From assembly GCA_949358305.1 (NCBI GenBank), contig OX442314.1, positions 12,207,060 through 12,271,059 on the forward strand: 64,000 bases of DNA. Reading direction: 5' to 3'. Positions within the stretch are counted from its first letter, which is position 1. Each line of letters opens with the position of its first letter. Below the pieces are notes generated by a model. It had not been told where the DNA came from. It did not search any database and saw nothing but the letters and a program-made list of their open reading frames with translations. Position numbers and translations under genes: made by a program. This stretch comes from Strigamia acuminata. Taxonomy: Eukaryota; Arthropoda; Chilopoda; Geophilomorpha; Linotaeniidae. Positions 1 through 64,000 of the stretch are shown here, piece after piece.

Positions 1-746
1 TCGTATAGCTTCCGTAACGCCGTTATATCCTCCGCTCGCTTCACTGGTTGCATCTCGAGGAGTTTGGCCATGTGTGCACCTACAATCTATTCTTTTTGAC
101 CAAAACGATTAGTTAAAAGTTCTATTGCAGTGTCATAGTTGAGTTCCGTCACGGTGAGCCCGCTAATTGCGTTTGCTGCGAGGCCTTCAACGAGCGAGCG
201 CAGGTACACAAATTTGGCGGTTTTAGGCAAAGAAGCGTTATTATGGACGCTCAATTCAAAGTCCGACCAGAACCCCGTCCAGGTTTTTGGCGTGCCTTTA
301 AATTTGGCGATCTCGAGCTTCGGCAGTTTCATCACTGCGGTTGAACTGGATTCGGGTTTGGGTTTGGGTTTGGGTTTGGTACAGGTGGAACGAAACGAGG
401 GTTAACTTGTGGTAAATTTACGAGTGGTACTTGCGGTGGTTGTTTCATTTGTGCGAGTTCTTTTAAGGTGACTTCGAGTGTGATTCGGGTGGCGGTCATT
501 TCGTCTTGCAGTTCTTCCGCTTCAAATTTGTTGGTCCATCTCATTCACGTCGGTGATTCCGTCGGCGATTATTGTGTCCAGTTTATCGATTTTCAAACGT
601 TTTGTGATTAGTTGGGCTTGCATGCATAATAATCGTACCTCGTTGAGAGGATCCTCGGCCATTTCTTTCGTCAATTTCGCAAAAAGCAAACGCACGCTTC
701 TTCTTTGTGTTTCCCTTTGTGCACGACTTCTTGCCAAATCGTCCAT
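1..746 (-). pseudogene. BEL/Pao-type Gag remnant, cut by the window edge
   Basis: Minus-strand Gag of a BEL/Pao-like retrotransposon. An ATG at 746 opens a basic, helical N-terminus that stays open to about 522. The reading then continues in another frame (544-332), with an Asn-Pro repeat near its end, and in a third frame (335-87) that reads MMKLPKLEIAKFKG. That last segment resembles the Gag core of the intact BEL element at 56-61 kb (MKLPKYEAIKFRGDP, then DDFWGNFE). Two frame changes make it non-functional as read. The second change lies next to a hexamer run (ggtttg units, about 355-378), a likely slippage site. Pol would lie beyond the left edge. Family assignment rests on motif similarity only. 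Confidence 0.65.
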
Positions 747-777
747 TTTTGCGTTCTGGTTCGTATTTAAGAATAAA

Positions 778-1100
778 TCCCGGGTTTTGGCACCATGAGA
801 CGTTGCACAAGCAACTTGTATGAAATGATTTAACTTAAAACGGTTTAAAACGACGGATGGAGTCGGATTCAGATTGATTATTGCGTACTCGAGAAATGAT
901 GTAGACAGGGTTACATTTGAAAGAAAAGTGTAAATTTTATTCAAATTTGAGTATATAAAGGCAAAGGGATTAAGATAATCCCTAAATTCCAAGAATACAT
1001 TAATCCGGGTCACCGTAACCACATGGTAAACACACAGAATGAAAGTATTTTGTGTTCTAAACGCGAAGTAAAGGTATTTAATAGTTAAAAACAAGAAAAT
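778..1100 (-). repeat. Primer-binding site and 5' LTR remnant of the BEL-like element
   Basis: On the minus strand, bases 795-778 read TGGTGCCAAAACCCGGGA. This is one base from the primer-binding site of the intact BEL element near 61,560 and sits just upstream of the Gag ATG at 746. The LTR would therefore end at 796 and extend right. Its outer end cannot be placed; about 1,100 is a guess. No second LTR copy is in the window. Confidence 0.45.
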
Positions 1101-1244
1101 ATAAAAAACTACGTTTTTGGGAAAAGGGTTTTATTTTGGTGCTTCAAACCGCTTCCAGAGTGCGCTACTACCCCAGATTTTTTTGTGATTGGTGTAAATT
1201 CTCCATTGGGGCCTCGAAGTCATACTGTGGGACCATAAGTGATA

Positions 1245-1813
1245 CAGTCGAAACTCTTTATAACGAATCGCGTTATAACGAATTATCGATATAACGAATT
1301 GTTTAAAATGACTTGGTTGGCCAGCCATAGAACACCATGTTAAATATTTTCGTTATAACGAATTTCGATATAACGAATTATTCGTTATAACAAACAGGTT
1401 TTCAGGTACACTGTAATACCCATAAGATCTCGTTATAACGAATTTTCAAAACTGATCACATCTGATGCCTATATTTAGAAAACAAAGAAAAATGAAAATG
1501 GCTGCCAAACGAAAGGCAATTTCAATTCAAGACAAGCTGAACATTATTAATGCCATTGACAATGGCAAGAAGCCATCCATTGTAGCTATTGAGTTTAATT
1601 TGTCCCGTTCTACAATTTCAGCTGCAAATTTCAACAATTTTAAAGAATCGGGACAAAATTAACATGAAACTACCATGAAATACTATGTTTATGAATAAAT
1701 AATGTTTTTCATGATACAATTTAATTTTTTCACCTAATTCGTTTTAACGAATTCTCATTATAACGAATCGATTCTTTCGGTCTCTTGCGATTCGTTATAA
1801 AGAGTTTCGACTG
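1245..1813 (+). mobile_element. Tigger/pogo-like deletion derivative
   Basis: The ends are inverted repeats: CAGTCGAAACTCTTTATAAC at 1,245 and its complement ending at 1,813. Each is flanked by TA (1,243-1,244 and 1,814-1,815), the usual Tc1/pogo target. Further taacgaa copies fill both subterminal regions. The interior keeps one coding fragment (1,465-1,662) with the helix-turn-helix start of a pogo/Tigger transposase: KRKAISIQDKLNIINAID and then LSRSTIS. The DDE domain is absent, so the element cannot move itself. The family call follows from the HTH, TIR and TA target together. Confidence 0.8.
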
Positions 1814-2287
1814 TATAAACACTCCCCTTCACTAGCGCGGAATGAATAAGCTTATTCATTTCGCGGTTATTCATTCCGCAGTTGCGCAATTTCGTTGTTG
1901 CGAATTCCTAAGAATGCCTAACAAGTGGGGGCTAGCACTCCCCCATGACCCCCGCGCACCTAACCTTACCAGTGTTTTTTAAACAAATATTCCACGGTTA
2001 TTCAGTTCCTAATTATTACATTCCGCACTTATTCAATTGTTGGTCGTGTAATAAGTTGTTTTTTAAATGACCACATTTAAATTTTTTCCGCGCATATTCA
2101 TTTTGCGCTTGTTATGAAACCCCAACTCGGACTGGTATCTTTGAATTTGGGAACCATGAACCGTCTTTAATCTATTGGGTGAGTATTATAATTTGTTGCT
2201 CATTTTGAAGGTATATTTACACAGTTTAATTGACACTTGAAGCAATATGAAATGCGTCAAATAAATAATTACCATTAATTTAGAAGA
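1814..2287. other. Gene-free stretch ending in the gene family's 3' flank
   Basis: Bases 1,838-2,125 hold repeated ttattcat/attccgc words, including a near-perfect palindrome around gcggaatgaataagctt. No gene is visible. Bases 2,140-2,287 match the 3' flank found downstream of other copies of the tandem gene family (for example 38,755-38,900: gggtgagtattataat, then aatttaattgacacttgaag). This flank belongs to copy 1 and is separated from it by the MULE insertion that follows. Confidence 0.55.
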
Positions 2288-4325
2288 GGTCACTTCATTT
2301 CGCCGCAATTTATTTTGTCGCCCTCGTACTTTTTTTTAATAAAGGCTATGTTGGAAAATTTTTTTTCATTTTGTCGCCCTTATTTCATCAACATATCATT
2401 TCGTTGCCATATCATTTTGTCGCCATATCATTTTTTCGCCATATAATTTCGTCGCCATGTCATTGTTGTGGCATTTTTCCGCCATTGCCATAGAACACGA
2501 CGAAGCGTAATGTCGTATAGACGTGCGTTGAAACGTAGTGATGTTTCATTTCTTCAGATATATAAGCAGCCTCAAGTTAAAGTGTTTATTACTTATCCAC
2601 AGCTAGCCGAAGCAATCGTTATCGAAATCGTTATGAGAAAGACGAATCGAAACAAACCAAAACTCTGCTATGATGGGTATGCTTACATAATTGAAAAACG
2701 TCACCCTGGTCGTGATCGCATTTACTGGAAATGTGAAAAGTTGTACAAAAAGTGTAGTGGTCGAATGAAAACGAATAACAATGTGACAGAACCGAAAAGC
2801 TGGAAGAACTGACTCCTCATTGCCATTTGGAAGATGATACATGCGCCGAAGTAATTTGAATCAGATATGCGGGGAAAACACGTGCCTTGCAAACTAACGA
2901 GAAACCTTCGGTTGTCATCCAATCTACAGTAGCTGGATCAGAGGCTGAAGCACGGTTAGCTCTCCCGAGTAACAGTGCGCTAACTCAAGCCTTGCAGCAA
3001 TCGCGACGTACCTAATTACCTAAGGAACCGAAATTCTTGAATAATTTGACTTGGGACATGATCAAACCGTTTTCTGAAACGTTGAATGGCCACTGCTTTA
3101 TGCACATCCTTCGCATAGATTCCGGTTGCAGGATGATCATGTTTACGACAGAGGAGAATTTGCATTATCTTAGTAAGGCGAAAAGCATTCTCGGCGATGG
3201 GACATTTAAGTGTGTGCCCGAGCGGTTTATGCAGCTGTACACCCTACATGCCGAAGTTGGGGCATTGGACCCATTCAAGCGAATATTATCGCTGGTATTC
3301 TGCTTGATGAAGAGAAAAACCAAAGAAGCTTACTTGCTGATGTTATGAAAGGTTAGTAGTTTAATTGAGGAATTGTTTGGGACAGACCTGGATCCCAAAT
3401 TCTTCATTAGTGACTTCGAAGTAGCAGTCCTCAATGCGGCTAAGAAAACATTTCTGAATACCACATTACATGCCTGTTACTTTCATTTAGCCCACAGTAT
3501 AATCGAACATCTGCAAAATGAGGGGATTATGCGCAGATACCAAAAGGACTTACAGTTCAACCTCGCATGCAGACAGCTTTCGGCACTCTCATTTCTACCT
3601 GCTAACAAGATTAAGCAGACGTACCGGGAATTGAAGCCCCAGTTTGGTCCAGTAACAAGACGTTTGTTACAATGGTGGGAAGAAAATTACATTTTCGGTA
3701 AGGTCAAGCGAAATGGATTACGGTCTGCACCCCTTTTCCAACCCACGTTGTAAAGTTCATATGTGGTTTTTAGACAGAATCAACCGCGTACAACTAATCC
3801 TGTTGAATCATGACATTTTAGATTTAATATGCTAATTGGAGTCAAACACATTGGTTTATTCCGAATGTTTGTTGTGCTTCAGCGAGAGCAGGCTGATACA
3901 GAGATCGCCATTGAAAAGGTCAGACGTGAAATCCACGGCTAAAGAGGAAGAAAGACCAGGAAATTATAGAGGCCAAACTACTGTCTCTGATGGCAGATAA
4001 GCTGGACATGACTCCATTAGACTTCATTCTTGGCATTGCTCACATTTATAAATTTTCCTAAAGTTATAATCAAAAATTGCGTTTTTTAATCCTATCATTT
4101 CGTTTTTTAATCCCATCATGTTTCGGTTACTTAGCAGTATCATTTTGCCGCCCTTCATTTCGTCGCCGTGTCATTTCATCGCCCTTCTGTTCGGTTTGGG
4201 TTGTTTTGGTTGTTCAACCGTATCATTTCGTCGCCCTTTTTCCGTTTTGGGTGTCATTTCGTCGCCAAAAACGGCGACAAAATGACACGGCGACGAAATG
4301 AAGGGCGACGAAATGAAGAAACCCC
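2288..4325 (+). mobile_element. MULE (Mutator-like) transposon with FLYWCH domain, decayed
   Basis: Both ends carry inverted cttcatttcg(t/c)cgcc words. The ends are built from tandem, divergent catttcgtcgccc units (2,298-2,470 and 4,140-4,315); the right side is itself palindromic around 4,265. Coding remnants for a FLYWCH zinc finger and a Mutator-type transposase lie between. The element sits inside the 3' flank of copy 1, which resumes at about 4,340. The exact ends and target duplication could not be fixed. Confidence 0.65.
2468..3753 (+). pseudogene. MULE transposase with N-terminal FLYWCH zinc finger, broken
   Basis: The first segment (2,468-2,812) carries a FLYWCH-like finger: CYDGYAYIIEKRHPGRDRIY, then W-x-C and KKCSGRMKT. 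The second (3,037-3,348) has the transposase region with ILGDGTFKCVPERFMQLYTL, where GDGTF includes the first catalytic Asp. The third (3,373-3,753) has FISDFEVAVLNA (second Asp) followed by HACYFHLAHSI, the C-x2-H type motif of MULE transposases. The segments lie in different frames with stops between, so the gene is dead. FLYWCH-MULE fusions are known in insect genomes; the call rests on these motifs and their order. Confidence 0.7.
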
Positions 4326-4410
4326 ATGTAGAGCATACAGTATTTTAATTGATTTTTAATGGATAAAATACAGCCGTTTTTATTTATAACTCAATACTCT
4401 ATTTTTTTCA

Positions 4411-6062
4411 TTAGTCGTATACCATAGCTCTCACCCCAATACCGTTGCAAATTCCCTTTGCTGAGATATCGAAATCTCTTCGAAAGTTGACCATTTCCGG
4501 ACACTTAATTTGAAGGCAATCGAAGTATTGCGTATCCTAGAGATTAAAAAAGTTATAGTGAAAGCACAAAATTGTTTAATTTTTAGTTACATCTCCATAG
4601 TGAGTAAACACATCCTTTGCACAGTCGGCAAGTTTCGTGCCAAGTGTATCTTTATTCTGTTAGTCAGATGTACAAAAAGGTTATCTGTGAGCAATAGTGA
4701 AATAGAAAAAAACCCAATACTCACACTATTGATGGAATAGGATTGCAGCAGGCCTACAAATTTGTTGTGATCAATTAACTGGTTTTTATGGTGCTGCGTA
4801 TAAAAAGCAAATCATTTGTCAGATCTAAATTGAATTATTAAAAGCTTGACTTGGACATACAATGTTCAGCGCTCTGTTATGACAAACTCCGTAAACGAAA
4901 TAAGCAAAGTCACAATCCTGAAATATTTAAATGAACAACAAATTTATAATTGGAAAGCAGTAAGAGGCGGCCGTCCATAAATTAAGTAATGCACTAAGGG
5001 GGAGGGTGTTTCAAATTTTTTTTACGTTCCAAGTAAAATTTTTTTTTTAATTTTTAACCCTCAGTTGGACAATCTGCAAAGACGACGCTTTGGTGCCCAT
5101 AATGTACCAATTTGGGGACAAAATAATTAAATCCGGAAGGCCCGTAGCTGAAGCGCTGTTAGGGTAGTGTGACAAATTGCCACACTTAGCGCTATTGTTT
5201 GGTTAAAAATATTAATTTTATTAAGTGCTTGTTTTGTTGTGTATACATAGTAGTGAGAATGAATTTGGAACGAATTTGGAACGAATTTGGAACGAAATTG
5301 GAACGAAATTGGAACCGTAATCATAACATAATCACTTGTGTTGGACTACTAGCGCCATACGGCGTCTGATGGTAAAAATTAGAAGCACTAAGTAGAAGTG
5401 CTTTTATTAGATTGGGAGAAGCCAACTTAAATTTAAGCTGGAATTTCTAAGGGGCAGAATTTTCAAAGGTGAATAAAGAAAAAAAAAGTACAGAAAAAAA
5501 AAATTCTCCCATTCAAGAAGAGTGTTGTCCTCAAAATGGTATAGGGTTGTCCTTCTGAGGGTTAATAATAAAAATATAAGTATTTTTTATGTTTTTTGGT
5601 AAATTTGGGGGGGGATTTTAGTTTTGTTACATAATTCGGGGTCATTAGGTTCGGGAATCTGTTACGACCATGTTACAGAGGGGGTTTAAAAATCCTAAAT
5701 TTTGCGTTACATAATTTATGGGCGGTCTCTAACACAATAAGAAATATGTTCTAACCAAATATACTAGTAGGTACTTACAAATTTATCTTTGATCATAGCG
5801 TCAACGTCGGCTTTGCAGTCTGCATGCATCGTTTGACTCTTAAAATAAATTTTAGTTTTAACAATCAGTTAATTACAAAATGTGCTATTGTGTAAGTAAA
5901 AAAATACAACCTCCTTAATCAACTTCTGCGAATCGAAGCATTCCTGAAATAAATAACATCGTATAGATTTTACAGTTTAAAAGTTTAAATACACATTCAG
6001 TTTACATAAGCTGCAGCAAATGAGGACGAAACTGCAATAACTAAGAAAATGCTCAGCATCAT
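4411..6062 (-). CDS. Copy 1 of tandem secreted eight-cysteine microexon family, intact
   Basis: Seven exons on the minus strand: 6062-6006, 5943-5911, 5838-5779, 4917-4861, 4793-4725, 4656-4591 and 4536-4411. All junctions are GT...AG and phase 0, giving 155 residues. Exon 1 encodes a signal peptide (MMLSIFLVIAVSSSFAAAY), so the product should be secreted. The mature part has eight Cys in the order ECFDS, HADCK, DCDFAYFVYGVC, ADCAKD, FDCLQIKC and GIC. A signal AATAAA follows the stop by about 25 nt. The start is the first of two adjacent ATGs conserved across copies. Intron 3 is swollen by a Harbinger-type MITE. No homologue was recognised. The C-x13-C-x9-C stretch resembles the C4-C5-C6 spacing of insect odorant-binding proteins, but the remaining pattern does not fit. 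Confidence 0.8.
4964..5729. mobile_element. PIF/Harbinger-type MITE inside intron 3 of copy 1
   Basis: The left end gaggcggccgtccataaatt and the right end (reverse complement gagaccgcccataaattatg) are inverted repeats sharing CCGYCCATAAATTAWGTAAYGC. Both are flanked by TAA (4,961-4,963 and 5,730-5,732). A 3-bp TWA duplication is typical of PIF/Harbinger. No transposase is present. The equivalent intron of copy 7 (39,498-39,582) runs uninterrupted through the same site and shows the empty state. Confidence 0.75.
5261..5315. repeat. 11-bp tandem repeat inside the MITE
   Basis: Five head-to-tail copies of gaatttggaac; the last two read gaaattggaac. The repeat lies within the Harbinger-type MITE. 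Confidence 0.9.
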
Positions 6063-6480
6063 TTTGGAAGACTGAAATGAGAGAATTGTATAAATTAAAC
6101 AAGTTGTAAGAATGATTTCTTACTATTTTTGGACAGGACTTGAAACGTACTGGTGATTAAAAATGTAATTAACAATTTAAATAGGATCTGTTCTTTATTC
6201 ATATAGTGCAGAATATAAGATTTCATTTATTGGTTTTGGCATGATGGTTTGCTCGAATTCCACAGGTTATTGTGTATAGTTAATGCTGAGATATAAACAT
6301 TGGGTATCAATGATTAAATATTTAAATCCTGTATGAAAGTAATGGCATAATTTGAAAATATCATTTTACAACACTTTGGTGAAATGGGACACTTTCAGAA
6401 TTAAATTTTACATATTATCCCACAAAATCTATTTTTTTTTTCCTTCTTAAAAATTAGATTTATAATAAAATTGTTTAACT
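6063..6480 (-). promoter_or_regulatory. Conserved upstream block of copy 1
   Basis: This block recurs upstream of nearly every copy. Reading away from the ATG on the minus strand, a CATTTCAG acceptor lies about 10 nt before the ATG. Further up is a TCCT|GT-type donor in a segment reading like GATCCAGTACGTTTCAAGTCCTG, suggesting a non-coding first exon. Beyond that is a conserved ATCTTATATTC word that could serve as a TATA element. The repeated preservation of this arrangement supports a promoter and 5' UTR intron. Exact transcription starts are unknown. Confidence 0.5.
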
Positions 6481-8169
6481 GCAAAGTTGTCGAGCACTAT
6501 TTATTTAATCTGAAAATGTCTAAAGTTTCATCAGTTATGAGGAATTTTATTTGAGGTAATAATGGAAAAAAACGTTTTCTCAGTCAACCAAACAGATTAT
6601 TGCACATGGGGCCATTGTTTTATGGTGAGACGTTTAGTGGTGAGTGAAGTATTTCTCATATACTCATATACTCGTATCAAAGTGACTCACATCCATACAG
6701 AATATCGGTCATGTTTTAGTTCTCTGTTTATTCACCGTTACCCTGGTTACATGTATAATTTACATAACAATTCAACTGATTTGCATAACTCTAACATTAT
6801 TATTACTCAATTGATATCTAAAACCACTTAATCTTTCAATTGTGCATTGAAACACAACAGTGGAAGAGTCCTGTTCTAATACAGATTTTATTTGAATAAA
6901 ATACGTGAGCAGACGATGTAATCTGTAAGCTTCTTTGCGCGGTCTTAAATTTTGGATAATAGAAGAAATAGATCTTGTATTATTTAAATTTTGCGAATTA
7001 AATTTTTTGGATTAATTTCCAAAGAATTTTAATCGTGAATCGGGGAAATACACTTTGCGGCCCAACACCTCGCAGCAGACGGATTTGTGAAATGCGTATC
7101 GCAGTTATCGTGATTATGTTCACGTCCGACATGAACGTATTATTTTAATGACGTGCTGTGATTGGTTGAGATCTATTAATGTCGGTTCGTTTCCTCAACG
7201 CACTTTTCTCAAAATGATGTTTCTGAGGTTTTATATGTTACTTTTTTTCTTACAAAGGGGGACTACGTTTAATGTGTAATTTTTGTTACATCTCCATTAA
7301 TGGAGTCACACTGAGCGCGATGCGACGCGAATCGCATCGCCACCACGTGACAAGCGATTGCATCGCCATCGCTAGGCGAATCGACCATCTATTTGGCTAT
7401 TTGGCTATTTCGCCACATCTGGTGATGAGAAATGAAAAGTGCTGACGTCACGATGATATTTGGAACACACTATTGTGATCTAAAATGGAGGATGATGAGT
7501 AATTGGCTATCAGCATCGTATCTTAAAATTCAAAGCAAAAAAGATTATAGATGATGGTGGGTTCATCTAATACTGCAGGGCCGAAACAGAATTTGACAGA
7601 GGGGCGCCGCGAAATATTTCAATATTCCAATAACTGATGAGATCGCACCAAGAAGACTCGATTGAACGCACCCAGACGTCATCCAAAAGTTACGAGACTT
7701 GCGTAGAAGCATACGACACATTACATGAATTTTTTTTGGGTTGACGCGAAAAAATTTTAAAACATTAAGTGCGCCGTGAACAGAAAAAGGTTGGGAATCA
7801 TTGGATTTGGATATTCTACACTTTATTGCCAGTAATGCAACAAGATGATGTCGATCTATACCAAAAGTAATATTAAAACTTTGTGTGGTAAACAATTTGG
7901 CAACATTTTCCCCTCCTTTTGTTCATAGTTTGTATCTTGTAGTCACTTTTCAAACACCTCTTGTTCTATTGCCATTCATTCCAACAATGTTTTCATTCCA
8001 GCACATGTGTTTATTTTTTTTTTTAAAAAAAAAAACAGAAAAAAATAAATCAAATCTGTGACTTTGCTCTCAGCCAATCAGGTGAGATTTGGTCTCACCG
8101 AATTATTGGCTACGAGCAAAATCGCAGACCAAAATAGTACTGGTTGCATGTACTATCAAAACTATCAAA
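6481..8169. other. No recognisable gene
   Basis: AT-rich sequence with only short, unconvincing ORFs (for example 6,562-6,831 plus and 7,563-7,895 minus). Around 7,315-7,385 there is a GC-richer stretch of repeated gcgatcgc/gcatcgc words (gcgatgcgacgcgaatcgca). It could be the end of a decayed transposon, but no partner end was found. Confidence 0.4.
8055..8128. repeat. Imperfect inverted repeat (hairpin), about 74 bp
   Basis: The left arm (tctgtgactttgctctcagccaat) and the right arm (attggctacgagcaaaatcgcaga) are near-complementary. The centre contains a second perfect stem, ggtgaga...tctcacc (8,081-8,099). It may be the remnant of a foldback or MITE end. Confidence 0.7.
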
Positions 8170-8480
8170 CTATCATCAGACATGTAATGAAAATGTCTTC
8201 ATTCTCTCCTCCTTATCATGAAACAAATTAAAAAAGAGCCAGCAAGACAACACCCAATATCTGTATGACTCTGCATTTCTGCAATTAGTCAAAGTAAAAA
8301 ATTCAACTAGAAATGAAAAGTGTTTTGTTCCTAAATTTAACAAATTTAAATAATGATTTCTTTCTATTTTAGCACAGGACTCCATGTGGCGATTAAAAAG
8401 CAATGAAAAATAAATATATCGGTAAGGTATATGTTTTATATTTATTTAATGAAGAATATAAGATTTCATTTTGGTTGTTA
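8170..8480 (-). promoter_or_regulatory. Orphan upstream block of a lost gene copy
   Basis: Bases about 8,330-8,480 match the upstream block of copy 8 (41,930-42,090): aacaaatttaaataa, then a cacaggactcc/gtacaggattcc word, gcgattaaaaa and gaatataagatttcatttt. No coding exons follow on its downstream (left) side. A gene copy appears to have been deleted or replaced, leaving its promoter. Confidence 0.5.
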
Positions 8481-9729
8481 ACACCAGTCGCAATTCTGGC
8501 GTGCATGTTTGGGATGGATGCATGCAGCATCCAGCATTCAATAGGATGCTAATCCCCTTAATCATGTAGTGTATAAATGTAACCTTGTACAGGTCGAACC
8601 TCGCTGTTACGAACAGGTTGTGGGAGCAATGAATGATTCGTACTAGCGAGAGTTCTTACAACGAGTATTTCGTTAGAATGAATTAGTTTGTTATAACAAG
8701 AAATTTCGGAAACATGAACCCTCTTTATTATTCCCATTGGGTGAGTATAATAGTTTGTTGTTCACCCGGAATACAACTTGATGAAGGATAAAATGTGACG
8801 AATAAATAATCACCGTTACATAAGCTTACATGATTGATATGGAACGTATTTTAATTGCTTTGTAATGGAATACAGTAACTTTACTTAAGAAATGTCTTCC
8901 ATATATCATCACCGGTATCATAACAAATTCCCCTTGCTGACATGTGAAACTCTCTTTGAAATTTTCCCACTTCCGGACACTGTATTTGAAGGCAATCGAG
9001 ATACGGCTCAATCTAGGGATTACAAAAATATTAGTGAAAACACAAAATGTTCAATTTTTAAGTTACATCTCCTCCGTGAGTAAACATTTCGTTTTCACAG
9101 ACGGAAAGTTTATTGAAAAGTGATTCTTTATCCTGTTAGTCAGTTGTACAAAAAGGTTATCTATTAGCAAATGTGAAATTTGAAAGTATCTAATACTCAC
9201 ATCGTGGTTGGAATAAGATTGCAATTCCTTTACGAATTTTTCATGATCAATTTGCTGGAAGTTATTATTCTGCGTATAAAAAGCAGAGAAACCATAAGAC
9301 ATAAAGAGAATTATTAAAAGCCTGACTTGTACTTACTATGCTGCGCGCTCTTATATGACAAACTCTGTATATGGAATAAGCAAAGTCACAATCCTGTAAG
9401 ATTTAAATGAACAAATAAATTATAATTGGAAGGCAGTAACAACATTAAGGTGACTAACTTGTAAGATAAGTTGGGTAGTACTAATTTGATGGTGCTCTAC
9501 AACGTTGTAATTGAAAATTTTTCTCTAACCTGATTGGTTTAGAAGTAAGCAAGTGAATGACCTTGAAAATGGCCTTTAAGGTCAAATTTGATGACATCAT
9601 TGGATTCCTCTTACCCAACTTCCTATACGATCGCTTTATCAAAGTTGGCCGAGATGCAATTGCTCAGGAAATATTTAGAGGGGACCAGACTTTTAGAACA
9701 CCCTGTATAACCCCCAATTCATTTGAATA

Positions 9730-10805
9730 AAATTAGTTCTCTCCAATCGTTCTAGCATGTAATAATCGTACTTTCAGCAACATAACAACACTCCCGTTAA
9801 TATTATTTTTGCTGCTCAGAACATCAATCTCACGTCCAAGTACTCTGCTGACCGCATTCAGTGCTGTTAAGCTACTGTTGCCAACCATTCTCCTCCCACT
9901 TACTAATATTTTCAATACTATCATTGACTCGTCCACTTAACCCATTGCCTGGAAACATTCTGCCATCACCCCTCTTTTCAAAAGTGTTGATAAATTCCTC
10001 ATCTCAAACTTCCGCCCTATCCTTCTCCTCCTCCTTTATCTAAACTGGCGGATCGCTGCATCCTTTTGCAAATTTGCCCCACCATTACGAAAAATTCCTC
10101 CCTCAAATAATTTGGCTCTCACCCTGGTACCAATGCCCTCCAAATCATTCTTACACAGTACTTCAAAATCATCCGTTGTTGCAACTTGCGTTGTCACATT
10201 CACATTGCCAAAACTGATGTGTCCAAGGCTTTCGACACCCATCTCAGTCCCACATCCTCACTTCTTTGGAAAAGCAGTCTATTGGCCTTTCCCCATTGTT
10301 GCTCGTTTCGTCTTACCTCTCCAACGGGTCGTTTCATATTGCCTCTGATCCCTGTGTTCCCCATTATCGGTGGGGTTATCCAGGGCTCCGTGGTTGGCCC
10401 TTTACTTTTCAATTCTGTTTCTAATCCTATCCTTTACCTTCTGCTAACGTCTAACATCCGCTCTTATGTTGACGATAATTTCCTTTCATGTATAACTCAT
10501 ACAAATTCTAGTATTAACCCCTCTGATCTTTTTTCTGCTGATCTCTCTATCCTATCTGATTGGTATTCTGCTCATGATATGAGCCTAAACCCTACTAAAA
10601 CCAAAATCACGACTTTCAAACGGACTCCTCACGCGAGGTTTTCCCACCCCACTGATTCTATTCCCATCCTTGGACTTACTCTTGGCCCACACTTGACTTT
10701 TGTCCCCCATATCTCTTACCTTCTTACTAAATTCCTTTTCCGCTCCGGGTTTATTGTTAAATACCTTCGTCGTTGTATTATCACTCGTTCCGAAATGTCA
10801 AAGTA
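9730..10805 (+). pseudogene. LINE (non-LTR) reverse transcriptase fragment, decayed
   Basis: Plus-strand fragment of a non-LTR reverse transcriptase, frameshifted throughout. Recognisable pieces in order: a PLFKS-like block (about 9,980), NFRPI-like (about 10,010), DVSKAFDT (about 10,205), GGVIQGSVVGPLLFN (about 10,370), the catalytic box SYVDDNF (about 10,465) and LSDWYSAHDMSLNPTKTKI (about 10,550). This order is that of Jockey/CR1-type LINEs. The 3' end is lost at the Tc1 insertion (10,810) or truncated there. It lies in intron 3 of copy 2. Confidence 0.75.
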
Positions 10806-11175
10806 TATACAACTCCTTGCCAAAAAAATGGAATAATCAATTTTTGACAATGCTTTTTCATTTTATAATTGTAATTTGAAGACGCCCATACAAAATTATG
10901 AATCGTGCTTTTAGTATATAAAACTACAATTATTAAGCTACCATTTGGTCGAAACAGAACAATAAAGTCACTTCTGGTCGCTATTTTATTCAAATTTAAA
11001 CACGGACAAAAAAATGGAATATTTTTTTTCCTGTGCCAAAAAAATAGAATAATCCAATAAAGTAATTGAATTTTGCAAATTAGTATACGCTTTACGTTAG
11101 ATGACGCCATACGTACATCGCCCACACACATCTAAATATGTCTCAGCATGTCTGGCCAGTGTGAAGTTCTAATTC

Positions 11176-12620
11176 ATGACAAACATGGGTGGCAAAAAAG
11201 ACTTGTCACCTGCGACGAGAAAAGTAATTCTAAAGTTCTATCAAGACAATAAAACGCAAGCAGAAATCGCCAAGGCTGTTAACTGTAGCCAATCTACAGT
11301 GTCAAAAGTTCTCAAACAAGTCAATTCAAATCATGGACTCCACAACAACCGTGAAAATTGTGATAGAAAGCGCTCAACAACTGCCAGAGATGATCGAAAA
11401 CTGTGCACAATTGTGAGGAAAAACCGATTTAAATTGACTTGACAATATCATAATATGTGGAAACAGGGAAATATAGCTACTTCCCATTGCACAACTGTCC
11501 GTCGACTTCATGAACTGAACTTTAAAAGTTGTGCACCAAACGTAAGCCACTGTTAACACAGAAGCAACGACAAAAACGAGTTAAGTGGACGTCGGAGGAT
11601 TGGGCAAACGTAATTTTCAGTGATGAATCGAAGTTTTGTATTTCATATGGTGACTGGGGTGTCACGGTTTGGAGAACAAAGGATGAGGCATATCACCGAA
11701 CAACTTTAAAGCAATGTGTGAAATTTCAGTGAAGTGTGATGATATGGGGTTGTATGTGCACACGAGGTGTTGGGCACATGACAACCATCAAGGGGACTGT
11801 TAATTCTGAAGAATATCAAGATCTACTCGAATATTTCCTAATTCCATCTATTGAGGACCTTTTCTCCGATGATGATGATGCTGATGTCATTTTTCAGCTA
11901 GATTTGGCCTCTGCCCATGCTTCGAAATCAACCAAAGAATAGTTTGAAACACACAACTTCAATGTACTTTCAGGCTGTCATTAAAGGTCAAGTGCACTGA
12001 GTAGGATTTTTTTATTTTCTGAAAGCCCATATTAAAAAACTAATAATTATCGGGTAAAAGATTAAATTGTTTTAGTAATTATTTTATAATAACAATCCAA
12101 AAACGTAGTTAACAAAAAGCAATGCATGATGGTCGCAGACGTCTTGCCCTGCGTCATCAGTTCGAATCAGACAGTCATGCACACGCGCAGACTGACTGTC
12201 GATTCAAAATTCGATTCGTAATTTTTTAAATGATTCAAGATTGTTCAAAAATGTTTTTTTTATTTAGCATTGATAGCAACTAGGACAAAATTATATTTTT
12301 AAGAATTTAAAATTAATCCTGTCATTGAAAAACAATGGATTGATTGAGGTCGGACATCTTGGATCCACCCAGATCCAAGAACTGGATCCAGGTCAAATGA
12401 ACTTTAGAACTGACTACGTCATACTCCCATCACGCATTGCTGTTTGATTCTTACGTTTTTGGATTATTATTATAAAATAATTACCGCAACAATTTAATTT
12501 TTTTTATAATGATTATTGGTTTTTTAGTACGGGCTTTCAGAAAATGTAAAAATCCCACTCAGTGCACTTGACCTTTAAGGCAAGAGGATACCTGACCAAA
12601 TATTAAGTTCTTTTCATGTG
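11176..12620 (+). pseudogene. Tc1-like transposase, inactivated
   Basis: Segment 11,176-11,442 encodes the paired-type HTH (LSPATRKVILKFYQDNKTQ, then AEIAKAVNCSQSTVSKVLK). Segment 11,529-11,732 encodes the first catalytic Asp in WANVIFSDESKF. Segment 11,736-11,942 encodes MIWGCM and the second Asp region (FQLDLASAHASKSTKE). A frame break falls between the first two segments; in-frame stops occur after the HTH segment, between the catalytic segments (11,733-11,735) and after KSTKE (11,943). The block with the third acidic residue (DWPxxSPDLNPIE in the family) is missing. Only a C-terminal KARGYLTKY remnant follows the nested element near 12,580. It cannot encode an active enzyme. Confidence 0.8.
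11985..12574. mobile_element. TTAA-target MITE with long inverted repeats, nested in Tc1
   Basis: The ends read AGGTCAAGTGCACTGAGT inverted, flanked by TTAA on both sides (11,981-11,984 and 12,575-12,578). TTAA is the target of piggyBac-type transposases. The inverted arms continue well past 120 bp with scattered differences (for example tttctgaaagccc and ccaaaaacgta on both arms), so nearly the whole element can fold on itself. No ORF. It lies inside the C-terminal coding region of the Tc1 transposase. Confidence 0.8.
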
Positions 12621-13628
12621 TATTTGATTATGTTTCAATAAAAATAATTACTTTATTGGATTATTCTATTTTTTTGGCACAAGAAAAAAAATATTCTATT
12701 TTTTTGTCCGTGTTTAAAGTTGAATAAAATAGCAACCAGAAGTGATTTTATTGTTCTGTTTCGACCAAATGGTCGCTTAATAATTGTAGTTTTATATACT
12801 AAAAGCACGATTCATAATTTTGTATGGGCGTCTTCAAATTACAATTATAAAATGAAAAGGCATTGTCAAAAATTGATTATTCCATTTTTTTGGCAAGGAG
12901 TTGTTATGTTATTTGTATTTTATAAGAAAATGTTTTTTCAATTCATAAAATAAAGATTTATGCTGTTTTTTTTTCAATATTCGTTTTTATTTAGTTTATT
13001 GCTTGCTTTGTCAGGAAAGCAAACAATTTTCTAATTTTTTTATTGGTTGTTTTGTCTGGAAAGCAGTCAAAATGTCAGCCAGTGTTTTGATCTATTTTAT
13101 GGTATCACTACACAAGTCAAATGGCTCGACCAATGGAAAATAGGCTAGAGTATAGTATACTTACTCTTTTAGCACCAACGACAGATTTGACAGCACGCCT
13201 ACAAGCTTCATACATCCATTGACTCTTAAAATAAATTTTACTGTTAGCAATGAGTTAATTATTTAATTTGTGTGTAACTAAGAAATACAACCTGCGCAAT
13301 ATATTTCCGCGAATTGAAGCATTCCTAAAATAAATTACATTTGTATTTACAGATTTTATAGTTTGAAATAAACGTTTAGTTTACATATACTGCAGCAAAT
13401 GAGGACGAAACAGTAATAACAATGAAAATGCTCAGCAAGTCAGCATAATTCTAGAAAGCTGAAATGACAATGGTAAAAAGAAATCATTCATTACATTTGT
13501 AAAATTTCTTATGTTTGCACAGGACTTGAAAAACGTACTGGATCCATATGGTGATTAAAAAAAGTAATTGAAAATGTAAGGTAGGTTGTTTATTCACTTA
13601 CTTGTTAGCGTAGAATATAAGATTTTAT

Positions 13629-14456
13629 TTAGTAGTTTAGTTTTGGTATAACCATTTCCGGACAGTGAACTTGAAGGCAATTGTAGTACGGCACAACCTA
13701 GAGATTAAATTTTTTTAATGAAAGCACGAAATGTTCAGTTTTTAGTTACATCTCCTCCGTGAGTAAACATCTCGGATTTGCAGCTGACAAGTTTCTCGTC
13801 AAGTTGATCTACATTCTGTTAGTCAGTTGTACAAAAAGGCTATCTAAGAGCAATAGTAAAGTTTAAAAAATCCAATACTCACATTATTGGTGGAAATTGA
13901 TTTCAACAAGTCTACAAATTTTTCGTGATCAATAAACTGGTATTTATTTTGCTGCGTATAAAAAGCAAGTTAATTGTAAGATGTAAACCGAATTATTAAA
14001 AGGTTGACTTGGACATACAATTTCGAGCGCTCTGATATGACAAATTTCATAAAGGAAATAAGCTAACTCACAATTCTAAAATATTTAAATGAGCAATAAA
14101 CTAATACGGAGTACCATAATTGATAAACAGTAATAGAACGAGAAATTTGTAGCCTACATGCATTTTTATTGAGGACTCCTCCTTGAACCATAAGTCTGCA
14201 TTTTTTATGGAAAAGTTGACTCTTAAAATAAATTTTATTTTTAATAATAAGTTAATTACGTAATGTGTCATCTTCTACATAAATAAATACAACCTGCTTA
14301 ATGAACAGCTTTGAATCGAAGCATTTCTAAAATAAATTAAATTGTATTTACAGATTTTACAGTTTAGAAGTTTGAAATACAAGTACACATTCAGTTTACA
14401 TATGCTACAGCAAGTGAGGAGAAAGAAGCAATAACGATGAAGATGCACAGCATCAT
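13629..14456 (-). CDS. Copy 3 of the microexon family, C-terminus replaced
   Basis: Exons 14456-14400, 14326-14294, 14221-14162, 14075-14019, 13951-13883, 13815-13750 and 13697-13629. The signal peptide starts MMLCIFIVIASFSSLAVAY. Cysteines 1-7 are in place (KCFDS, KKCR, NCELAYFLYEIC, VSCKSE, NCLQVHC). Exon 7 is only 69 nt: after CPEM the sequence jumps at about 13,652 into the upstream block of copy 2. The protein therefore ends VIPKLNY and lacks Cys 8. An AATAAA word overlaps the new stop. The exon 3 donor is GC (AAT|GCATGT); its sister copy 5 has GT there in the ancestral sequence. The gene may be expressed as a shorter protein or be dying. A deletion between copies 2 and 3 explains the fusion. 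Confidence 0.65.
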
Positions 14457-15563
14457 TCCAGAAAGCTGAAATGATAGAATGGTATAAATTGTACAAATGT
14501 AATGAATGATTTCTTATGTTTGTACAGGACCTCAAACGTACTGGATCCATATGGCGATTAAAAGTGTAAGGTACCGGTAGGTGGTAGGTTGTTTAATCAT
14601 TCACTTGTTAGTTGAGAATATAAGATTTATTTTAATAGTTTTGGCATAATGATTTACTTGAATTACATGAATAATTAATACAGTTAATGTAAGATATAAA
14701 CATTGGGTTTCAATAATTAAATATTCAAATCCTGTATGAGAGAAATGGCATAATATGAAAATATTATTTTAAAACATTTTCATGAAAACCTGCTTATGGA
14801 ACAATTTCAGAATTAAATTTTTCAGTTTGCCCCATAAAACACGATTGTTTTCCAATTTCTAAAATTAGGCTTGCAAAAAAATGTTTAATACAAAGCCAGA
14901 ATCGTCTACATATTGCCCCCTTCCGATAAAAAAAGGTGTTTTTGTTGATCCTGCCTCTCAAAAAGGTTTTTTTTTGTATTATGGAAGCCAAAAATTGTTG
15001 GGGCAGCAAAAAGTGAAAAAAAATTTTTTTTGTAAATTTGGGACCCGAAAAAGGCTGCAAGAATGTCCTCGGACTTTAAATTCGCCATTAAGGTCCCGAA
15101 GTCACACTGCGCCAAGTGGCCTCAAGTGATATGAACACTTTACTGGGAAAAACGTTAGAAAAAATCTCAGAATGCAAAAGAAAATTACTGCTACCAGGCG
15201 GCTTTACGACGCACATCATCATGGAGTTTGTTGTAGACAATGATGACAACTTGGTCTGCGGCCAGGAACGACTAATACTACAACAGAATAGCTCAGGTTT
15301 TTAACTCAGCGTGCCTCAATTGGGGACACAAAGCGAAACAAATCATGAAATAAAAACTAACAAGCAAACAGATGATAAATTCAAAATTCCAAACCTGGAC
15401 TCGTATCCCTTTGGCGTTCATCCCGAATGAGCATTTGCACACAATAAAATGTTAGAAATAAATAATTACCATTACATAAACTTATGTAATTTATTTTTTT
15501 ATTTGTTTGTAGTGGTAAAAATACAGGCGTTTTTATTTAGAACTTAATCCTGTATTGTATTCA
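14457..15563. repeat. Upstream block of copy 3 and intergenic segment duplicated at 35.05-36.02 kb
   Basis: Bases 14,457-14,760 are the conserved upstream block of copy 3. From about 14,590 to 15,563 the sequence matches 35,054-36,024 closely, including tggaagccaaaaattgttgg, ttactgctaccaggcggctt and the 3' flank of the next gene. The short ORFs here (such as 15,116-15,304) are not supported as genes. The duplication covers copies 3+4 and 5+6 as two-gene units. Confidence 0.7.
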
Positions 15564-16411
15564 TTAATCGTAATAATACCTCGCCCTAACACCTTCGCAA
15601 ATTCCTTTTCGTGAGAGGTCATAATCTCTTCGAACATTAACAATTTCCGGACACTGAATTTGTAAGCAATCGAAGTATTGCGTATCCTAGAGATTAAAAA
15701 AGTTATAGTAAAAGCACAAAATTGTTCAATTTTTAAGTTACATCTCCTCCGTGAGTAAATACATCGTTTGCACAGACTGAAAGTTTTTTTGTAAGTGATT
15801 CTTTATTCTGTTAGTCAGTTGAAGAAAAAGGTCATCTGTGAGCAATTTTTCTAAATTTAAAAACTTTCAATACTCACTTCATTGATGGAATAGGATTTAA
15901 GTAAATTTACAAATTTTGCGTGATCAATTAGCTGGGATTTACTGTGCTGCGTGTAAAAAGCAAATCAATCGTCAGATGTAAACAAAATTATTAAAAGTTT
16001 GACTTTCTACATACTATGGCGAGCGCTCTGTTATGACAAATTCCATAAATGAAATAAGCGAACTCACAATCCTAAAATATTTGAATGAATAACAAAGTAG
16101 TAATTGCAAAGTAAGTACGTACTTACATAATTATTGTTGACCACAAGTTTAACTTCTTGTTTGCATTCGTTATGGATCCATTGAGCCTTAAAAAAAATTT
16201 TATTTTTAACTTTATTACGTAATGTGTCATCTTCTAAATAAATAAATAAAACCTGTTTAATGTATATCTTCGAATCGAAGCAATCCTAAAATAAATTACA
16301 TTGTATTTACAGATTTTATAGTTTGAAAGTTTGAAATAAACGTTTAGGGTTTACATATGCTGCAGCAAATGAAGACGAAACAGTAATAACGATGAAAATG
16401 CTCAGCATCAT
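15564..16411 (-). CDS. Copy 4 of the microexon family, intact
   Basis: Exons 16411-16355, 16285-16253, 16186-16127, 16071-16015, 15946-15878, 15807-15742 and 15686-15564, all phase 0, giving 154 residues. The signal peptide reads MMLSIFIVITVSSSFAAAY. The eight Cys are in DCFDS, NECKQ, DCEFAYFIYGIC, SVCAND, FDCLQIQC and GIC. The C-terminus ends in a Tyr-rich RYYYD. An AATAAA lies about 25 nt past the stop. It is the closest sister of copy 6 in exons 2-7, but exon 1 and the upstream block match copies 2, 9 and 10 instead. Expected to be a secreted, disulfide-bonded protein; function unknown. Confidence 0.82.
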
Positions 16412-17243
16412 TCTAGAAAGCTGAAATGACAATGGTTAAAAGAAATCATTCATTACATTTGTAAAATTTCTTATGTTTGCACAGGAATTGAAACGTACTG
16501 GATCCATATGGTGATTAAAAAAAGTAATTGAAAATGTAAGGTAGGTTGTTTAATCACGTACTTGTTAGCGTAGAATATAAGATTTTATTTAGTAGTTTTG
16601 GCATAATGATTTGCTCGAATTACATGAATAATTAATACTGTTAATGTAAGATATAAACATTGGGTTTCAATAATTAAATATTTAAATCCTGTATGAGTAA
16701 AATGGCAGAATTTTAAAATATTATTTTACAACATTTTGGTGAAAACCTGTTTATGTAACACTTTCAGAATTAAATTTTCCAGGCTGTCCCATGAAACACG
16801 ATTGTTTTCCAATTCTTAAAGATCGGGCTTACGAAAAAATGTTTAAATACAAAGTTGTAGAGCATCATTTATTTCATCTAAAAATTAAAGGGCTACTTTT
16901 ATAGTGGAACCGTTAGTTGTGAGCAGTATCTACATTTTTCCTCAAGTGAGCCAAAAATTAAAAAGTGCTGGAAAGGTGCTCGGTCGATAGGAAATGATGT
17001 AAAAAAAAAACCGATCTTTGTGGTCGGAATGTGCATATCTGGTATCGATAGTTTTTATGACAAAAAAAGTTGTCTGGAAACTCTGCTAACTATTCGTAAT
17101 AATTAGGGTCCGGATAAATGCATAAATGCATAGGAATTATTTTTATTCAGTAAAAAGCCAAAATTGGCTATTAATGCATATTTTCATAAAATGAGAAAAT
17201 AAATGCATAAATCACCATTTTTCGGGAAAAAAACGGCGATCTG
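16412..17243. repeat. Upstream block of copy 4 and start of a dispersed repeat shared with copies 9 and 10
   Basis: The sequence is near-identical to 48,690-49,505 and 54,681-55,690: gtagttttggcataatgatt (also as gcgtaatgatt), then ttcctcaagtgagc, ggaaaggtgctcg and gataaatgcataaat. It contains the family promoter-like block and no ORF of note. It marks a segmental duplication that carried the 5' part of a gene with its upstream DNA. Confidence 0.75.
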
Positions 17244-18918
17244 CAGTGTTGTATCTCGTTCATCAAATCGCAAACTAGTTCAAGTTCGCATTCATCACCG
17301 TGTGAACTAGTTCACATTCGCATTCAGTTCACTTTTTTTCAAAGTGAACTAAGTTCTAGTTCGCGAACTTGAACGCTTGAACCAATAGTTCAGTTCACTT
17401 TTCAAATTTTTTTTTTAAATTGACATTATTTTTTTTACAATTGTATATTTGAATAAGAGATTTATTTAATGTAAAAAAATGTACAAACACTCATTGAAAG
17501 TATCAAGTTTTTGAAATTTCGAACACAAAATCTGGATAATTGTTGGAAATCACCCGACACAACAATACAACAAGTTGTCAGGGTTAAAAATTACGAGTGG
17601 TTTTATAAAATTCAAATACCGTAGTTAAATATTAAAACACTCAGCCCTGATTGGCTGTCACATGAAAGGTCTAGTAGACGTATCATCAAACATTTTGTGA
17701 ATTTGAAATTCAAAAATTTTTAATTGAATTGATCCAATTCAATTGAAATTGACTGATTTGAACAGAAAAACCCCCTAGAAACTTCCCTGCAACATGCTGC
17801 GATCCGGGTTATTATCAAACTTATTACTAATAAATAAGCCTGAAACCGCAGGTGAATGCTTAAAAAGACTTATATCGCGGCCACAAATTATCTAGGGTTA
17901 ATTTCATGGAAAATAAAGGGACAGTTTTTACGATAAAAATCACACAAATCTTTTATTACAGTTAAATACAATGACTAGTGAAAATATGAGAATAAGAAGC
18001 GACAAGTCGCGAAATAATGAGCGGGAAAATACAATAGAAAGTCTCGTAACGATTGTTACGAGACGAAAGCGTCAGAAATGGCGCTTTACAACTTGGAGTT
18101 GTTACGAAGGCGAAATTCCTTCGTTAATCGACTCACGAACGATGGTCCTGGCGACGATGGTTCTCGTGGGTCCTTCTGTGGCTCGTGCAACGGCTCGGCG
18201 GCGGTGGTTGACGGCTACAGGCGTCCGGTCCAGGTACGATGGCGATGGTTGCCGTTCACGCGGCAACGATGGCGATGGTTCACTTGGATTGGGAACTTCT
18301 TCACTTCGATAGCTGAAATTAGCGTTGGCTAATTTAAGCTGGATTGCTTGTCTTGTACGGGTTGCACAAGAAAAGCTGGTGAAACTAAGTCCAATCACGG
18401 TCCTCTGTCAATACGTATTGTCGGAGCAAATATCGCAGTGATGTTGAGGTTTGTGATGTTGAATTTAGAGTCCCGATTGAAGCTAGGGCGCGAGCCGGCA
18501 CGCTTCAATATTGCGCAGATAATCTGCGCAATTAGCTAAAACTGGTGCAACAGGGGATTATTACACTATATTGCACCATAACGGTTAATAACCGTTTTCA
18601 CCCCCGGACAACCTGAGGTGATATGTGCCTAGAGAGGATTTCTCCCCTCGGTCACATGATCTGACTTGGCGTGTGCCACAGTCAAATTAATTAGAAGACA
18701 ATTAATTTTATCTTCTAAGTTGGTGAAATATATTGATATCACCACAAACACAACTTAACAAGGCAAACGTTCACTTCGTTCACGTTCACTTCAAAAAGAG
18801 AACTAAGTTTGTTTTTTCCGTTCACTTGTAAAAGTGAACTAGTTCGCGTTCTTAGTTCGCGAACTAACGAACTTAGTTTGCGAACGCGAACTAATAGTTC
18901 GCGTTTGATACAACACTG
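17244..18918. mobile_element. hAT-like non-autonomous element (1.67 kb)
   Basis: The ends are CAGTGTTGTATC and its complement GATACAACACTG. They are flanked by GCGATCTG (left) and GCGATTTG (right), an 8-bp duplication with one mismatch. The empty site survives in the paralogous repeat at 49,495 (acggcgatttgtgtc). Subterminal regions are packed with gttcgcgaact/agttcac words. The middle (about 17,760-18,740) is less AT-rich, contains a gtctcgtaac...gttacgagac palindrome near 18,044-18,067, and could be a further nested insertion. The short ORFs at 17,971-18,540 are not recognisable. Confidence 0.75.
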
Positions 18919-19545
18919 GCGATTTGTGTCTTTTTTTTTAATGATACGTAACTTGTATGGATGAATTTTTGCCTTTTTTTTAAGACACGTATCACGTACT
19001 TATGCTTGTGTTCGGAAAAATGAGGACTTCGCCAAAAACATACACCAGGGGAAGTCACTAAATTAGTGTCTAGAAAAAGTTTTAAGAAATTATCAAATAA
19101 AAAAATAAAAAAAACAGAAAAAGATTAATTGTAATTGCTAATTACAATTCATTTACATCAAGAATACTTTGAAAGGGCATGAAGTTCTTATTTAACACCT
19201 GATTTCACTCGAATAAATTTTTTTATTTTGCATATTTTATGCGCATAAAACAAATTTTATTTTGCATAAATATCTGAGGTCTAGTAATAATAATATGTGG
19301 TGATCTCGTTTTATTTTCATGTTTTGTTTAAATAAATATCACCACTAAAAAACATAATTGTGCAATACATGTTAGGTTTAATCGTTATAAGTTATTATTA
19401 GTTTTACGTTTGAAACAAGTTTGTTTATCTGATGCAATTAACAGTTATTGTTTCAATAGTGCATGATGCAAAGATGTATTCTTATTTCATTTATTGTCTG
19501 ATGAAATAGCGCATTGTTATTTGCTAAGAACCTGTTACTTAAGAG
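18919..19545. repeat. Continuation of the dispersed repeat
   Basis: The sequence resumes gatttgtgtctttttttt and matches 49,500-49,650 and 55,690-55,857 plus 61,955-62,165, including gaagtcactaaattagtgtc. At about 19,090 it gives the uninterrupted (empty) version of the site where the BEL element entered at 55,858. No gene is seen from 19,280 to 19,545. Confidence 0.7.
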
Positions 19546-20241
19546 TAGGGTTTCTCAAAAACCGGACATTTTGAAAAACCGGTGTTTCGGTTTTCAATAT
19601 TCAAAAAACCGGTAAACCGGTATTTTTCGGTAATGAAATAAAATAAAATAGCTCCAATGTTTAATAGCTTTATTTTAATTTTTCTTTTTAAAAAGTAAAA
19701 TTAAATAAATACAGTTTTTTTTCTGAGGATTTTTTCTCATTTTGGATACAATTTTTAATATATTTCGTGGTCTGATTTAAGAAAAAATATTTTCTGGTTA
19801 ATGTGTCTGCTTAAACTAGTTAATGAGACAGAATTCAGGGTCAAGTTAATAACACACTACTTCAATTGGGTTTGTAATTTTGACACCATTTTTAAAACAT
19901 ACAGGCAACTATTAATAATTTTGAGAATGTTTTTTTAGATATGGTAATAACAACAATAATAATAAATAATAATGGGAACCTCAGTGAATCAAACCACTCA
20001 AGCACTTGTCTATTGGACCGAATTTTTACTCAAAAAACTATAAAAAAAACAATTATAATAATTAATGGAAGATATAAATAGTTAAAAACTGACCATTTCC
20101 TTCCCTAAAATAAAATATTTCGGCAGTATTAACCATACTTTTCTTCCAATAAAAACTGGTACCGAATACCGAACTAAAGACGGTATTCGGTATTCGGTAT
20201 TTCTTTAAAAAATACCGGTTTTTGACGGTAGAGAAACCCTA
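19546..20241. mobile_element. hAT-type MITE with 8-bp target duplication
   Basis: The ends TAGGGTTTCTC...GAGAAACCCTA are inverted. Both are flanked by CTTAAGAG (19,538-19,545 and 20,242-20,249), a perfect 8-bp duplication as made by hAT transposases. Repeated aaaccggt/ggttttc words fill both ends. No transposase ORF is present. Confidence 0.9.
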
Positions 20242-20418
20242 CTTAAGAGTTACACAGTTACATTGTTATGTATTCGCTTCTCACTTGCTTGCATATATGT
20301 CGAACAGTAAAGACATGTTACTTTTGTGTTCCATAAAACGTGTGTTCTCACTTCGATTCGGACTCTCGAAATACAACAATACAGCCGTTTTTATTTATCT
20401 ATAACACAATTTTATTCA

Positions 20419-22038
20419 TCAGTCGTATTGATAGCCCCTCACTCCAATACCTTGACAAATTCCCTTTACAGAAAAATCGGATTCTCTTCGAACATTAACC
20501 ATTTCCGGACAGTGAACTTGAAGGCACAACCTAGAGATTAAATTTTTTTTTATGAAAGCACAAAATGTTCAGTTTTTAGTTACATCTCCTCCGTGAGTAA
20601 ACATCTCGGATTTGCAGCTGACAAGTTTCTCGTCAAGTTGATCTACATTCTGTACAAAAAGGCCATCTAAAAGCAATAGTAAAGTTTAAAAAATCCAATA
20701 CTCACATTATTGGTGGAAATTGATTTCATCAAGTCTAAAAAATTTTCGTGATCAATAAACTGGTATTTATTGTGCTGCGTATAAAAAGCAAGTTAATTGT
20801 AAGATGTAAACCGAATTATTATAAGCTTGACTTGGACATACAATTTCGAGCGCTCTGATATGACAAACTTTGGTAAAACTTCATAAAGGAAATAAGCTAA
20901 CGGACAATCCTGAAATATTTAAACGAGCAATAAACTAATACGGAGTACCATAATTGATAAACAGTAATAGAACGAGAAATTTGTAGCCTACATACATATG
21001 GGCATAAATTAAAATCCCACTAAAGTGGCTTGGATTTCCACTAAAAAAAAACTAAATCTTACACTGACTGGTTTTTCCACTATCGGTAATTTTTTGTCCC
21101 ACTAATTTAACTAAGCCAAAAAAAACTATTTTTTCCACTAAAAATATTTATTTAAACCCAACTTATTTTTCCACTAAAAAAACTTATTACATCCACTTTT
21201 TCCTCTATTATGAAATGAAGGCCCGGCATCTCGACGGGGAGTCCGAGGTCTTGTTGGGACTGGGTCCCGACATGGGACTAGGACTGGGGCCTTGGCGGGG
21301 ACTCGGTTGCGAGGGGCATCGAGGTCTTGTTGGGACTGGGCGGGGACTCGTTTGCAAGGGGCATTGAGGTCTTGTTGGGCCCCGACACGTGACTAAGACT
21401 GGGGCTTTGGCAGGGACTCGCTTGCGGGAGCGGATGACTGTTGGGGGGCTCGTAGACCATGCGGGGGGGATGGTTGGTCATCCTCTTTGCCCGCTGAGAC
21501 GGACTTAAGGTGCAAAACGTTCGCAAAACGTTCGCAAAACTATCTTACCAAAGTAGTAATAGTAGTGGTAAAATCAGTTTTTTCTTGCCAATTTAATTTT
21601 AGTGGAAAAAAATAGTTTTTTCGCCTTAGCTAAATTAGTGGGACAAAAAATTACCGATAGTGGAAAAATCAGTCAGTGTGAGATTTAGTTTCTTTTTAGT
21701 GGAAATCCAAGGAACTTTAGTGGGGTTTTAAATGGGACCCCATACATATTTATTGAGGACTCCTTCTTGAACCATAAGTCTGCATTTTTGATGGAAAAGT
21801 TGACTCTTAAAATAAATTTTAATTACTTTTAACAATAAGTTAATTACGTAATATGTCATCTTCTAAATAAATAAATACAACCTGCTTAATGAACAGCTTT
21901 GAATCGAAGCATTCCTAAAATAAATTACATTATATTTACAGATTTTACAGTTTAGAGGTTTGAAATACACATTCAGTTTACATATGCTACAGCAAGTGAG
22001 GAGAAAGAAGCAATAACGATGAAAATGGACAGCATCAT
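20419..22038 (-). pseudogene. Copy 5 of the microexon family, broken by two indels
   Basis: Exons 22038-21982, 21914-21882, 21805-21746, 20909-20842, 20774-20706, 20649-20584 and 20530-20419. Exon 4 is 68 nt instead of 57 (an 11-nt insertion). Exon 7 lost 14 nt between two GGCA words relative to copy 3, giving a stop at 20,497-20,495. Both change the frame. The original stop is at 20,421-20,419. A hAT-like element (21,000-21,741) sits at the exon 3 donor, changing GTATGT to GTATGG, and a Gypsy element occupies the upstream block at 22,183. It is the sister of copy 3 (signal peptide MMLSIFIVIASFSSLAVAY). It is clearly inactive. Confidence 0.85.
21000..21741. mobile_element. hAT-like MITE carrying a GC-rich internal repeat
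   Basis: The ends are inverted: gggcataaattaaaatccca on the left and, as reverse complement, ggggtcccatttaaaacccc on the right. Subterminal ccactaaa/tttagtgg words are frequent. The flanks are ATACATAT on both sides (20,992-20,999 and 21,742-21,749), an 8-bp duplication fitting the hAT nTnnnnAn preference. The centre (about 21,215-21,520) is GC-rich and partly repetitive (ggtcttgttgggactggg, ggcggggactcg). The element splits copy 5 at its exon 3 donor. Confidence 0.8.
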
Positions 22039-22182
22039 TCCAGAAAGCTGAAATGATAGAATGGTATAAATTGTACACATATAATGAATGATTTCGTATG
22101 TTTGTAGTTGTACAGTACCTCAAACGTACTGGATCCATATGGCGGTTAAAAGTGTAAGGTAGGTTGTTTAATCATTCACTTG

Positions 22183-23003
22183 TGTGGTGACCCAGTTGGA
22201 TAAGTGTCCCCCCAGGGCGGATACTTGTCCTATGAGTCACTATGATTAAAGAGTCGTTCCCCCCCGAGTTGGCTCCACCTCCCCATGGCAGGTGTGTGCC
22301 CCGAGGGGGAGGAAGCGGCTGGTGGTCAGCCCCCATTGGTTGATCGCCGGCCCTTCACCCCACTGCATAAAAGGCTGTGTTTCCCGCCTAAAGACAGAAC
22401 TTACACAAACGACACCAAGAACACAGCAACTACCTCACCGTCAGGCCAACTTCAACTACAAGTTAGGATTGATCGAGGATCGCTGAGTAAAGTGCAAACT
22501 GTAACTCTCACGAAGTCACTTGCGAGCTATTCCTGCGAAAGCACGAGAATAGCCCTTGTGAAATCACCCAGAATAATCGCCCAGACGATTATTCGCCGAA
22601 GTAAGTGTCCGAGTGCTTTGTAGGGAACCCCAAAGTTCCTAGACGAGGCCTCTGCGACGCTAAACCAAAACCTAGACAACAGGCACGGATAGAAGACTCG
22701 AAAGAGCATTCCACCGCGTCCGTGAAGACGAATCCGTGACGAATTAACGACAACTCGAGACGCCGCCTTTGTTCCGCCGACCACGCGGAATCGACGACGC
22801 CATCTTGAGAAATCCTTTGTTCGACGCTGACCACGTCGACTCTAGAATTATTACTGAGTGTATTTTAAAGGCATAAAGCCTGGTGAATAAATTACCTGTT
22901 TATTTACATACATTTAGTATTCATTTGGGTATTTGCATAATTGATCACAGGTAAAGTATTACACGTTAGCGCTATTTAAACCTATACAGAGTAGGACGCG
23001 ACA
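22183..23003 (+). repeat. Gypsy 5' LTR
   Basis: 821 bp, beginning TGTGGTGACC and ending GACGCGACA. It has a TATA-like CATAAAAG at about 22,376 and an AATAAA at 22,886-22,891. The single difference seen from the 3' LTR is at about 22,855 (ttactgagtg against ttactcagtg). Confidence 0.95.
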
Positions 23004-23005
23004 CG

Positions 23006-23023
23006 TGGGGGCCTGTCCGGGAT
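23006..23023 (+). promoter_or_regulatory. Gypsy primer-binding site, tRNA-Pro-like
   Basis: TGGGGGCCTGTCCGGGAT starts two bases after the LTR. It matches the 3' end of tRNA-Pro (complement TGGGGGCTCGTCCGGGAT) at 16 of 18 positions. The tRNA assignment follows from known tRNA-Pro-primed retroelements; a variant tRNA in this species could match better. Confidence 0.7.
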
Positions 23024-23097
23024 TTAGAAATAAATCTCAAATCTGAACTTGTGATCTCTCAATAAGATAACCCAAACCGTAGAATTACCGAAAGAAA

Positions 23098-26000
23098 ATG
23101 TCAGACAAAGATGAGCAATCCACGTCTGACACCGAGCAGAGAATGCCCGAGAAGGGAAAAAGGACCTCCGACTACCACCTAAGGTCGGATGGTCCCGTCC
23201 CTGAAATGTCCGCAAAGGCGAAAGCCCGAGCGAATAAAAGGAGAGCGAAGGCGCAGAAAGAGGAGCAAGCTGCATCGCTCGCGGCCCTAGACGGGCCAGA
23301 GCGAGAGCGGGTTCCCTTGAATATGCAACCCTTCGAAGATACCGATCCGGAAGCCATAGAAAATCGAGAAGAAATTCGCGAGGTATCACCAGGACGAGTA
23401 TCGATATTGATGACCGAGGAGACGGATGAAGCTCCGAAAAGAACGGTCACGATCGGCACAGACCCATCGCCACCAACGGCTCAGACGTCCGTAAAACAAA
23501 CCCCACGGAAAAACGACGGCGGGACCCCGATAACCCCCCGAGTTACGGCGAGTCCTGCAGTTGTTTCCTTCGAAGTATCTCACCTAATTCGGTTGACGCA
23601 GCAAGCTGCCCAGCTAAAAGCGATGATAGACATTCCAGTAGGAACGTCAGTCTGGGAATCGATTACCCTACTCACTGACGCTATCTGTGCGGCACAAGCC
23701 CCGACGCCGGTCGCAAGACCAGCAGCGGAGACGCCCATGCCCCAGGTAACGCCCAGTGACACCGGAGGTTTCGCGCCAGACCCCAACCGAACACTTCACG
23801 AATCCAGAGAGAAGGCCCGCGAGGAAGCCAGACAAGAAGCGACTAGTCGCCAACGAAGGCTGAGCGCAGAGCGGCGAGAACTCTGGAAGGAAGAGGAAGA
23901 AAGGGAGCAACGCGAGAGAAGAACCACCGAGAGAACAGAGAAACTGGTCCAAAAAATGAGGGAAGAACGAGAAGCTAAAATTCGAAAAGAATGGAACGCA
24001 ACAGTAGAAGGGCGACATCGAGAAGCTCAAGAGTACGAGGACCAATTTCAAGCGCTAATAGCTCAAAGAAAAACAGAAAAACTACAAATGTTGCGAAAAG
24101 AGGCCATTCTACAACATCAGAAATGGGAAGAACAACATCGCGAGAGGTTGAGAGAAGAGGAAGCCAGAAAAGGAAAAGAACAGTTTCTGAAAGAGAAAGA
24201 AGAGTGGGATCGAGTCAGATGGACCGAAGAGTACAAAGCGAAGAAACAAGCTATAATAGATGAGCAAAAAAGATGGGAAGCCGAAAACTGGGAGAAGGAG
24301 ACAGAAAAGTTCCAGAAAGAGTACGCACAAGACGTCTCGGACAGGAAGAAAAATGAAGAAAACCTGAAACGGAAACCAGAACCCCCCAGCGGCTCTGATA
24401 CCGACACAGGAGAAGGTGCAACAAAGCCGGCAAAAACGGCGAAAAGGGGGAAATCTCAAAAGAGAGACGAGTCGGTCCCAAAAACAAAGGGCCGTCACCC
24501 CTCAAAAAGATCCGAGACGGGAGCAGCCATCGACGCGTTACTCGAAAAGAAAAACGCAAATAAAAATCGGGAACGCCCCGAAAGCGAGGAAAACAGATGG
24601 CATTCTTTTTACGAGAACAACGACGGAGGGGAGCCGCCGCCATCCGGAGGCTCGAAACAGAAGAAGGCTGGCGGAGAGACCCCACCGAGAGGGCCGAGGT
24701 TTCACCCCCAAGGAGATCCCTCCGAGCCCTCCGATTCGTCGGACGACGACCATCCGAGTCGACCGTCTACAGGGAGGAGTCAAGAAGACAGCGATGGGCA
24801 CCGGTCGAACCGGCCGAATGCTTCAGACCGCTCCTCCCGGAGCTCCAACCCTCGTTCGGAGGAAGGGAACTTTCAGGACTCATCTGGCCGACATTACACG
24901 ATGTCTGAGCTAGGCCGAGCCCTGCTGAACTCTTTCAGAAGAGAAGGAATAGATCTAGGCCATCCAGGCGACGAACATAATCGCGCCGGAGAGAGGGTTA
25001 AGCGCAAATATGGCGTACGAAACGAACCAAGCAGCGAAGCCACGGGTAACATCCGTTGGCAACACTACATACAAACACGATTCGACGGTTCGTGGAAGGC
25101 CGGAGACCGCTTCCTAGACGAAGTAATGCGTATCAAGAAAGCGACAAAAGCCACCGTCGCCGACATGCTAACCCACGGTCTAGTGGAGCTAACCACGGGG
25201 TCAGCTCGAGAATGGTATCAGGGACTGAAAAACCCAACCTGGGACGATTTTCTCGTCCGTTTCGATCTCCGATACGGCGAGACTCCAGACGAGATCAGTA
25301 ACAAATTACGTGGTCTACGGCAAGCCCCAGGAGAAACATTAGCCGACTACGACGCCCGAGCGAAACTCCTGTTTGCAAGAGCGCCGTACGAAATAAACCC
25401 CGCTGGTTTTACGATGATCTTTTACGGAGGATTATCGGCCCACTCGCAAAGAATTCTGCTAGACATGCGTGCACCTCGCACTGGCGATTACCAAGATGTC
25501 AGTAACTATCTTCTAACAAACACGTTAGAAATAGAACAGCGGTATTACGCCACTCTGCCCCCGGAGGAAGCTGACGCACACGAGAAACGGTTGCAGACGA
25601 GTGCCGAACGTCACAAGACCTCAGAAAAATTAATGAGGCCAAGTGAATATTTGAGCGGCATAATGAGTCTCACCGAAGCATCCTTCGGACGAATGCTGAC
25701 GCCTAAAGCAGGCAGTATTCTTCCAGCCAACCCGATAGCTGCCCCAAAGAAAGCACCGGCAGCAACGGCGATGCAGGTGACCTCGACGGACTCCACCCAG
25801 ATGGAGAAAGTCGAAGAGACAACACCTCTCGCCACGGCTAAAGAAGAGGAGCCAGCATCAAGCGACGAGGAAGCCCTAAATGAGCACCTCGAAAACTTGT
25901 CGACGGGATGCGACGATCAAGGTCCCTATTTGCACCATGCACACCGGGCCTTAGCAATCGCACAATTCAGAGCACACGTGCAGGCAACAAAAGCGAGAGG

Positions 26001-26238
26001 GGCATTGGGAGGAAAAAGACGATTCCCGACGCCCTTCGTCCCGAAAAAACCGGGATTCACTCCCACAGGGGATAAAAGTAACATCAAATGTTACAGCTGC
26101 GGAGAATACGGTCACTACTCCGACAAATGCGAAAAAACCGTCAAAGAAAAAGGCATCATGCAAACCTTGATGAAAATGATGATGGAGTTAAATACTAATC
26201 TAGCAAAAAACTCCCAAGCGCAGGCGTCGCCGAAATAA
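23098..26238 (+). CDS. gag: Gypsy Gag polyprotein
   Basis: 1,046 residues from an ATG 95 nt after the LTR. The N-terminal 230 residues are charged and Pro-rich. Residues about 230-430 are a long Arg/Glu/Lys-rich stretch that should form a coiled coil. Residues about 640-860 contain the capsid-like region (WYQGLKNPTWDDFLVRFDLR near 700). One zinc knuckle, CYSCGEYGHYSDKC (C-x2-C-x4-H-x4-C), lies at 998-1011. Gag assembles the particle and binds the RNA genome. The frame is open throughout. It ends 28 nt downstream of a -1 frameshift heptamer that leads into pol. It is unusually long for Gag because of the coiled-coil insertion. Confidence 0.92.
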   Translation: MSDKDEQSTSDTEQRMPEKGKRTSDYHLRSDGPVPEMSAKAKARANKRRAKAQKEEQAASLAALDGPERERVPLNMQPFEDTDPEAIENREEIREVSPGRVSILMTEETDEAPKRTVTIGTDPSPPTAQTSVKQTPRKNDGGTPITPRVTASPAVVSFEVSHLIRLTQQAAQLKAMIDIPVGTSVWESITLLTDAICAAQAPTPVARPAAETPMPQVTPSDTGGFAPDPNRTLHESREKAREEARQEATSRQRRLSAERRELWKEEEEREQRERRTTERTEKLVQKMREEREAKIRKEWNATVEGRHREAQEYEDQFQALIAQRKTEKLQMLRKEAILQHQKWEEQHRERLREEEARKGKEQFLKEKEEWDRVRWTEEYKAKKQAIIDEQKRWEAENWEKETEKFQKEYAQDVSDRKKNEENLKRKPEPPSGSDTDTGEGATKPAKTAKRGKSQKRDESVPKTKGRHPSKRSETGAAIDALLEKKNANKNRERPESEENRWHSFYENNDGGEPPPSGGSKQKKAGGETPPRGPRFHPQGDPSEPSDSSDDDHPSRPSTGRSQEDSDGHRSNRPNASDRSSRSSNPRSEEGNFQDSSGRHYTMSELGRALLNSFRREGIDLGHPGDEHNRAGERVKRKYGVRNEPSSEATGNIRWQHYIQTRFDGSWKAGDRFLDEVMRIKKATKATVADMLTHGLVELTTGSAREWYQGLKNPTWDDFLVRFDLRYGETPDEISNKLRGLRQAPGETLADYDARAKLLFARAPYEINPAGFTMIFYGGLSAHSQRILLDMRAPRTGDYQDVSNYLLTNTLEIEQRYYATLPPEEADAHEKRLQTSAERHKTSEKLMRPSEYLSGIMSLTEASFGRMLTPKAGSILPANPIAAPKKAPAATAMQVTSTDSTQMEKVEETTPLATAKEEEPASSDEEALNEHLENLSTGCDDQGPYLHHAHRALAIAQFRAHVQATKARGALGGKRRFPTPFVPKKPGFTPTGDKSNIKCYSCGEYGHYSDKCEKTVKEKGIMQTLMKMMMELNTNLAKNSQAQASPK
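26205..26211 (+). promoter_or_regulatory. Predicted -1 ribosomal frameshift site between gag and pol
   Basis: AAAAAAC at 26,205-26,211 is read in the gag frame as ..A AAA AAC, the canonical X XXY YYZ heptamer. After a -1 slip, the pol frame is open from 26,211 with no stop and runs into the protease. The gag stop is at 26,236-26,238. No downstream pseudoknot was modelled. Confidence 0.75.
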
Positions 26239-29200
26239 ATTCAGCTTCGTCTGCGCCAGCCGCGGAAATTAAAAAGAAGAAATATCACACTGGACCCGCA
26301 GGTCATGCCTTGGCAGAAGCACAGATCAAAGATCGCATGCAGACCATTCCGAAGAAGGAAGAAACAGTGACGCTGACAAGTATGCAAGTGAGAACGAAGC
26401 CGGAGGTCGACATAGATTGGACGGACCTCCCGTTCAATCTGGAGGTTGAGCCCCAAACATTACGCGTTTTTCACTGCAATGTCACGAAAACACATTGCGA
26501 AACTCTGTGTATGCTGCCAGTGGAGATCGAAAACCAAAAATTGTTCGGTCTGCTGGATTCAGGAGCAGATCGTTCATTCATATCCGAAGATATAGTAAAG
26601 GACTTGGATATTGAAAAAAAGGTGGCACAAGTGAACGCGAACGTAGAATTGCTCACCGCCAACGGCTACGTCAAGCCGAGGGGCGTAGTTCGCATCATGA
26701 TCGACTGGAAAGGGGGGAACCTGTCCCACCCCTTCATAGTCTTGCCATCCCACGACAAAGTATTCCTCTTAGGGATGGATATCATGGCAAAACTGAAAAT
26801 TCAGCCAAACCCGATAACCCGTTCATGGAACTGGATAAGTCCCGAGGGAGAACGGCCAGTCCCCGTAGTTCCCCAAAAATTACTGGACGAAGCCAAGGAC
26901 AAAGAGGAATACGGAAGAGGATTGCGAAAATTCGTCCAAGATTACGATTTCGCAGCCTTCACTCTGGAATTACAGAGGAGTAACGTCGTGGACACACTGG
27001 TCGAGGAGGCAGCACTGCGTGTTGACGAGGCATCGCTACTAAGGCGAGTGCTTCGAAAACATGAAAGAATTCTGACCAAGACACCTGGTCGAACGACGGA
27101 AGCAACCCACGAAATAGTCTTAACCACAGACAAGCCGATTCGAGTGCCTTACAAGGGGATGAACCCCCAGAAAAGAGACATTGTGACGCAGATGTGCCAA
27201 GACATGCTCGACAAGGGCATAGTAACTCAAGCGCTGGGCGAATACGCGATGCGGATCGTCCTGGTAATGCGTCCAGGCTCGGAACCTCGACTATGCATTG
27301 ATTATCGCCCCCTGAATGCGATAACAGTTATAGACCCGATTCAGATGCCGTCTATAGACTCGATCCTCCGGGAACTGAGCCCGTTCAAGTGGGTAACCAC
27401 GATGGATCTGTCAAAGGGGTATTGGCAAGTGGAGCTAAAACCCGAAGACAAACTAAAAACGGCTTTCTACTCCCCGATAGGAAGATTAATGTTCAACGTG
27501 ATGCCGTTCGGGCTTGTAAACGCCCCGAGCACGTTCCAGAAATTGATCGAAAGCGTGTTGGGAGATATGCTTCACGACTTCGTGTGGGCGTATCTCGACG
27601 ACATAATAATAACGTCGGACACATTCGAAGAGCATATAGACCACATCGACAGAGTGGTCTCTCGCCTAGCCAAGGCGGGACTCCACATCCATCCAGGGAA
27701 GAGCAAGTTTTGCAGAAAAGAGCTTGCCTTCCTAGGATATCGAATAGGAGTCGAGGGAATCGCGATTGACCCCGAAAAGGTCAAAGCAATAAACGGATTC
27801 CCCGCCCCCGAAGATATAAAAGGTGTCCAAAGATTCATGGGCATGGTCAATTTCTTCGGCCGACTACTCTCTGGTCTGGCTGAGGTGGCCGCGCCTATAA
27901 CGGATCTCTTACGAACGGATAAAGAGTTTGAGTGGACGGTCCAGTGCGAGGCCGCATTTAGCACTATCAAGCAAATGCTGGCTGACGTCGAAAAGATGCC
28001 ATTGCCGGACCTAAACCGACCGTTCGTGTTGCACACCGACGCGAGTAAAATCGGACTGGGTGCAGCCCTTCTGCAGACCCACGTGTACAACGGAATCTCG
28101 CAAGAAGTACCCTGTATGTTTATAAGCAGGAAAATACAGGGCGCGGAGAAAAATTACACGGCAACGGAACTAGAATGCCTAGCCGTAATTTGGGCAGTTC
28201 GAAAATTTCGCGACTATCTGGAGTACACGAACTTCGAGGTTCAGACAGATCACCAGGCACTAAGCTGGTTGATGAAGCTCAAGGAACCTTCCGGCCGACT
28301 CGCAAGATGGCAACTGGAGTTAATGGCGTGCGATATAACAATTACGTACCGCCCCGGGAAGTACAATCATGTGGCCGACGCCCTCTCAAGAGCCCCAGCC
28401 TCTGACCCCCAGGGACCAGACGACGACGGCGAGGACGACACCCACCTCTTGTACTGCCCAACTCCACGCAGAATATGGCGCTTACGAAAAGCAAACGAAC
28501 TGCCGGTGATGGAGCCCGAAGATAGAACGTTTTGTGGTTTTTGGACTCGAACGTACCAGCCAGCTGGGACGAGCGATTCAACGTCCGCAATTCAACCTCC
28601 GCCCCCCGGAGAAACCCACAAAACACTACTACGCGCCTTCACAGCAAAAATTGAAGAAAAAACGCAATATGCTCCACCCACGAGACGTGAGTTCGTCGAA
28701 CACCAGGCAGCAGACACAAAATGTCAAATTATAACGCAATATTTGCTGAACGGCGAATTTCCGGAAGGGATGACAAACCCACACCGCCGGAAACAGTTCG
28801 TCAAAGAAGCAACAAGCTACCTCATAGATGATGAACTCCTGGTAAAATACCACCCGACATTTCAAGATGACCTCAGTGGAGCGGGAAACTCGGTGAAAGT
28901 GGTCGTACCGGCATCACTGCACAACCGACTGTTGTGGCTGATGCACGGACACCCACTCGCCAGCCATTCCGGCATAGCGAGAACCCTTTATCGAGTAAAG
29001 CAACTTTTCTTCTGGCCGGGCGCGCGGCAAAAGATAACGAAATTTATCCGACACTGCCCCCGGTGCCAAGCATGCAGACCGCGAGATAAAGTAGCCAGAA
29101 ACGCCATGTCTCTCGGACCCTACGCACCGTTTGACTGCTTAAGCATAGACTTGATGGGCCCCAAGCCCACAACGGGAAACAAGAACATGTATATTCTCGT

Positions 29201-30341
29201 AATTATGGACGTGGCCACCCGATGGCCGGAGCTGTACGCCCTCGCGAAGCCCTCGGCTGAAAACATAGTCGAGTGCCTTTACGACGTGGCAATGCGATTT
29301 GGGTTTCCCAGAAAACTCATTTCGGATAACGGCCCCCAATTCCGATCAAGAATATATAAGGACTTCTGTAGGAAATTTAAAATGGATGCATCGAACACCT
29401 CCACATATAATCCTCAGACAAACCCAGTCGAGAGATTAAATAAAGATATAAAATATGCGCTGACAGTATTCACCGACATTCACAATCGATGGGACGAATA
29501 CCTGCGAGAAATCGCTTTCAGCATTCGCTCAACCGTGTCACGAACACGCGAATTCTCACCGGCGTACCTCAACTTCGCCCGCGAATTAAGGATGCCATGG
29601 GACCCACGCGTTGCCGAAGCTGTTAACGTATTAGACCCGTCGAGCCCACATGAGTACGTGTGCCGGTTGGAACAGACTATATCCGACACGTACCAGCATA
29701 TGATGGCGCATATTTTCAACATGAGAGAGAGAATCGCAGATAAAGAAGGCGATCTCGCTTTCGCGAACTTTAAAGTGAATGATCTAGTGTGGAAGGAGGC
29801 ACACACGTTGTCCAATGCAGCGAGGGGCATCGCCGCCGGTTTAGCCGACAAGAGGGACGGTCCCTACGTAATTGTGGCCGAACACGGAGGCAACGCATAC
29901 CAACTACGCCGCCTAGAGGACAACAAAAATTTTCAGTCGATACATGGCCGAGATTTAAGGCCATATCTGCCAGAATTTCCACAGGAAATTTGGCTGGAAG
30001 GTCAGACACACAGCGGCCAAGGGGGCACCGTGGTCGACACGTTCCAAAAAACAAATGAAGCTGAAAATATAGCGGAGAACGAGGATGAATTCTTCGACGC
30101 CGAATCCCCAGCCGACGAGGCTCCAGCTCAGCCGGAGCAAGCAATTTCGGAGAGGGAGGAAGCAGAAGAATGTACTTCTGAAATGGAAAATAAAAAAATT
30201 AATAATGAGAAAAATGCCAACACATCGGAGATGAACGAGCAAGTAGAGTCACGATCTACGAGCACGTCGAAAATCAACCTTCGACCACGACGAAGCAATA
30301 ATCCGTTCATTCGGGACGGCAAAGTCGTGGGGAAGAACTAA
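26211..30341 (+). CDS. pol: Gypsy Pol polyprotein (protease, RT, RNase H, integrase)
   Basis: Open from the gag overlap to a stop at 30,341. Residues are counted from position 26,310, where the next non-frameshift start-like codon (TTG) falls; there is no ATG at the head, so expression as Gag-Pol is likely. Protease DSGAD is at 83-87. The RT box YLDD is at about 428-431. RNase H TDASK begins near residue 576. The integrase zinc finger starts near 880 (HPLASHSGIARTLYRVKQ, then CPRCQAC). The catalytic triad is D947 (SIDLMGP), D1006 (SDNGPQF) and E1041 (NPVERLN). No chromodomain was seen. The C-terminus is acidic then basic. All catalytic residues are present, so the enzyme set looks functional. 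Confidence 0.93.
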   Translation, partial: LPSAGVAEINSASSAPAAEIKKKKYHTGPAGHALAEAQIKDRMQTIPKKEETVTLTSMQVRTKPEVDIDWTDLPFNLEVEPQTLRVFHCNVTKTHCETLCMLPVEIENQKLFGLLDSGADRSFISEDIVKDLDIEKKVAQVNANVELLTANGYVKPRGVVRIMIDWKGGNLSHPFIVLPSHDKVFLLGMDIMAKLKIQPNPITRSWNWISPEGERPVPVVPQKLLDEAKDKEEYGRGLRKFVQDYDFAAFTLELQRSNVVDTLVEEAALRVDEASLLRRVLRKHERILTKTPGRTTEATHEIVLTTDKPIRVPYKGMNPQKRDIVTQMCQDMLDKGIVTQALGEYAMRIVLVMRPGSEPRLCIDYRPLNAITVIDPIQMPSIDSILRELSPFKWVTTMDLSKGYWQVELKPEDKLKTAFYSPIGRLMFNVMPFGLVNAPSTFQKLIESVLGDMLHDFVWAYLDDIIITSDTFEEHIDHIDRVVSRLAKAGLHIHPGKSKFCRKELAFLGYRIGVEGIAIDPEKVKAINGFPAPEDIKGVQRFMGMVNFFGRLLSGLAEVAAPITDLLRTDKEFEWTVQCEAAFSTIKQMLADVEKMPLPDLNRPFVLHTDASKIGLGAALLQTHVYNGISQEVPCMFISRKIQGAEKNYTATELECLAVIWAVRKFRDYLEYTNFEVQTDHQALSWLMKLKEPSGRLARWQLELMACDITITYRPGKYNHVADALSRAPASDPQGPDDDGEDDTHLLYCPTPRRIWRLRKANELPVMEPEDRTFCGFWTRTYQPAGTSDSTSAIQPPPPGETHKTLLRAFTAKIEEKTQYAPPTRREFVEHQAADTKCQIITQYLLNGEFPEGMTNPHRRKQFVKEATSYLIDDELLVKYHPTFQDDLSGAGNSVKVVVPASLHNRLLWLMHGHPLASHSGIARTLYRVKQLFFWPGARQKITKFIRHCPRCQACRPRDKVARNAMSLGPYAPFDCLSIDLMGPKPTTGNKNMYILVIMDVATRWPELYALAKPSAENIVECLYDVAMRFGFPRKLISDNGPQFRSRIYKDFCRKFKMDASNTSTYNPQTNPVERLNKDIKYALTVFTDIHNRWDEYLREIAFSIRSTVSRTREFSPAYLNFARELRMPWDPRVAEAVNVLDPSSPHEYVCRLEQTISDTYQHMMAHIFNMRERIADKEGDLAFANFKVNDLVWKEAHTLSNAARGIAAGLADKRDGPYVIVAEHGGNAYQLRRLEDNKNFQSIHGRDLRPYLPEFPQEIWLEGQTHSGQGGTVVDTFQKTNEAENIAENEDEFFDAESPADEAPAQPEQAISEREEAEECTSEMENKKINNEKNANTSEMNEQVESRSTSTSKINLRPRRSNNPFIRDGKVVGKN

Positions 30342-30721
30342 AAATAAAAGAAAATGTGATAACATGGAGCGGAGGCCTTGTAAAATAAAAAGATTTACTT
30401 ACGAGAGCTGCTGCACATGTTGAAACGCGAAAATTTGGCTAAGTCCAAACTTCGCAACGAATTGTCGCAGTCACCACTAACAGACGAGAAGTTATGACGT
30501 ATCGGGCGACCACGTGACAATGAAACCACGCGGTCGACCCCGTAGCGTCATTGCCAGCACGGCGGATCTCGCAAAATACGAGACGCGTTCGAGACCCACA
30601 ATTCTCAGCGTCGATAGGCCCAGTTTCCGACTGTTTTTAACACGACGAGACGTGTTTTTGCTTCTCCCCCAAAGAGAAAGACAAAGACCTCTCAAACAAA
30701 ACTTCATTTTCCTAAATTGAA
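30342..30721 (+). other. Gypsy spacer between pol and the third ORF
   Basis: 380 nt without a convincing gene. The ORF at 30,514-30,720 has no recognised domain and is probably chance. It could hold a splice acceptor or promoter for the third-ORF transcript; none was proven. Confidence 0.4.
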
Positions 30722-33700
30722 ATGGCCGATCGACGCAACCCACGATTAGAGCCGAGCGCATCGTCGAGAGACGAGAGCGACGGCCTAATCGTAAATGCAG
30801 AAGACGATGAGAATTGGGACGAACAACCGCCGTTGCAGGTAAATTAGTGTGATTTCCCCAGAGAAATCACATAATTCTTTGAATCTGTTGCATCCAACCC
30901 AGATTGGAGCGTGACTTGTGACTGATATATTTCTTTCTGTTTTATTATTGATTTAAGGCTGGCTAAAAACCCGAGAGTGGACCCAGATTCACCTCGGAGT
31001 CAAGGCCGCCAAAAAACTAGAACAAAGGAAGTGTTCGCGGAATGGCGTCGTGGCAAACCAAAACCAAAACTAAAGGTTTTCTTTCTTTTAAAATTAAACA
31101 TCGTAATAAATTAAAATACGATTAGAGTTAAAATAAAAAGTTTAACGTAATATTAAGAATTTAACGATCGGTTTTGCCTGCGACCCCTTCCTAAAAAGCG
31201 GATCACCTGAGTTCAAAGGTAGTGTTGGATCAGCGCTACGACGGCGGAGATCATCGCAGAACTGCGAAACAAGAAAATAAGACCGACGGCCGCAACAAAA
31301 GAAAGGAGTTGCTGCCACCGTCGATCTTGAGCATATTTCTGATCCCCATCGTTAAACTGGGATTTATTATATTAATCTTGTGATCTAAAATTATTCAGGT
31401 CGACCCGCTAGAATCGTGGGACGCCCTGCCTTCGACGGTGTCAACCGCCAACAACATCTTTCGCGGAGCCCTGCCGATTTACCTGCGGCAGGCCTATCCT
31501 GCAGAGACCAGCGCCTGGAAAATCCGATTGATGTACTCCAGGACCCTCGAGGAAAAATTCGAGCGATCGAAAACGCTGGTCGAGTGCATGACGAAGGAGA
31601 TGAGGGAGCGAGTGGGGCCGCGGATCCCACCCGATGCGGATCCGCCGAGCCCCGTTTACTCCGGGTACCTGGAAGAGGCTTACCCAGGCACGGTGGCCGA
31701 GCTGCACACCTCCCACAGGTGGAGCGAGGCCCCGACCTTGGCAGCCCGCCAGAAAATAGTGGACGACGAGATCGAACGCTTAAAGCGCACCGAGACTCAC
31801 GGAGTAACCCGAGTTCTCGAGAGAAACGGTTTCTCCCCCGAAGAAATCCGTAGATGGCTTCGCGACATCGAAGAAGACCATTTGACACCCAGATGGATAC
31901 CACCGGCGAATTTTACGGCCACGCAGTCGGAGATGTGGCAGTTATACCACGCTGGTATCCTGGGAAGTCGCCGCCATCACAGAAGATCGAAGCGTCCGGC
32001 GGAGTCCGCTCCACGCGGACCCGCACGAAGAAGACAGGCCGTCTCCCCAACAGAGGCCGGCCCGTCAACGAGTCGCGACTACCGCAGCCGCTCGAGCAGC
32101 TCCAGTTCCCGAACTCGAGTTGTCGTGCGCTCGGAGTGTCGCCGAGTAGTAACGCTCGAGCCTGCCTCGCCAGACGACGCGCGGGCTGAGCGAACGGTCG
32201 AATCTTCCGCCCACTGGGCTGCGAGGACCGAGACACACCAAGATCGAGGAAAGAAAAGATCCTCGTTGTTTATGGCGATTACCACACAGTCGTCAGATCA
32301 ATCCTCGTCGCGACGAACCGTCTCAACACACCAGAGACCTGATTCCCCGACGGACGTCCCCCAGAGGACGGTCCAACGAAGATCCGTCGCAGCCAACACC
32401 AGGAGGAATCGGAAGCGTAAAGTACGACAGAAGACGCGTGCGCGGTCTCTGATCGCGAAAGGATTGGAGAAAGAGCGAGAGATGGCCGCCGCAAAAAGGT
32501 CCGAACCCCGAAGTCTCGGATCCGCGGCTGGGCCGTCCAGGCTCCAGGCAGAGATTGATTTGGGAGAATTGACGGAAGAACAAATATCCCAAGAAGAGTC
32601 GGACAAGGATGGACCGGTCACGAAACAAGATCTGGCCATGGCATTGAAGAACGCCTTCCGAGGATACGCGGCCAACCGGCCGTCGGGCTCAACACCGGCT
32701 GTGCCCACCGCGCTTGTGCCCCCACAGGTGCAATCGCGATGGCCGCCACTCCTCGAGGGTACAAACCCAGCAGTGACCACGTGGACCCCTCCCCGGATGA
32801 TTCCGGTGGGAGATCCAACTCCCAAACGGGTCAGATACGACGACCTACCAGGGATGGGCCGTCCACCGTCACCCCCGACGCCACGAGTGTACCATCCTCA
32901 TCGCAACGCCGAGTGGTACGCGCAGCGGGAGATGGACGCCAGATGCCGGCGTGAAGCGGCCTATCCCCCACTCAGCGAGTTACAAGAATATCTGGCCGAA
33001 TACGAGAACCCCGCGATTGCCGAGTTGGCCATACGACAGGCCGACGCCGCCCAAACTCACCACATCAACTGGGCGATCGAACAGATGCGGACGTTGTCAC
33101 AACAATTCAGTGACAATCCGGACCGCGCTCACCCCTGCCATCGGAGCAGTTTGAATTTGGCTGTGACGAACGTACTGGCCCAGCTGCTATCCCTGGGCGT
33201 CTTCTTGGACAGTCGGCAAGCTATGGCGGCCTGGACAATCGTCGACCGTGAGGGAGTTCACCTTCCTCGGGCGTTGTACCAGGTATGGGCCGGATGGACT
33301 CCTGAGCCCGCCTCGCTGCGCTTCGACCTGGCCAGAAATACGGAAAACCCAGGCCTACAGTTTTCAAAGATGCGTTCGTTAGCATTCCGCTACCGGAACC
33401 CCGGAGTCCACCCTTCCTTGTTGCGAACAATTCGGGAGGTTCCGGAGATACCGGGAACGGCGGCGAGCCTTCCACAGGCCATCGAGACCGCCCCCCCAGA
33501 GGCGGCGGTCCAACCATACATACCGACCCCAAAGCCGGTATTCCCGAAGGAGAAGCGACATGCGAATCGACCCATATTGATTCCGAAGCGTTCCAAGCGA
33601 GGACCCCGAACTCCTCCGCTGCCCTCTCCTTCACCACCAGCGGCAGGGCTGGCCGCTCTCTCTGCAGAGCCGGCTACGCCACCGTTGGAGAGCCCAATGG

Positions 33701-34185
33701 AGATTCCGCTCCCACCATCGCCTCCGCCGCCCCCAGCAGCGCAGCTTTATTTGAGGCTGGGAGTGGAATACCCCTTCCTTCAGATGTCGGAGTTCACGCG
33801 ACAACGCATCATTGACTCCGACGATCACGGCGAATCAATCCTCAAATGGCTAAACAGAGAAGCCCGATCCACCATGGACGCCGTCTTCCATCGCCGTATC
33901 CTACGGGCCCACAGGAAACCCGGATCGAGCGCCGAGTCGCGAAGGATCCGACTCGTCCCCGATCGATTCCCCGCGTCTACCCGGATTTGGATCCATGAGC
34001 GTACGGGGTTGGTTGGCGAGCCAGCCGGCAGTCACCCGCAGTACTTCATCAACGAGCGACAAAATCCTGCGGATCTGACAACCTCTCTGCCCCCGGATTT
34101 ACCACCGCCGCCACCGGCAGTGCCACCCGTGATCCTCCGCCCATGCAGAGGAGTGCTGCCGGCTCTTCGCAGAGGAGAGCGATGA
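30722..34185 (+). CDS. Gypsy third ORF in env position, spliced from two exons, unknown function
   Basis: Exon 1 (30,722-30,838) starts ATG, reads MADRRNPRLEPSASS and ends in an acidic stretch, followed by a strong donor CAG|GTAAAT. The long ORF has no ATG near its head. It is open immediately after a TTATTCAG acceptor at 31,398 (first codons GTC GAC CCG; a stop lies upstream at 31,381-31,383). Joining the two keeps phase and gives about 967 residues. The intron would be 31,398-30,839 (560 nt) and contains stops. The protein has a Ser/Arg-rich basic stretch near residues 260-300 and a Pro-rich segment after about 720. No signal peptide, membrane segment or envelope motif was seen. It is not a recognisable Env; a nucleic-acid-binding accessory protein is one guess. 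Confidence 0.7.
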
Positions 34186-34220
34186 GAAAATTGAGATCGC
34201 TCCGATCCGAGATCGAAGCT

Positions 34221-34232
34221 GGAGGAGGGACG
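34221..34232 (+). promoter_or_regulatory. Gypsy polypurine tract
   Basis: ggaggagggacg lies directly before the 3' LTR and is the expected plus-strand primer site. Confidence 0.75.
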
Positions 34233-35053
34233 TGTGGTGACCCAGTTGGATAAGTGTCCCCCCAGGGCGGATACTTGTCCTATGAGTCACTATGATTAAA
34301 GAGTCGTTCCCCCCCGAGTTGGCTCCACCTCCCCATGGCAGGTGTGTGCCCCGAGGGGGAGGAAGCGGCTGGTGGTCAGCCCCCATTGGTTGATCGCCGG
34401 CCCTTCACCCCACTGCATAAAAGGCTGTGTTTCCCGCCTAAAGACAGAACTTACACAAACGACACCAAGAACACAGCAACTACCTCACCGTCAGGCCAAC
34501 TTCAACTACAAGTTAGGATTGATCGAGGATCGCTGAGTAAAGTGCAAACTGTAACTCTCACGAAGTCACTTGCGAGCTATTCCTGCGAAAGCACGAGAAT
34601 AGCCCTTGTGAAATCACCCAGAATAATCGCCCAGACGATTATTCGCCGAAGTAAGTGTCCGAGTGCTTTGTAGGGAACCCCAAAGTTCCTAGACGAGGCC
34701 TCTGCGACGCTAAACCAAAACCTAGACAACAGGCACGGATAGAAGACTCGAAAGAGCATTCCACCGCGTCCGTGAAGACGAATCCGTGACGAATTAACGA
34801 CAACTCGAGACGCCGCCTTTGTTCCGCCGACCACGCGGAATCGACGACGCCATCTTGAGAAATCCTTTGTTCGACGCTGACCACGTCGACTCTAGAATTA
34901 TTACTCAGTGTATTTTAAAGGCATAAAGCCTGGTGAATAAATTACCTGTTTATTTACATACATTTAGTATTCATTTGGGTATTTGCATAATTGATCACAG
35001 GTAAAGTATTACACGTTAGCGCTATTTAAACCTATACAGAGTAGGACGCGACA
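34233..35053 (+). repeat. Gypsy 3' LTR
   Basis: 821 bp, the same boundaries and length as the 5' LTR, with one difference seen (at about 34,905). Polyadenylation signal AATAAA at 34,936-34,941. Confidence 0.95.
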
Positions 35054-36024
35054 CTTGTTAGCGGAGAATATAAGATTTTATTTAATTGTTTTGGCATAAT
35101 GATTTGCTCGAATTACATGAATAATTAATACTGTTAATGTAAGATATAAACATTGGGTTTCAATAATTAAATATTCAAATCCTGTATGAGAGAAATGGCA
35201 TAATATGAAATAATTATTTTAAAACATTTTCGTGAAAGCCTGCTTATGGAACAATTTCAGAATTAATTTTTTCAGTTTGCCCCATAAAACACGATTGTTT
35301 TCCAATTTCTAAAAATCAGGCTTACAAAAAAATATTTACCGGTAATACAAAGCCAGGGTCGTCTATATATTGCCCCCTCCACCTAAAAAAAGGTCTTTTT
35401 GTTTATCCTGCCCCCAAAAAAGATTTTTTTTGGATTATGGAAGCCAAAAATTGTTGGGGCAGCAAAAAGTAAAGAAATTTTTTTTTTGTATATTTGGCTG
35501 CAAGAATGTCCTCGGACTTTAAATTCGCCATTAAGGTCCCGAAGTAACACTGCGCCAAGTGGCTTCAAGTGGTATGAACACTTTACTGGGCAAAATGTTA
35601 GAAAATATCTCAGAATGCAAAAGAAAATTACTGCTACCAGGCGGCTTTACGACGCACATCATCATGGAGTTTGTTGTAGACAATGATGAGAACTTGCTCT
35701 GCGGCCAGGAACGACTAATACTACAACAGAATAGCTAAGGTTTTTAACTCATCGTGCCTCAATTGGGGACACAAAGCGAAACAAATCATGAAATAAAAAC
35801 TAACAAGCAAACAGATGATAAATTCTAAATTCCAAAGCTGGACTCGTATCCCTTTGGGTGAGTATTATGATTTGGCGTTCATCCCGAATGAGTATTTGCA
35901 CACAATAAAATGTTAGAAATAAATAATTACCATTACATAAACTTATGTAATTTAATTTTTTATTTGTTTGTAGTGGTAAAAATACAGGCGTTTTTATTTA
36001 GAACTTAATGCTGTATTGTATTCA
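35054..36024. repeat. Rest of the copy 5 upstream block and duplicated intergenic segment
   Basis: Continues the promoter block of copy 5 after the Gypsy insertion. It then matches 14,590-15,563 with a few small indels, through to the 3' flank of copy 6. No independent gene. Confidence 0.7.
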
Positions 36025-36872
36025 TTAGTCGTAAACATACTTGATGGCTCTCGCCCCTACACCTTCGCAAATTCCTTTTTTTGAGAGGTCATAATCTCTT
36101 CGAACATTAACAATTTCCGGACACTGAATTTGTAAGCAATCGAAGTATTGCGTATCCTAGAGATTAAAAAAGTTATAGTGAAAGCACAAAATTGTTCAAT
36201 TTTTAAGTTACATCTCCTAGGTGAGTAAATACATCGTTTGCACAGACTGAAAGTTTTTTTGTAAGTGTATCTTTATTCTGTTAGTCAGTTGAAGAAAAAG
36301 GTTATCTATGAGCAATTTTTGAAATTTAAAAACTTTCAATACTCACTTCATTGATGGAATAGGATTTAAGTAACTTTACAAATTTTGCGTGATCAATTAG
36401 CTGGGATTTACTGTGCTGCGTGTAAAAAAGAAATCAATCGTCAGATGTAAACAAAATTATTAAAAGTTTGTCTTTCTACATACTATGGCGAGCGCTCTGT
36501 TATGACAAATTCCATAAATGAAATAAGCGAAATCACAATCCTAAAATATTTGAATGAATAACAAAGTAGTAATTGCAAACTAAGTACGTACTTACATAAT
36601 TATCCTGGACCACAATTTTAACTTCGTTTTTGCATTCTGTATGGATCCATTGAGCCTTAAAAAAAAAATTTATTTTTAACTTTGCTACGTAATGTGTCAT
36701 CTTCTAAATAAATAAATAAAACCTGTTTAATGTATATCTTCGAATCGAAGCAATCCTAAAATACATTAAATTGTATTTACAGATGTTACAGTTTAGAAAT
36801 ACACATTCAGCTTACATATGCTGCAGCAAATGAGGAGAAAGCAGCACTGACGATGAAAATGAACAGCAGCAT
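36025..36872 (-). CDS. Copy 6 of the microexon family, intact
   Basis: Exons 36872-36816, 36755-36723, 36655-36596, 36540-36484, 36415-36347, 36277-36212 and 36156-36025, all phase 0, giving 157 residues. The signal peptide is MLLFIFIVSAAFSSFAAAY. Eight Cys in DCFDS, TECKN, DCDFAYFIYGIC, SVCAND, FDCLQIQC and GIC. Exons 2-7 are sister to copy 4 but exon 1 and the upstream DNA resemble copy 1, so the gene is a mosaic. Between copies 4 and 6, exon 3 has 8 differences in 60 nt, all in codons that change the residue, against 1 in the adjacent 55 nt of intron. Secreted; function unknown. Confidence 0.82.
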
Positions 36873-37598
36873 GTTGGAAGGCTGAAATGACATTGGTTAA
36901 AATTGTAAAATGTAAAGATTAATTTCTTACTATTTTTGGACAGGACTTCAAACAAAATGTATGCAGTCGTGATTAAAAAAGTAATTATAAATATATACGG
37001 TAGGTATCTGCTCTTTATTTATTTAGTGGAGAGTATAAGATTTCATTTAGTTGTTTTGGCATAATGGTATACTTGAATTACATAGTCTCCTCTGTATTGT
37101 TAATGTTGTTAATGTAAGATATAAAATATTGTGTTTCATTTATTAAATATTTAAATCCTGTATGAGAGAAATGGCAAAATAATATTAAAATAATATTAAA
37201 ATAATATTTTAAAACACTCTCAGAATTAAATAGAACCGATTGTCCCACAAAACCCAAAATACACGTTGTTTCTCGAGTCGTGGTATAAACAGTTAAACAC
37301 CACTTATACCGAGACATAAACACTCCTCAGGGAGAAAAACCCTAGAATGTAGCGCCTTCTAGCGAAAGAAAACAAAATAGAAAACGAATTAACTGCCACG
37401 AAGTGACAACAACAAGTGTTTATCAGTCGAGGTTAGGGGTACGAGTACGACATACGGGTGGAATCCCATATACCCTCTAAGATTCCACTAGGGAATCTCG
37501 CGAAATCTCTGGAATCTGGAATCTCAGGATTTGGCTATAATCTTGCGAGATTTTACGAATTCTCGTGAGATTTTGCGAGATTTTATGAGATTGGAATC
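36873..37598. other. Upstream block of copy 6; no gene
   Basis: Bases 36,873-37,180 are the conserved upstream block (gaatataagatttcatttag, ttttggcataatgg). After about 37,340 the sequence (gtagcgccttctagcg...aactgccacgaagtgac) resembles 47,577-47,630 and 62,767-62,830, another shared intergenic segment. Bases 37,480-37,598 are rich in ttttgcgagatt/tggaatct words. Confidence 0.5.
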
Positions 37599-37660
37599 TG
37601 TGGGAATCTGTGGGAATCTGTGGGAATCTGTGGGAATCTGTGGGAATCTGTGGGAATCAG
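37599..37660. repeat. 10-bp tandem repeat
   Basis: Six perfect copies of tgtgggaatc head to tail. It is too short and unspaced to be a CRISPR-like array. Confidence 0.95.
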
Positions 37661-37881
37661 GAATCCCGTATGCATCCCGCATGCATCTATATCGTTATCA
37701 GTAGATGATGATGACATCTTGCTCTGTGACCAGGAATGACTAATGCTTCTAACAAAATTGTTAATACAAGGTGGGCAGTTTTCGCTCATCATGCCTTAAT
37801 TAGGAACAAACAAAGCGAAACAAATTAAACTAACAAGCAAACAGATGTTTTTATCAAAATTCTAAACCTGTAACATGTAAG

Positions 37882-38609
37882 CGAGGGGCGCGACAATCAG
37901 AATCTGCTTGCCAGAGATTCGAATCTTCTTTGGGATTCGAAAGATTCGGATGGGATTCGGAAAGATTCGGAAAGATTCGGGGGATTCGGCTGGGATTCGG
38001 GGGGATTCGGATAGATTCGGGGGATTCGGGGGGATTCGAATGAGATTCGGGGAGATTCGGATGGGATTCGGTGGGATTCGGCGGGATTCGGTGGGATTCG
38101 GATGGGATTCAGAAAGATTCATAGGATTTTTTTCAAATAAATTTAGTGAAGTGGGAATGTTTTTTCATTTTAATTTTAACTCTTAGTGAAATGTGGTAAA
38201 ATACGAGGTAAAATAGCACGCAATCAAATGTAATCACAATTGCGAACAATGATGAATTCCGGGCTCGATTCCGGGATTAATTTGAAGTTCGCGCTAAATC
38301 ATAAATGCGCATGCGCAGATACCGCGCAGCGAGGTGCGCAGGTATAATTTCTTCCGATGATGATTTTACGGACAATTTCAAGGACAATTTCAAGGAAGTT
38401 TCTTGTAAAAATATTATTACATTTTTTAATCTTAAATTTTGTTTTTATTTTTCTCGATTTGTATACAACTTAAAGATTCGAGATTCGAAGATTCGGTGGG
38501 ATTCGGAAAGATTCGGGTGGGATTCGGAAAGATTCGGGTGGGATTCGGAAAGATTCGGGCGGGATTCGGAAGCCATTGTCAGAGATTCGGTTGAATGTCG
38601 CCCCCCTCG
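37882..38609. mobile_element. MITE with 8-bp duplication and internal GATTCGG minisatellite
   Basis: The ends cgaggggcgcgaca and its near-complement tgtcgcccccctcg are inverted. Both are flanked by CATGTAAG (37,874-37,881 and 38,610-38,617). Two minisatellite clusters built from gattcggnggg-type units (37,930-38,120 and 38,485-38,575) lie next to the ends in the same orientation. The unique middle (about 38,130-38,470) has no gene. An 8-bp duplication suggests a hAT-type mover. ORFs across the clusters are repeat artefacts. Confidence 0.75.
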
Positions 38610-38617
38610 CATGTAAG

Positions 38618-38991
38618 TCGTAGTGAATTTCAAACTGTTGAAGCTTTAGTCATTCCTGGGATGATGAAAAAATTTAACTCGCGGAGGCGCTGTCGTCATT
38701 CGTTTCTTTATTCATTCTGATGGTCTTGGACATTTTGACTTGAATCTGCGAATTTTGATAACATGAACGATCTATTTCCTTTGGGTGAGTATTATAATAT
38801 GTCGGACATCCCGACATATTTTGTACATTTTAACAGAATTTAATTGACACTTGAAGAAATATAAAATGTCACAAACAAATAATTGCCATTACATAAGCTT
38901 ATGCAATTTATTTTGATTGCATTTTCTAATGGATACAATAGAGCCGTTTTTATTTACAACATAATATTTTATTCATCAGTTATAACTTGGA
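38618..38991. other. 3' flank of copy 7
   Basis: Shares gggtgagtattataat, aatttaattgacacttgaag and cattacataagctta words with the 3' flanks of copies 1 and 2. Contains AATAAA on the minus strand near 38,950. No gene. Confidence 0.55.
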
Positions 38992-39871
38992 TTAATTCAT
39001 AATAGCCCTCACTCCAAGACCGATACAAAGGCCCTTTGCAGAGAAATTGTATTCGAAGCGAACATTTATCATTTCCGGACACAACTTTTCAAGACAATCG
39101 TAGTATAGTTCAGGCTAGAGATTTAAAAAAATATTAGTGACAGCACAAAATGTTAAATTTTTCAGCTACATCTCCTTCGTGAATGAATATCTCTTTTTTG
39201 CAGGGGGCAAGTCTATTTGTAAGTGATTCTGCATTCTGTTAGTCATTTGTACAAAAACGTTATCCATGAGAAATTGTGAAATTTATAAAAAATACAATAC
39301 TCACTGGATTGGTGGAATGGGATTTCATTAACGCTACCATTTTTGCGTGATCAATTTGCTGGTATTTACTTTCCTGCGTATAATAAGCAAATCAGGCGTA
39401 AGATATAAACCGAATCATTAAAAGCTTGACTTGGACATACTATGCCGAGCAGTCTGTTATGACAAATTTCATAAACAAAATAAGCTAACTCACAATCCTG
39501 AAATATTTAAATTAACATTAATATAATAATTGAAAAGCAGTAGCAAACATGAAATATGTTCTAATGACATACAAGTACTTACAAAATCATTAGTGACTAC
39601 TTTCTTAACCGCTTGTTTGCATTCTGGATGGATCAATTTACTCTTAAATAAAATTTTGCTTTCAATAATAAGTTAATTATATAATGTGTTTATGCGTAAT
39701 TAAAGAAATACAACCTGTCTAATCCAGTGGCGCGAATCGAAGCATTCCTAAAATAAATTACATTAAATTTACAGATTTTACAGTTTAGTAGTTTGAAATA
39801 CACATTCAGTTTACATATGCCATTGTAAATGTCGACGAAACAGCAATAACTATGAAAATGTGCAGCATCAT
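38992..39871 (-). CDS. Copy 7 of the microexon family, intact
   Basis: Exons 39871-39815, 39747-39715, 39642-39583, 39497-39441, 39373-39305, 39235-39170 and 39114-38992, all phase 0, giving 154 residues. Signal peptide MMLHIFIVIAVSSTFTMAY. Eight Cys in ECFDS, PECKQ, DCELAYFVYEIC, APCKKE, YDCLEKLC and GLC. The exon 6 donor is GTAGCT rather than GTAACT. It is one of the more divergent copies. Its uninterrupted intron 3 serves as the empty-site reference for the MITE in copy 1. Confidence 0.82.
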
Positions 39872-40812
39872 TTAAGAAAGCTGAAATGACAGAATGGTAT
39901 AAATGTTACAAATTGATAGAAAGAATTATTTTGTTTACAGGACTTAAAACCAACTGGATCCAGTGGTGATTAAAAAAGTAATTAAGAATGTAAGGTAGGT
40001 AGAATATAAGATTTCATTAGTAGTTTTGGCATAATGGTACATTGTAATTGTATAATTTTGTGACCGAGTAATACGCAATTTAACATTAGATGGCGCTATT
40101 TAGTAAAAAGCGCGCATTTCAAATACCTTTAAAGGAGTTATAATTTAATTCTTACAAGTTAGTATGATATAATAAATACATTTTATTTATTAAGGTAAAA
40201 GTGTAATATTTGTAAGAATATTGATTTTATCGAATCAATATAAAGCTGGAAATACTTACCTGCTAAGAGTACGTAACTTGGGCTCTTTTGGACCTAGTCT
40301 TCTGCCAGGTCCGGACTCGCTAATCTCTAAGGAGACCTGCGAATCCAGGGTTTCTGGTAGAGTGATCCAAAAATATAGACCCAAATACCAGAAATGCATT
40401 CCAATGTACAGACATTGTAATCGATTGCCTAGGGAACAGCCAAAATTTCAAAATCGTGTGCTTTCCAGACAAAATAACCGATAAACAGAACAAACATGAG
40501 TTTTGCATTTTTATGTGCATAGATAGAGCTTTAATTTAATAAAAGGAATTAACATTTTTTAATAAAAATAATCAAAATTATATCAACTTAAATGGTCATA
40601 GCAATCACAAAAAAAAAATTAAAAAAAAAATTACTTTTTCTAGTGGTAGTAATACAGTCTGGAGTTTGGAGTAATGAGGTTCCGCCAATGGAAGTAGGGG
40701 CCCCTTTTGAGTCGAACAAGAGTATATTACTGTGTCTAATTTATACAGACCATCTTTTAATCGATTTATAACGGGATACAATATAGTCTTTATTGACTTA
40801 ATATTTTATTCA
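39872..40812. other. Truncated upstream block of copy 7, then gene-free DNA and 3' flank of copy 8
   Basis: The family upstream block is recognisable only to about 40,050 (gaatataagatttcattag, ttttggcataatgg). Unrelated sequence follows to about 40,740. The plus-strand ORF at 40,221-40,484 has no recognised domain. Poly-A runs lie near 40,610-40,635. Confidence 0.45.
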
Positions 40813-41636
40813 TTAACAAATTCCTTTCCGTGAATTGAAGAAATCAGCCCGTGCTTGTTCCATCTCTGGACACTGTTTTTGAAGGCAATCGAAATACGGC
40901 TTAAGCTAGAGATTGAAAAAAATATTAGTGAAAACACATACAATGTCCAATGTTTTAAGTTACATCTCCGTTAAGAGTACATATTTCTTTTTCACACGGG
41001 GCAAGTTTATTGGCAAGTGTATCTTTTTTCTGTCGATTAATAAAGTTATCTATCATCAGCAATTGAAATTTTTTAAAATTAAATACTCACGTCATCAGTT
41101 GAAAAGGATTTCAATAACTCTACATATTTTGCGTGATCAATTCGCTGGAATTTAGTGTTCTGCGTATAAAAAGCAATAAAATGATAACATAAATAAACCT
41201 AATCACTAAAAGCTTGACTACAGTATGCCTTACTATGCCGTATGCTCTAAAATGACAAGTGCAATAAACAAAGTGAGCAAAGTCACAATCCTGAAAGATA
41301 TCAATGAACAAGAATGACTTAACACGAAATACAAGCCTGTAACATACTTACAAAATGTGGTACGTAGGTCAAATTTTTCACACGTTGTTGGCAATCTGCA
41401 TGGGCCGGTTGAGCCTGAAAATAATTTTTTTTTGTTACAAATTTGAATTATTTTTTGCGCTATTGCTTAAGTGAGAAATACAACCGCTGCAATATACTTC
41501 TGCGGGTCGAAGCAATCCTAAAATAAATTAAATTGTATTTACACATTTTTCAGTTTGAAAGTTTGTAAAAACAGTTTACATTTGCAACAGCAAATGGAGA
41601 TGCAACTGCAATAATTACGGAAATGTATAGCAACAT
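40813..41636 (-). CDS. Copy 8 of the microexon family, intact but shortened
   Basis: Exons 41636-41580, 41517-41485, 41414-41352 (63 nt, one extra codon), 41290-41234, 41159-41091, 41029-40964 and 40905-40813, all phase 0, giving 145 residues. Signal peptide MLLYISVIIAVASPFAVAN. The stop comes directly after Cys 8 (RKGIC), about ten residues earlier than in copies 1, 4, 6 and 7. Besides the eight framework Cys (DCFDP, ADCQQ, DCDFAHFVYCTC, APCEKE, FDCLQKQC, GIC), exon 4 has an extra Cys (VYCTC) and exon 6 another (EICTL). These could form a fifth disulfide. The most divergent copy in the window. Confidence 0.78.
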
Positions 41637-42245
41637 ATTGAAAGGTTAAATGACACAATGATATGAAAAAGTTTTACAAATTTCAAGCTGATGATGGTGA
41701 TTGTCTCAATGCATAACTTATGTAAGTAATATTCTTTTAGATTAGTGTATATGATGAACGTAATAAGAGTGCCAATCAAAAGTTGCCACTTTGTATAATG
41801 GGTGTGGCTTATTAAAAAATTTAGAAAAATTGTAACATGCAGAAATTGAAAAATGACATTGCAATTTCAGTCAAAGTGAAAAATCATCTTCAAAAAATTT
41901 TTTTTTTTTTTTAATGTAGGAGTTTTATAAATTAAACAAATTTAAATAATTATTCCTTTTTATTTTTGTACAGGATTCCAAACATCCTGGATGTAGCGAT
42001 TAAAAAACAATGACAATCTACAGATAAGGTATTTATTTGTTCTTTGTTCATTTAATTACTTAATATTGTAGAATATAAGATTTCATTTTAATCGTTTTGG
42101 CAGAATGGTACACTTGAATTACGTACATAATTTATTGAATAGTTAATGCTGGTAATGTAAGATTTAAAAATATATATTGGGTTTCATCAATTAAAGCTTA
42201 TACGAGAGAAATTGCAAAAGTTGAAAATTTTACTTGGGTTAATCA
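41637..42245. other. Upstream block of copy 8
   Basis: Contains the family words ttgtacaggattcc, gcgattaaaaa, gaatataagatttcatttta and ttttggcagaatgg. It ends at the Copia insertion (42,246). The related orphan block is at 8,330-8,480. Flanking sequence resumes at 47,142. Confidence 0.5.
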
Positions 42246-42514
42246 TGTTGGGGTTCTTGAGGCTTACGGAGGCGCCAATGTGCCTGGCTAAAGTTGGTTA
42301 ATTGGGGATTAAAAATTTGACGACCCGGACTTCCACTTGAAACAATGGACATGGGGGTATGACGACTATTTCTGGGTATTGGAGGAACCAATCATGTTAC
42401 AGTGCATTGAACTTCTTGACCTTATTTCATTTCACTTAAAAGCTGTAACTCAAAGAATAAAACTCACTTGCTGTTTAACCATTTCAAAGACTTGACTCCA
42501 GATTTATTCCAACA
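42246..42514 (+). repeat. Copia 5' LTR
   Basis: 269 bp, TGTTGGGGTTC...TTCCAACA, with an AATAAAA near 42,456. Confidence 0.95.
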
Positions 42515-42516
42515 AG

Positions 42517-42528
42517 TGGTAGCAGAGG
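42517..42528 (+). promoter_or_regulatory. Copia primer-binding site, initiator tRNA-Met-like
   Basis: TGGTAGCAGAGG lies two bases after the LTR and complements the 3' end of initiator tRNA-Met (CCUCUGCUACCA), the usual primer for Copia elements. Confidence 0.8.
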
Positions 42529-42663
42529 CTAAGTTGGTTTCAACCTTTGAAAACTAAAGACGCTACAGCCAAGTCAGAAAAACGACTTTGCAAACATTTC
42601 ACAACGAGACGATTTCACGACGACAATCAACCTTGAAATACACGCAAACGATTTTTCATCAAG

Positions 42664-45600
42664 ATGACGACGAGCCACAACAAAATACAGCATCATATTG
42701 TATTGTTGGACGACAACAACTATATGCTGTGGTCGACGAAAATTATATCAATCCTCGAGGGGAGGCAACTGTGGGAAACGGCAATCGAGCCAGACGAACC
42801 GCCACGAGGAGTAGCAGACACAGATGACTTTGAGAAGGTAGAGAAAGCGTGGAAGACGTGGCGGACGGCCAACAACGAGGCACGCGAAATCATAATCGGG
42901 ACGCTGGCGGACAAGCAGGTGCTGAGATACCGGAATGACAAAAACGCAAAACTGCTCTGGAAAAAGATAGAGACAAACAACGCCAGCAGCACAGACGAAT
43001 TAAAATACACATGCATCACGGCGATGGCGCAGTTCAAAATGGACAAGACGGAATCAGTTGACGACTACTTCAATCGCCTCTAAGCGCTGGTGAGTGAAAG
43101 TGAACAACTTGGCAACACCGTGGCTGCCGCGCAGACGAAATTTCACGCGCTGGCTGGGTTACGAAAAGAATTCGAAGCAACCACAGAAGCGCTGCGAGCA
43201 AACAAGACATCAACACTTGCCGACGCACGCAGCATGTTGAAGCAACGCGAGACGGCAAATCGGAACGACGGAGCCAAGCACGCGGACGCGGCGTACAAGA
43301 CGAGCGACAGGCCACGTTACGGAAATCGGACGACGGACACCCGACGGTGCTTCAACTGCAACAAGCCCGGCCACATGGCGAGCGAATGCCGCGGCGCCAT
43401 ATTCTGCTTTAATTGTGAGGGATCCGGGCACAAAGCGGCCGACTGTAAGAAACCAAAACGAGAGAGAAAAAACAAAAAATATGAGAAACGAGGAAAGAAA
43501 CCACATTCGACCGAGGAGCAGAGCAACCTGTGCGCATTCGAACTAGACGACGACGAGACGAACGAGACGGCGGACGAGGAGGCACGTATTGGCGACGAGC
43601 ACGCGCTAACATGGGTGCTCGACTCAGGAGCTACGAGTCACATGACGAAATCTAGACACGTATTCGAGACGTATCGGGCGCACCACAGCTTCATAAAAAT
43701 CGCGGACGAAGACACAAGAATGGAAGCGATCGGAATTGGAAGCGTACGCATAACGACGGAAGCAAGCGCAAGGATGATAGTGCTACACAACGTGTTACAC
43801 GTACCAACAATCGTGATGAGTTTGATGTCAGTGGCAAAAATTGTGCAAAATGAAAAGGATGTGCTATTCAAGAAAAAAGGAGCCACAATAATTGAAGAAG
43901 GACAAACACTGATGGAAGCACGCAAGGAAGGTAATAACTTTTTTATCACATCACGTATTATTCATGGGGAAAGGGCGCAAATTGCAAGAGAAACGAACGA
44001 CATATGGCACCAACGACTCGGGCATCTGGGGCAACAATCAATGCAATTAATGAAGAATGAAGAATTAGCTGGGGGCCTAGATTTTAAAAATTCGAGCACA
44101 ACTATTTGCGAGCCATGCATTAAGGGGAAACTGACCCGAAAACCACACAAGACGATCGCCGAGCGCCAATCCAAAGCAATTATGGACTTATGGCACGTGG
44201 ATTTGATGGGGCCACTGAACCCAAAGTCGCTAGGGGGGTCAAGATACATACTGACCATCGTGGATGACTGGAGCAGACGAACTATGGTGCGCATATTGGG
44301 GGCGAAAAGTGACACTGAATACGAACTGAAAAACACAATTACACGATACGAGACGCAAACTGAAAGGCGATTAAAAACGATTCGAAGTGACAACGGGGGG
44401 GAATTTGTGTCAAACAGATTAACACAATGGTTTGAGGAACGAGGCACAAACCACCAACTCACGACCCCATTTGCACCCCAAAGCAACGGCGTGGCGGAGC
44501 GCCATAACCGCACCATTCTTGAGATGATGAGAACAATGTTGTGCGACGCGAAACTGCCATTGAGATTTTGGGCCGAGTGCGCATGCGCTGCGGCTCACAT
44601 CCGAAATTCGTGTTATTCAAGAGTACACGGGCGAACAGCAATGGAAGTGTGGGAAAATCGGAAACCCACAGTAACATTCCTAAAACGATTTGGGTGCACA
44701 GTTTTTATATTAACCAAGAGCGTGGGGAGAAATAAACTTGACGCAAAGGCGGAAAAGGCAATTTTTGTTGGGTATTCGCAGAGACGAAAAGCGTATCGGG
44801 TTTATAACGTCAGAACGGGAAGGGTGAGCGAAGAGAGGAATCTAAAATTTATTGAACACGAATTGGGGGCGCCATTGCTGACCGAGACACCGACCAGCGA
44901 CGAAATTGAAGGAATCCCCGAAATTGAAATTTTGGATTTGAGATGCACTACCCCACGCAAAAGGAATGCAGACGACGCACCAACCGAGACACACAACGAG
45001 CACGAGGGGCGGGAAGCACATGAACGAGCCATCGACGTAGACATCGAAATTAACGCCGAAATAACTGCCGAAAACTTGGAATCAAATGAGGACATTGAAG
45101 ACGTAATCGAATCGCGACCCGACCCAACGAGACGAACACCGAGAGGTACGGCGGCCGAGTGCAGACTACGAGAAGAAGAGAAACGTCGTATTCGCGAAGA
45201 TGAATTACAACAACGAGGGGTCAGACGGTCAGAACGAATTAAAACAACACACAGAGCTTACAGATGCGAGGAGACCCACCCACCCAAAAATTATGAAGAA
45301 GCAATGAACTCAACCAACCGTGACAAATGGAAAGAAGCCATAGATGATGAAATCAAATCGATGAAAAAGCACAGGGTTTGGGTCATCACAAAATTGCCAC
45401 CGGGCAAGAAGCCCGTTAAGTCAAAGTGGATTTTTAAAATTAAAATCAACCCAAGCACTGGGGAGAAAAGATTTAAAGCGCGACTGGTTGCAGCGGGTTA
45501 CTCACAACAATGGGGCAGCGATTACGACGAGACATTCGCACCTGTCATGCGAATCGAAACAATGCGAATGATAGTAAATGAGGCGGCCAAGAGGGGAATC

Positions 45601-46827
45601 AGCCTAAATATGTATGACGTCAAATGCGCATATCTACACGGGGAATTAGAGGAGGAAATTTATATGGTACAGCCGGATGGGGCGAGCGACGGAACTAATC
45701 GAGTATGCAGGCTGCTCAAGAGCATCTATGGATTAAAACAGTCCGGTAGATGCTGGTATGAAAAGTTGGACCAGGTACTGACCGACGTCAAATTTGAGAA
45801 GACTCCCGACGACCCATGCCTGTACATCGCACGAAAAGATGAAGAGTTCCTGTTTTTGGGCGTGTACGTCGATGACGCGATAGTGACTGCATCATCTAGT
45901 GAATTCGAGCGTGGAGTGATCGACAAAATCCGCGATAGCATCGAATTAATACCCATGGGGAGGCTAACCTCAATTCTCGGGATCCAGGTGGAGCAAAACA
46001 ACAGCGGAATACAATTACATCAATCAACTTATATCGAGGAAACGTTAATGATGTACGGGATGGAGGATTGCAACATGAAAACCACGCCACTGGACCCGAA
46101 TCAAAAACTAGATGAGTACAACGACAGCGCAAGAATAGAATCAAAACAATACCAGGAGCTGATTGGGAAATTAATGTACCTAGCAACCAACACGCGACCG
46201 GACATCAGCTTCGCCATGAGTGCGTTGTCGCAGTACAACATGGATCCGAGGCAGATACACTACGGCGCACTCAAACGAATATTAAAATACCTAAAAGGGA
46301 CGATTGACTACAAATTAAAATATACGCGCGAGAAACGAAATTTACACGCCTTTACGGATGCAAGCTGGGATCGAACAGCTGACTCCAAATCGTTCTCAGG
46401 CTACGTAACCAGAGATGGGACGGCATTAATTAACTGGAAATGTAATAAACAAAAACTGGTGGCCATGTCCAGCACCGAGAGCGAGCTACACGCACTATCT
46501 GAGGGAATTAGAGAGCTCGCATGGACAAAGGATTTGGCGGAAAATTTCGGACACCTCAAAGAAGGGGATCAATGTGTGGTATACTGCGACAGCTTAAATG
46601 CTACGCAACTGCTGCAGCGGGGACCGCAAAAATCCCGCACTAAGCATTTCAACCGAAGGCTGCACCACATCAAAGATGAAATTACACATAATGGAATCAA
46701 AGTGCAACACATCCCAGGTAGTGACATGTTGGCCGACTTCCTCACCAAACCACTGCCTGGACCAGGACTGCTTGCTAACCTCACCAAATTAGGAATTGCT
46801 GAGGAGAAAATTAAAGGAGACAAATAA
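42664..46827 (+). pseudogene. Copia Gag-Pol polyprotein interrupted by one TAA
   Basis: One frame of 1,388 codons from an ATG at 42,664, interrupted only by TAA at 43,081-43,083 (after DDYFNRL; the next codons read ALVSESEQLG). C-to-T change of CAA is the simplest origin. Order: Gag; zinc knuckles CFNCNKPGHMASEC (43,348) and CFNCEGSGHKAADC (43,405); protease DSGATSH (43,621); integrase HHCC (HQRLGHLG, CEPC) with WHVDLMGP, SDNGGEF and NGVAERHN; RT with YGLKQSGRCWYEKL and YVDD (45,865); RNase H FTDASWD. All catalytic motifs remain. The stop lies in gag, so Pol would be lost unless the stop is read through. Confidence 0.9.
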
Positions 46828-46872
46828 TTACGAACTAACATTGCAGGACATTGACTTTCCGTGAGGGGAATT

Positions 46873-47141
46873 TGTTGGGGTTCTTGAGGCTTACGGAGGC
46901 GCCAATGTGCCTGGCTAAAGTTGGTTAATTGGGGATTAAAAATTTGACGACCCGGACTTCCACTTGAAACAATGGATATGGGGGTATGACGACTATTTCT
47001 GGGTATTGGAGGAACCAATCATGTTACAGTGCATTGAACTTCTTGACCTTATTTCATTTCACTTAAAAGCTGTAACTCAAAGAATAAAACTCACTTGCTG
47101 TTTAACCATTTCAAAGACTTGACTCCAGATTTATTCCAACA
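46873..47141 (+). repeat. Copia 3' LTR
   Basis: 269 bp, same ends as the 5' LTR. A purine-rich gtgaggggaa precedes it at 46,861-46,870 as polypurine tract. Confidence 0.95.
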
Positions 47142-47859
47142 AATCAAACACCCACAAACCACGTAACAGTCTGCACTATTAGAATTAAAAACATTACGCT
47201 CAGTGCATTTGACTTTCAAATGTTAAAGGTTTTCTCTAAAATTAAGTATAAAATGCTGAGCCAAATGTTTGGAAATTTACTTTGTTTTCCAGTGTAAGCA
47301 GTAAGCATCTGCAGTGAACGTATTATAATATTTTTCATGAATATTAACATTAAAAACCGACATGTTGTGCATTTGTAGTGACTGAAGTTTTTTGTTTGAT
47401 TTTGATCATTTTTTCTTTTTTTGTTGTTGTTTAAAATCCTTTTTAATTTTTTCACATTTTTAAATCGAGGGTGTAAAAATAAGAGGACGAATGGTTTTTA
47501 GTGTCCCTTTAGCAAGAAAAATGAGTACAGTATTTGATCAGAAAAACCCGAGGAAAAACCAGTCCAAAACAAAATTGTAGCGCCTTCTGGTGCAAGAAAA
47601 CAAATACAAAACGAAAAAACTGCCACCATACACCATGTCATAGAGTTTGTTCACCCGATCCATGGCGGATTTTGGACTTATGAATCGTCTTTATCCTTTC
47701 CGTTAGATGAGTATAATTATAATTGACCATTCATCTTGAATGAATATTCGCAGAGAATTTAATTTAATGGAAGAATATAGATTATTAATGACCGTTGCCT
47801 AAGCTTAGGTAGTTTTAATTGCTACTGTTATGGATACATTACAGTCGCTGTTAAATTAT
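47142..47859. other. Flank resumed after Copia, then 3' flank of copy 9
   Basis: No gene. Bases 47,577-47,860 (gtagcgccttctggtgcaag, then atgaatcgtctttatccttt) closely match 62,767-63,130 upstream of copy 11's stop and partly 53,755-53,860. They form the shared 3' flank of copies 9-11. Confidence 0.55.
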
Positions 47860-48689
47860 TTAATAATTTTTGTTTTTGCAAATTCGCTTTATATGCTTTT
47901 TATAGTCAGATTGAATTTTTTTCACTTCTGGACACCTATTTTGAAGGCAAGTGAAGTATGGGTTCAGCTAGAGATTTAAAAAAATGTAAGTAAAAACACA
48001 ATGTAATGTTCCATTTTTAAGTTACATCTCCTTTGTGGCCATATCGAACTTTTGCACAGATGGCAAGTTTACTGTCGAGGTCTATTTTATCCTGTTGGTT
48101 GTGAAAAAACATTTTCTATGAGAAATTGTGAAATTAAAAAATAATCGAATACTCACATCATGGGTGGAAAATGCTTTTATGTAATCAACGAATTTTGTGT
48201 GATCGAGTCGCTGGAATTTATTGTTCTGAAAACAAAAAGCAAATCAATCGTAAGAAATAAAGCGAATTATTAAAAGCTTGACTTGGACATACAAAGCCGT
48301 TTCTTCTATTCATGCAAATTCCATAAAGGAATTTAGCTAAGTCACAATCCTGAAACATTTAAATGAACGAGCAGTAACACAACTAGAAATATGATCTTAC
48401 AACATGTAGGTACTTACATTTTTGTCTTTGTTCATAAGTTTAACATCAAGTCTGCACTCGTCATGGGTCTGTTGCATCTGAAAAATAATTTTTTTAACAA
48501 TAAGTTAATTGTGTGATTAAATAAATACAACCGACGAAATAAATCTCCGCGAATCGAAGCAATCCTAAAATAAATTACATTTGTATTTACAGATTTTATA
48601 GTTTGAAAGTTTGAAATAAACGTTTAGTTTACATATGCTGCAGCAAATGAGGACGAAACAGTAATAACGATGAAAATGCACAGCCACAT
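47860..48689 (-). CDS. Copy 9 of the microexon family, intact
   Basis: Exons 48689-48633, 48564-48532, 48477-48418, 48349-48293, 48225-48157, 48091-48026 and 47967-47860, all phase 0, giving 149 residues. Signal peptide MWLCIFIVITVSSSFAAAY. Eight Cys in DCFDS, DECRL, DCDLAKFLYGIC, AICAKV, FTCLQNRC and RIC. The C-terminal exon is Lys-rich and short, a feature of copies 9-11 only. Compared with copy 10, exon 3 has 12 differences in 60 nt (8 residue changes) against 3 in the adjacent 68 nt of intron 3. The extra Cys in the signal peptide (WLC) is probably removed on secretion. Confidence 0.8.
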
Positions 48690-49956
48690 TCTGGAAAGCT
48701 GAAATTACAATGGTTAAAAGAAATCATTCATTTCATTTGTAAAATTTCTTATGTTTGCACAGGGCTTGAAACGTACTGGATCCATATGGTGATTAAAAAA
48801 AGTAATTGAAAATGTAAGGTAAGGTGGAATATAAGATTTTATTTAGTAGTTTTGGCGTAATGATTTGCTCGAATTACATAGGTTCTTTTGAATAATTAAT
48901 ACTGTTAATGTAAGATATAAACATTGGGTTTCAATAATTAAATATTTAAATCCTGTATGAGTAAAATGGCAGAATTTGAAAATATTATTTTACAACATTT
49001 TGGTGAAAACCTGTTTATGGAACACTTTCAGAATTAAATTTTTCATGCTGTTCCATAAAACACGATTGTTTTCCAATTCCTAAAGATCGGGCTTACAAAA
49101 AAATGTTTAAATACAAAGTTATAGAGCATCATTTATTTCATCTAAAAATTATTGGGCTACTTTTATAGTTGAACCGTTAGTTGTGAGCAGTATCTACATT
49201 TTTCCTCAAGTGAGCTAAAAATTAAAAAGTGCTGGAAAGGTGCTCGGTCGATAGGAAATGATGTAAAAAAAACCGATCTTTATGGTCGGAATGTGCATAT
49301 CTGGTATCGATAGATTTTATGACAAAAAAGTCGTCCGGAAACTCTGCTAACTATACGTAATAATTAGAGCCCGGATAAATGCATAAATCCATATGAATTA
49401 TTTTTATTCACTAAAAAGCCAAAATTGGCTATAAATGCAGATTTTCAGAAAATGAGAAAATAAATGCATAAATCGCCATTTTTCGGGGAAAAAACGGCGA
49501 TTTGTGTCTTTTTTTTAATGCTACGTAACTTGTGTGGATGAATTTTTGCCTTTTTTGTAAGACACGTATCATGTGCATATGCTTGTGTTCGGAAAACTGA
49601 GGACTTCGCCAAAAACAGACACCAGGGAAGTCACTAAATTAGTGTCTACCTGACAGAATTGTGTCAGACAATTGTTGAATCCTTCACATTAATAAACCAA
49701 CAGTTTCTGATGCAGATTATCATTTTATTCTTTGCCGTAGTGTACAACTTGGTATCACAAACACCGATTTAGTCAATTTACATTTTTGATACTGAATTGA
49801 GCTTGTTTACATTTTATCGTTCGTTCGTTTTCTTATACTGTATATTTTGCATGTTATTATTATAGATTCGATATTGTTTGGTACAATGAGAAAGAAACAT
49901 ACATAATTTCCATTATTAAATCAAAAGCGATTTTGGTGATTTGCTCAATCTAACAA
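48690..49956. repeat. Upstream block of copy 9 and dispersed repeat shared with copies 4 and 10
   Basis: Nearly identical to 16,412-17,240 plus 18,919-19,075, without the hAT insertion, so it gives the empty site at about 49,497. The match ends near 49,650 (ttagtgtctacctg). No gene from there to 49,956. Confidence 0.75.
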
Positions 49957-51230
49957 CAATGTCACAACCTTCACCAGCGAAGAATTCAAGGGATTCAAGG
50001 GATTTATCCAGCGGAATGGTTTGTTACACCTGTTCTCGCCAGTCCACTCTCAGTCCAATGGACGAGCGGAGAGAGTAGTACAGACCTTCAAAGGAAAACT
50101 GGTCAAGATGGAATAGTCAATATCCAGGAGCAATTGGATACGTTCTTATTTTACCAGCACAGTACACCGGGAACGGATGGAAAGTCTCCAGCTACGCTGA
50201 TGTTGCAAGGGCATTTAAGATCTATCTGGAAACACTGAAGCCAACTGAGGGGTGGGAGCGGCTCAAGAAGACCAGCAGCCATCTGAGAGGATATTAGCCC
50301 CGGGACAGGAAGTGTGGGCTCGTTCATACAGGAAGGGAGACCCGACATGGATTCCGGCAATAGTGAAGACTAGGAAGGGGGATGTCGTGTATGAGACCCA
50401 GCGTATGAATATCCAAGAGGTTAACGACTGCCACAATAATCAGTTGAGACCGCGCCATCCACAAGCTGGGGAGCAGGTGATTGCACCCTGGGAAGCTCAA
50501 GACACAATCACACTTAATGTATCGTGGAATCCGATGCCTGAAGAACCCAGGCCAAGGAAGTCGGGAAGATCGCACGCATTGATCGTAACGAGGACGGAAC
50601 CAGTTCTCATTATGGAACCAGTTTGCGTTGCGGGACCGGTAAACACAGGGTCGTTCCTAGGAAATATCTATGGTGAGGCAAGCATTATTAATGCCGCCCC
50701 CCCCAAAAAAAACCAGCATTGGATTATATCCGAAAATATTTTCTTTAAAAAAAAAAAAAAAAAAAAATTAAAAAAAAATTTTGGGCCAAAATTGCCGCCC
50801 CTGTCAGTGTGCTGCCCTGAGGCGGCTGCCTCTTTGCCTCATAGGTCGGCACGGCCCTGGGTAAACACAGGAGTAAATGTGATTTTACCAGAAGTGCAAC
50901 CGACTCCAGGTCCAAGCGGCTTGGCAAGGACCGGAGTGCAGAAGACCCCCCTGGTGGTCCGAAGGACAGCGCAGGACAGGATTGCACCGGTCAGAAGGAT
51001 GCTTGCGCCGCCCCCATTTGACGAGGGCTCAATTTGACTTGTTCCATCAAAGGAGATTCCAACCAACAACCAATGAAGTCATGCCCCTCCAGCGGTACAA
51101 CCGGCAGACCAGCGGACGCGACCAGACACAAGATCCACCGATTCGGAGGAAGATTATGACGACGAGGAAGAAGTTGTTCAGGATCAGAAAGATCCGGATT
51201 ATCAAATGGTTTAGAATATATAGATAGGAA
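49957..51230 (+). pseudogene. Gypsy-like integrase C-terminal fragment
   Basis: Plus-strand remnant of integrase. Near 49,957 the reading resembles ..TTFTSEEFKGF, then LLHLFSPVHSQSNGRAER (about 50,025), the region holding the catalytic Glu. Segment 50,252-50,640 encodes a C-terminal domain with GQEVWARSYRKGDPTWIPA and NQLRPRHP, typical downstream of integrase in Gypsy elements. Stops and frame changes separate the pieces, and no LTR, RT or gag is nearby. A small hAT-like MITE interrupts it at 50,646-50,859. Confidence 0.7.
50646..50859. mobile_element. hAT-type MITE (214 bp)
   Basis: The ends CAGGGTCGTTCC...GGCACGGCCCTG are inverted (CAGGGYCGTKCC). GGTAAACA is duplicated on both sides (50,638-50,645 and 50,860-50,867). 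CAGGG-type ends with 8-bp duplications are characteristic of hAT. The centre contains a 20-base A run. It interrupts the Gypsy integrase remnant. Confidence 0.88.
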
Positions 51231-51339
51231 CCTACGGAATTGGGCGGATTGAGGACCGCGCTAGCAAGTCAAGCCCAAGTCATTTTAAGTTTAAGTTTAA
51301 TGTTTATTTCGGATTTTGAAATTGTAAGTGAATGTAGGG

Positions 51340-52035
51340 TTTTGTTACCGGGAAACCGGGGTACCGATTTCCCGGGAAACCGGAGGGAAAATTCAGGTAC
51401 CTGGAACCGGGAAATTTAAAAAAAACCGGTTCCGACCAAAATTTCGAATATTTACATAACGTGATTGGAACATTACATTTTTTAATGTTAAAACGTTAAG
51501 AAATTTAACGTTTCAATGACGAACTTTGTCTGTTCATCTTGTCCTCGCCCTCGCCGCACTCTTCCTCGCCAACGCAGCACTCGTATTCGCCTTTTTATTT
51601 GCCCTTTGCCCCTTGTCTTCGATTTAATTTCAAATTTCAATTAGATTTGTCTTCAACTTTAGAATATTTGTTGTGTTTGCAATATTCGTTTTTTTCATCA
51701 CACCAAATACGAATAATGCAAAAAATATTGCAGTACAAGATTAGATCAGATGACGAAAAATGTCTAAAAATGGCCGTTTTTGTCGAAAATGGCCAAATAA
51801 TGCAAAAATTATACAGTCCAAAATTTGTTCTGTATTATTTTTGCATTATTTGTATTAGTACTGTACTGTTTTCTCATTTTTTTAAATTGAAAAATGGCTT
51901 AAAAAAAACAGCTATTTTTAATCATTTTTGTCACTGAGCTGTTTTAGTACCGGGAGTACCGGTTTCCCGGGAATACCGACCATATTGGTACCGGGAACCG
52001 GGAACCGAATAAAGGCGGGAAAACAAAAGAGTCTA
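51340..52035. repeat. CCGGG-rich element with inverted ends
   Basis: Clusters of accgggaaaccgg and ggtaccggg words lie at 51,345-51,440 and 51,945-52,012 in opposite orientation around an AT-rich core. This resembles the accggt-rich hAT MITE at 19.5 kb. A clean target duplication was not found, so the family is uncertain. Confidence 0.4.
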
Positions 52036-52038
52036 CCG

Positions 52039-52357
52039 TATACCCCCGTGTATAAGCCGACCTCCCCATTCTGAGGCACCATTTTGCTAATAAGTGGTGT
52101 ATAAGCCAAGTACGTCAAAATGTTGTGAAATTTAGTCAATAATTGATGAAAATTGACTATAATTTAGTCGAAAATTGATGAAATTGACTGATTGTTTGAT
52201 GGTTGGTCTTATATGCAATACAAAATGTGATGAACGTAGCACGTACGTTACATATTTTTTTTGAATACACAGTGCGTATGACTCACGTATAAGCCGACCC
52301 CCCAATTAGAGGCCCGAATATTGGAATAAATCGGGTGGCTTATACACGGGGATATAC
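52039..52357. mobile_element. MITE with CCCCGTGTATAAGCC ends
   Basis: The left end reads tatacccccgtgtataagcc and the right end, as reverse complement, tatatccccgtgtataagcc. Internal copies of gtataagccgacc repeat near both ends. The ends begin in TA-rich sequence, consistent with a Tc1/mariner-type TA target. No ORF. Confidence 0.6.
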
Positions 52358-52571
52358 AGTACTTCTGTTAGAGAAGTAGATGGAAGATTTTAGGCCCAAG
52401 CCCCTGACTGTTTCATTTGTGTACCAGGGCAATACACAAAACATATAAATGTCGTGCTCAAGGTTGCCTTAGAGGTAGGCACATTCAACGTCGAGCTGCG
52501 TATCCTTCCATCTGAGCAAGATAACCAACAGGCAGAAAAAGAAGCGAATCAGGACGAATTTCACTACAGGA

Positions 52572-53745
52572 CTAAAAACCTCGTCGGGATTCCGGCAGAC
52601 AATGGGCGTTGAGCCCATCGCCTGCCGGAATCCTTGGGCAACGATAACGAGTAACTTTCCTGGTGAAGTCCGTTTTAAGTCGAAAAATCCATTTACATCC
52701 GAGAATTGTCTTGTCGGGAGGCTTCGGAACTTCTTTATAAACGTCCCGTTTGACGAAAGTCGACAATTCCTCGTTTATGGCTTCGGTCCATTTCGAAGCT
52801 TCCGGTGTTTTGATAGCTTCGGCATATGTTGCCGGCTCCCGGATGGTGAGGTGGACTCGAGGAGATTGCCGAAATTCCGGTAAAGTGTGTTCGAGGTTAC
52901 CGAAGAAGAAAACACTTTCGTCGTATGGAATCCGGTGAGCGAAACAATGTGCTGCGATATCCGTCTTTGACCTTAAGCGGACACCCTGTTCCGGATAATA
53001 ATAAACGTCCACTTTGACTTTGCCAGGCGTTTGGTCCTTCCTTAAATGCTCTTGCCTCCTCCATCCGCTGAAGGGCAAAGTGCCTCCAACGAATCTCTAG
53101 GGGCAATGAAGAGCTCTTAATGCAGCCAACGACGGCGATGCCAAAGATGGAGTGTAGGGTAAAGCAGCTGCCTCGTCAAGAAGATCTTCCTCATGATCCG
53201 AGTCATATAGACACAACAAGGCAGGAAATGACATCAAACGACGGGGACGCGAGTGAGACGATGGACGACGTGGTGAGGATGTAAGTGAATGAGGTGGTGA
53301 ATGTCCAGGGGGTATATGTATCCCTCCCTCGACAATGGATGTTGGAGCTGACGCAAATGATGTCTTCTCTACCGATGACACGTTGCCAGGGTCATCGTCA
53401 TCGGCATCACTATCTGACGAAGATGCCTCATCGGAACTCAAGTGTCGACGAGGCCAAGGACGAGAAAGAGTCGTATCGTTGAAAGTGACAAGCACCGGTG
53501 TTCGCACAGATTCCTCCATTGATAGGGAAATCAATTTAGCATGAGGTGAACGCTTAAAATTCTGTCGTTCATCAATTTGGACGTGAATCGACTCTGTAAC
53601 GGTATTCGTGACGGGATTCCAAACGAAATATCCACGAGTTCCGGTGGCATAACCAACGAGATAGTCTTCCCAGGCGCGAGGATCTATCTTATTGCGTCCA
53701 GGTGCAGTGAAGTGCACCCAACATTTTGATCCAATCTTACGGAAA
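52572..53745 (-). pseudogene. Copia pol fragment, decayed
   Basis: Minus strand. Segment 53,717-53,097 carries the integrase C-terminal end (KIDPRAWEDYLVGYATGTRG, then YFVWNP), followed by a Ser/Pro-rich linker. Segment 53,078-52,572 reaches the start of Copia reverse transcriptase (TYAEAIKTPEASKWTEAINE, then LGCKWIFRLKTD) and is cut off shortly after. The frames differ and both ends are missing. It is a distinct lineage from the intact Copia at 42-47 kb. Confidence 0.75.
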
Positions 53746-53856
53746 TGTCTTAAAGAAAGAAGAATATAGATTATTAATGACCATTGCCTAAGCTTAGGTA
53801 GTTTTAATTGTTATTGTTATGGATACATTACAGTCACTGTTAAATTATTTAATAAT

Positions 53857-54680
53857 TTATTTTTTGCAAATTTGCTTTATATGCTTTTTATAGTCAGATT
53901 GAATTTTTTTCACTTCTGGACACCTATTTTGAAGGCAATCAAAGTATGGGTTCAGCTAGAGATTTAAAAAATGTAAGTAAAAACACAATGTAATGTTCCA
54001 TTTTTAAGTTACATCTCCTTTGTAGGCATATCTTAAGGGCGCACAGATAGCAAGTTTACTGTCGAGTTCTATTTTATTCTGTTGGTTGTGAAAAAACATT
54101 TTCTATGAGAAATTGTAAAATTAAAAAATTATCGAATACTCACATCATGGGTGGAAAATGTTTTCATGTAATCAACGAATTTTGTGTGATCGAGTCGCTG
54201 GTATTTATTGTTCTGAAAACAAAAAGCAAATCAATCATAAGAAATAAAGCGAATTATTAAAAGCTTGACTTGGACATACAAAGCCGCTTCTTTTATTCAT
54301 GCAAACTCCATAAAGGAAATAAGATAAGTCACAATCCTGAAACATTGAAATGAACGACCAGTAACACAACTAGAAATATGATCTTACAACATGTAGTTAC
54401 TTACATTTTTGCCGTAGGTCATAGTTTTAACAGTACGTCTGCAATTTTCATGGGTCTGTTGCATCTGAAAAATAATTTTTACTTTTAAGAATAAGTTAAT
54501 TGTGTGATTAAATAAATACAACCGACGAAATAAATCTCTGCGAATCGAAGCAATCCTAAAATAAATGACATTTGTATTTACAGATTTTATAGTTTGAAAG
54601 TTTGAAATAAACGTTTGGTTTACATATGCTGCAACAAATGAGGACGAAACAGTAATAACGATGAAAATGCAAAGCATCAT
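53857..54680 (-). CDS. Copy 10 of the microexon family, intact
   Basis: Exons 54680-54624, 54555-54523, 54464-54405, 54336-54280, 54212-54144, 54078-54013 and 53955-53857, all phase 0, giving 146 residues. Signal peptide MMLCIFIVITVSSSFVAAY. Eight Cys in DCFDS, ENCRR, DCDLSYFLYGVC, AICAPL, FDCLQNRC and QIC. It ends two Lys after Cys 8. Exon 3 is almost that of copy 11 while exons 1-2 and the upstream DNA follow copies 4 and 9, so it is a mosaic. Exon 5 differs from copy 9 at three bases, all changing residues. Confidence 0.82.
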
Positions 54681-55857
54681 TCTAGAAAGCTGAAATGACA
54701 ATGGTAAAAAGAAATCATTCATTACATTTGTAAAATTTCTTATGTTTGCACAGGACTTGAAACGTACTGGATCCATATGGTGATTAAAAAAAGTAATTGA
54801 AAATGTAAGGTAAGTTGTTTATTCACTTACTTGTTAGCGTAGAATATAAGATTTTATTTAGTAATTTTGGCATAATGATTTGCTCGAATTACATGAATAA
54901 TTAATACTGTTAATGTAAGATATAAACATTGGGTTTCAATAATTAAATATTTAAATCCTGTATGAGTAGAATGGCAGAATTTTAAAATATTATTTTACAA
55001 CATTTTGGTGAAAACCTGTTTATGGAACACTTTCAGAATTAAATTTTCCAGGCTGTCCCATAAAACACGATTGTTTTCCAATTCCTAAAGATCGGGCTTA
55101 CGAAAAAATGTTTAAATACAAAGTTGTAGAGCATCATTTATTTTATCTAAAAATTATTGGGCTACTTTTATAGTGGAACCGTTAGTTGTGAGCAGTATTA
55201 CATTTTTCCTCAAGTGAGCCAAAAATTAAAAAGTGCTGGAAAGGTGCTCGATCGATAGGAAATGATGTAAAAAAATGTGCATATCTGGTATCAATAGGTT
55301 TTATGACAAAAAAGTCGTCTGGAAACTCTGCTAACTATTCGTAATAATTAGGGCTCTGATAAATGTATAAATGCCTATACTCAAAACTACCACAACGTTG
55401 ATCTATTTCACTCGTGTAGGGACACAAAAAAGTAGCTCATAACACCAGAATTGTACTCGAACTGCAGACATTGTAATCGATTATCAACATTATCAAAGGT
55501 GATGTTTTGACACACGTAGTTGAACACAGTACACAGTTAGGCATAAACATGCTGAAATAGATCAACGTTGTGGTGGTTTTGAGTATAGAAATTATTTTTA
55601 TTCAATAAAAAGCCAAAATTGGCTATACTGTAAATGCAAATTTTCAGAAAATGAGAAAATAAATGTATAAATCACCATTTTTTGGGGAAAAAACGGCGAT
55701 TTGTGTCTTTTTTTAATGATACGTAACTTGTATGAATGAATTTTTGCCTTTTTTTAAAGACACTTATCGTGTACGTATGCTTGTGTTTGGAAAACTTTGG
55801 ACTCCGCCAAAAACATACACCAGGGGAAGTCACTAAATTAGTGTCTGGAAAAAGTTT
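54681..55857. repeat. Upstream block of copy 10 and third copy of the dispersed repeat
   Basis: Matches 16,412-17,240 and 48,690-49,505. A small palindromic MITE (55,378-55,585) and then the BEL element (55,858) interrupt it. The repeat resumes at 61,955. Confidence 0.75.
55378..55585. mobile_element. Mariner-type MITE (208 bp)
   Basis: The ends TACTCAAAACTACCACAACG and its near-perfect complement are inverted over about 34 bp. TA flanks both sides (55,376-55,377 and 55,586-55,587). The paralogous repeats at about 17,133 and 49,392 lack it and show the empty TA site. Confidence 0.88.
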
Positions 55858-56241
55858 TTTCGAGACTTCGAAATAATCCAGCTGCGATTGCAGCACGCGC
55901 AAATAACAATTCGAGGTATAAAATGGAAAAACTAATTTAATCGATGATAGAAATTCTAATGAGAAGGAAACGCGTGGTATTGCGAGTCCTTGTACAAAAA
56001 AAGATGATGGTCGACCCAAAAAACGGGGTCGACTTCCGGTCAGCAAGGACCGGTCACTCAATTTACATACTAGAGGGCTCTTTTAACAGCCCTCGATAAT
56101 AATAGCAAATTTCAATAATTCAAACACTTGTAACAAATTCAATACTCAATAAATTCAAAGTAAACAAACATTTCGACTAATTTAAACTAACATAAAAATT
56201 AAAATCAACATTTAAAAACATTTAAATCAACAGATTTTACA
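55858..56241 (-). repeat. BEL 3' LTR
   Basis: 384 bp; on the minus strand it begins TGTAAAATCTG and ends AGTCTCGAAA. Identical by eye to 61,571-61,954. Confidence 0.93.
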
Positions 56242-56279
56242 CTGCCGGGGGAACATGACAAAAATTACGACAAACAATC

Positions 56280-59200
56280 TCACTCCGACACTTCCAACGA
56301 ACAAAGTCTTTGTACTGGTCTTCTCAAAATCTTTCCGCCGGGTAGCAATAGTTTGCACGAACGAATTTTTCCGTCTCTTCCGACGAATGTCTCGAAAACT
56401 TTTGCCGTCTTCCAAGTTAAACGAGGTTGCCCTTGTTCCTGGATAAGGACTAAATCTTCGACTTGAATCTCTCTGGAGGCACGTACGTGTCGAAATTCCC
56501 TCAATTCGACCAAATATTCATGCGACCATCGTCGCCACAGCAAATTTATAAGTCTTTGTCGTAGCTTCCATCGTTTTACAAGTTCTGGCCTCTTCGAATT
56601 ATTGACTTGACATTCTGAACTGTAGATATCCGGCAAACTGGTAATTCTTGTTCCGATTAAAAAGTGTGATGGGGTCAGTGGTTCTCGTTCTTCCGGATTG
56701 TCCGTCACGTAGGTTATTGGACGTGAATTGATTACTGCCTCAACCTCAGTTAGTACGGTGGTGAGCTCCTCGAAACATAATGACGATCGACCGAGAACCT
56801 TCTTGAGACTGAGTTTGACGGTTTTGACGAGGCGCTCCCAGAAGCCACCCCACCAAGGCGCCAATTCAACAATAAACTTCCATTGGATCTTGTGTTGTGA
56901 CAAAAATCCTTGTAATTGTTCGCCCGAAAATTCGTTGATAAAAAGAGCCAAATCCTTTTCTGCCCTCTTGAATGTCTTGGCATTGTCCGAGTATACGATG
57001 CTCGGGATTCCTCTTCGCGAAATTAAACGTTTGAATGCCATAATAAATTTTTCCGTGGTCAGATCGGACACCAATTCGAGGTGGACTGCTCGTACTACCG
57101 CACATGTAAATAGGGCGATATAGGCTTTCTCTCCATTTCGGGTGTAAAGCGGTCCTGCAAAATCCACTCCGATTATTTGAAATGGCGCTGCTCGATTGAT
57201 GCGATCCGCTGGAAGGAGTCCTATTGCTTGCGTCATTAGCTTTGCATTTATTCGTCGACAGGTTATGCACTTCGCGACGAACGTCTTGACCAATTTTCTG
57301 GCGCGCTGGGCCCAATACCTCGACCTAAACTCTGCCAAGGTGTCGCCGAGTCCTCCGTGTAGTGCTCGCTTGTGGCAATCTTGAATTATCAGTCTTGTTA
57401 ACGGCGAACTTGCATCCAGGATGATTGGAATAATGAAGTCTTTGGCTCCTGCATGATGTCGTATACGCGAATTAATTCGTAGCAATCCATTTTCGTCAAC
57501 AGCTATTGACATTTCTGACAACGGGGAGTTTTTGTTCAGTTTTACTTCATTCTGCAAGTTGTGCATTTCTTCCGCAAATTTTGAACGTTGCATAAAGCCA
57601 AACCAATAATTTTCTGCTTCTTCCACTTCTCTTGCTTTTATCGGACCAACAAATGATTGTCGCTTCCTAGCATTGCGTACGAAACGTAGAATCCAAGCGG
57701 TTATTCGAATCCCTCGGTTCCAACTGCCAAACTTCTCAACGTCAAAAATCGGGTCCATTTTCTTTTGAGACCGAGTCAAATTGATTTGAATTTCGACTTC
57801 TTCGAATTCTTCGACATTGTCATCCGAATTTTCCAATCCCTGTGGCCAGTGAGCTTCGGATTTTTTCAACCATTCAGGTCCGTTCCACCATTCGAAGTCG
57901 TTGATTAATTTTTCAGCTTCCATGCCCCTCGTTAGTTTATCCGCAGGATTGACCTTCCCCGGGCAGTGTCGCCAGCGAGCGACGTCTGTATTGGCGCGGA
58001 TCTCCCGGACGCGATTTGCAACGAATGGATTCGATTTCTTCTGCTGCTCACGAATCCAGAAATAGGTGATTGAAGAATCCGTCCAGTAGAAAACTCGCTG
58101 AACACCCAAAACTTGAATTTTTGTGGCGATTCGCGACAACAACAAGGCGCTCATTAGTTCGAGCTTCGGCAGCGTAAGTGACTTTAAGGGGGCAACACGC
58201 GATTTTGACAGGCAAAGCGAGACGTCGACTGTGTGTCCATTCTTGGTTCGGACGTAGAGCACTACGCCGTAAGCCTTCGGGCTCGCGTCACAGAAAAAAT
58301 GAAGTTCTTGCTGCGATTTGTCGTCTAAGTTCAGGCTGTAGGGACGCCCGACAGAAATCTTTCGTAACAACACGATTTGTTCAAACCAATGGGCCCATTG
58401 TTTCGCAACGTCGGGGGGCAGGGCATTATCCCATCCAATATTTCGTGCCCACAGCTCCTGGAACATCAGTTTTCCGATGATGGCAAAGGGTGAAGCGAAG
58501 CCCAAAGGGTCGTAAATTTTTGCAACTGACTGTACTATTTTTCTTTTCGATCCCTCGCCAGCAACAATCTTTTCTTCTGCCCATTCGCCAATTTCTAACT
58601 GCAATGTGTCTGCAACGTAGTCCCAGACCAAACCCAGCACGGTGGTTTGGTGTTTGTCGGAGTCCATTAATTTGGAATCTTCGGGGATTTCTTTGGCGAA
58701 AATTTCACGTAAACGTTGGGAGTTCGAGTGCCATTTGCGGAGCGGCATGTGGGCTTTCATCATCAGTTCTCGCGCCTCGTGGAAAATCGTTAACACTCGT
58801 TCTTCGGTGCGCATGGAGTCGAGTAAATCGTCAACATAAAATTTTTCTTTGATTTGTTCAACGGTGTCGGGGTATTGTGTCTTCATCTCCTCCAGATGTA
58901 ACTGAATCGAGTCATTCAGCAAGTAGGGGCTCGAAGAAACTCCAAAGACCACTCGAATTTGGCGCATAACTCGAGGGGTGAGGAAATCAAGTCCATTCCA
59001 ATTTTCAGGTACCCACAAGAAACTCACGTAATTTCGGTCCTGGAGTCGTAACAGCAACTGTAGAAATGCCTTCTCGATGTCGGATAAATACGCGATCAAC
59101 TCTCTTCTGAACAACACCAATAGCTTTAAAATTTCGGGCAGCAAATTCGGACCACTGTCCAAGCAGTCGTTTAACGACAATTCGTTTTTTCCCTTCGACG

Positions 59201-61484
59201 ATGCATCAAAAACGATTCGAATTTTCGTGGTCGCGCGCTCTTCTCGTACGACCGCTCGATGAGGCATAAAATAGGAGTGTTCCGGGTCGTGTTCCGTAAC
59301 TTCTTCAATTATTCCGTCCCTTAGCTGTTCGTCAAAAATCTTCTTATAGGACTGATAGAAGCCCGGATTTCGTTTAAATTTTCGCACAAGGTTCCAGAAT
59401 CTCCGCTTTGCCACTTCATAATTATTGTTCAATTGGCTCGGATCCACCAGCCATGGCAGTGGAACAACGTATCTGCCGTCTTCACGTGTCACCTGCTCGC
59501 GGAATCGAATGGCACACGAATTGCGGTCAGTCGACGATTCGTCTTCAGTTTCATGTCGAATCCCGATCGCTTCCAGCTCCCAAAATTTTTTCAAGCCGTC
59601 GTCCAGTCGTTCTTCGAGGCGCACGTTAAAAACTCGGGTGACCATGGTCGAAAGAGAGACCACATTTGCAGAGGAGCCCATCAAAGTCCATCCGAATATT
59701 GTTTCAACCGCGAGTAAATCGTCCTCGACCTTTTGAATCCGCCTTGTCAGTATCTTCGCGATACAGTCCGCACCTATCAAACAAAAAATATCGAAATTAG
59801 TATATTTGTTAAATTCAACATTTATATCGTCGCGTTCTAGGGCGGCTCGCAAGCCAGCCTGCAACTCCGTTTTAATTGGCTTGGTTATCCAAGCTGTCTC
59901 GATCGCCACGATATCAATCGATCGAGTTGTGTCGTCAACATGACACAATTTCAAGTCAAATCGACCTCTGACTACATCTTGCGGCGTTTGATTGCCAAAA
60001 GTGTGAACTGTCAAACGTTCTGTGCTTTTCTTTTCCAACTTCAAGTCTTTGGCGAGACTCGACAACACAAACGTGCTCTGACTCCCCGGATCGATTAGAC
60101 ATTGTATGATGGCTTCACGAGATTGAAACTTTGCTCGCACAAAAATCGTCGCCAACGTTGCAACAGGAGGAGGAGTTAACACGGGCAATTCGACGTTCGT
60201 TGACACGTGGGTGATTACTCTGTCGGGGTCTGAGTTCGATGCTCCGCTACAAACCAAGTAATTGTGATTTTTTTGGCAAAGTTTACAAGTAACACGGTAG
60301 GAACACGTTTTTGACGTGTGCCCTTTCTTCATGCACTTAAAACATCGTCCATTTTTCATAACATATTCCCTTCTTTCAGCTAATGTGGTGGCACAACCGT
60401 CCCGTTCATGACTCTTGCTGCAAAACATGCAGTTCGAAATAGTCGTGTTTAAAATACGTGCAGACGGCGTACGATCGTTATTCTTGCGGAACGTCCTTTC
60501 TGGATCCGATTTTTCGACTTTTTCTTTTTTCTCTCCCTCTTTGGTACGGTGAAGGTCTTGGAAGTTCTCGATTTTGTTGTGATGGACCAACTCAGCACGA
60601 ATCATGTTGAGAAGATCTTTAGCTTGGTACTTCCCATCCGGATGCTGTCTGGAGAACTCCAGCGAAATCTGTTTGGGCACCAAACCCATGATGAGGGGAC
60701 AAGCAGTCGCGTCGATTGCTTCGGTGTTCATCTTAGCAGCGTGCAAACCTCGGACATGAGACTCACAACGATCGTAGAGCTTCTGAAGTGGTACAGGATC
60801 CAAAATGTCGCTCACCGGCTTCATTTTCATCAACGCTCTCATGTGAGCACTGAGAATCACGTCTGTGCGGCCATAACGCTCCACCAGCAACCCTTTTGCA
60901 ATTGGATAATTTTCGTCGACGGGTGGCAGTCCCTTTAGAACGAGCGCCGCTTCGCCATCCAGGTAGGATTTCAAATATACCAGTTTGGATTTGTTGGTAA
61001 TACTTGTTTTGGAGTCAATACTAATTTCGAAATTACCCCAAAAGTCATCCCATTCAAGTGGATCGCCTCGGAACTTGATGGCTTCATACTTTGGTAACTT
61101 CATGGTCGCCTCGTGAGGAACGTTTGCTGCCCCGTGGTAGTTATTGGTGATCGGCGTGGCTGGGGGAGTAGCCGGTGGTGCGCTAATTTTTCTCAACGCC
61201 TCGTCGATTTCGACCTCACAGTCGATCGCCTTTCCGTTGTAATTGTCTTCACATTGGGTTATTTCGGCGTCTATTTCATCCTCGTCGGTCAGCGTTGCCA
61301 GTATTCTCGCGTCGAGCACCTTCAATTCAGAAATTTTGGTTTTAAGATGTACTTTGATTTTTTTCAGATCGAGTTCGTTTAATGGTATTGTTGCGAGAAT
61401 TGTCTTCGCCTTCGTGATTGTATTCGTAGCCATTCGTCTTGCCACGCTACGTTGCATTTTTACAACGCCAATTTCTTCAGCCAT
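56280..61484 (-). CDS. BEL/Pao Gag-Pol polyprotein, complete
   Basis: 1,734 residues in one frame. Gag with a coiled N-terminus and a core starting MKLPKYEAIKFRGDPLEWDD (about residue 130). Three zinc-knuckle-like Cys/His clusters follow near residues 350-420 (CMFCSKSHERDGC, CFKCMKKGHTSKTC, CKLCQKNHNYLVC). The protease box reads LIDPGSQST, with Pro where DSG is most usual. RT box YVDDLL is at about 883. RNase H has FCDASPKAYG. The integrase has HKRALHGG and CITCRR, then VDFAGPLY, YSDNAKTF and PWWGGFWERLVKTVK. It ends 38 nt before the 3' LTR. All domains are in order and uninterrupted. Confidence 0.93.
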   Translation of the reverse strand: MAEEIGVVKMQRSVARRMATNTITKAKTILATIPLNELDLKKIKVHLKTKISELKVLDARILATLTDEDEIDAEITQCEDNYNGKAIDCEVEIDEALRKISAPPATPPATPITNNYHGAANVPHEATMKLPKYEAIKFRGDPLEWDDFWGNFEISIDSKTSITNKSKLVYLKSYLDGEAALVLKGLPPVDENYPIAKGLLVERYGRTDVILSAHMRALMKMKPVSDILDPVPLQKLYDRCESHVRGLHAAKMNTEAIDATACPLIMGLVPKQISLEFSRQHPDGKYQAKDLLNMIRAELVHHNKIENFQDLHRTKEGEKKEKVEKSDPERTFRKNNDRTPSARILNTTISNCMFCSKSHERDGCATTLAERREYVMKNGRCFKCMKKGHTSKTCSYRVTCKLCQKNHNYLVCSGASNSDPDRVITHVSTNVELPVLTPPPVATLATIFVRAKFQSREAIIQCLIDPGSQSTFVLSSLAKDLKLEKKSTERLTVHTFGNQTPQDVVRGRFDLKLCHVDDTTRSIDIVAIETAWITKPIKTELQAGLRAALERDDINVEFNKYTNFDIFCLIGADCIAKILTRRIQKVEDDLLAVETIFGWTLMGSSANVVSLSTMVTRVFNVRLEERLDDGLKKFWELEAIGIRHETEDESSTDRNSCAIRFREQVTREDGRYVVPLPWLVDPSQLNNNYEVAKRRFWNLVRKFKRNPGFYQSYKKIFDEQLRDGIIEEVTEHDPEHSYFMPHRAVVREERATTKIRIVFDASSKGKNELSLNDCLDSGPNLLPEILKLLVLFRRELIAYLSDIEKAFLQLLLRLQDRNYVSFLWVPENWNGLDFLTPRVMRQIRVVFGVSSSPYLLNDSIQLHLEEMKTQYPDTVEQIKEKFYVDDLLDSMRTEERVLTIFHEARELMMKAHMPLRKWHSNSQRLREIFAKEIPEDSKLMDSDKHQTTVLGLVWDYVADTLQLEIGEWAEEKIVAGEGSKRKIVQSVAKIYDPLGFASPFAIIGKLMFQELWARNIGWDNALPPDVAKQWAHWFEQIVLLRKISVGRPYSLNLDDKSQQELHFFCDASPKAYGVVLYVRTKNGHTVDVSLCLSKSRVAPLKSLTLPKLELMSALLLSRIATKIQVLGVQRVFYWTDSSITYFWIREQQKKSNPFVANRVREIRANTDVARWRHCPGKVNPADKLTRGMEAEKLINDFEWWNGPEWLKKSEAHWPQGLENSDDNVEEFEEVEIQINLTRSQKKMDPIFDVEKFGSWNRGIRITAWILRFVRNARKRQSFVGPIKAREVEEAENYWFGFMQRSKFAEEMHNLQNEVKLNKNSPLSEMSIAVDENGLLRINSRIRHHAGAKDFIIPIILDASSPLTRLIIQDCHKRALHGGLGDTLAEFRSRYWAQRARKLVKTFVAKCITCRRINAKLMTQAIGLLPADRINRAAPFQIIGVDFAGPLYTRNGEKAYIALFTCAVVRAVHLELVSDLTTEKFIMAFKRLISRRGIPSIVYSDNAKTFKRAEKDLALFINEFSGEQLQGFLSQHKIQWKFIVELAPWWGGFWERLVKTVKLSLKKVLGRSSLCFEELTTVLTEVEAVINSRPITYVTDNPEEREPLTPSHFLIGTRITSLPDIYSSECQVNNSKRPELVKRWKLRQRLINLLWRRWSHEYLVELREFRHVRASREIQVEDLVLIQEQGQPRLTWKTAKVFETFVGRDGKIRSCKLLLPGGKILRRPVQRLCSLEVSE

Positions 61485-61552
61485 TTTGTATTTTCTCGAG
61501 TTCTACTTGCGGTTTTATGGATTTCAGTTCTAACGGTTCCTGGAGTTTATTT

Positions 61553-61570
61553 CCCGGGTTTCGGCACCAA
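61553..61570 (-). promoter_or_regulatory. BEL primer-binding site
   Basis: On the minus strand, immediately after the 5' LTR: TTGGTGCCGAAACCCGGG. It has the usual TGG start and resembles the remnant site at 778-795. The tRNA was not identified. Confidence 0.7.
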
Positions 61571-61954
61571 TTTCGAGACTTCGAAATAATCCAGCTGCGA
61601 TTGCAGCACGCGCAAATAACAATTCGAGGTATAAAATGGAAAAACTAATTTAATCGATGATAGAAATTCTAATGAGAAGGAAACGCGTGGTATTGCGAGT
61701 CCTTGTACAAAAAAAGATGATGGTCGACCCAAAAAACGGGGTCGACTTCCGGTCAGCAAGGACCGGTCACTCAATTTACATACTAGAGGGCTCTTTTAAC
61801 AGCCCTCGATAATAATAGCAAATTTCAATAATTCAAACACTTGTAACAAATTCAATACTCAATAAATTCAAAGTAAACAAACATTTCGACTAATTTAAAC
61901 TAACATAAAAATTAAAATCAACATTTAAAAACATTTAAATCAACAGATTTTACA
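61571..61954 (-). repeat. BEL 5' LTR
   Basis: 384 bp, the same ends as the 3' LTR at 55,858-56,241. Confidence 0.93.
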
Positions 61955-63128
61955 AGTTTTAAGAAATAATCAAATAAAAAAATAAAAAAAATAAAAAAAA
62001 ATTAATTGTAATTACTAATTACAATTCATTTACATTAAGAACACTTTGAAAGGGCATGAAGTTCTTATTTAACACCTGATTTCACTCAAATAAATTTTTT
62101 TATTTTGCATATTTTATGCCCATAAAACAAATTTTATTTTGCATAAAAATCCGAAGTCTAGTAATAATAATAATAATGGTCAAATCAAGAATGGTCTCAA
62201 ACAAATTTGGCGAAAACTTGCGGCAATCCGGGTTTACTATTTAATATTCGAGGGAATAACTAAATAAATCACTGTTGAGATGCCTTGTAGGACTTCTACT
62301 CAGCGGCCAGTTATGTCTAGGGGAATGATATAACACAAAATATACAAAGAATAATTGTTTTAATTGTTCCGAATGAAATACAAAATAATGATGTAATGGC
62401 AAAACGTCGTCTTAAATACACACTCACGGTTATCCGGCTCCAAGATGGCGTCGCATGAGCACAGCTCAATGCCAATATCTCCTCAAACACACAGCTTGGA
62501 TTTCCGTGTTGTTGATTAAAATCCTTTTTATTATATTCACATTTTTAAATCGAGGATGTAAAAATAAGAGGACGAATGGTTTTTACTGTTCCTGTAGCAG
62601 GAAAAATGAGTACAGTATTTGATAAAAAATTTCCATAAAACAAAAATTGAAAATAATTTTATAAACTAGATTGCAGAATAATGATACCAATCGATACAAT
62701 AAAAGTTGCTGCCCTTTTTGATAGTTGTGTGTTGATCAGAAAAACCAGTCCAAAAACCTCAGAATTGTAGCGCCTTCTGGTGCATAAAAACCTTGATGAA
62801 AACAAATAAAAACGAAAAAACTGCCACGAGACGGCTTAAGGATACACAACTTCACAGAGCTTGTTCCATAGCGGATACTGGGCTCATGGACACAATATTA
62901 TTATTAAATTATTGTGTCCAGCTGGACTTATAGGTATCTGCGAATTGTGAATCATGAATCGTCTTTATCCTTCCCGTTAGATGAGTATAATAATTGACTA
63001 TTCACCTTGAATGAATATTCGCAGAGAATTTAATCTAATGGAAGAATAGATTATTAATGACCTTTGCCTTAGCTTAGGTAGTTTTAATTGCTATTGTTGT
63101 GGATACAATACAGTCGTTGTTAAATGAC
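61955..63128. other. Resumed dispersed repeat, unknown segment, then 3' flank of copy 11
   Basis: 61,955-62,165 continues the dispersed repeat as at 19,090-19,275. About 62,165-62,520 is unique to this window and holds no recognisable gene. 62,520-63,128 is the shared 3' flank of copies 9-11, with a ggacacaata...tattgtgtcc hairpin near 62,889-62,920. Confidence 0.5.
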
Positions 63129-63979
63129 TTAATAATCTATTTTTTTGCAAACTCGCTTTATATGCTTTCTATAGTCATCTTGAATATCTTTCACTTCTGG
63201 ACACCTATTTTGAAGGCAATCGAAGTATGGGTTTAGCTAGAGATTTAAAAAATGTAAGTAAAAACACACAATGTAATGTTCCATTTTTAAGTTACATCTC
63301 CTTTGTAGTCATATCTAACTTTTGCACAGATAGCAAGGTACGTTATTGTCGAGTGTTGATTTACTCTGTCGGTTAAGAAAAATTTTTCGAGGGGAAATTG
63401 TGAAATTATAAAATAATCGAATACTCACATCATGGTGGGAAAAGTATATTATGTGCGCAACGAATTTTGTGTGATCGAGTCGCTGGACTATATTGTTCTG
63501 AATATAAACATCACATCAATCCTAAGACATAAAACAAATTATTAAAAGCTTGACTTGGACATACAAAGCCGCTTTTTCTATTCATGCAAACTCCATACAT
63601 GAAATAAGATAAGTCACAATCCTGAAACATTTAAATGAACGAGCAGTAACACAACTAGAAATATGATCTTACAACATGTAGTTACTTACTTTTTCGCCGT
63701 AGGTCATAGTTTTAACAGTACGTCTGCAATCTTCATGGGTCTGTTGCATCTGAAAAACAAATTTTACTTTTAACAATAAGTTAATTACATAAAATGTTAT
63801 TGTGTGATTAAAGAAATACAACCGACGCAATAAATTTCCGCGAATTGAAGCAATACTAAAATAAATTACATAGTATTTATAGATTTTACAGTTTAAAGGT
63901 TTTAAATGAACATTCAATTTACATAAGATTCAGCAAATGAGGCCGAAACAGCAATAACTAAGAAAATCCACAGTATCAT
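63129..63979 (-). pseudogene. Copy 11 of the microexon family, frameshift in exon 6
   Basis: Exons 63979-63923, 63855-63823, 63749-63690, 63621-63565, 63497-63429, 63365-63296 and 63236-63129. Exon 6 is 70 nt instead of 66: relative to copies 9 and 10, caagtttactg has become caaggtacgttattg. This shifts the frame and meets a stop before Cys 6. No alternative splice site in exon 6 restores the frame by eye. Other exons are open, with signal peptide MILWIFLVIAVSASFAESY and Cys in YCFNS, EDCRR, DCDLSYFMYGVC, FDCLQNRC and RVC. The upstream region runs off the window. Either a recent pseudogene or a local sequencing error. Confidence 0.75.
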
Positions 63980-64000
63980 TCTAGGAGGCTGAAATGTAAG

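What the first reader, a model, noticed from the sequence alone, without database searches (positions are those of the whole stretch)
4411..63979. Tandem array of at least eleven secreted eight-cysteine proteins made of phase-0 microexons
Seen directly: eleven copies, all minus strand, each with a signal-peptide exon followed by six short exons whose lengths (33, 60, 57, 69, 66 nt) are fixed in almost every copy while residues vary. All introns are phase 0, so exons are interchangeable modules. The framework is eight Cys with constant positions: C-x17-C-x13-C-x9-C in exons 2-4, then one in exon 6 and three in exon 7. I recognise no family. Parallels in organisation, not in demonstrated homology, are aphid gall-effector bicycle genes and other microexon secreted families. 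The C-x13-C-x9-C part also recalls odorant-binding proteins.
Basis: partly seen in the sequence, partly recalled or inferred. Interest (0 to 1): 0.88.

Follow-up and report, generated by a model that had tools for sequence, protein, structure and literature searches.

The report
Centipede odorant-binding-like protein gene cluster
A centipede genome carries a cluster of about twenty fast-changing genes, each cut into seven tiny coding pieces, for small secreted proteins that look like remote relatives of insect odorant-binding proteins.

Summary
Seven (A, E, G, H, I, J, K) are complete seven-exon, phase-0 models, one (D) is altered and three are broken. The genome matches the venomous centipede Strigamia acuminata by assembly and chromosome lengths, so aphid gall genes are out; the published bicycle classifier gives about 1e-10 for each of 12 intact copies. 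The array is the middle of a ~99 kb cluster of 20 copies or pieces, with relatives elsewhere.

Best reading: a divergent branch of the arthropod odorant-binding ("OBP-like") superfamily. Top PDB profile hits are insect OBPs but sub-threshold (E 0.08-0.15; Pfam PBP_GOBP in 1 of 14 members, below cut-off). Against six OBPs that my search had not picked, the family's summed score beats 400 of 400 cysteine-fixed shuffles. Five cysteines follow mite-OBP spacing within 4 residues (chance about 2%). Young duplicates change amino acids faster than introns (0.087 vs 0.052, p 0.002), though not significantly faster than synonymous sites (p 0.55). Whether the proteins serve chemosensation or a gland/venom secretion is open: no fold prediction or expression data could be had.

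The parts
4411..6062 (-). Copy A, intact, 7 coding exons: 6062-6006, 5943-5911, 5838-5779, 4917-4861, 4793-4725, 4656-4591, 4536-4411; intron 3 is 861 nt
8881..13441 (-). Copy CB, broken: exons 1-3 at 13441-13165, exons 4-7 at 9393-8881; exon 1 has no in-frame ATG; 3.8 kb intron 3 with transposon pieces
13629..14456 (-). Copy D, altered: GC donor after exon 3, short exon 7 without the last Cys
   Evidence: end of exon 7 counted by hand
15564..16411 (-). Copy E, intact, 7 coding exons, 848 nt in all
20419..22038 (-). Copy F, broken: exon 4 split between frames, exon 7 start damaged, long intron 3 (low end approximate)
36025..36872 (-). Copy G, intact; young duplicate of E
38992..39871 (-). Copy H, intact
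40813..41636 (-). Copy I, intact; exon 3 of 63 nt, ten mature cysteines
47860..48689 (-). Copy J, intact; young duplicate pair with K
53857..54680 (-). Copy K, intact
63129..63979 (-). Copy L, broken: exon 6 split between frames
   Evidence: low end counted by hand
6063..6463 (-). Upstream block of copy A, shared with most copies: TATA-like CTTATATTCT, then a probable non-coding exon and a short 5'UTR intron (CTGT...ATTTCAG) just before the ATG; inferred
   Evidence: 9 upstream stretches aligned; ATTTCAG in 8 of 9, not in I

Best explanation
The genes encode a family of small secreted proteins (signal peptide plus a mature part of about 125-140 residues) that belong to, or descend from, the arthropod OBP-like superfamily: a bundle of short helices round a ligand pocket, held by disulfides. 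Mapped on the mite OBP VdesOBP1, C38-C62 would be its C2-C3 bridge and C104-C121 its C4-C5 bridge; C21 would pair with a C-terminal cysteine (C144 or C126) as its C1-C6 bridge, and C52 with the other to give a fourth, new bridge. Each microexon then carries about one structural element. The proteins carry hydrophobic small molecules outside the cell; tandem duplication and rapid change of the non-cysteine residues diversify what is bound. Shown: gene models, cysteine framework, cluster, fast replacement. Weakly shown: OBP relationship. Inferred: secretion (from the hydrophobic first exon; no signal-peptide program was run), fold, bridges, ligand carrying. Most likely use is chemosensory or general carrier secretion in a genus whose sequenced sister species was reported to lack ORs and insect-type OBPs; use in a gland or venom secretion is next.
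For: Pfam PBP_GOBP on copy Q/L067, E 0.0023, 18.4 bits, colinear. PDB profile search with 10 members: 3 of 4 hits at E<=10 are OBPs, E 0.076, 0.077, 0.15, with C62 and C104 on OBP C3 and C4; with 14 members 2 of 3 hits, E 0.11 and 0.12. Cys-fixed column shuffles: against 8 OBP targets real best 17.1 bits, 0 of 400 shuffles reach it (two targets had been picked); against six targets not so picked, summed score 23.4, 0 of 400; best score 8.9, 3 of 400. Spacing x16-x23-x41-x16 versus VdesOBP1 bridges 21/141, 41/68, 111/132 (passages), largest deviation 4, chance 0.017, and versus the Dermanyssus pattern x16-x18-x37-x15 (passage). OBP-like genes are reported from S. maritima and >20 in myriapods. 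Five of nine OBP genes of an aphid have seven exons. Yardstick: the true OBP ASP2 finds only itself in the PDB at E<=0.01.
Against: No significant database match: Pfam 1 of 14 members and below cut-off 22; the six window copies alone found no OBP in the PDB, nor did single members Q and L062. VdesOBP1 itself was not among the hits (I did not check that it is in the copy). Profile-profile comparison is weak and unstable: in register (probability 3-5%, 1 and 2 of 200 shuffles as good), out of register (score 20, above 500 of 500 shuffles, but six of seven true OBPs left out one at a time score 40-91 and the seventh, ASP2, 16). A non-OBP control (a CSP) scored 5.6, more than five of the six OBPs. 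Insect C2 and C5 are missing and the sixth cysteine does not fit the mite spacing. Helical periodicity was not significant in any of six exons (best p 0.066). The S. maritima genome paper reported no OBPs. No structure or expression data.
Confidence: 0.62

Rival explanations
1. A venom or defensive-gland family, possibly the published geophilomorph venom peptide GEOTX02 or a related unnamed family, whose resemblance to OBPs is only general (helices plus cysteines). It would act on prey or enemies and diversify in an arms race.
For: The animal is a geophilomorph centipede. GEOTX02 of S. maritima has 8 or 10 mature cysteines and several intron-bearing paralogue groups (passages). Replacement in four young pairs exceeds intron divergence (dN 0.087, intron 0.052, p 0.0019) while no cysteine changed in any of the four.
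Against: OBP profile signal. dN does not exceed dS significantly (p 0.55), and dS, not the introns, is the usual yardstick.
Confidence: 0.17
2. OBP-like proteins recruited into a gland secretion (venom, sternal defence glands or seminal fluid) and diversified there: the same fold, another use.
For: OBPs are reported from venoms of several insects and, among the families named for a Lithobius defensive secretion, general odorant-binding proteins (passages); fast replacement as above.
Against: No expression data; S. maritima venom is reported with 12 toxin families and no OBP among the names I saw (passages).
Confidence: 0.15
3. Aphid-type bicycle or other gall effector genes.
For: Microexons, hydrophobic first exon, tandem copies.
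Against: Species is a centipede; exons phase 0, not 2; classifier about 1e-10 in 12 of 12.
Confidence: 0.01

Closest known systems
Chelicerate OBPs (VdesOBP1 of Varroa, TurtOBPs, Dermanyssus OBP-like)
   Same: Secreted, similar size; spacing of the first five cysteines within 4 residues of VdesOBP1
   Different: Eight, not six, cysteines; sixth cysteine displaced; VdesOBP1 not recovered by sequence
Myriapod OBP-like proteins reported for Strigamia maritima (Vizueta et al., known here only through citing papers)
   Same: Same genus, OBP-like; more than 20 reported for myriapods
   Different: Not compared; sequences and gene structures not available here
Insect OBPs (PF01395), including seven-exon aphid OBP genes
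   Same: Weak in-register profile match around C3-C4; many small exons in aphids
   Different: Insect C2 and C5 absent, four other cysteines present; aphid introns far longer
GEOTX02, S. maritima venom peptide
   Same: 8 or 10 cysteines, intron-bearing paralogues, same genus
   Different: Not tested; said to have fungal relatives
Bicycle genes of aphids
   Same: Microexons, signal peptide, large family
   Different: Phase 2 exons, insect; classifier rejects

Membership tests
Insect OBP (Pfam PF01395) | Pfam gathering cut-off (22 bits) | tested here: not met
   1 of 14 members matched, 18.4 bits
Insect OBP (Pfam PF01395) | Six cysteines with insect spacing, C2-x3-C3 and C5-x8-C6 | tested here: not met
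   C2 and C5 positions lack Cys
Insect OBP (Pfam PF01395) | Profile similarity above chance | tested here: met
   0 of 400 shuffles on summed score, 3 of 400 on best score; but a CSP control scored 5.6
Chelicerate / OBP-like | C1-x16..19-C2-x18..26-C3-x37..42-C4-x15..20-C5 | tested here: met
   x16, x23, x41, x16; chance 0.017-0.032
Chelicerate / OBP-like | C6 8-9 residues after C5 | tested here: not met
   next cysteines at x4 and x22
Chelicerate / OBP-like | Sequence match to VdesOBP1 (7NYJ/7NZA) | tested here: inconclusive
   not among hits at E<=10; presence in the copy not checked
OBP superfamily | Five- or six-helix fold and disulfide pairing | not testable with these tools
Myriapod OBP-like (S. 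maritima) | Orthology to the published S. maritima sequences | not tested
   protein search switched off; the paper with the sequences was looked up and is not held
Bicycle | Internal exons in phase 2; published classifier above 0.72 | tested here: not met
   1.1e-10 to 1.7e-10 in 12 of 12 (coefficients)
GEOTX02 | Sequence and cysteine framework of the published peptide | not tested
   sequence not seen; only the count of 8 or 10 cysteines is known

The most novel reading that the evidence does not exclude
The centipede family is the missing link between insect and chelicerate OBPs: it shows insect-like sequence in register round C3-C4 together with the mite cysteine spacing and, probably, a tied N and C terminus, plus a fourth bridge. 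One short phase-0 exon per structural element would be the ancestral gene plan of the superfamily. In centipedes it became a fast-evolving secreted arsenal of ligand carriers.
Probability: 0.25. Interest if true: 0.75.

Novelty: new variant of a known kind. Interest (0 to 1): 0.52.

Why it matters
Whether the OBPs of insects and the OBP-like proteins of mites, ticks and myriapods share one origin is open; authors working on spider-mite OBPs say they found no evidence of a common ancestor in sequence databases (passage). A large myriapod family with features of both, a rigid exon plan and strong divergence between young copies would make that question testable through intron positions and disulfide maps. 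It would also show what a land arthropod without insect-type ORs uses as soluble carriers, or, if gland-expressed, an OBP scaffold turned into a secreted arsenal.

Tried and rejected
Aphid bicycle/gall effector: rejected by species and classifier. Insect origin: PF01395, PF03392 and a CSP query gave no exon-level hits and PF02949 one borderline hit; the tool states that such empty answers prove little, and the related S. maritima has two CSP genes, so these searches may simply be insensitive. Helix periodicity per exon: not significant. Profile-profile comparison: suggestive, unstable register. Relatives in viral contigs: 36 pattern stretches, none confirmed. NCBIfam: nothing meaningful among 14 members. 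Rfam: no match in the window. tRNAs: none (bacterial settings). PF00494, PF03022 and PF08395 marker searches never ran. Print searches: (Strigamia acuminata with gene family: 0 papers); some searches listed papers; of the 15 papers opened I saw passages only; none of the passages seen describes this cluster, which is no proof that none exists.
Full report
What is there. Scanning the minus strand for AG...GT-bounded open segments of the stated lengths and comparing them with the exons of copy A recovers eleven copies; missing exons, first and last exons were read by hand and six complete models written out; copy I was added later. A wider scan of the cluster, using the window and fetched loci that leave two gaps of 1.8 and 8.9 kb and one of 29 bases, lists 20 copies or pieces between C1:12181081 and 12280017, 18 on the minus and 2 on the plus strand. 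Twelve are complete with GT-AG splice sites, phase 0 introns, mostly 54-74 nt long, and a single terminal stop: A, E, G, H, I, J, K in the window and M, N, A2, Q, R in the flanks. All twelve keep the eight framework cysteines. In the window CB, F and L are broken and D is altered.

Whose genome. The window is C1:12207060-12271059 of an assembly of 237,517,015 bases in 157 contigs. A search of the paper library for 237.5 Mb and genome assembly returned two papers, one of them the genome note of the centipede Strigamia acuminata. Its table fits: 237.5 Mb, 158 scaffolds, a mitochondrial contig, chromosomes of 66.99, 37.79, 16.15 and 14.72 Mb (passages) against C1 66,985,994, C3 37,788,348, C6 16,154,901 and C8 14,714,770. 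I regard the species as settled by lengths; no sequence was compared with the public record.

Wider family. Copy E as DNA matches 32 places. Beyond the cluster, relatives lie on C1 near 6.46, 6.50, 11.62-11.65 and 14.15 Mb, on C8 at 5.15 Mb and on C3 at 23.87 Mb (several of these exon matches are weak, up to E about 0.7); a contig, C2, repeats the 14.15 Mb match. Complete seven-exon models with the same order were found for one C8 gene and the C3 gene, so the architecture predates these divergent branches (31-42% identity of the C8 protein to nine others).

What family. Pfam gave nothing for four window copies except one chance-level hit. A flank copy (Q, L067) matched PBP_GOBP at E 0.0023, 18.4 bits, below the cut-off of 22; it was the only one of 14 members to do so. 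Searching the PDB with profiles: six window copies, no OBP among 4 hits; ten members, three OBPs among 4 hits, E 0.076-0.15; fourteen members, two OBPs among 3 hits, E 0.11-0.12, the third a TRAF2 chain. Single members Q and L062 found no OBP. As a yardstick the true bee OBP ASP2 finds only itself at E<=0.01 and an aphid OBP finds two near-identical aphid OBPs and then two pheromone-binding protein chains at E 0.0035 and 0.0042. In a direct test the 14-member profile scored 17.1 bits on the OBP4 piece; 400 shuffles with cysteine columns fixed had mean 2.8 and maximum 11.1 for the best of eight targets. Because that target and 8bxu had been picked by the search, I repeated it with six other OBPs: summed score 23.4, reached by 0 of 400 shuffles; best score 8.9 (ASP1), reached by 3 of 400; 0 of 238 scored decoys (247 made) reached 8.9, but a CSP scored 5.6, more than five of the six OBPs. 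Profile-profile comparison was suggestive but changed register between runs. I read this as a real but remote relationship.

Cysteine framework. VdesOBP1 has bridges 21/141, 41/68 and 111/132 and five helices (passages). The centipede positions 21, 38, 62, 104, 121 give spacings 16, 23, 41, 16 against 19, 26, 42, 20; the largest deviation is 4, which a random eight-cysteine chain reaches with probability 0.017 (0.032 by summed deviation). The Dermanyssus pattern is x16-x18-x37-x15-x9 (passage). The sixth mite cysteine has no counterpart at the right distance; C126 and C144 are candidates, and C52 is new (it is missing in the C3 gene). On this mapping exon 2 carries the N-terminal strand with C1 and exons 3 to 7 one helix each; this is inference, and a test of helical periodicity per exon on 11 members was not significant (best p 0.066).

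Evolution. NG86 distances of the mature part: E-G dS 0.014, dN 0.051; J-K 0.076, 0.117; Q-R 0.154, 0.145; A-A2 0.050, 0.039. Pooled, dN 0.087, dS 0.072, intron divergence 0.052 over 1206 sites (introns over 400 nt left out). Replacement exceeds intron change (Fisher p 0.0019) but not synonymous change (p 0.55); synonymous and intron rates do not differ significantly (p 0.19). Over all 66 pairs of 12 genes the median dN/dS is 0.68. No cysteine changed in the four young pairs. So constraint outside the cysteines is weak or selection diversifies; the data do not prove positive selection, and intron constraint or gene conversion could contribute. E and G, and D and F, look like a duplicated two-gene block (by eye; E-G 88% identical).

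Regulation. The 400 bases upstream of nine copies align in most copies (poorly in I, F and H): a CTTATATTCT block, a conserved stretch ending CTGT, and ATTTCAG (8 of 9) just before the ATG, which suggests a non-coding first exon and a short 5'UTR intron (inferred).

What it does. Literature seen as passages: OBP-like genes were reported from S. maritima and more than 20 in myriapods, while the S. maritima genome paper reported no OBPs and no ORs, and two CSPs. OBPs are named for venoms and, in a Lithobius paper, among families of its defensive secretion. S. maritima venom includes GEOTX02 with 8 or 10 cysteines. I therefore favour extracellular ligand carriers of the OBP superfamily, with a gland or venom use as the main alternative; expression data would decide.

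Noticed in passing
window 23098-30341: Gypsy-type LTR element frames: a 1046 aa frame (23098-26238, gag-like by eye) and a 1343 aa pol frame (26310-30341, RT, RNase H, integrase), lying between copies F and G.
   Followed up: partly
window 31438-34185: Open frame of 915 aa with no Pfam match at E<=0.01, GC about 0.5, beside the Gypsy-type element.
   Followed up: partly
window 43090-46827 and 56280-61484: Copia-type (RVT_2) frame of 1245 aa and Bel-Pao (Peptidase_A17) frame of 1734 aa, lying between gene copies.
   Followed up: partly
window about 10186-12000: Reverse-transcriptase-like frame (10186-10836, by eye) and, by eye, a Tc1-like transposase start on the plus strand near 11180, within intron 3 of copy CB.
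   Followed up: no
window 37593-38590: Short tandem repeats of GGAATCTGTG and GGGATTCGGA types between G and H.
   Followed up: no
window 1259-1391, 2366-2469, 4140-4317: Repeats of TTCGTTATAACGAA and of ATTTCGTCGCC type, perhaps transposon ends.
   Followed up: no
L031 (C6:5584518-5585168): Open frame with a 7tm_6 (odorant receptor) match, E 2.7e-5 and 23.8 bits as a protein, below the cut-off of 25.8 (25.8 bits); S. maritima is reported to have no ORs, so perhaps a gustatory-type receptor.
   Followed up: partly
G000:C2 (484 kb) near 40-42 kb and C1 near 14.15 Mb: The two places give the same match lengths, scores and identities, as an uncollapsed haplotype or recent duplicate would.
   Followed up: no
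C1:12181945-12182790 and 12189376-12190721: The two copies on the plus strand, both intact, sit at the low-coordinate end of the cluster.
   Followed up: partly
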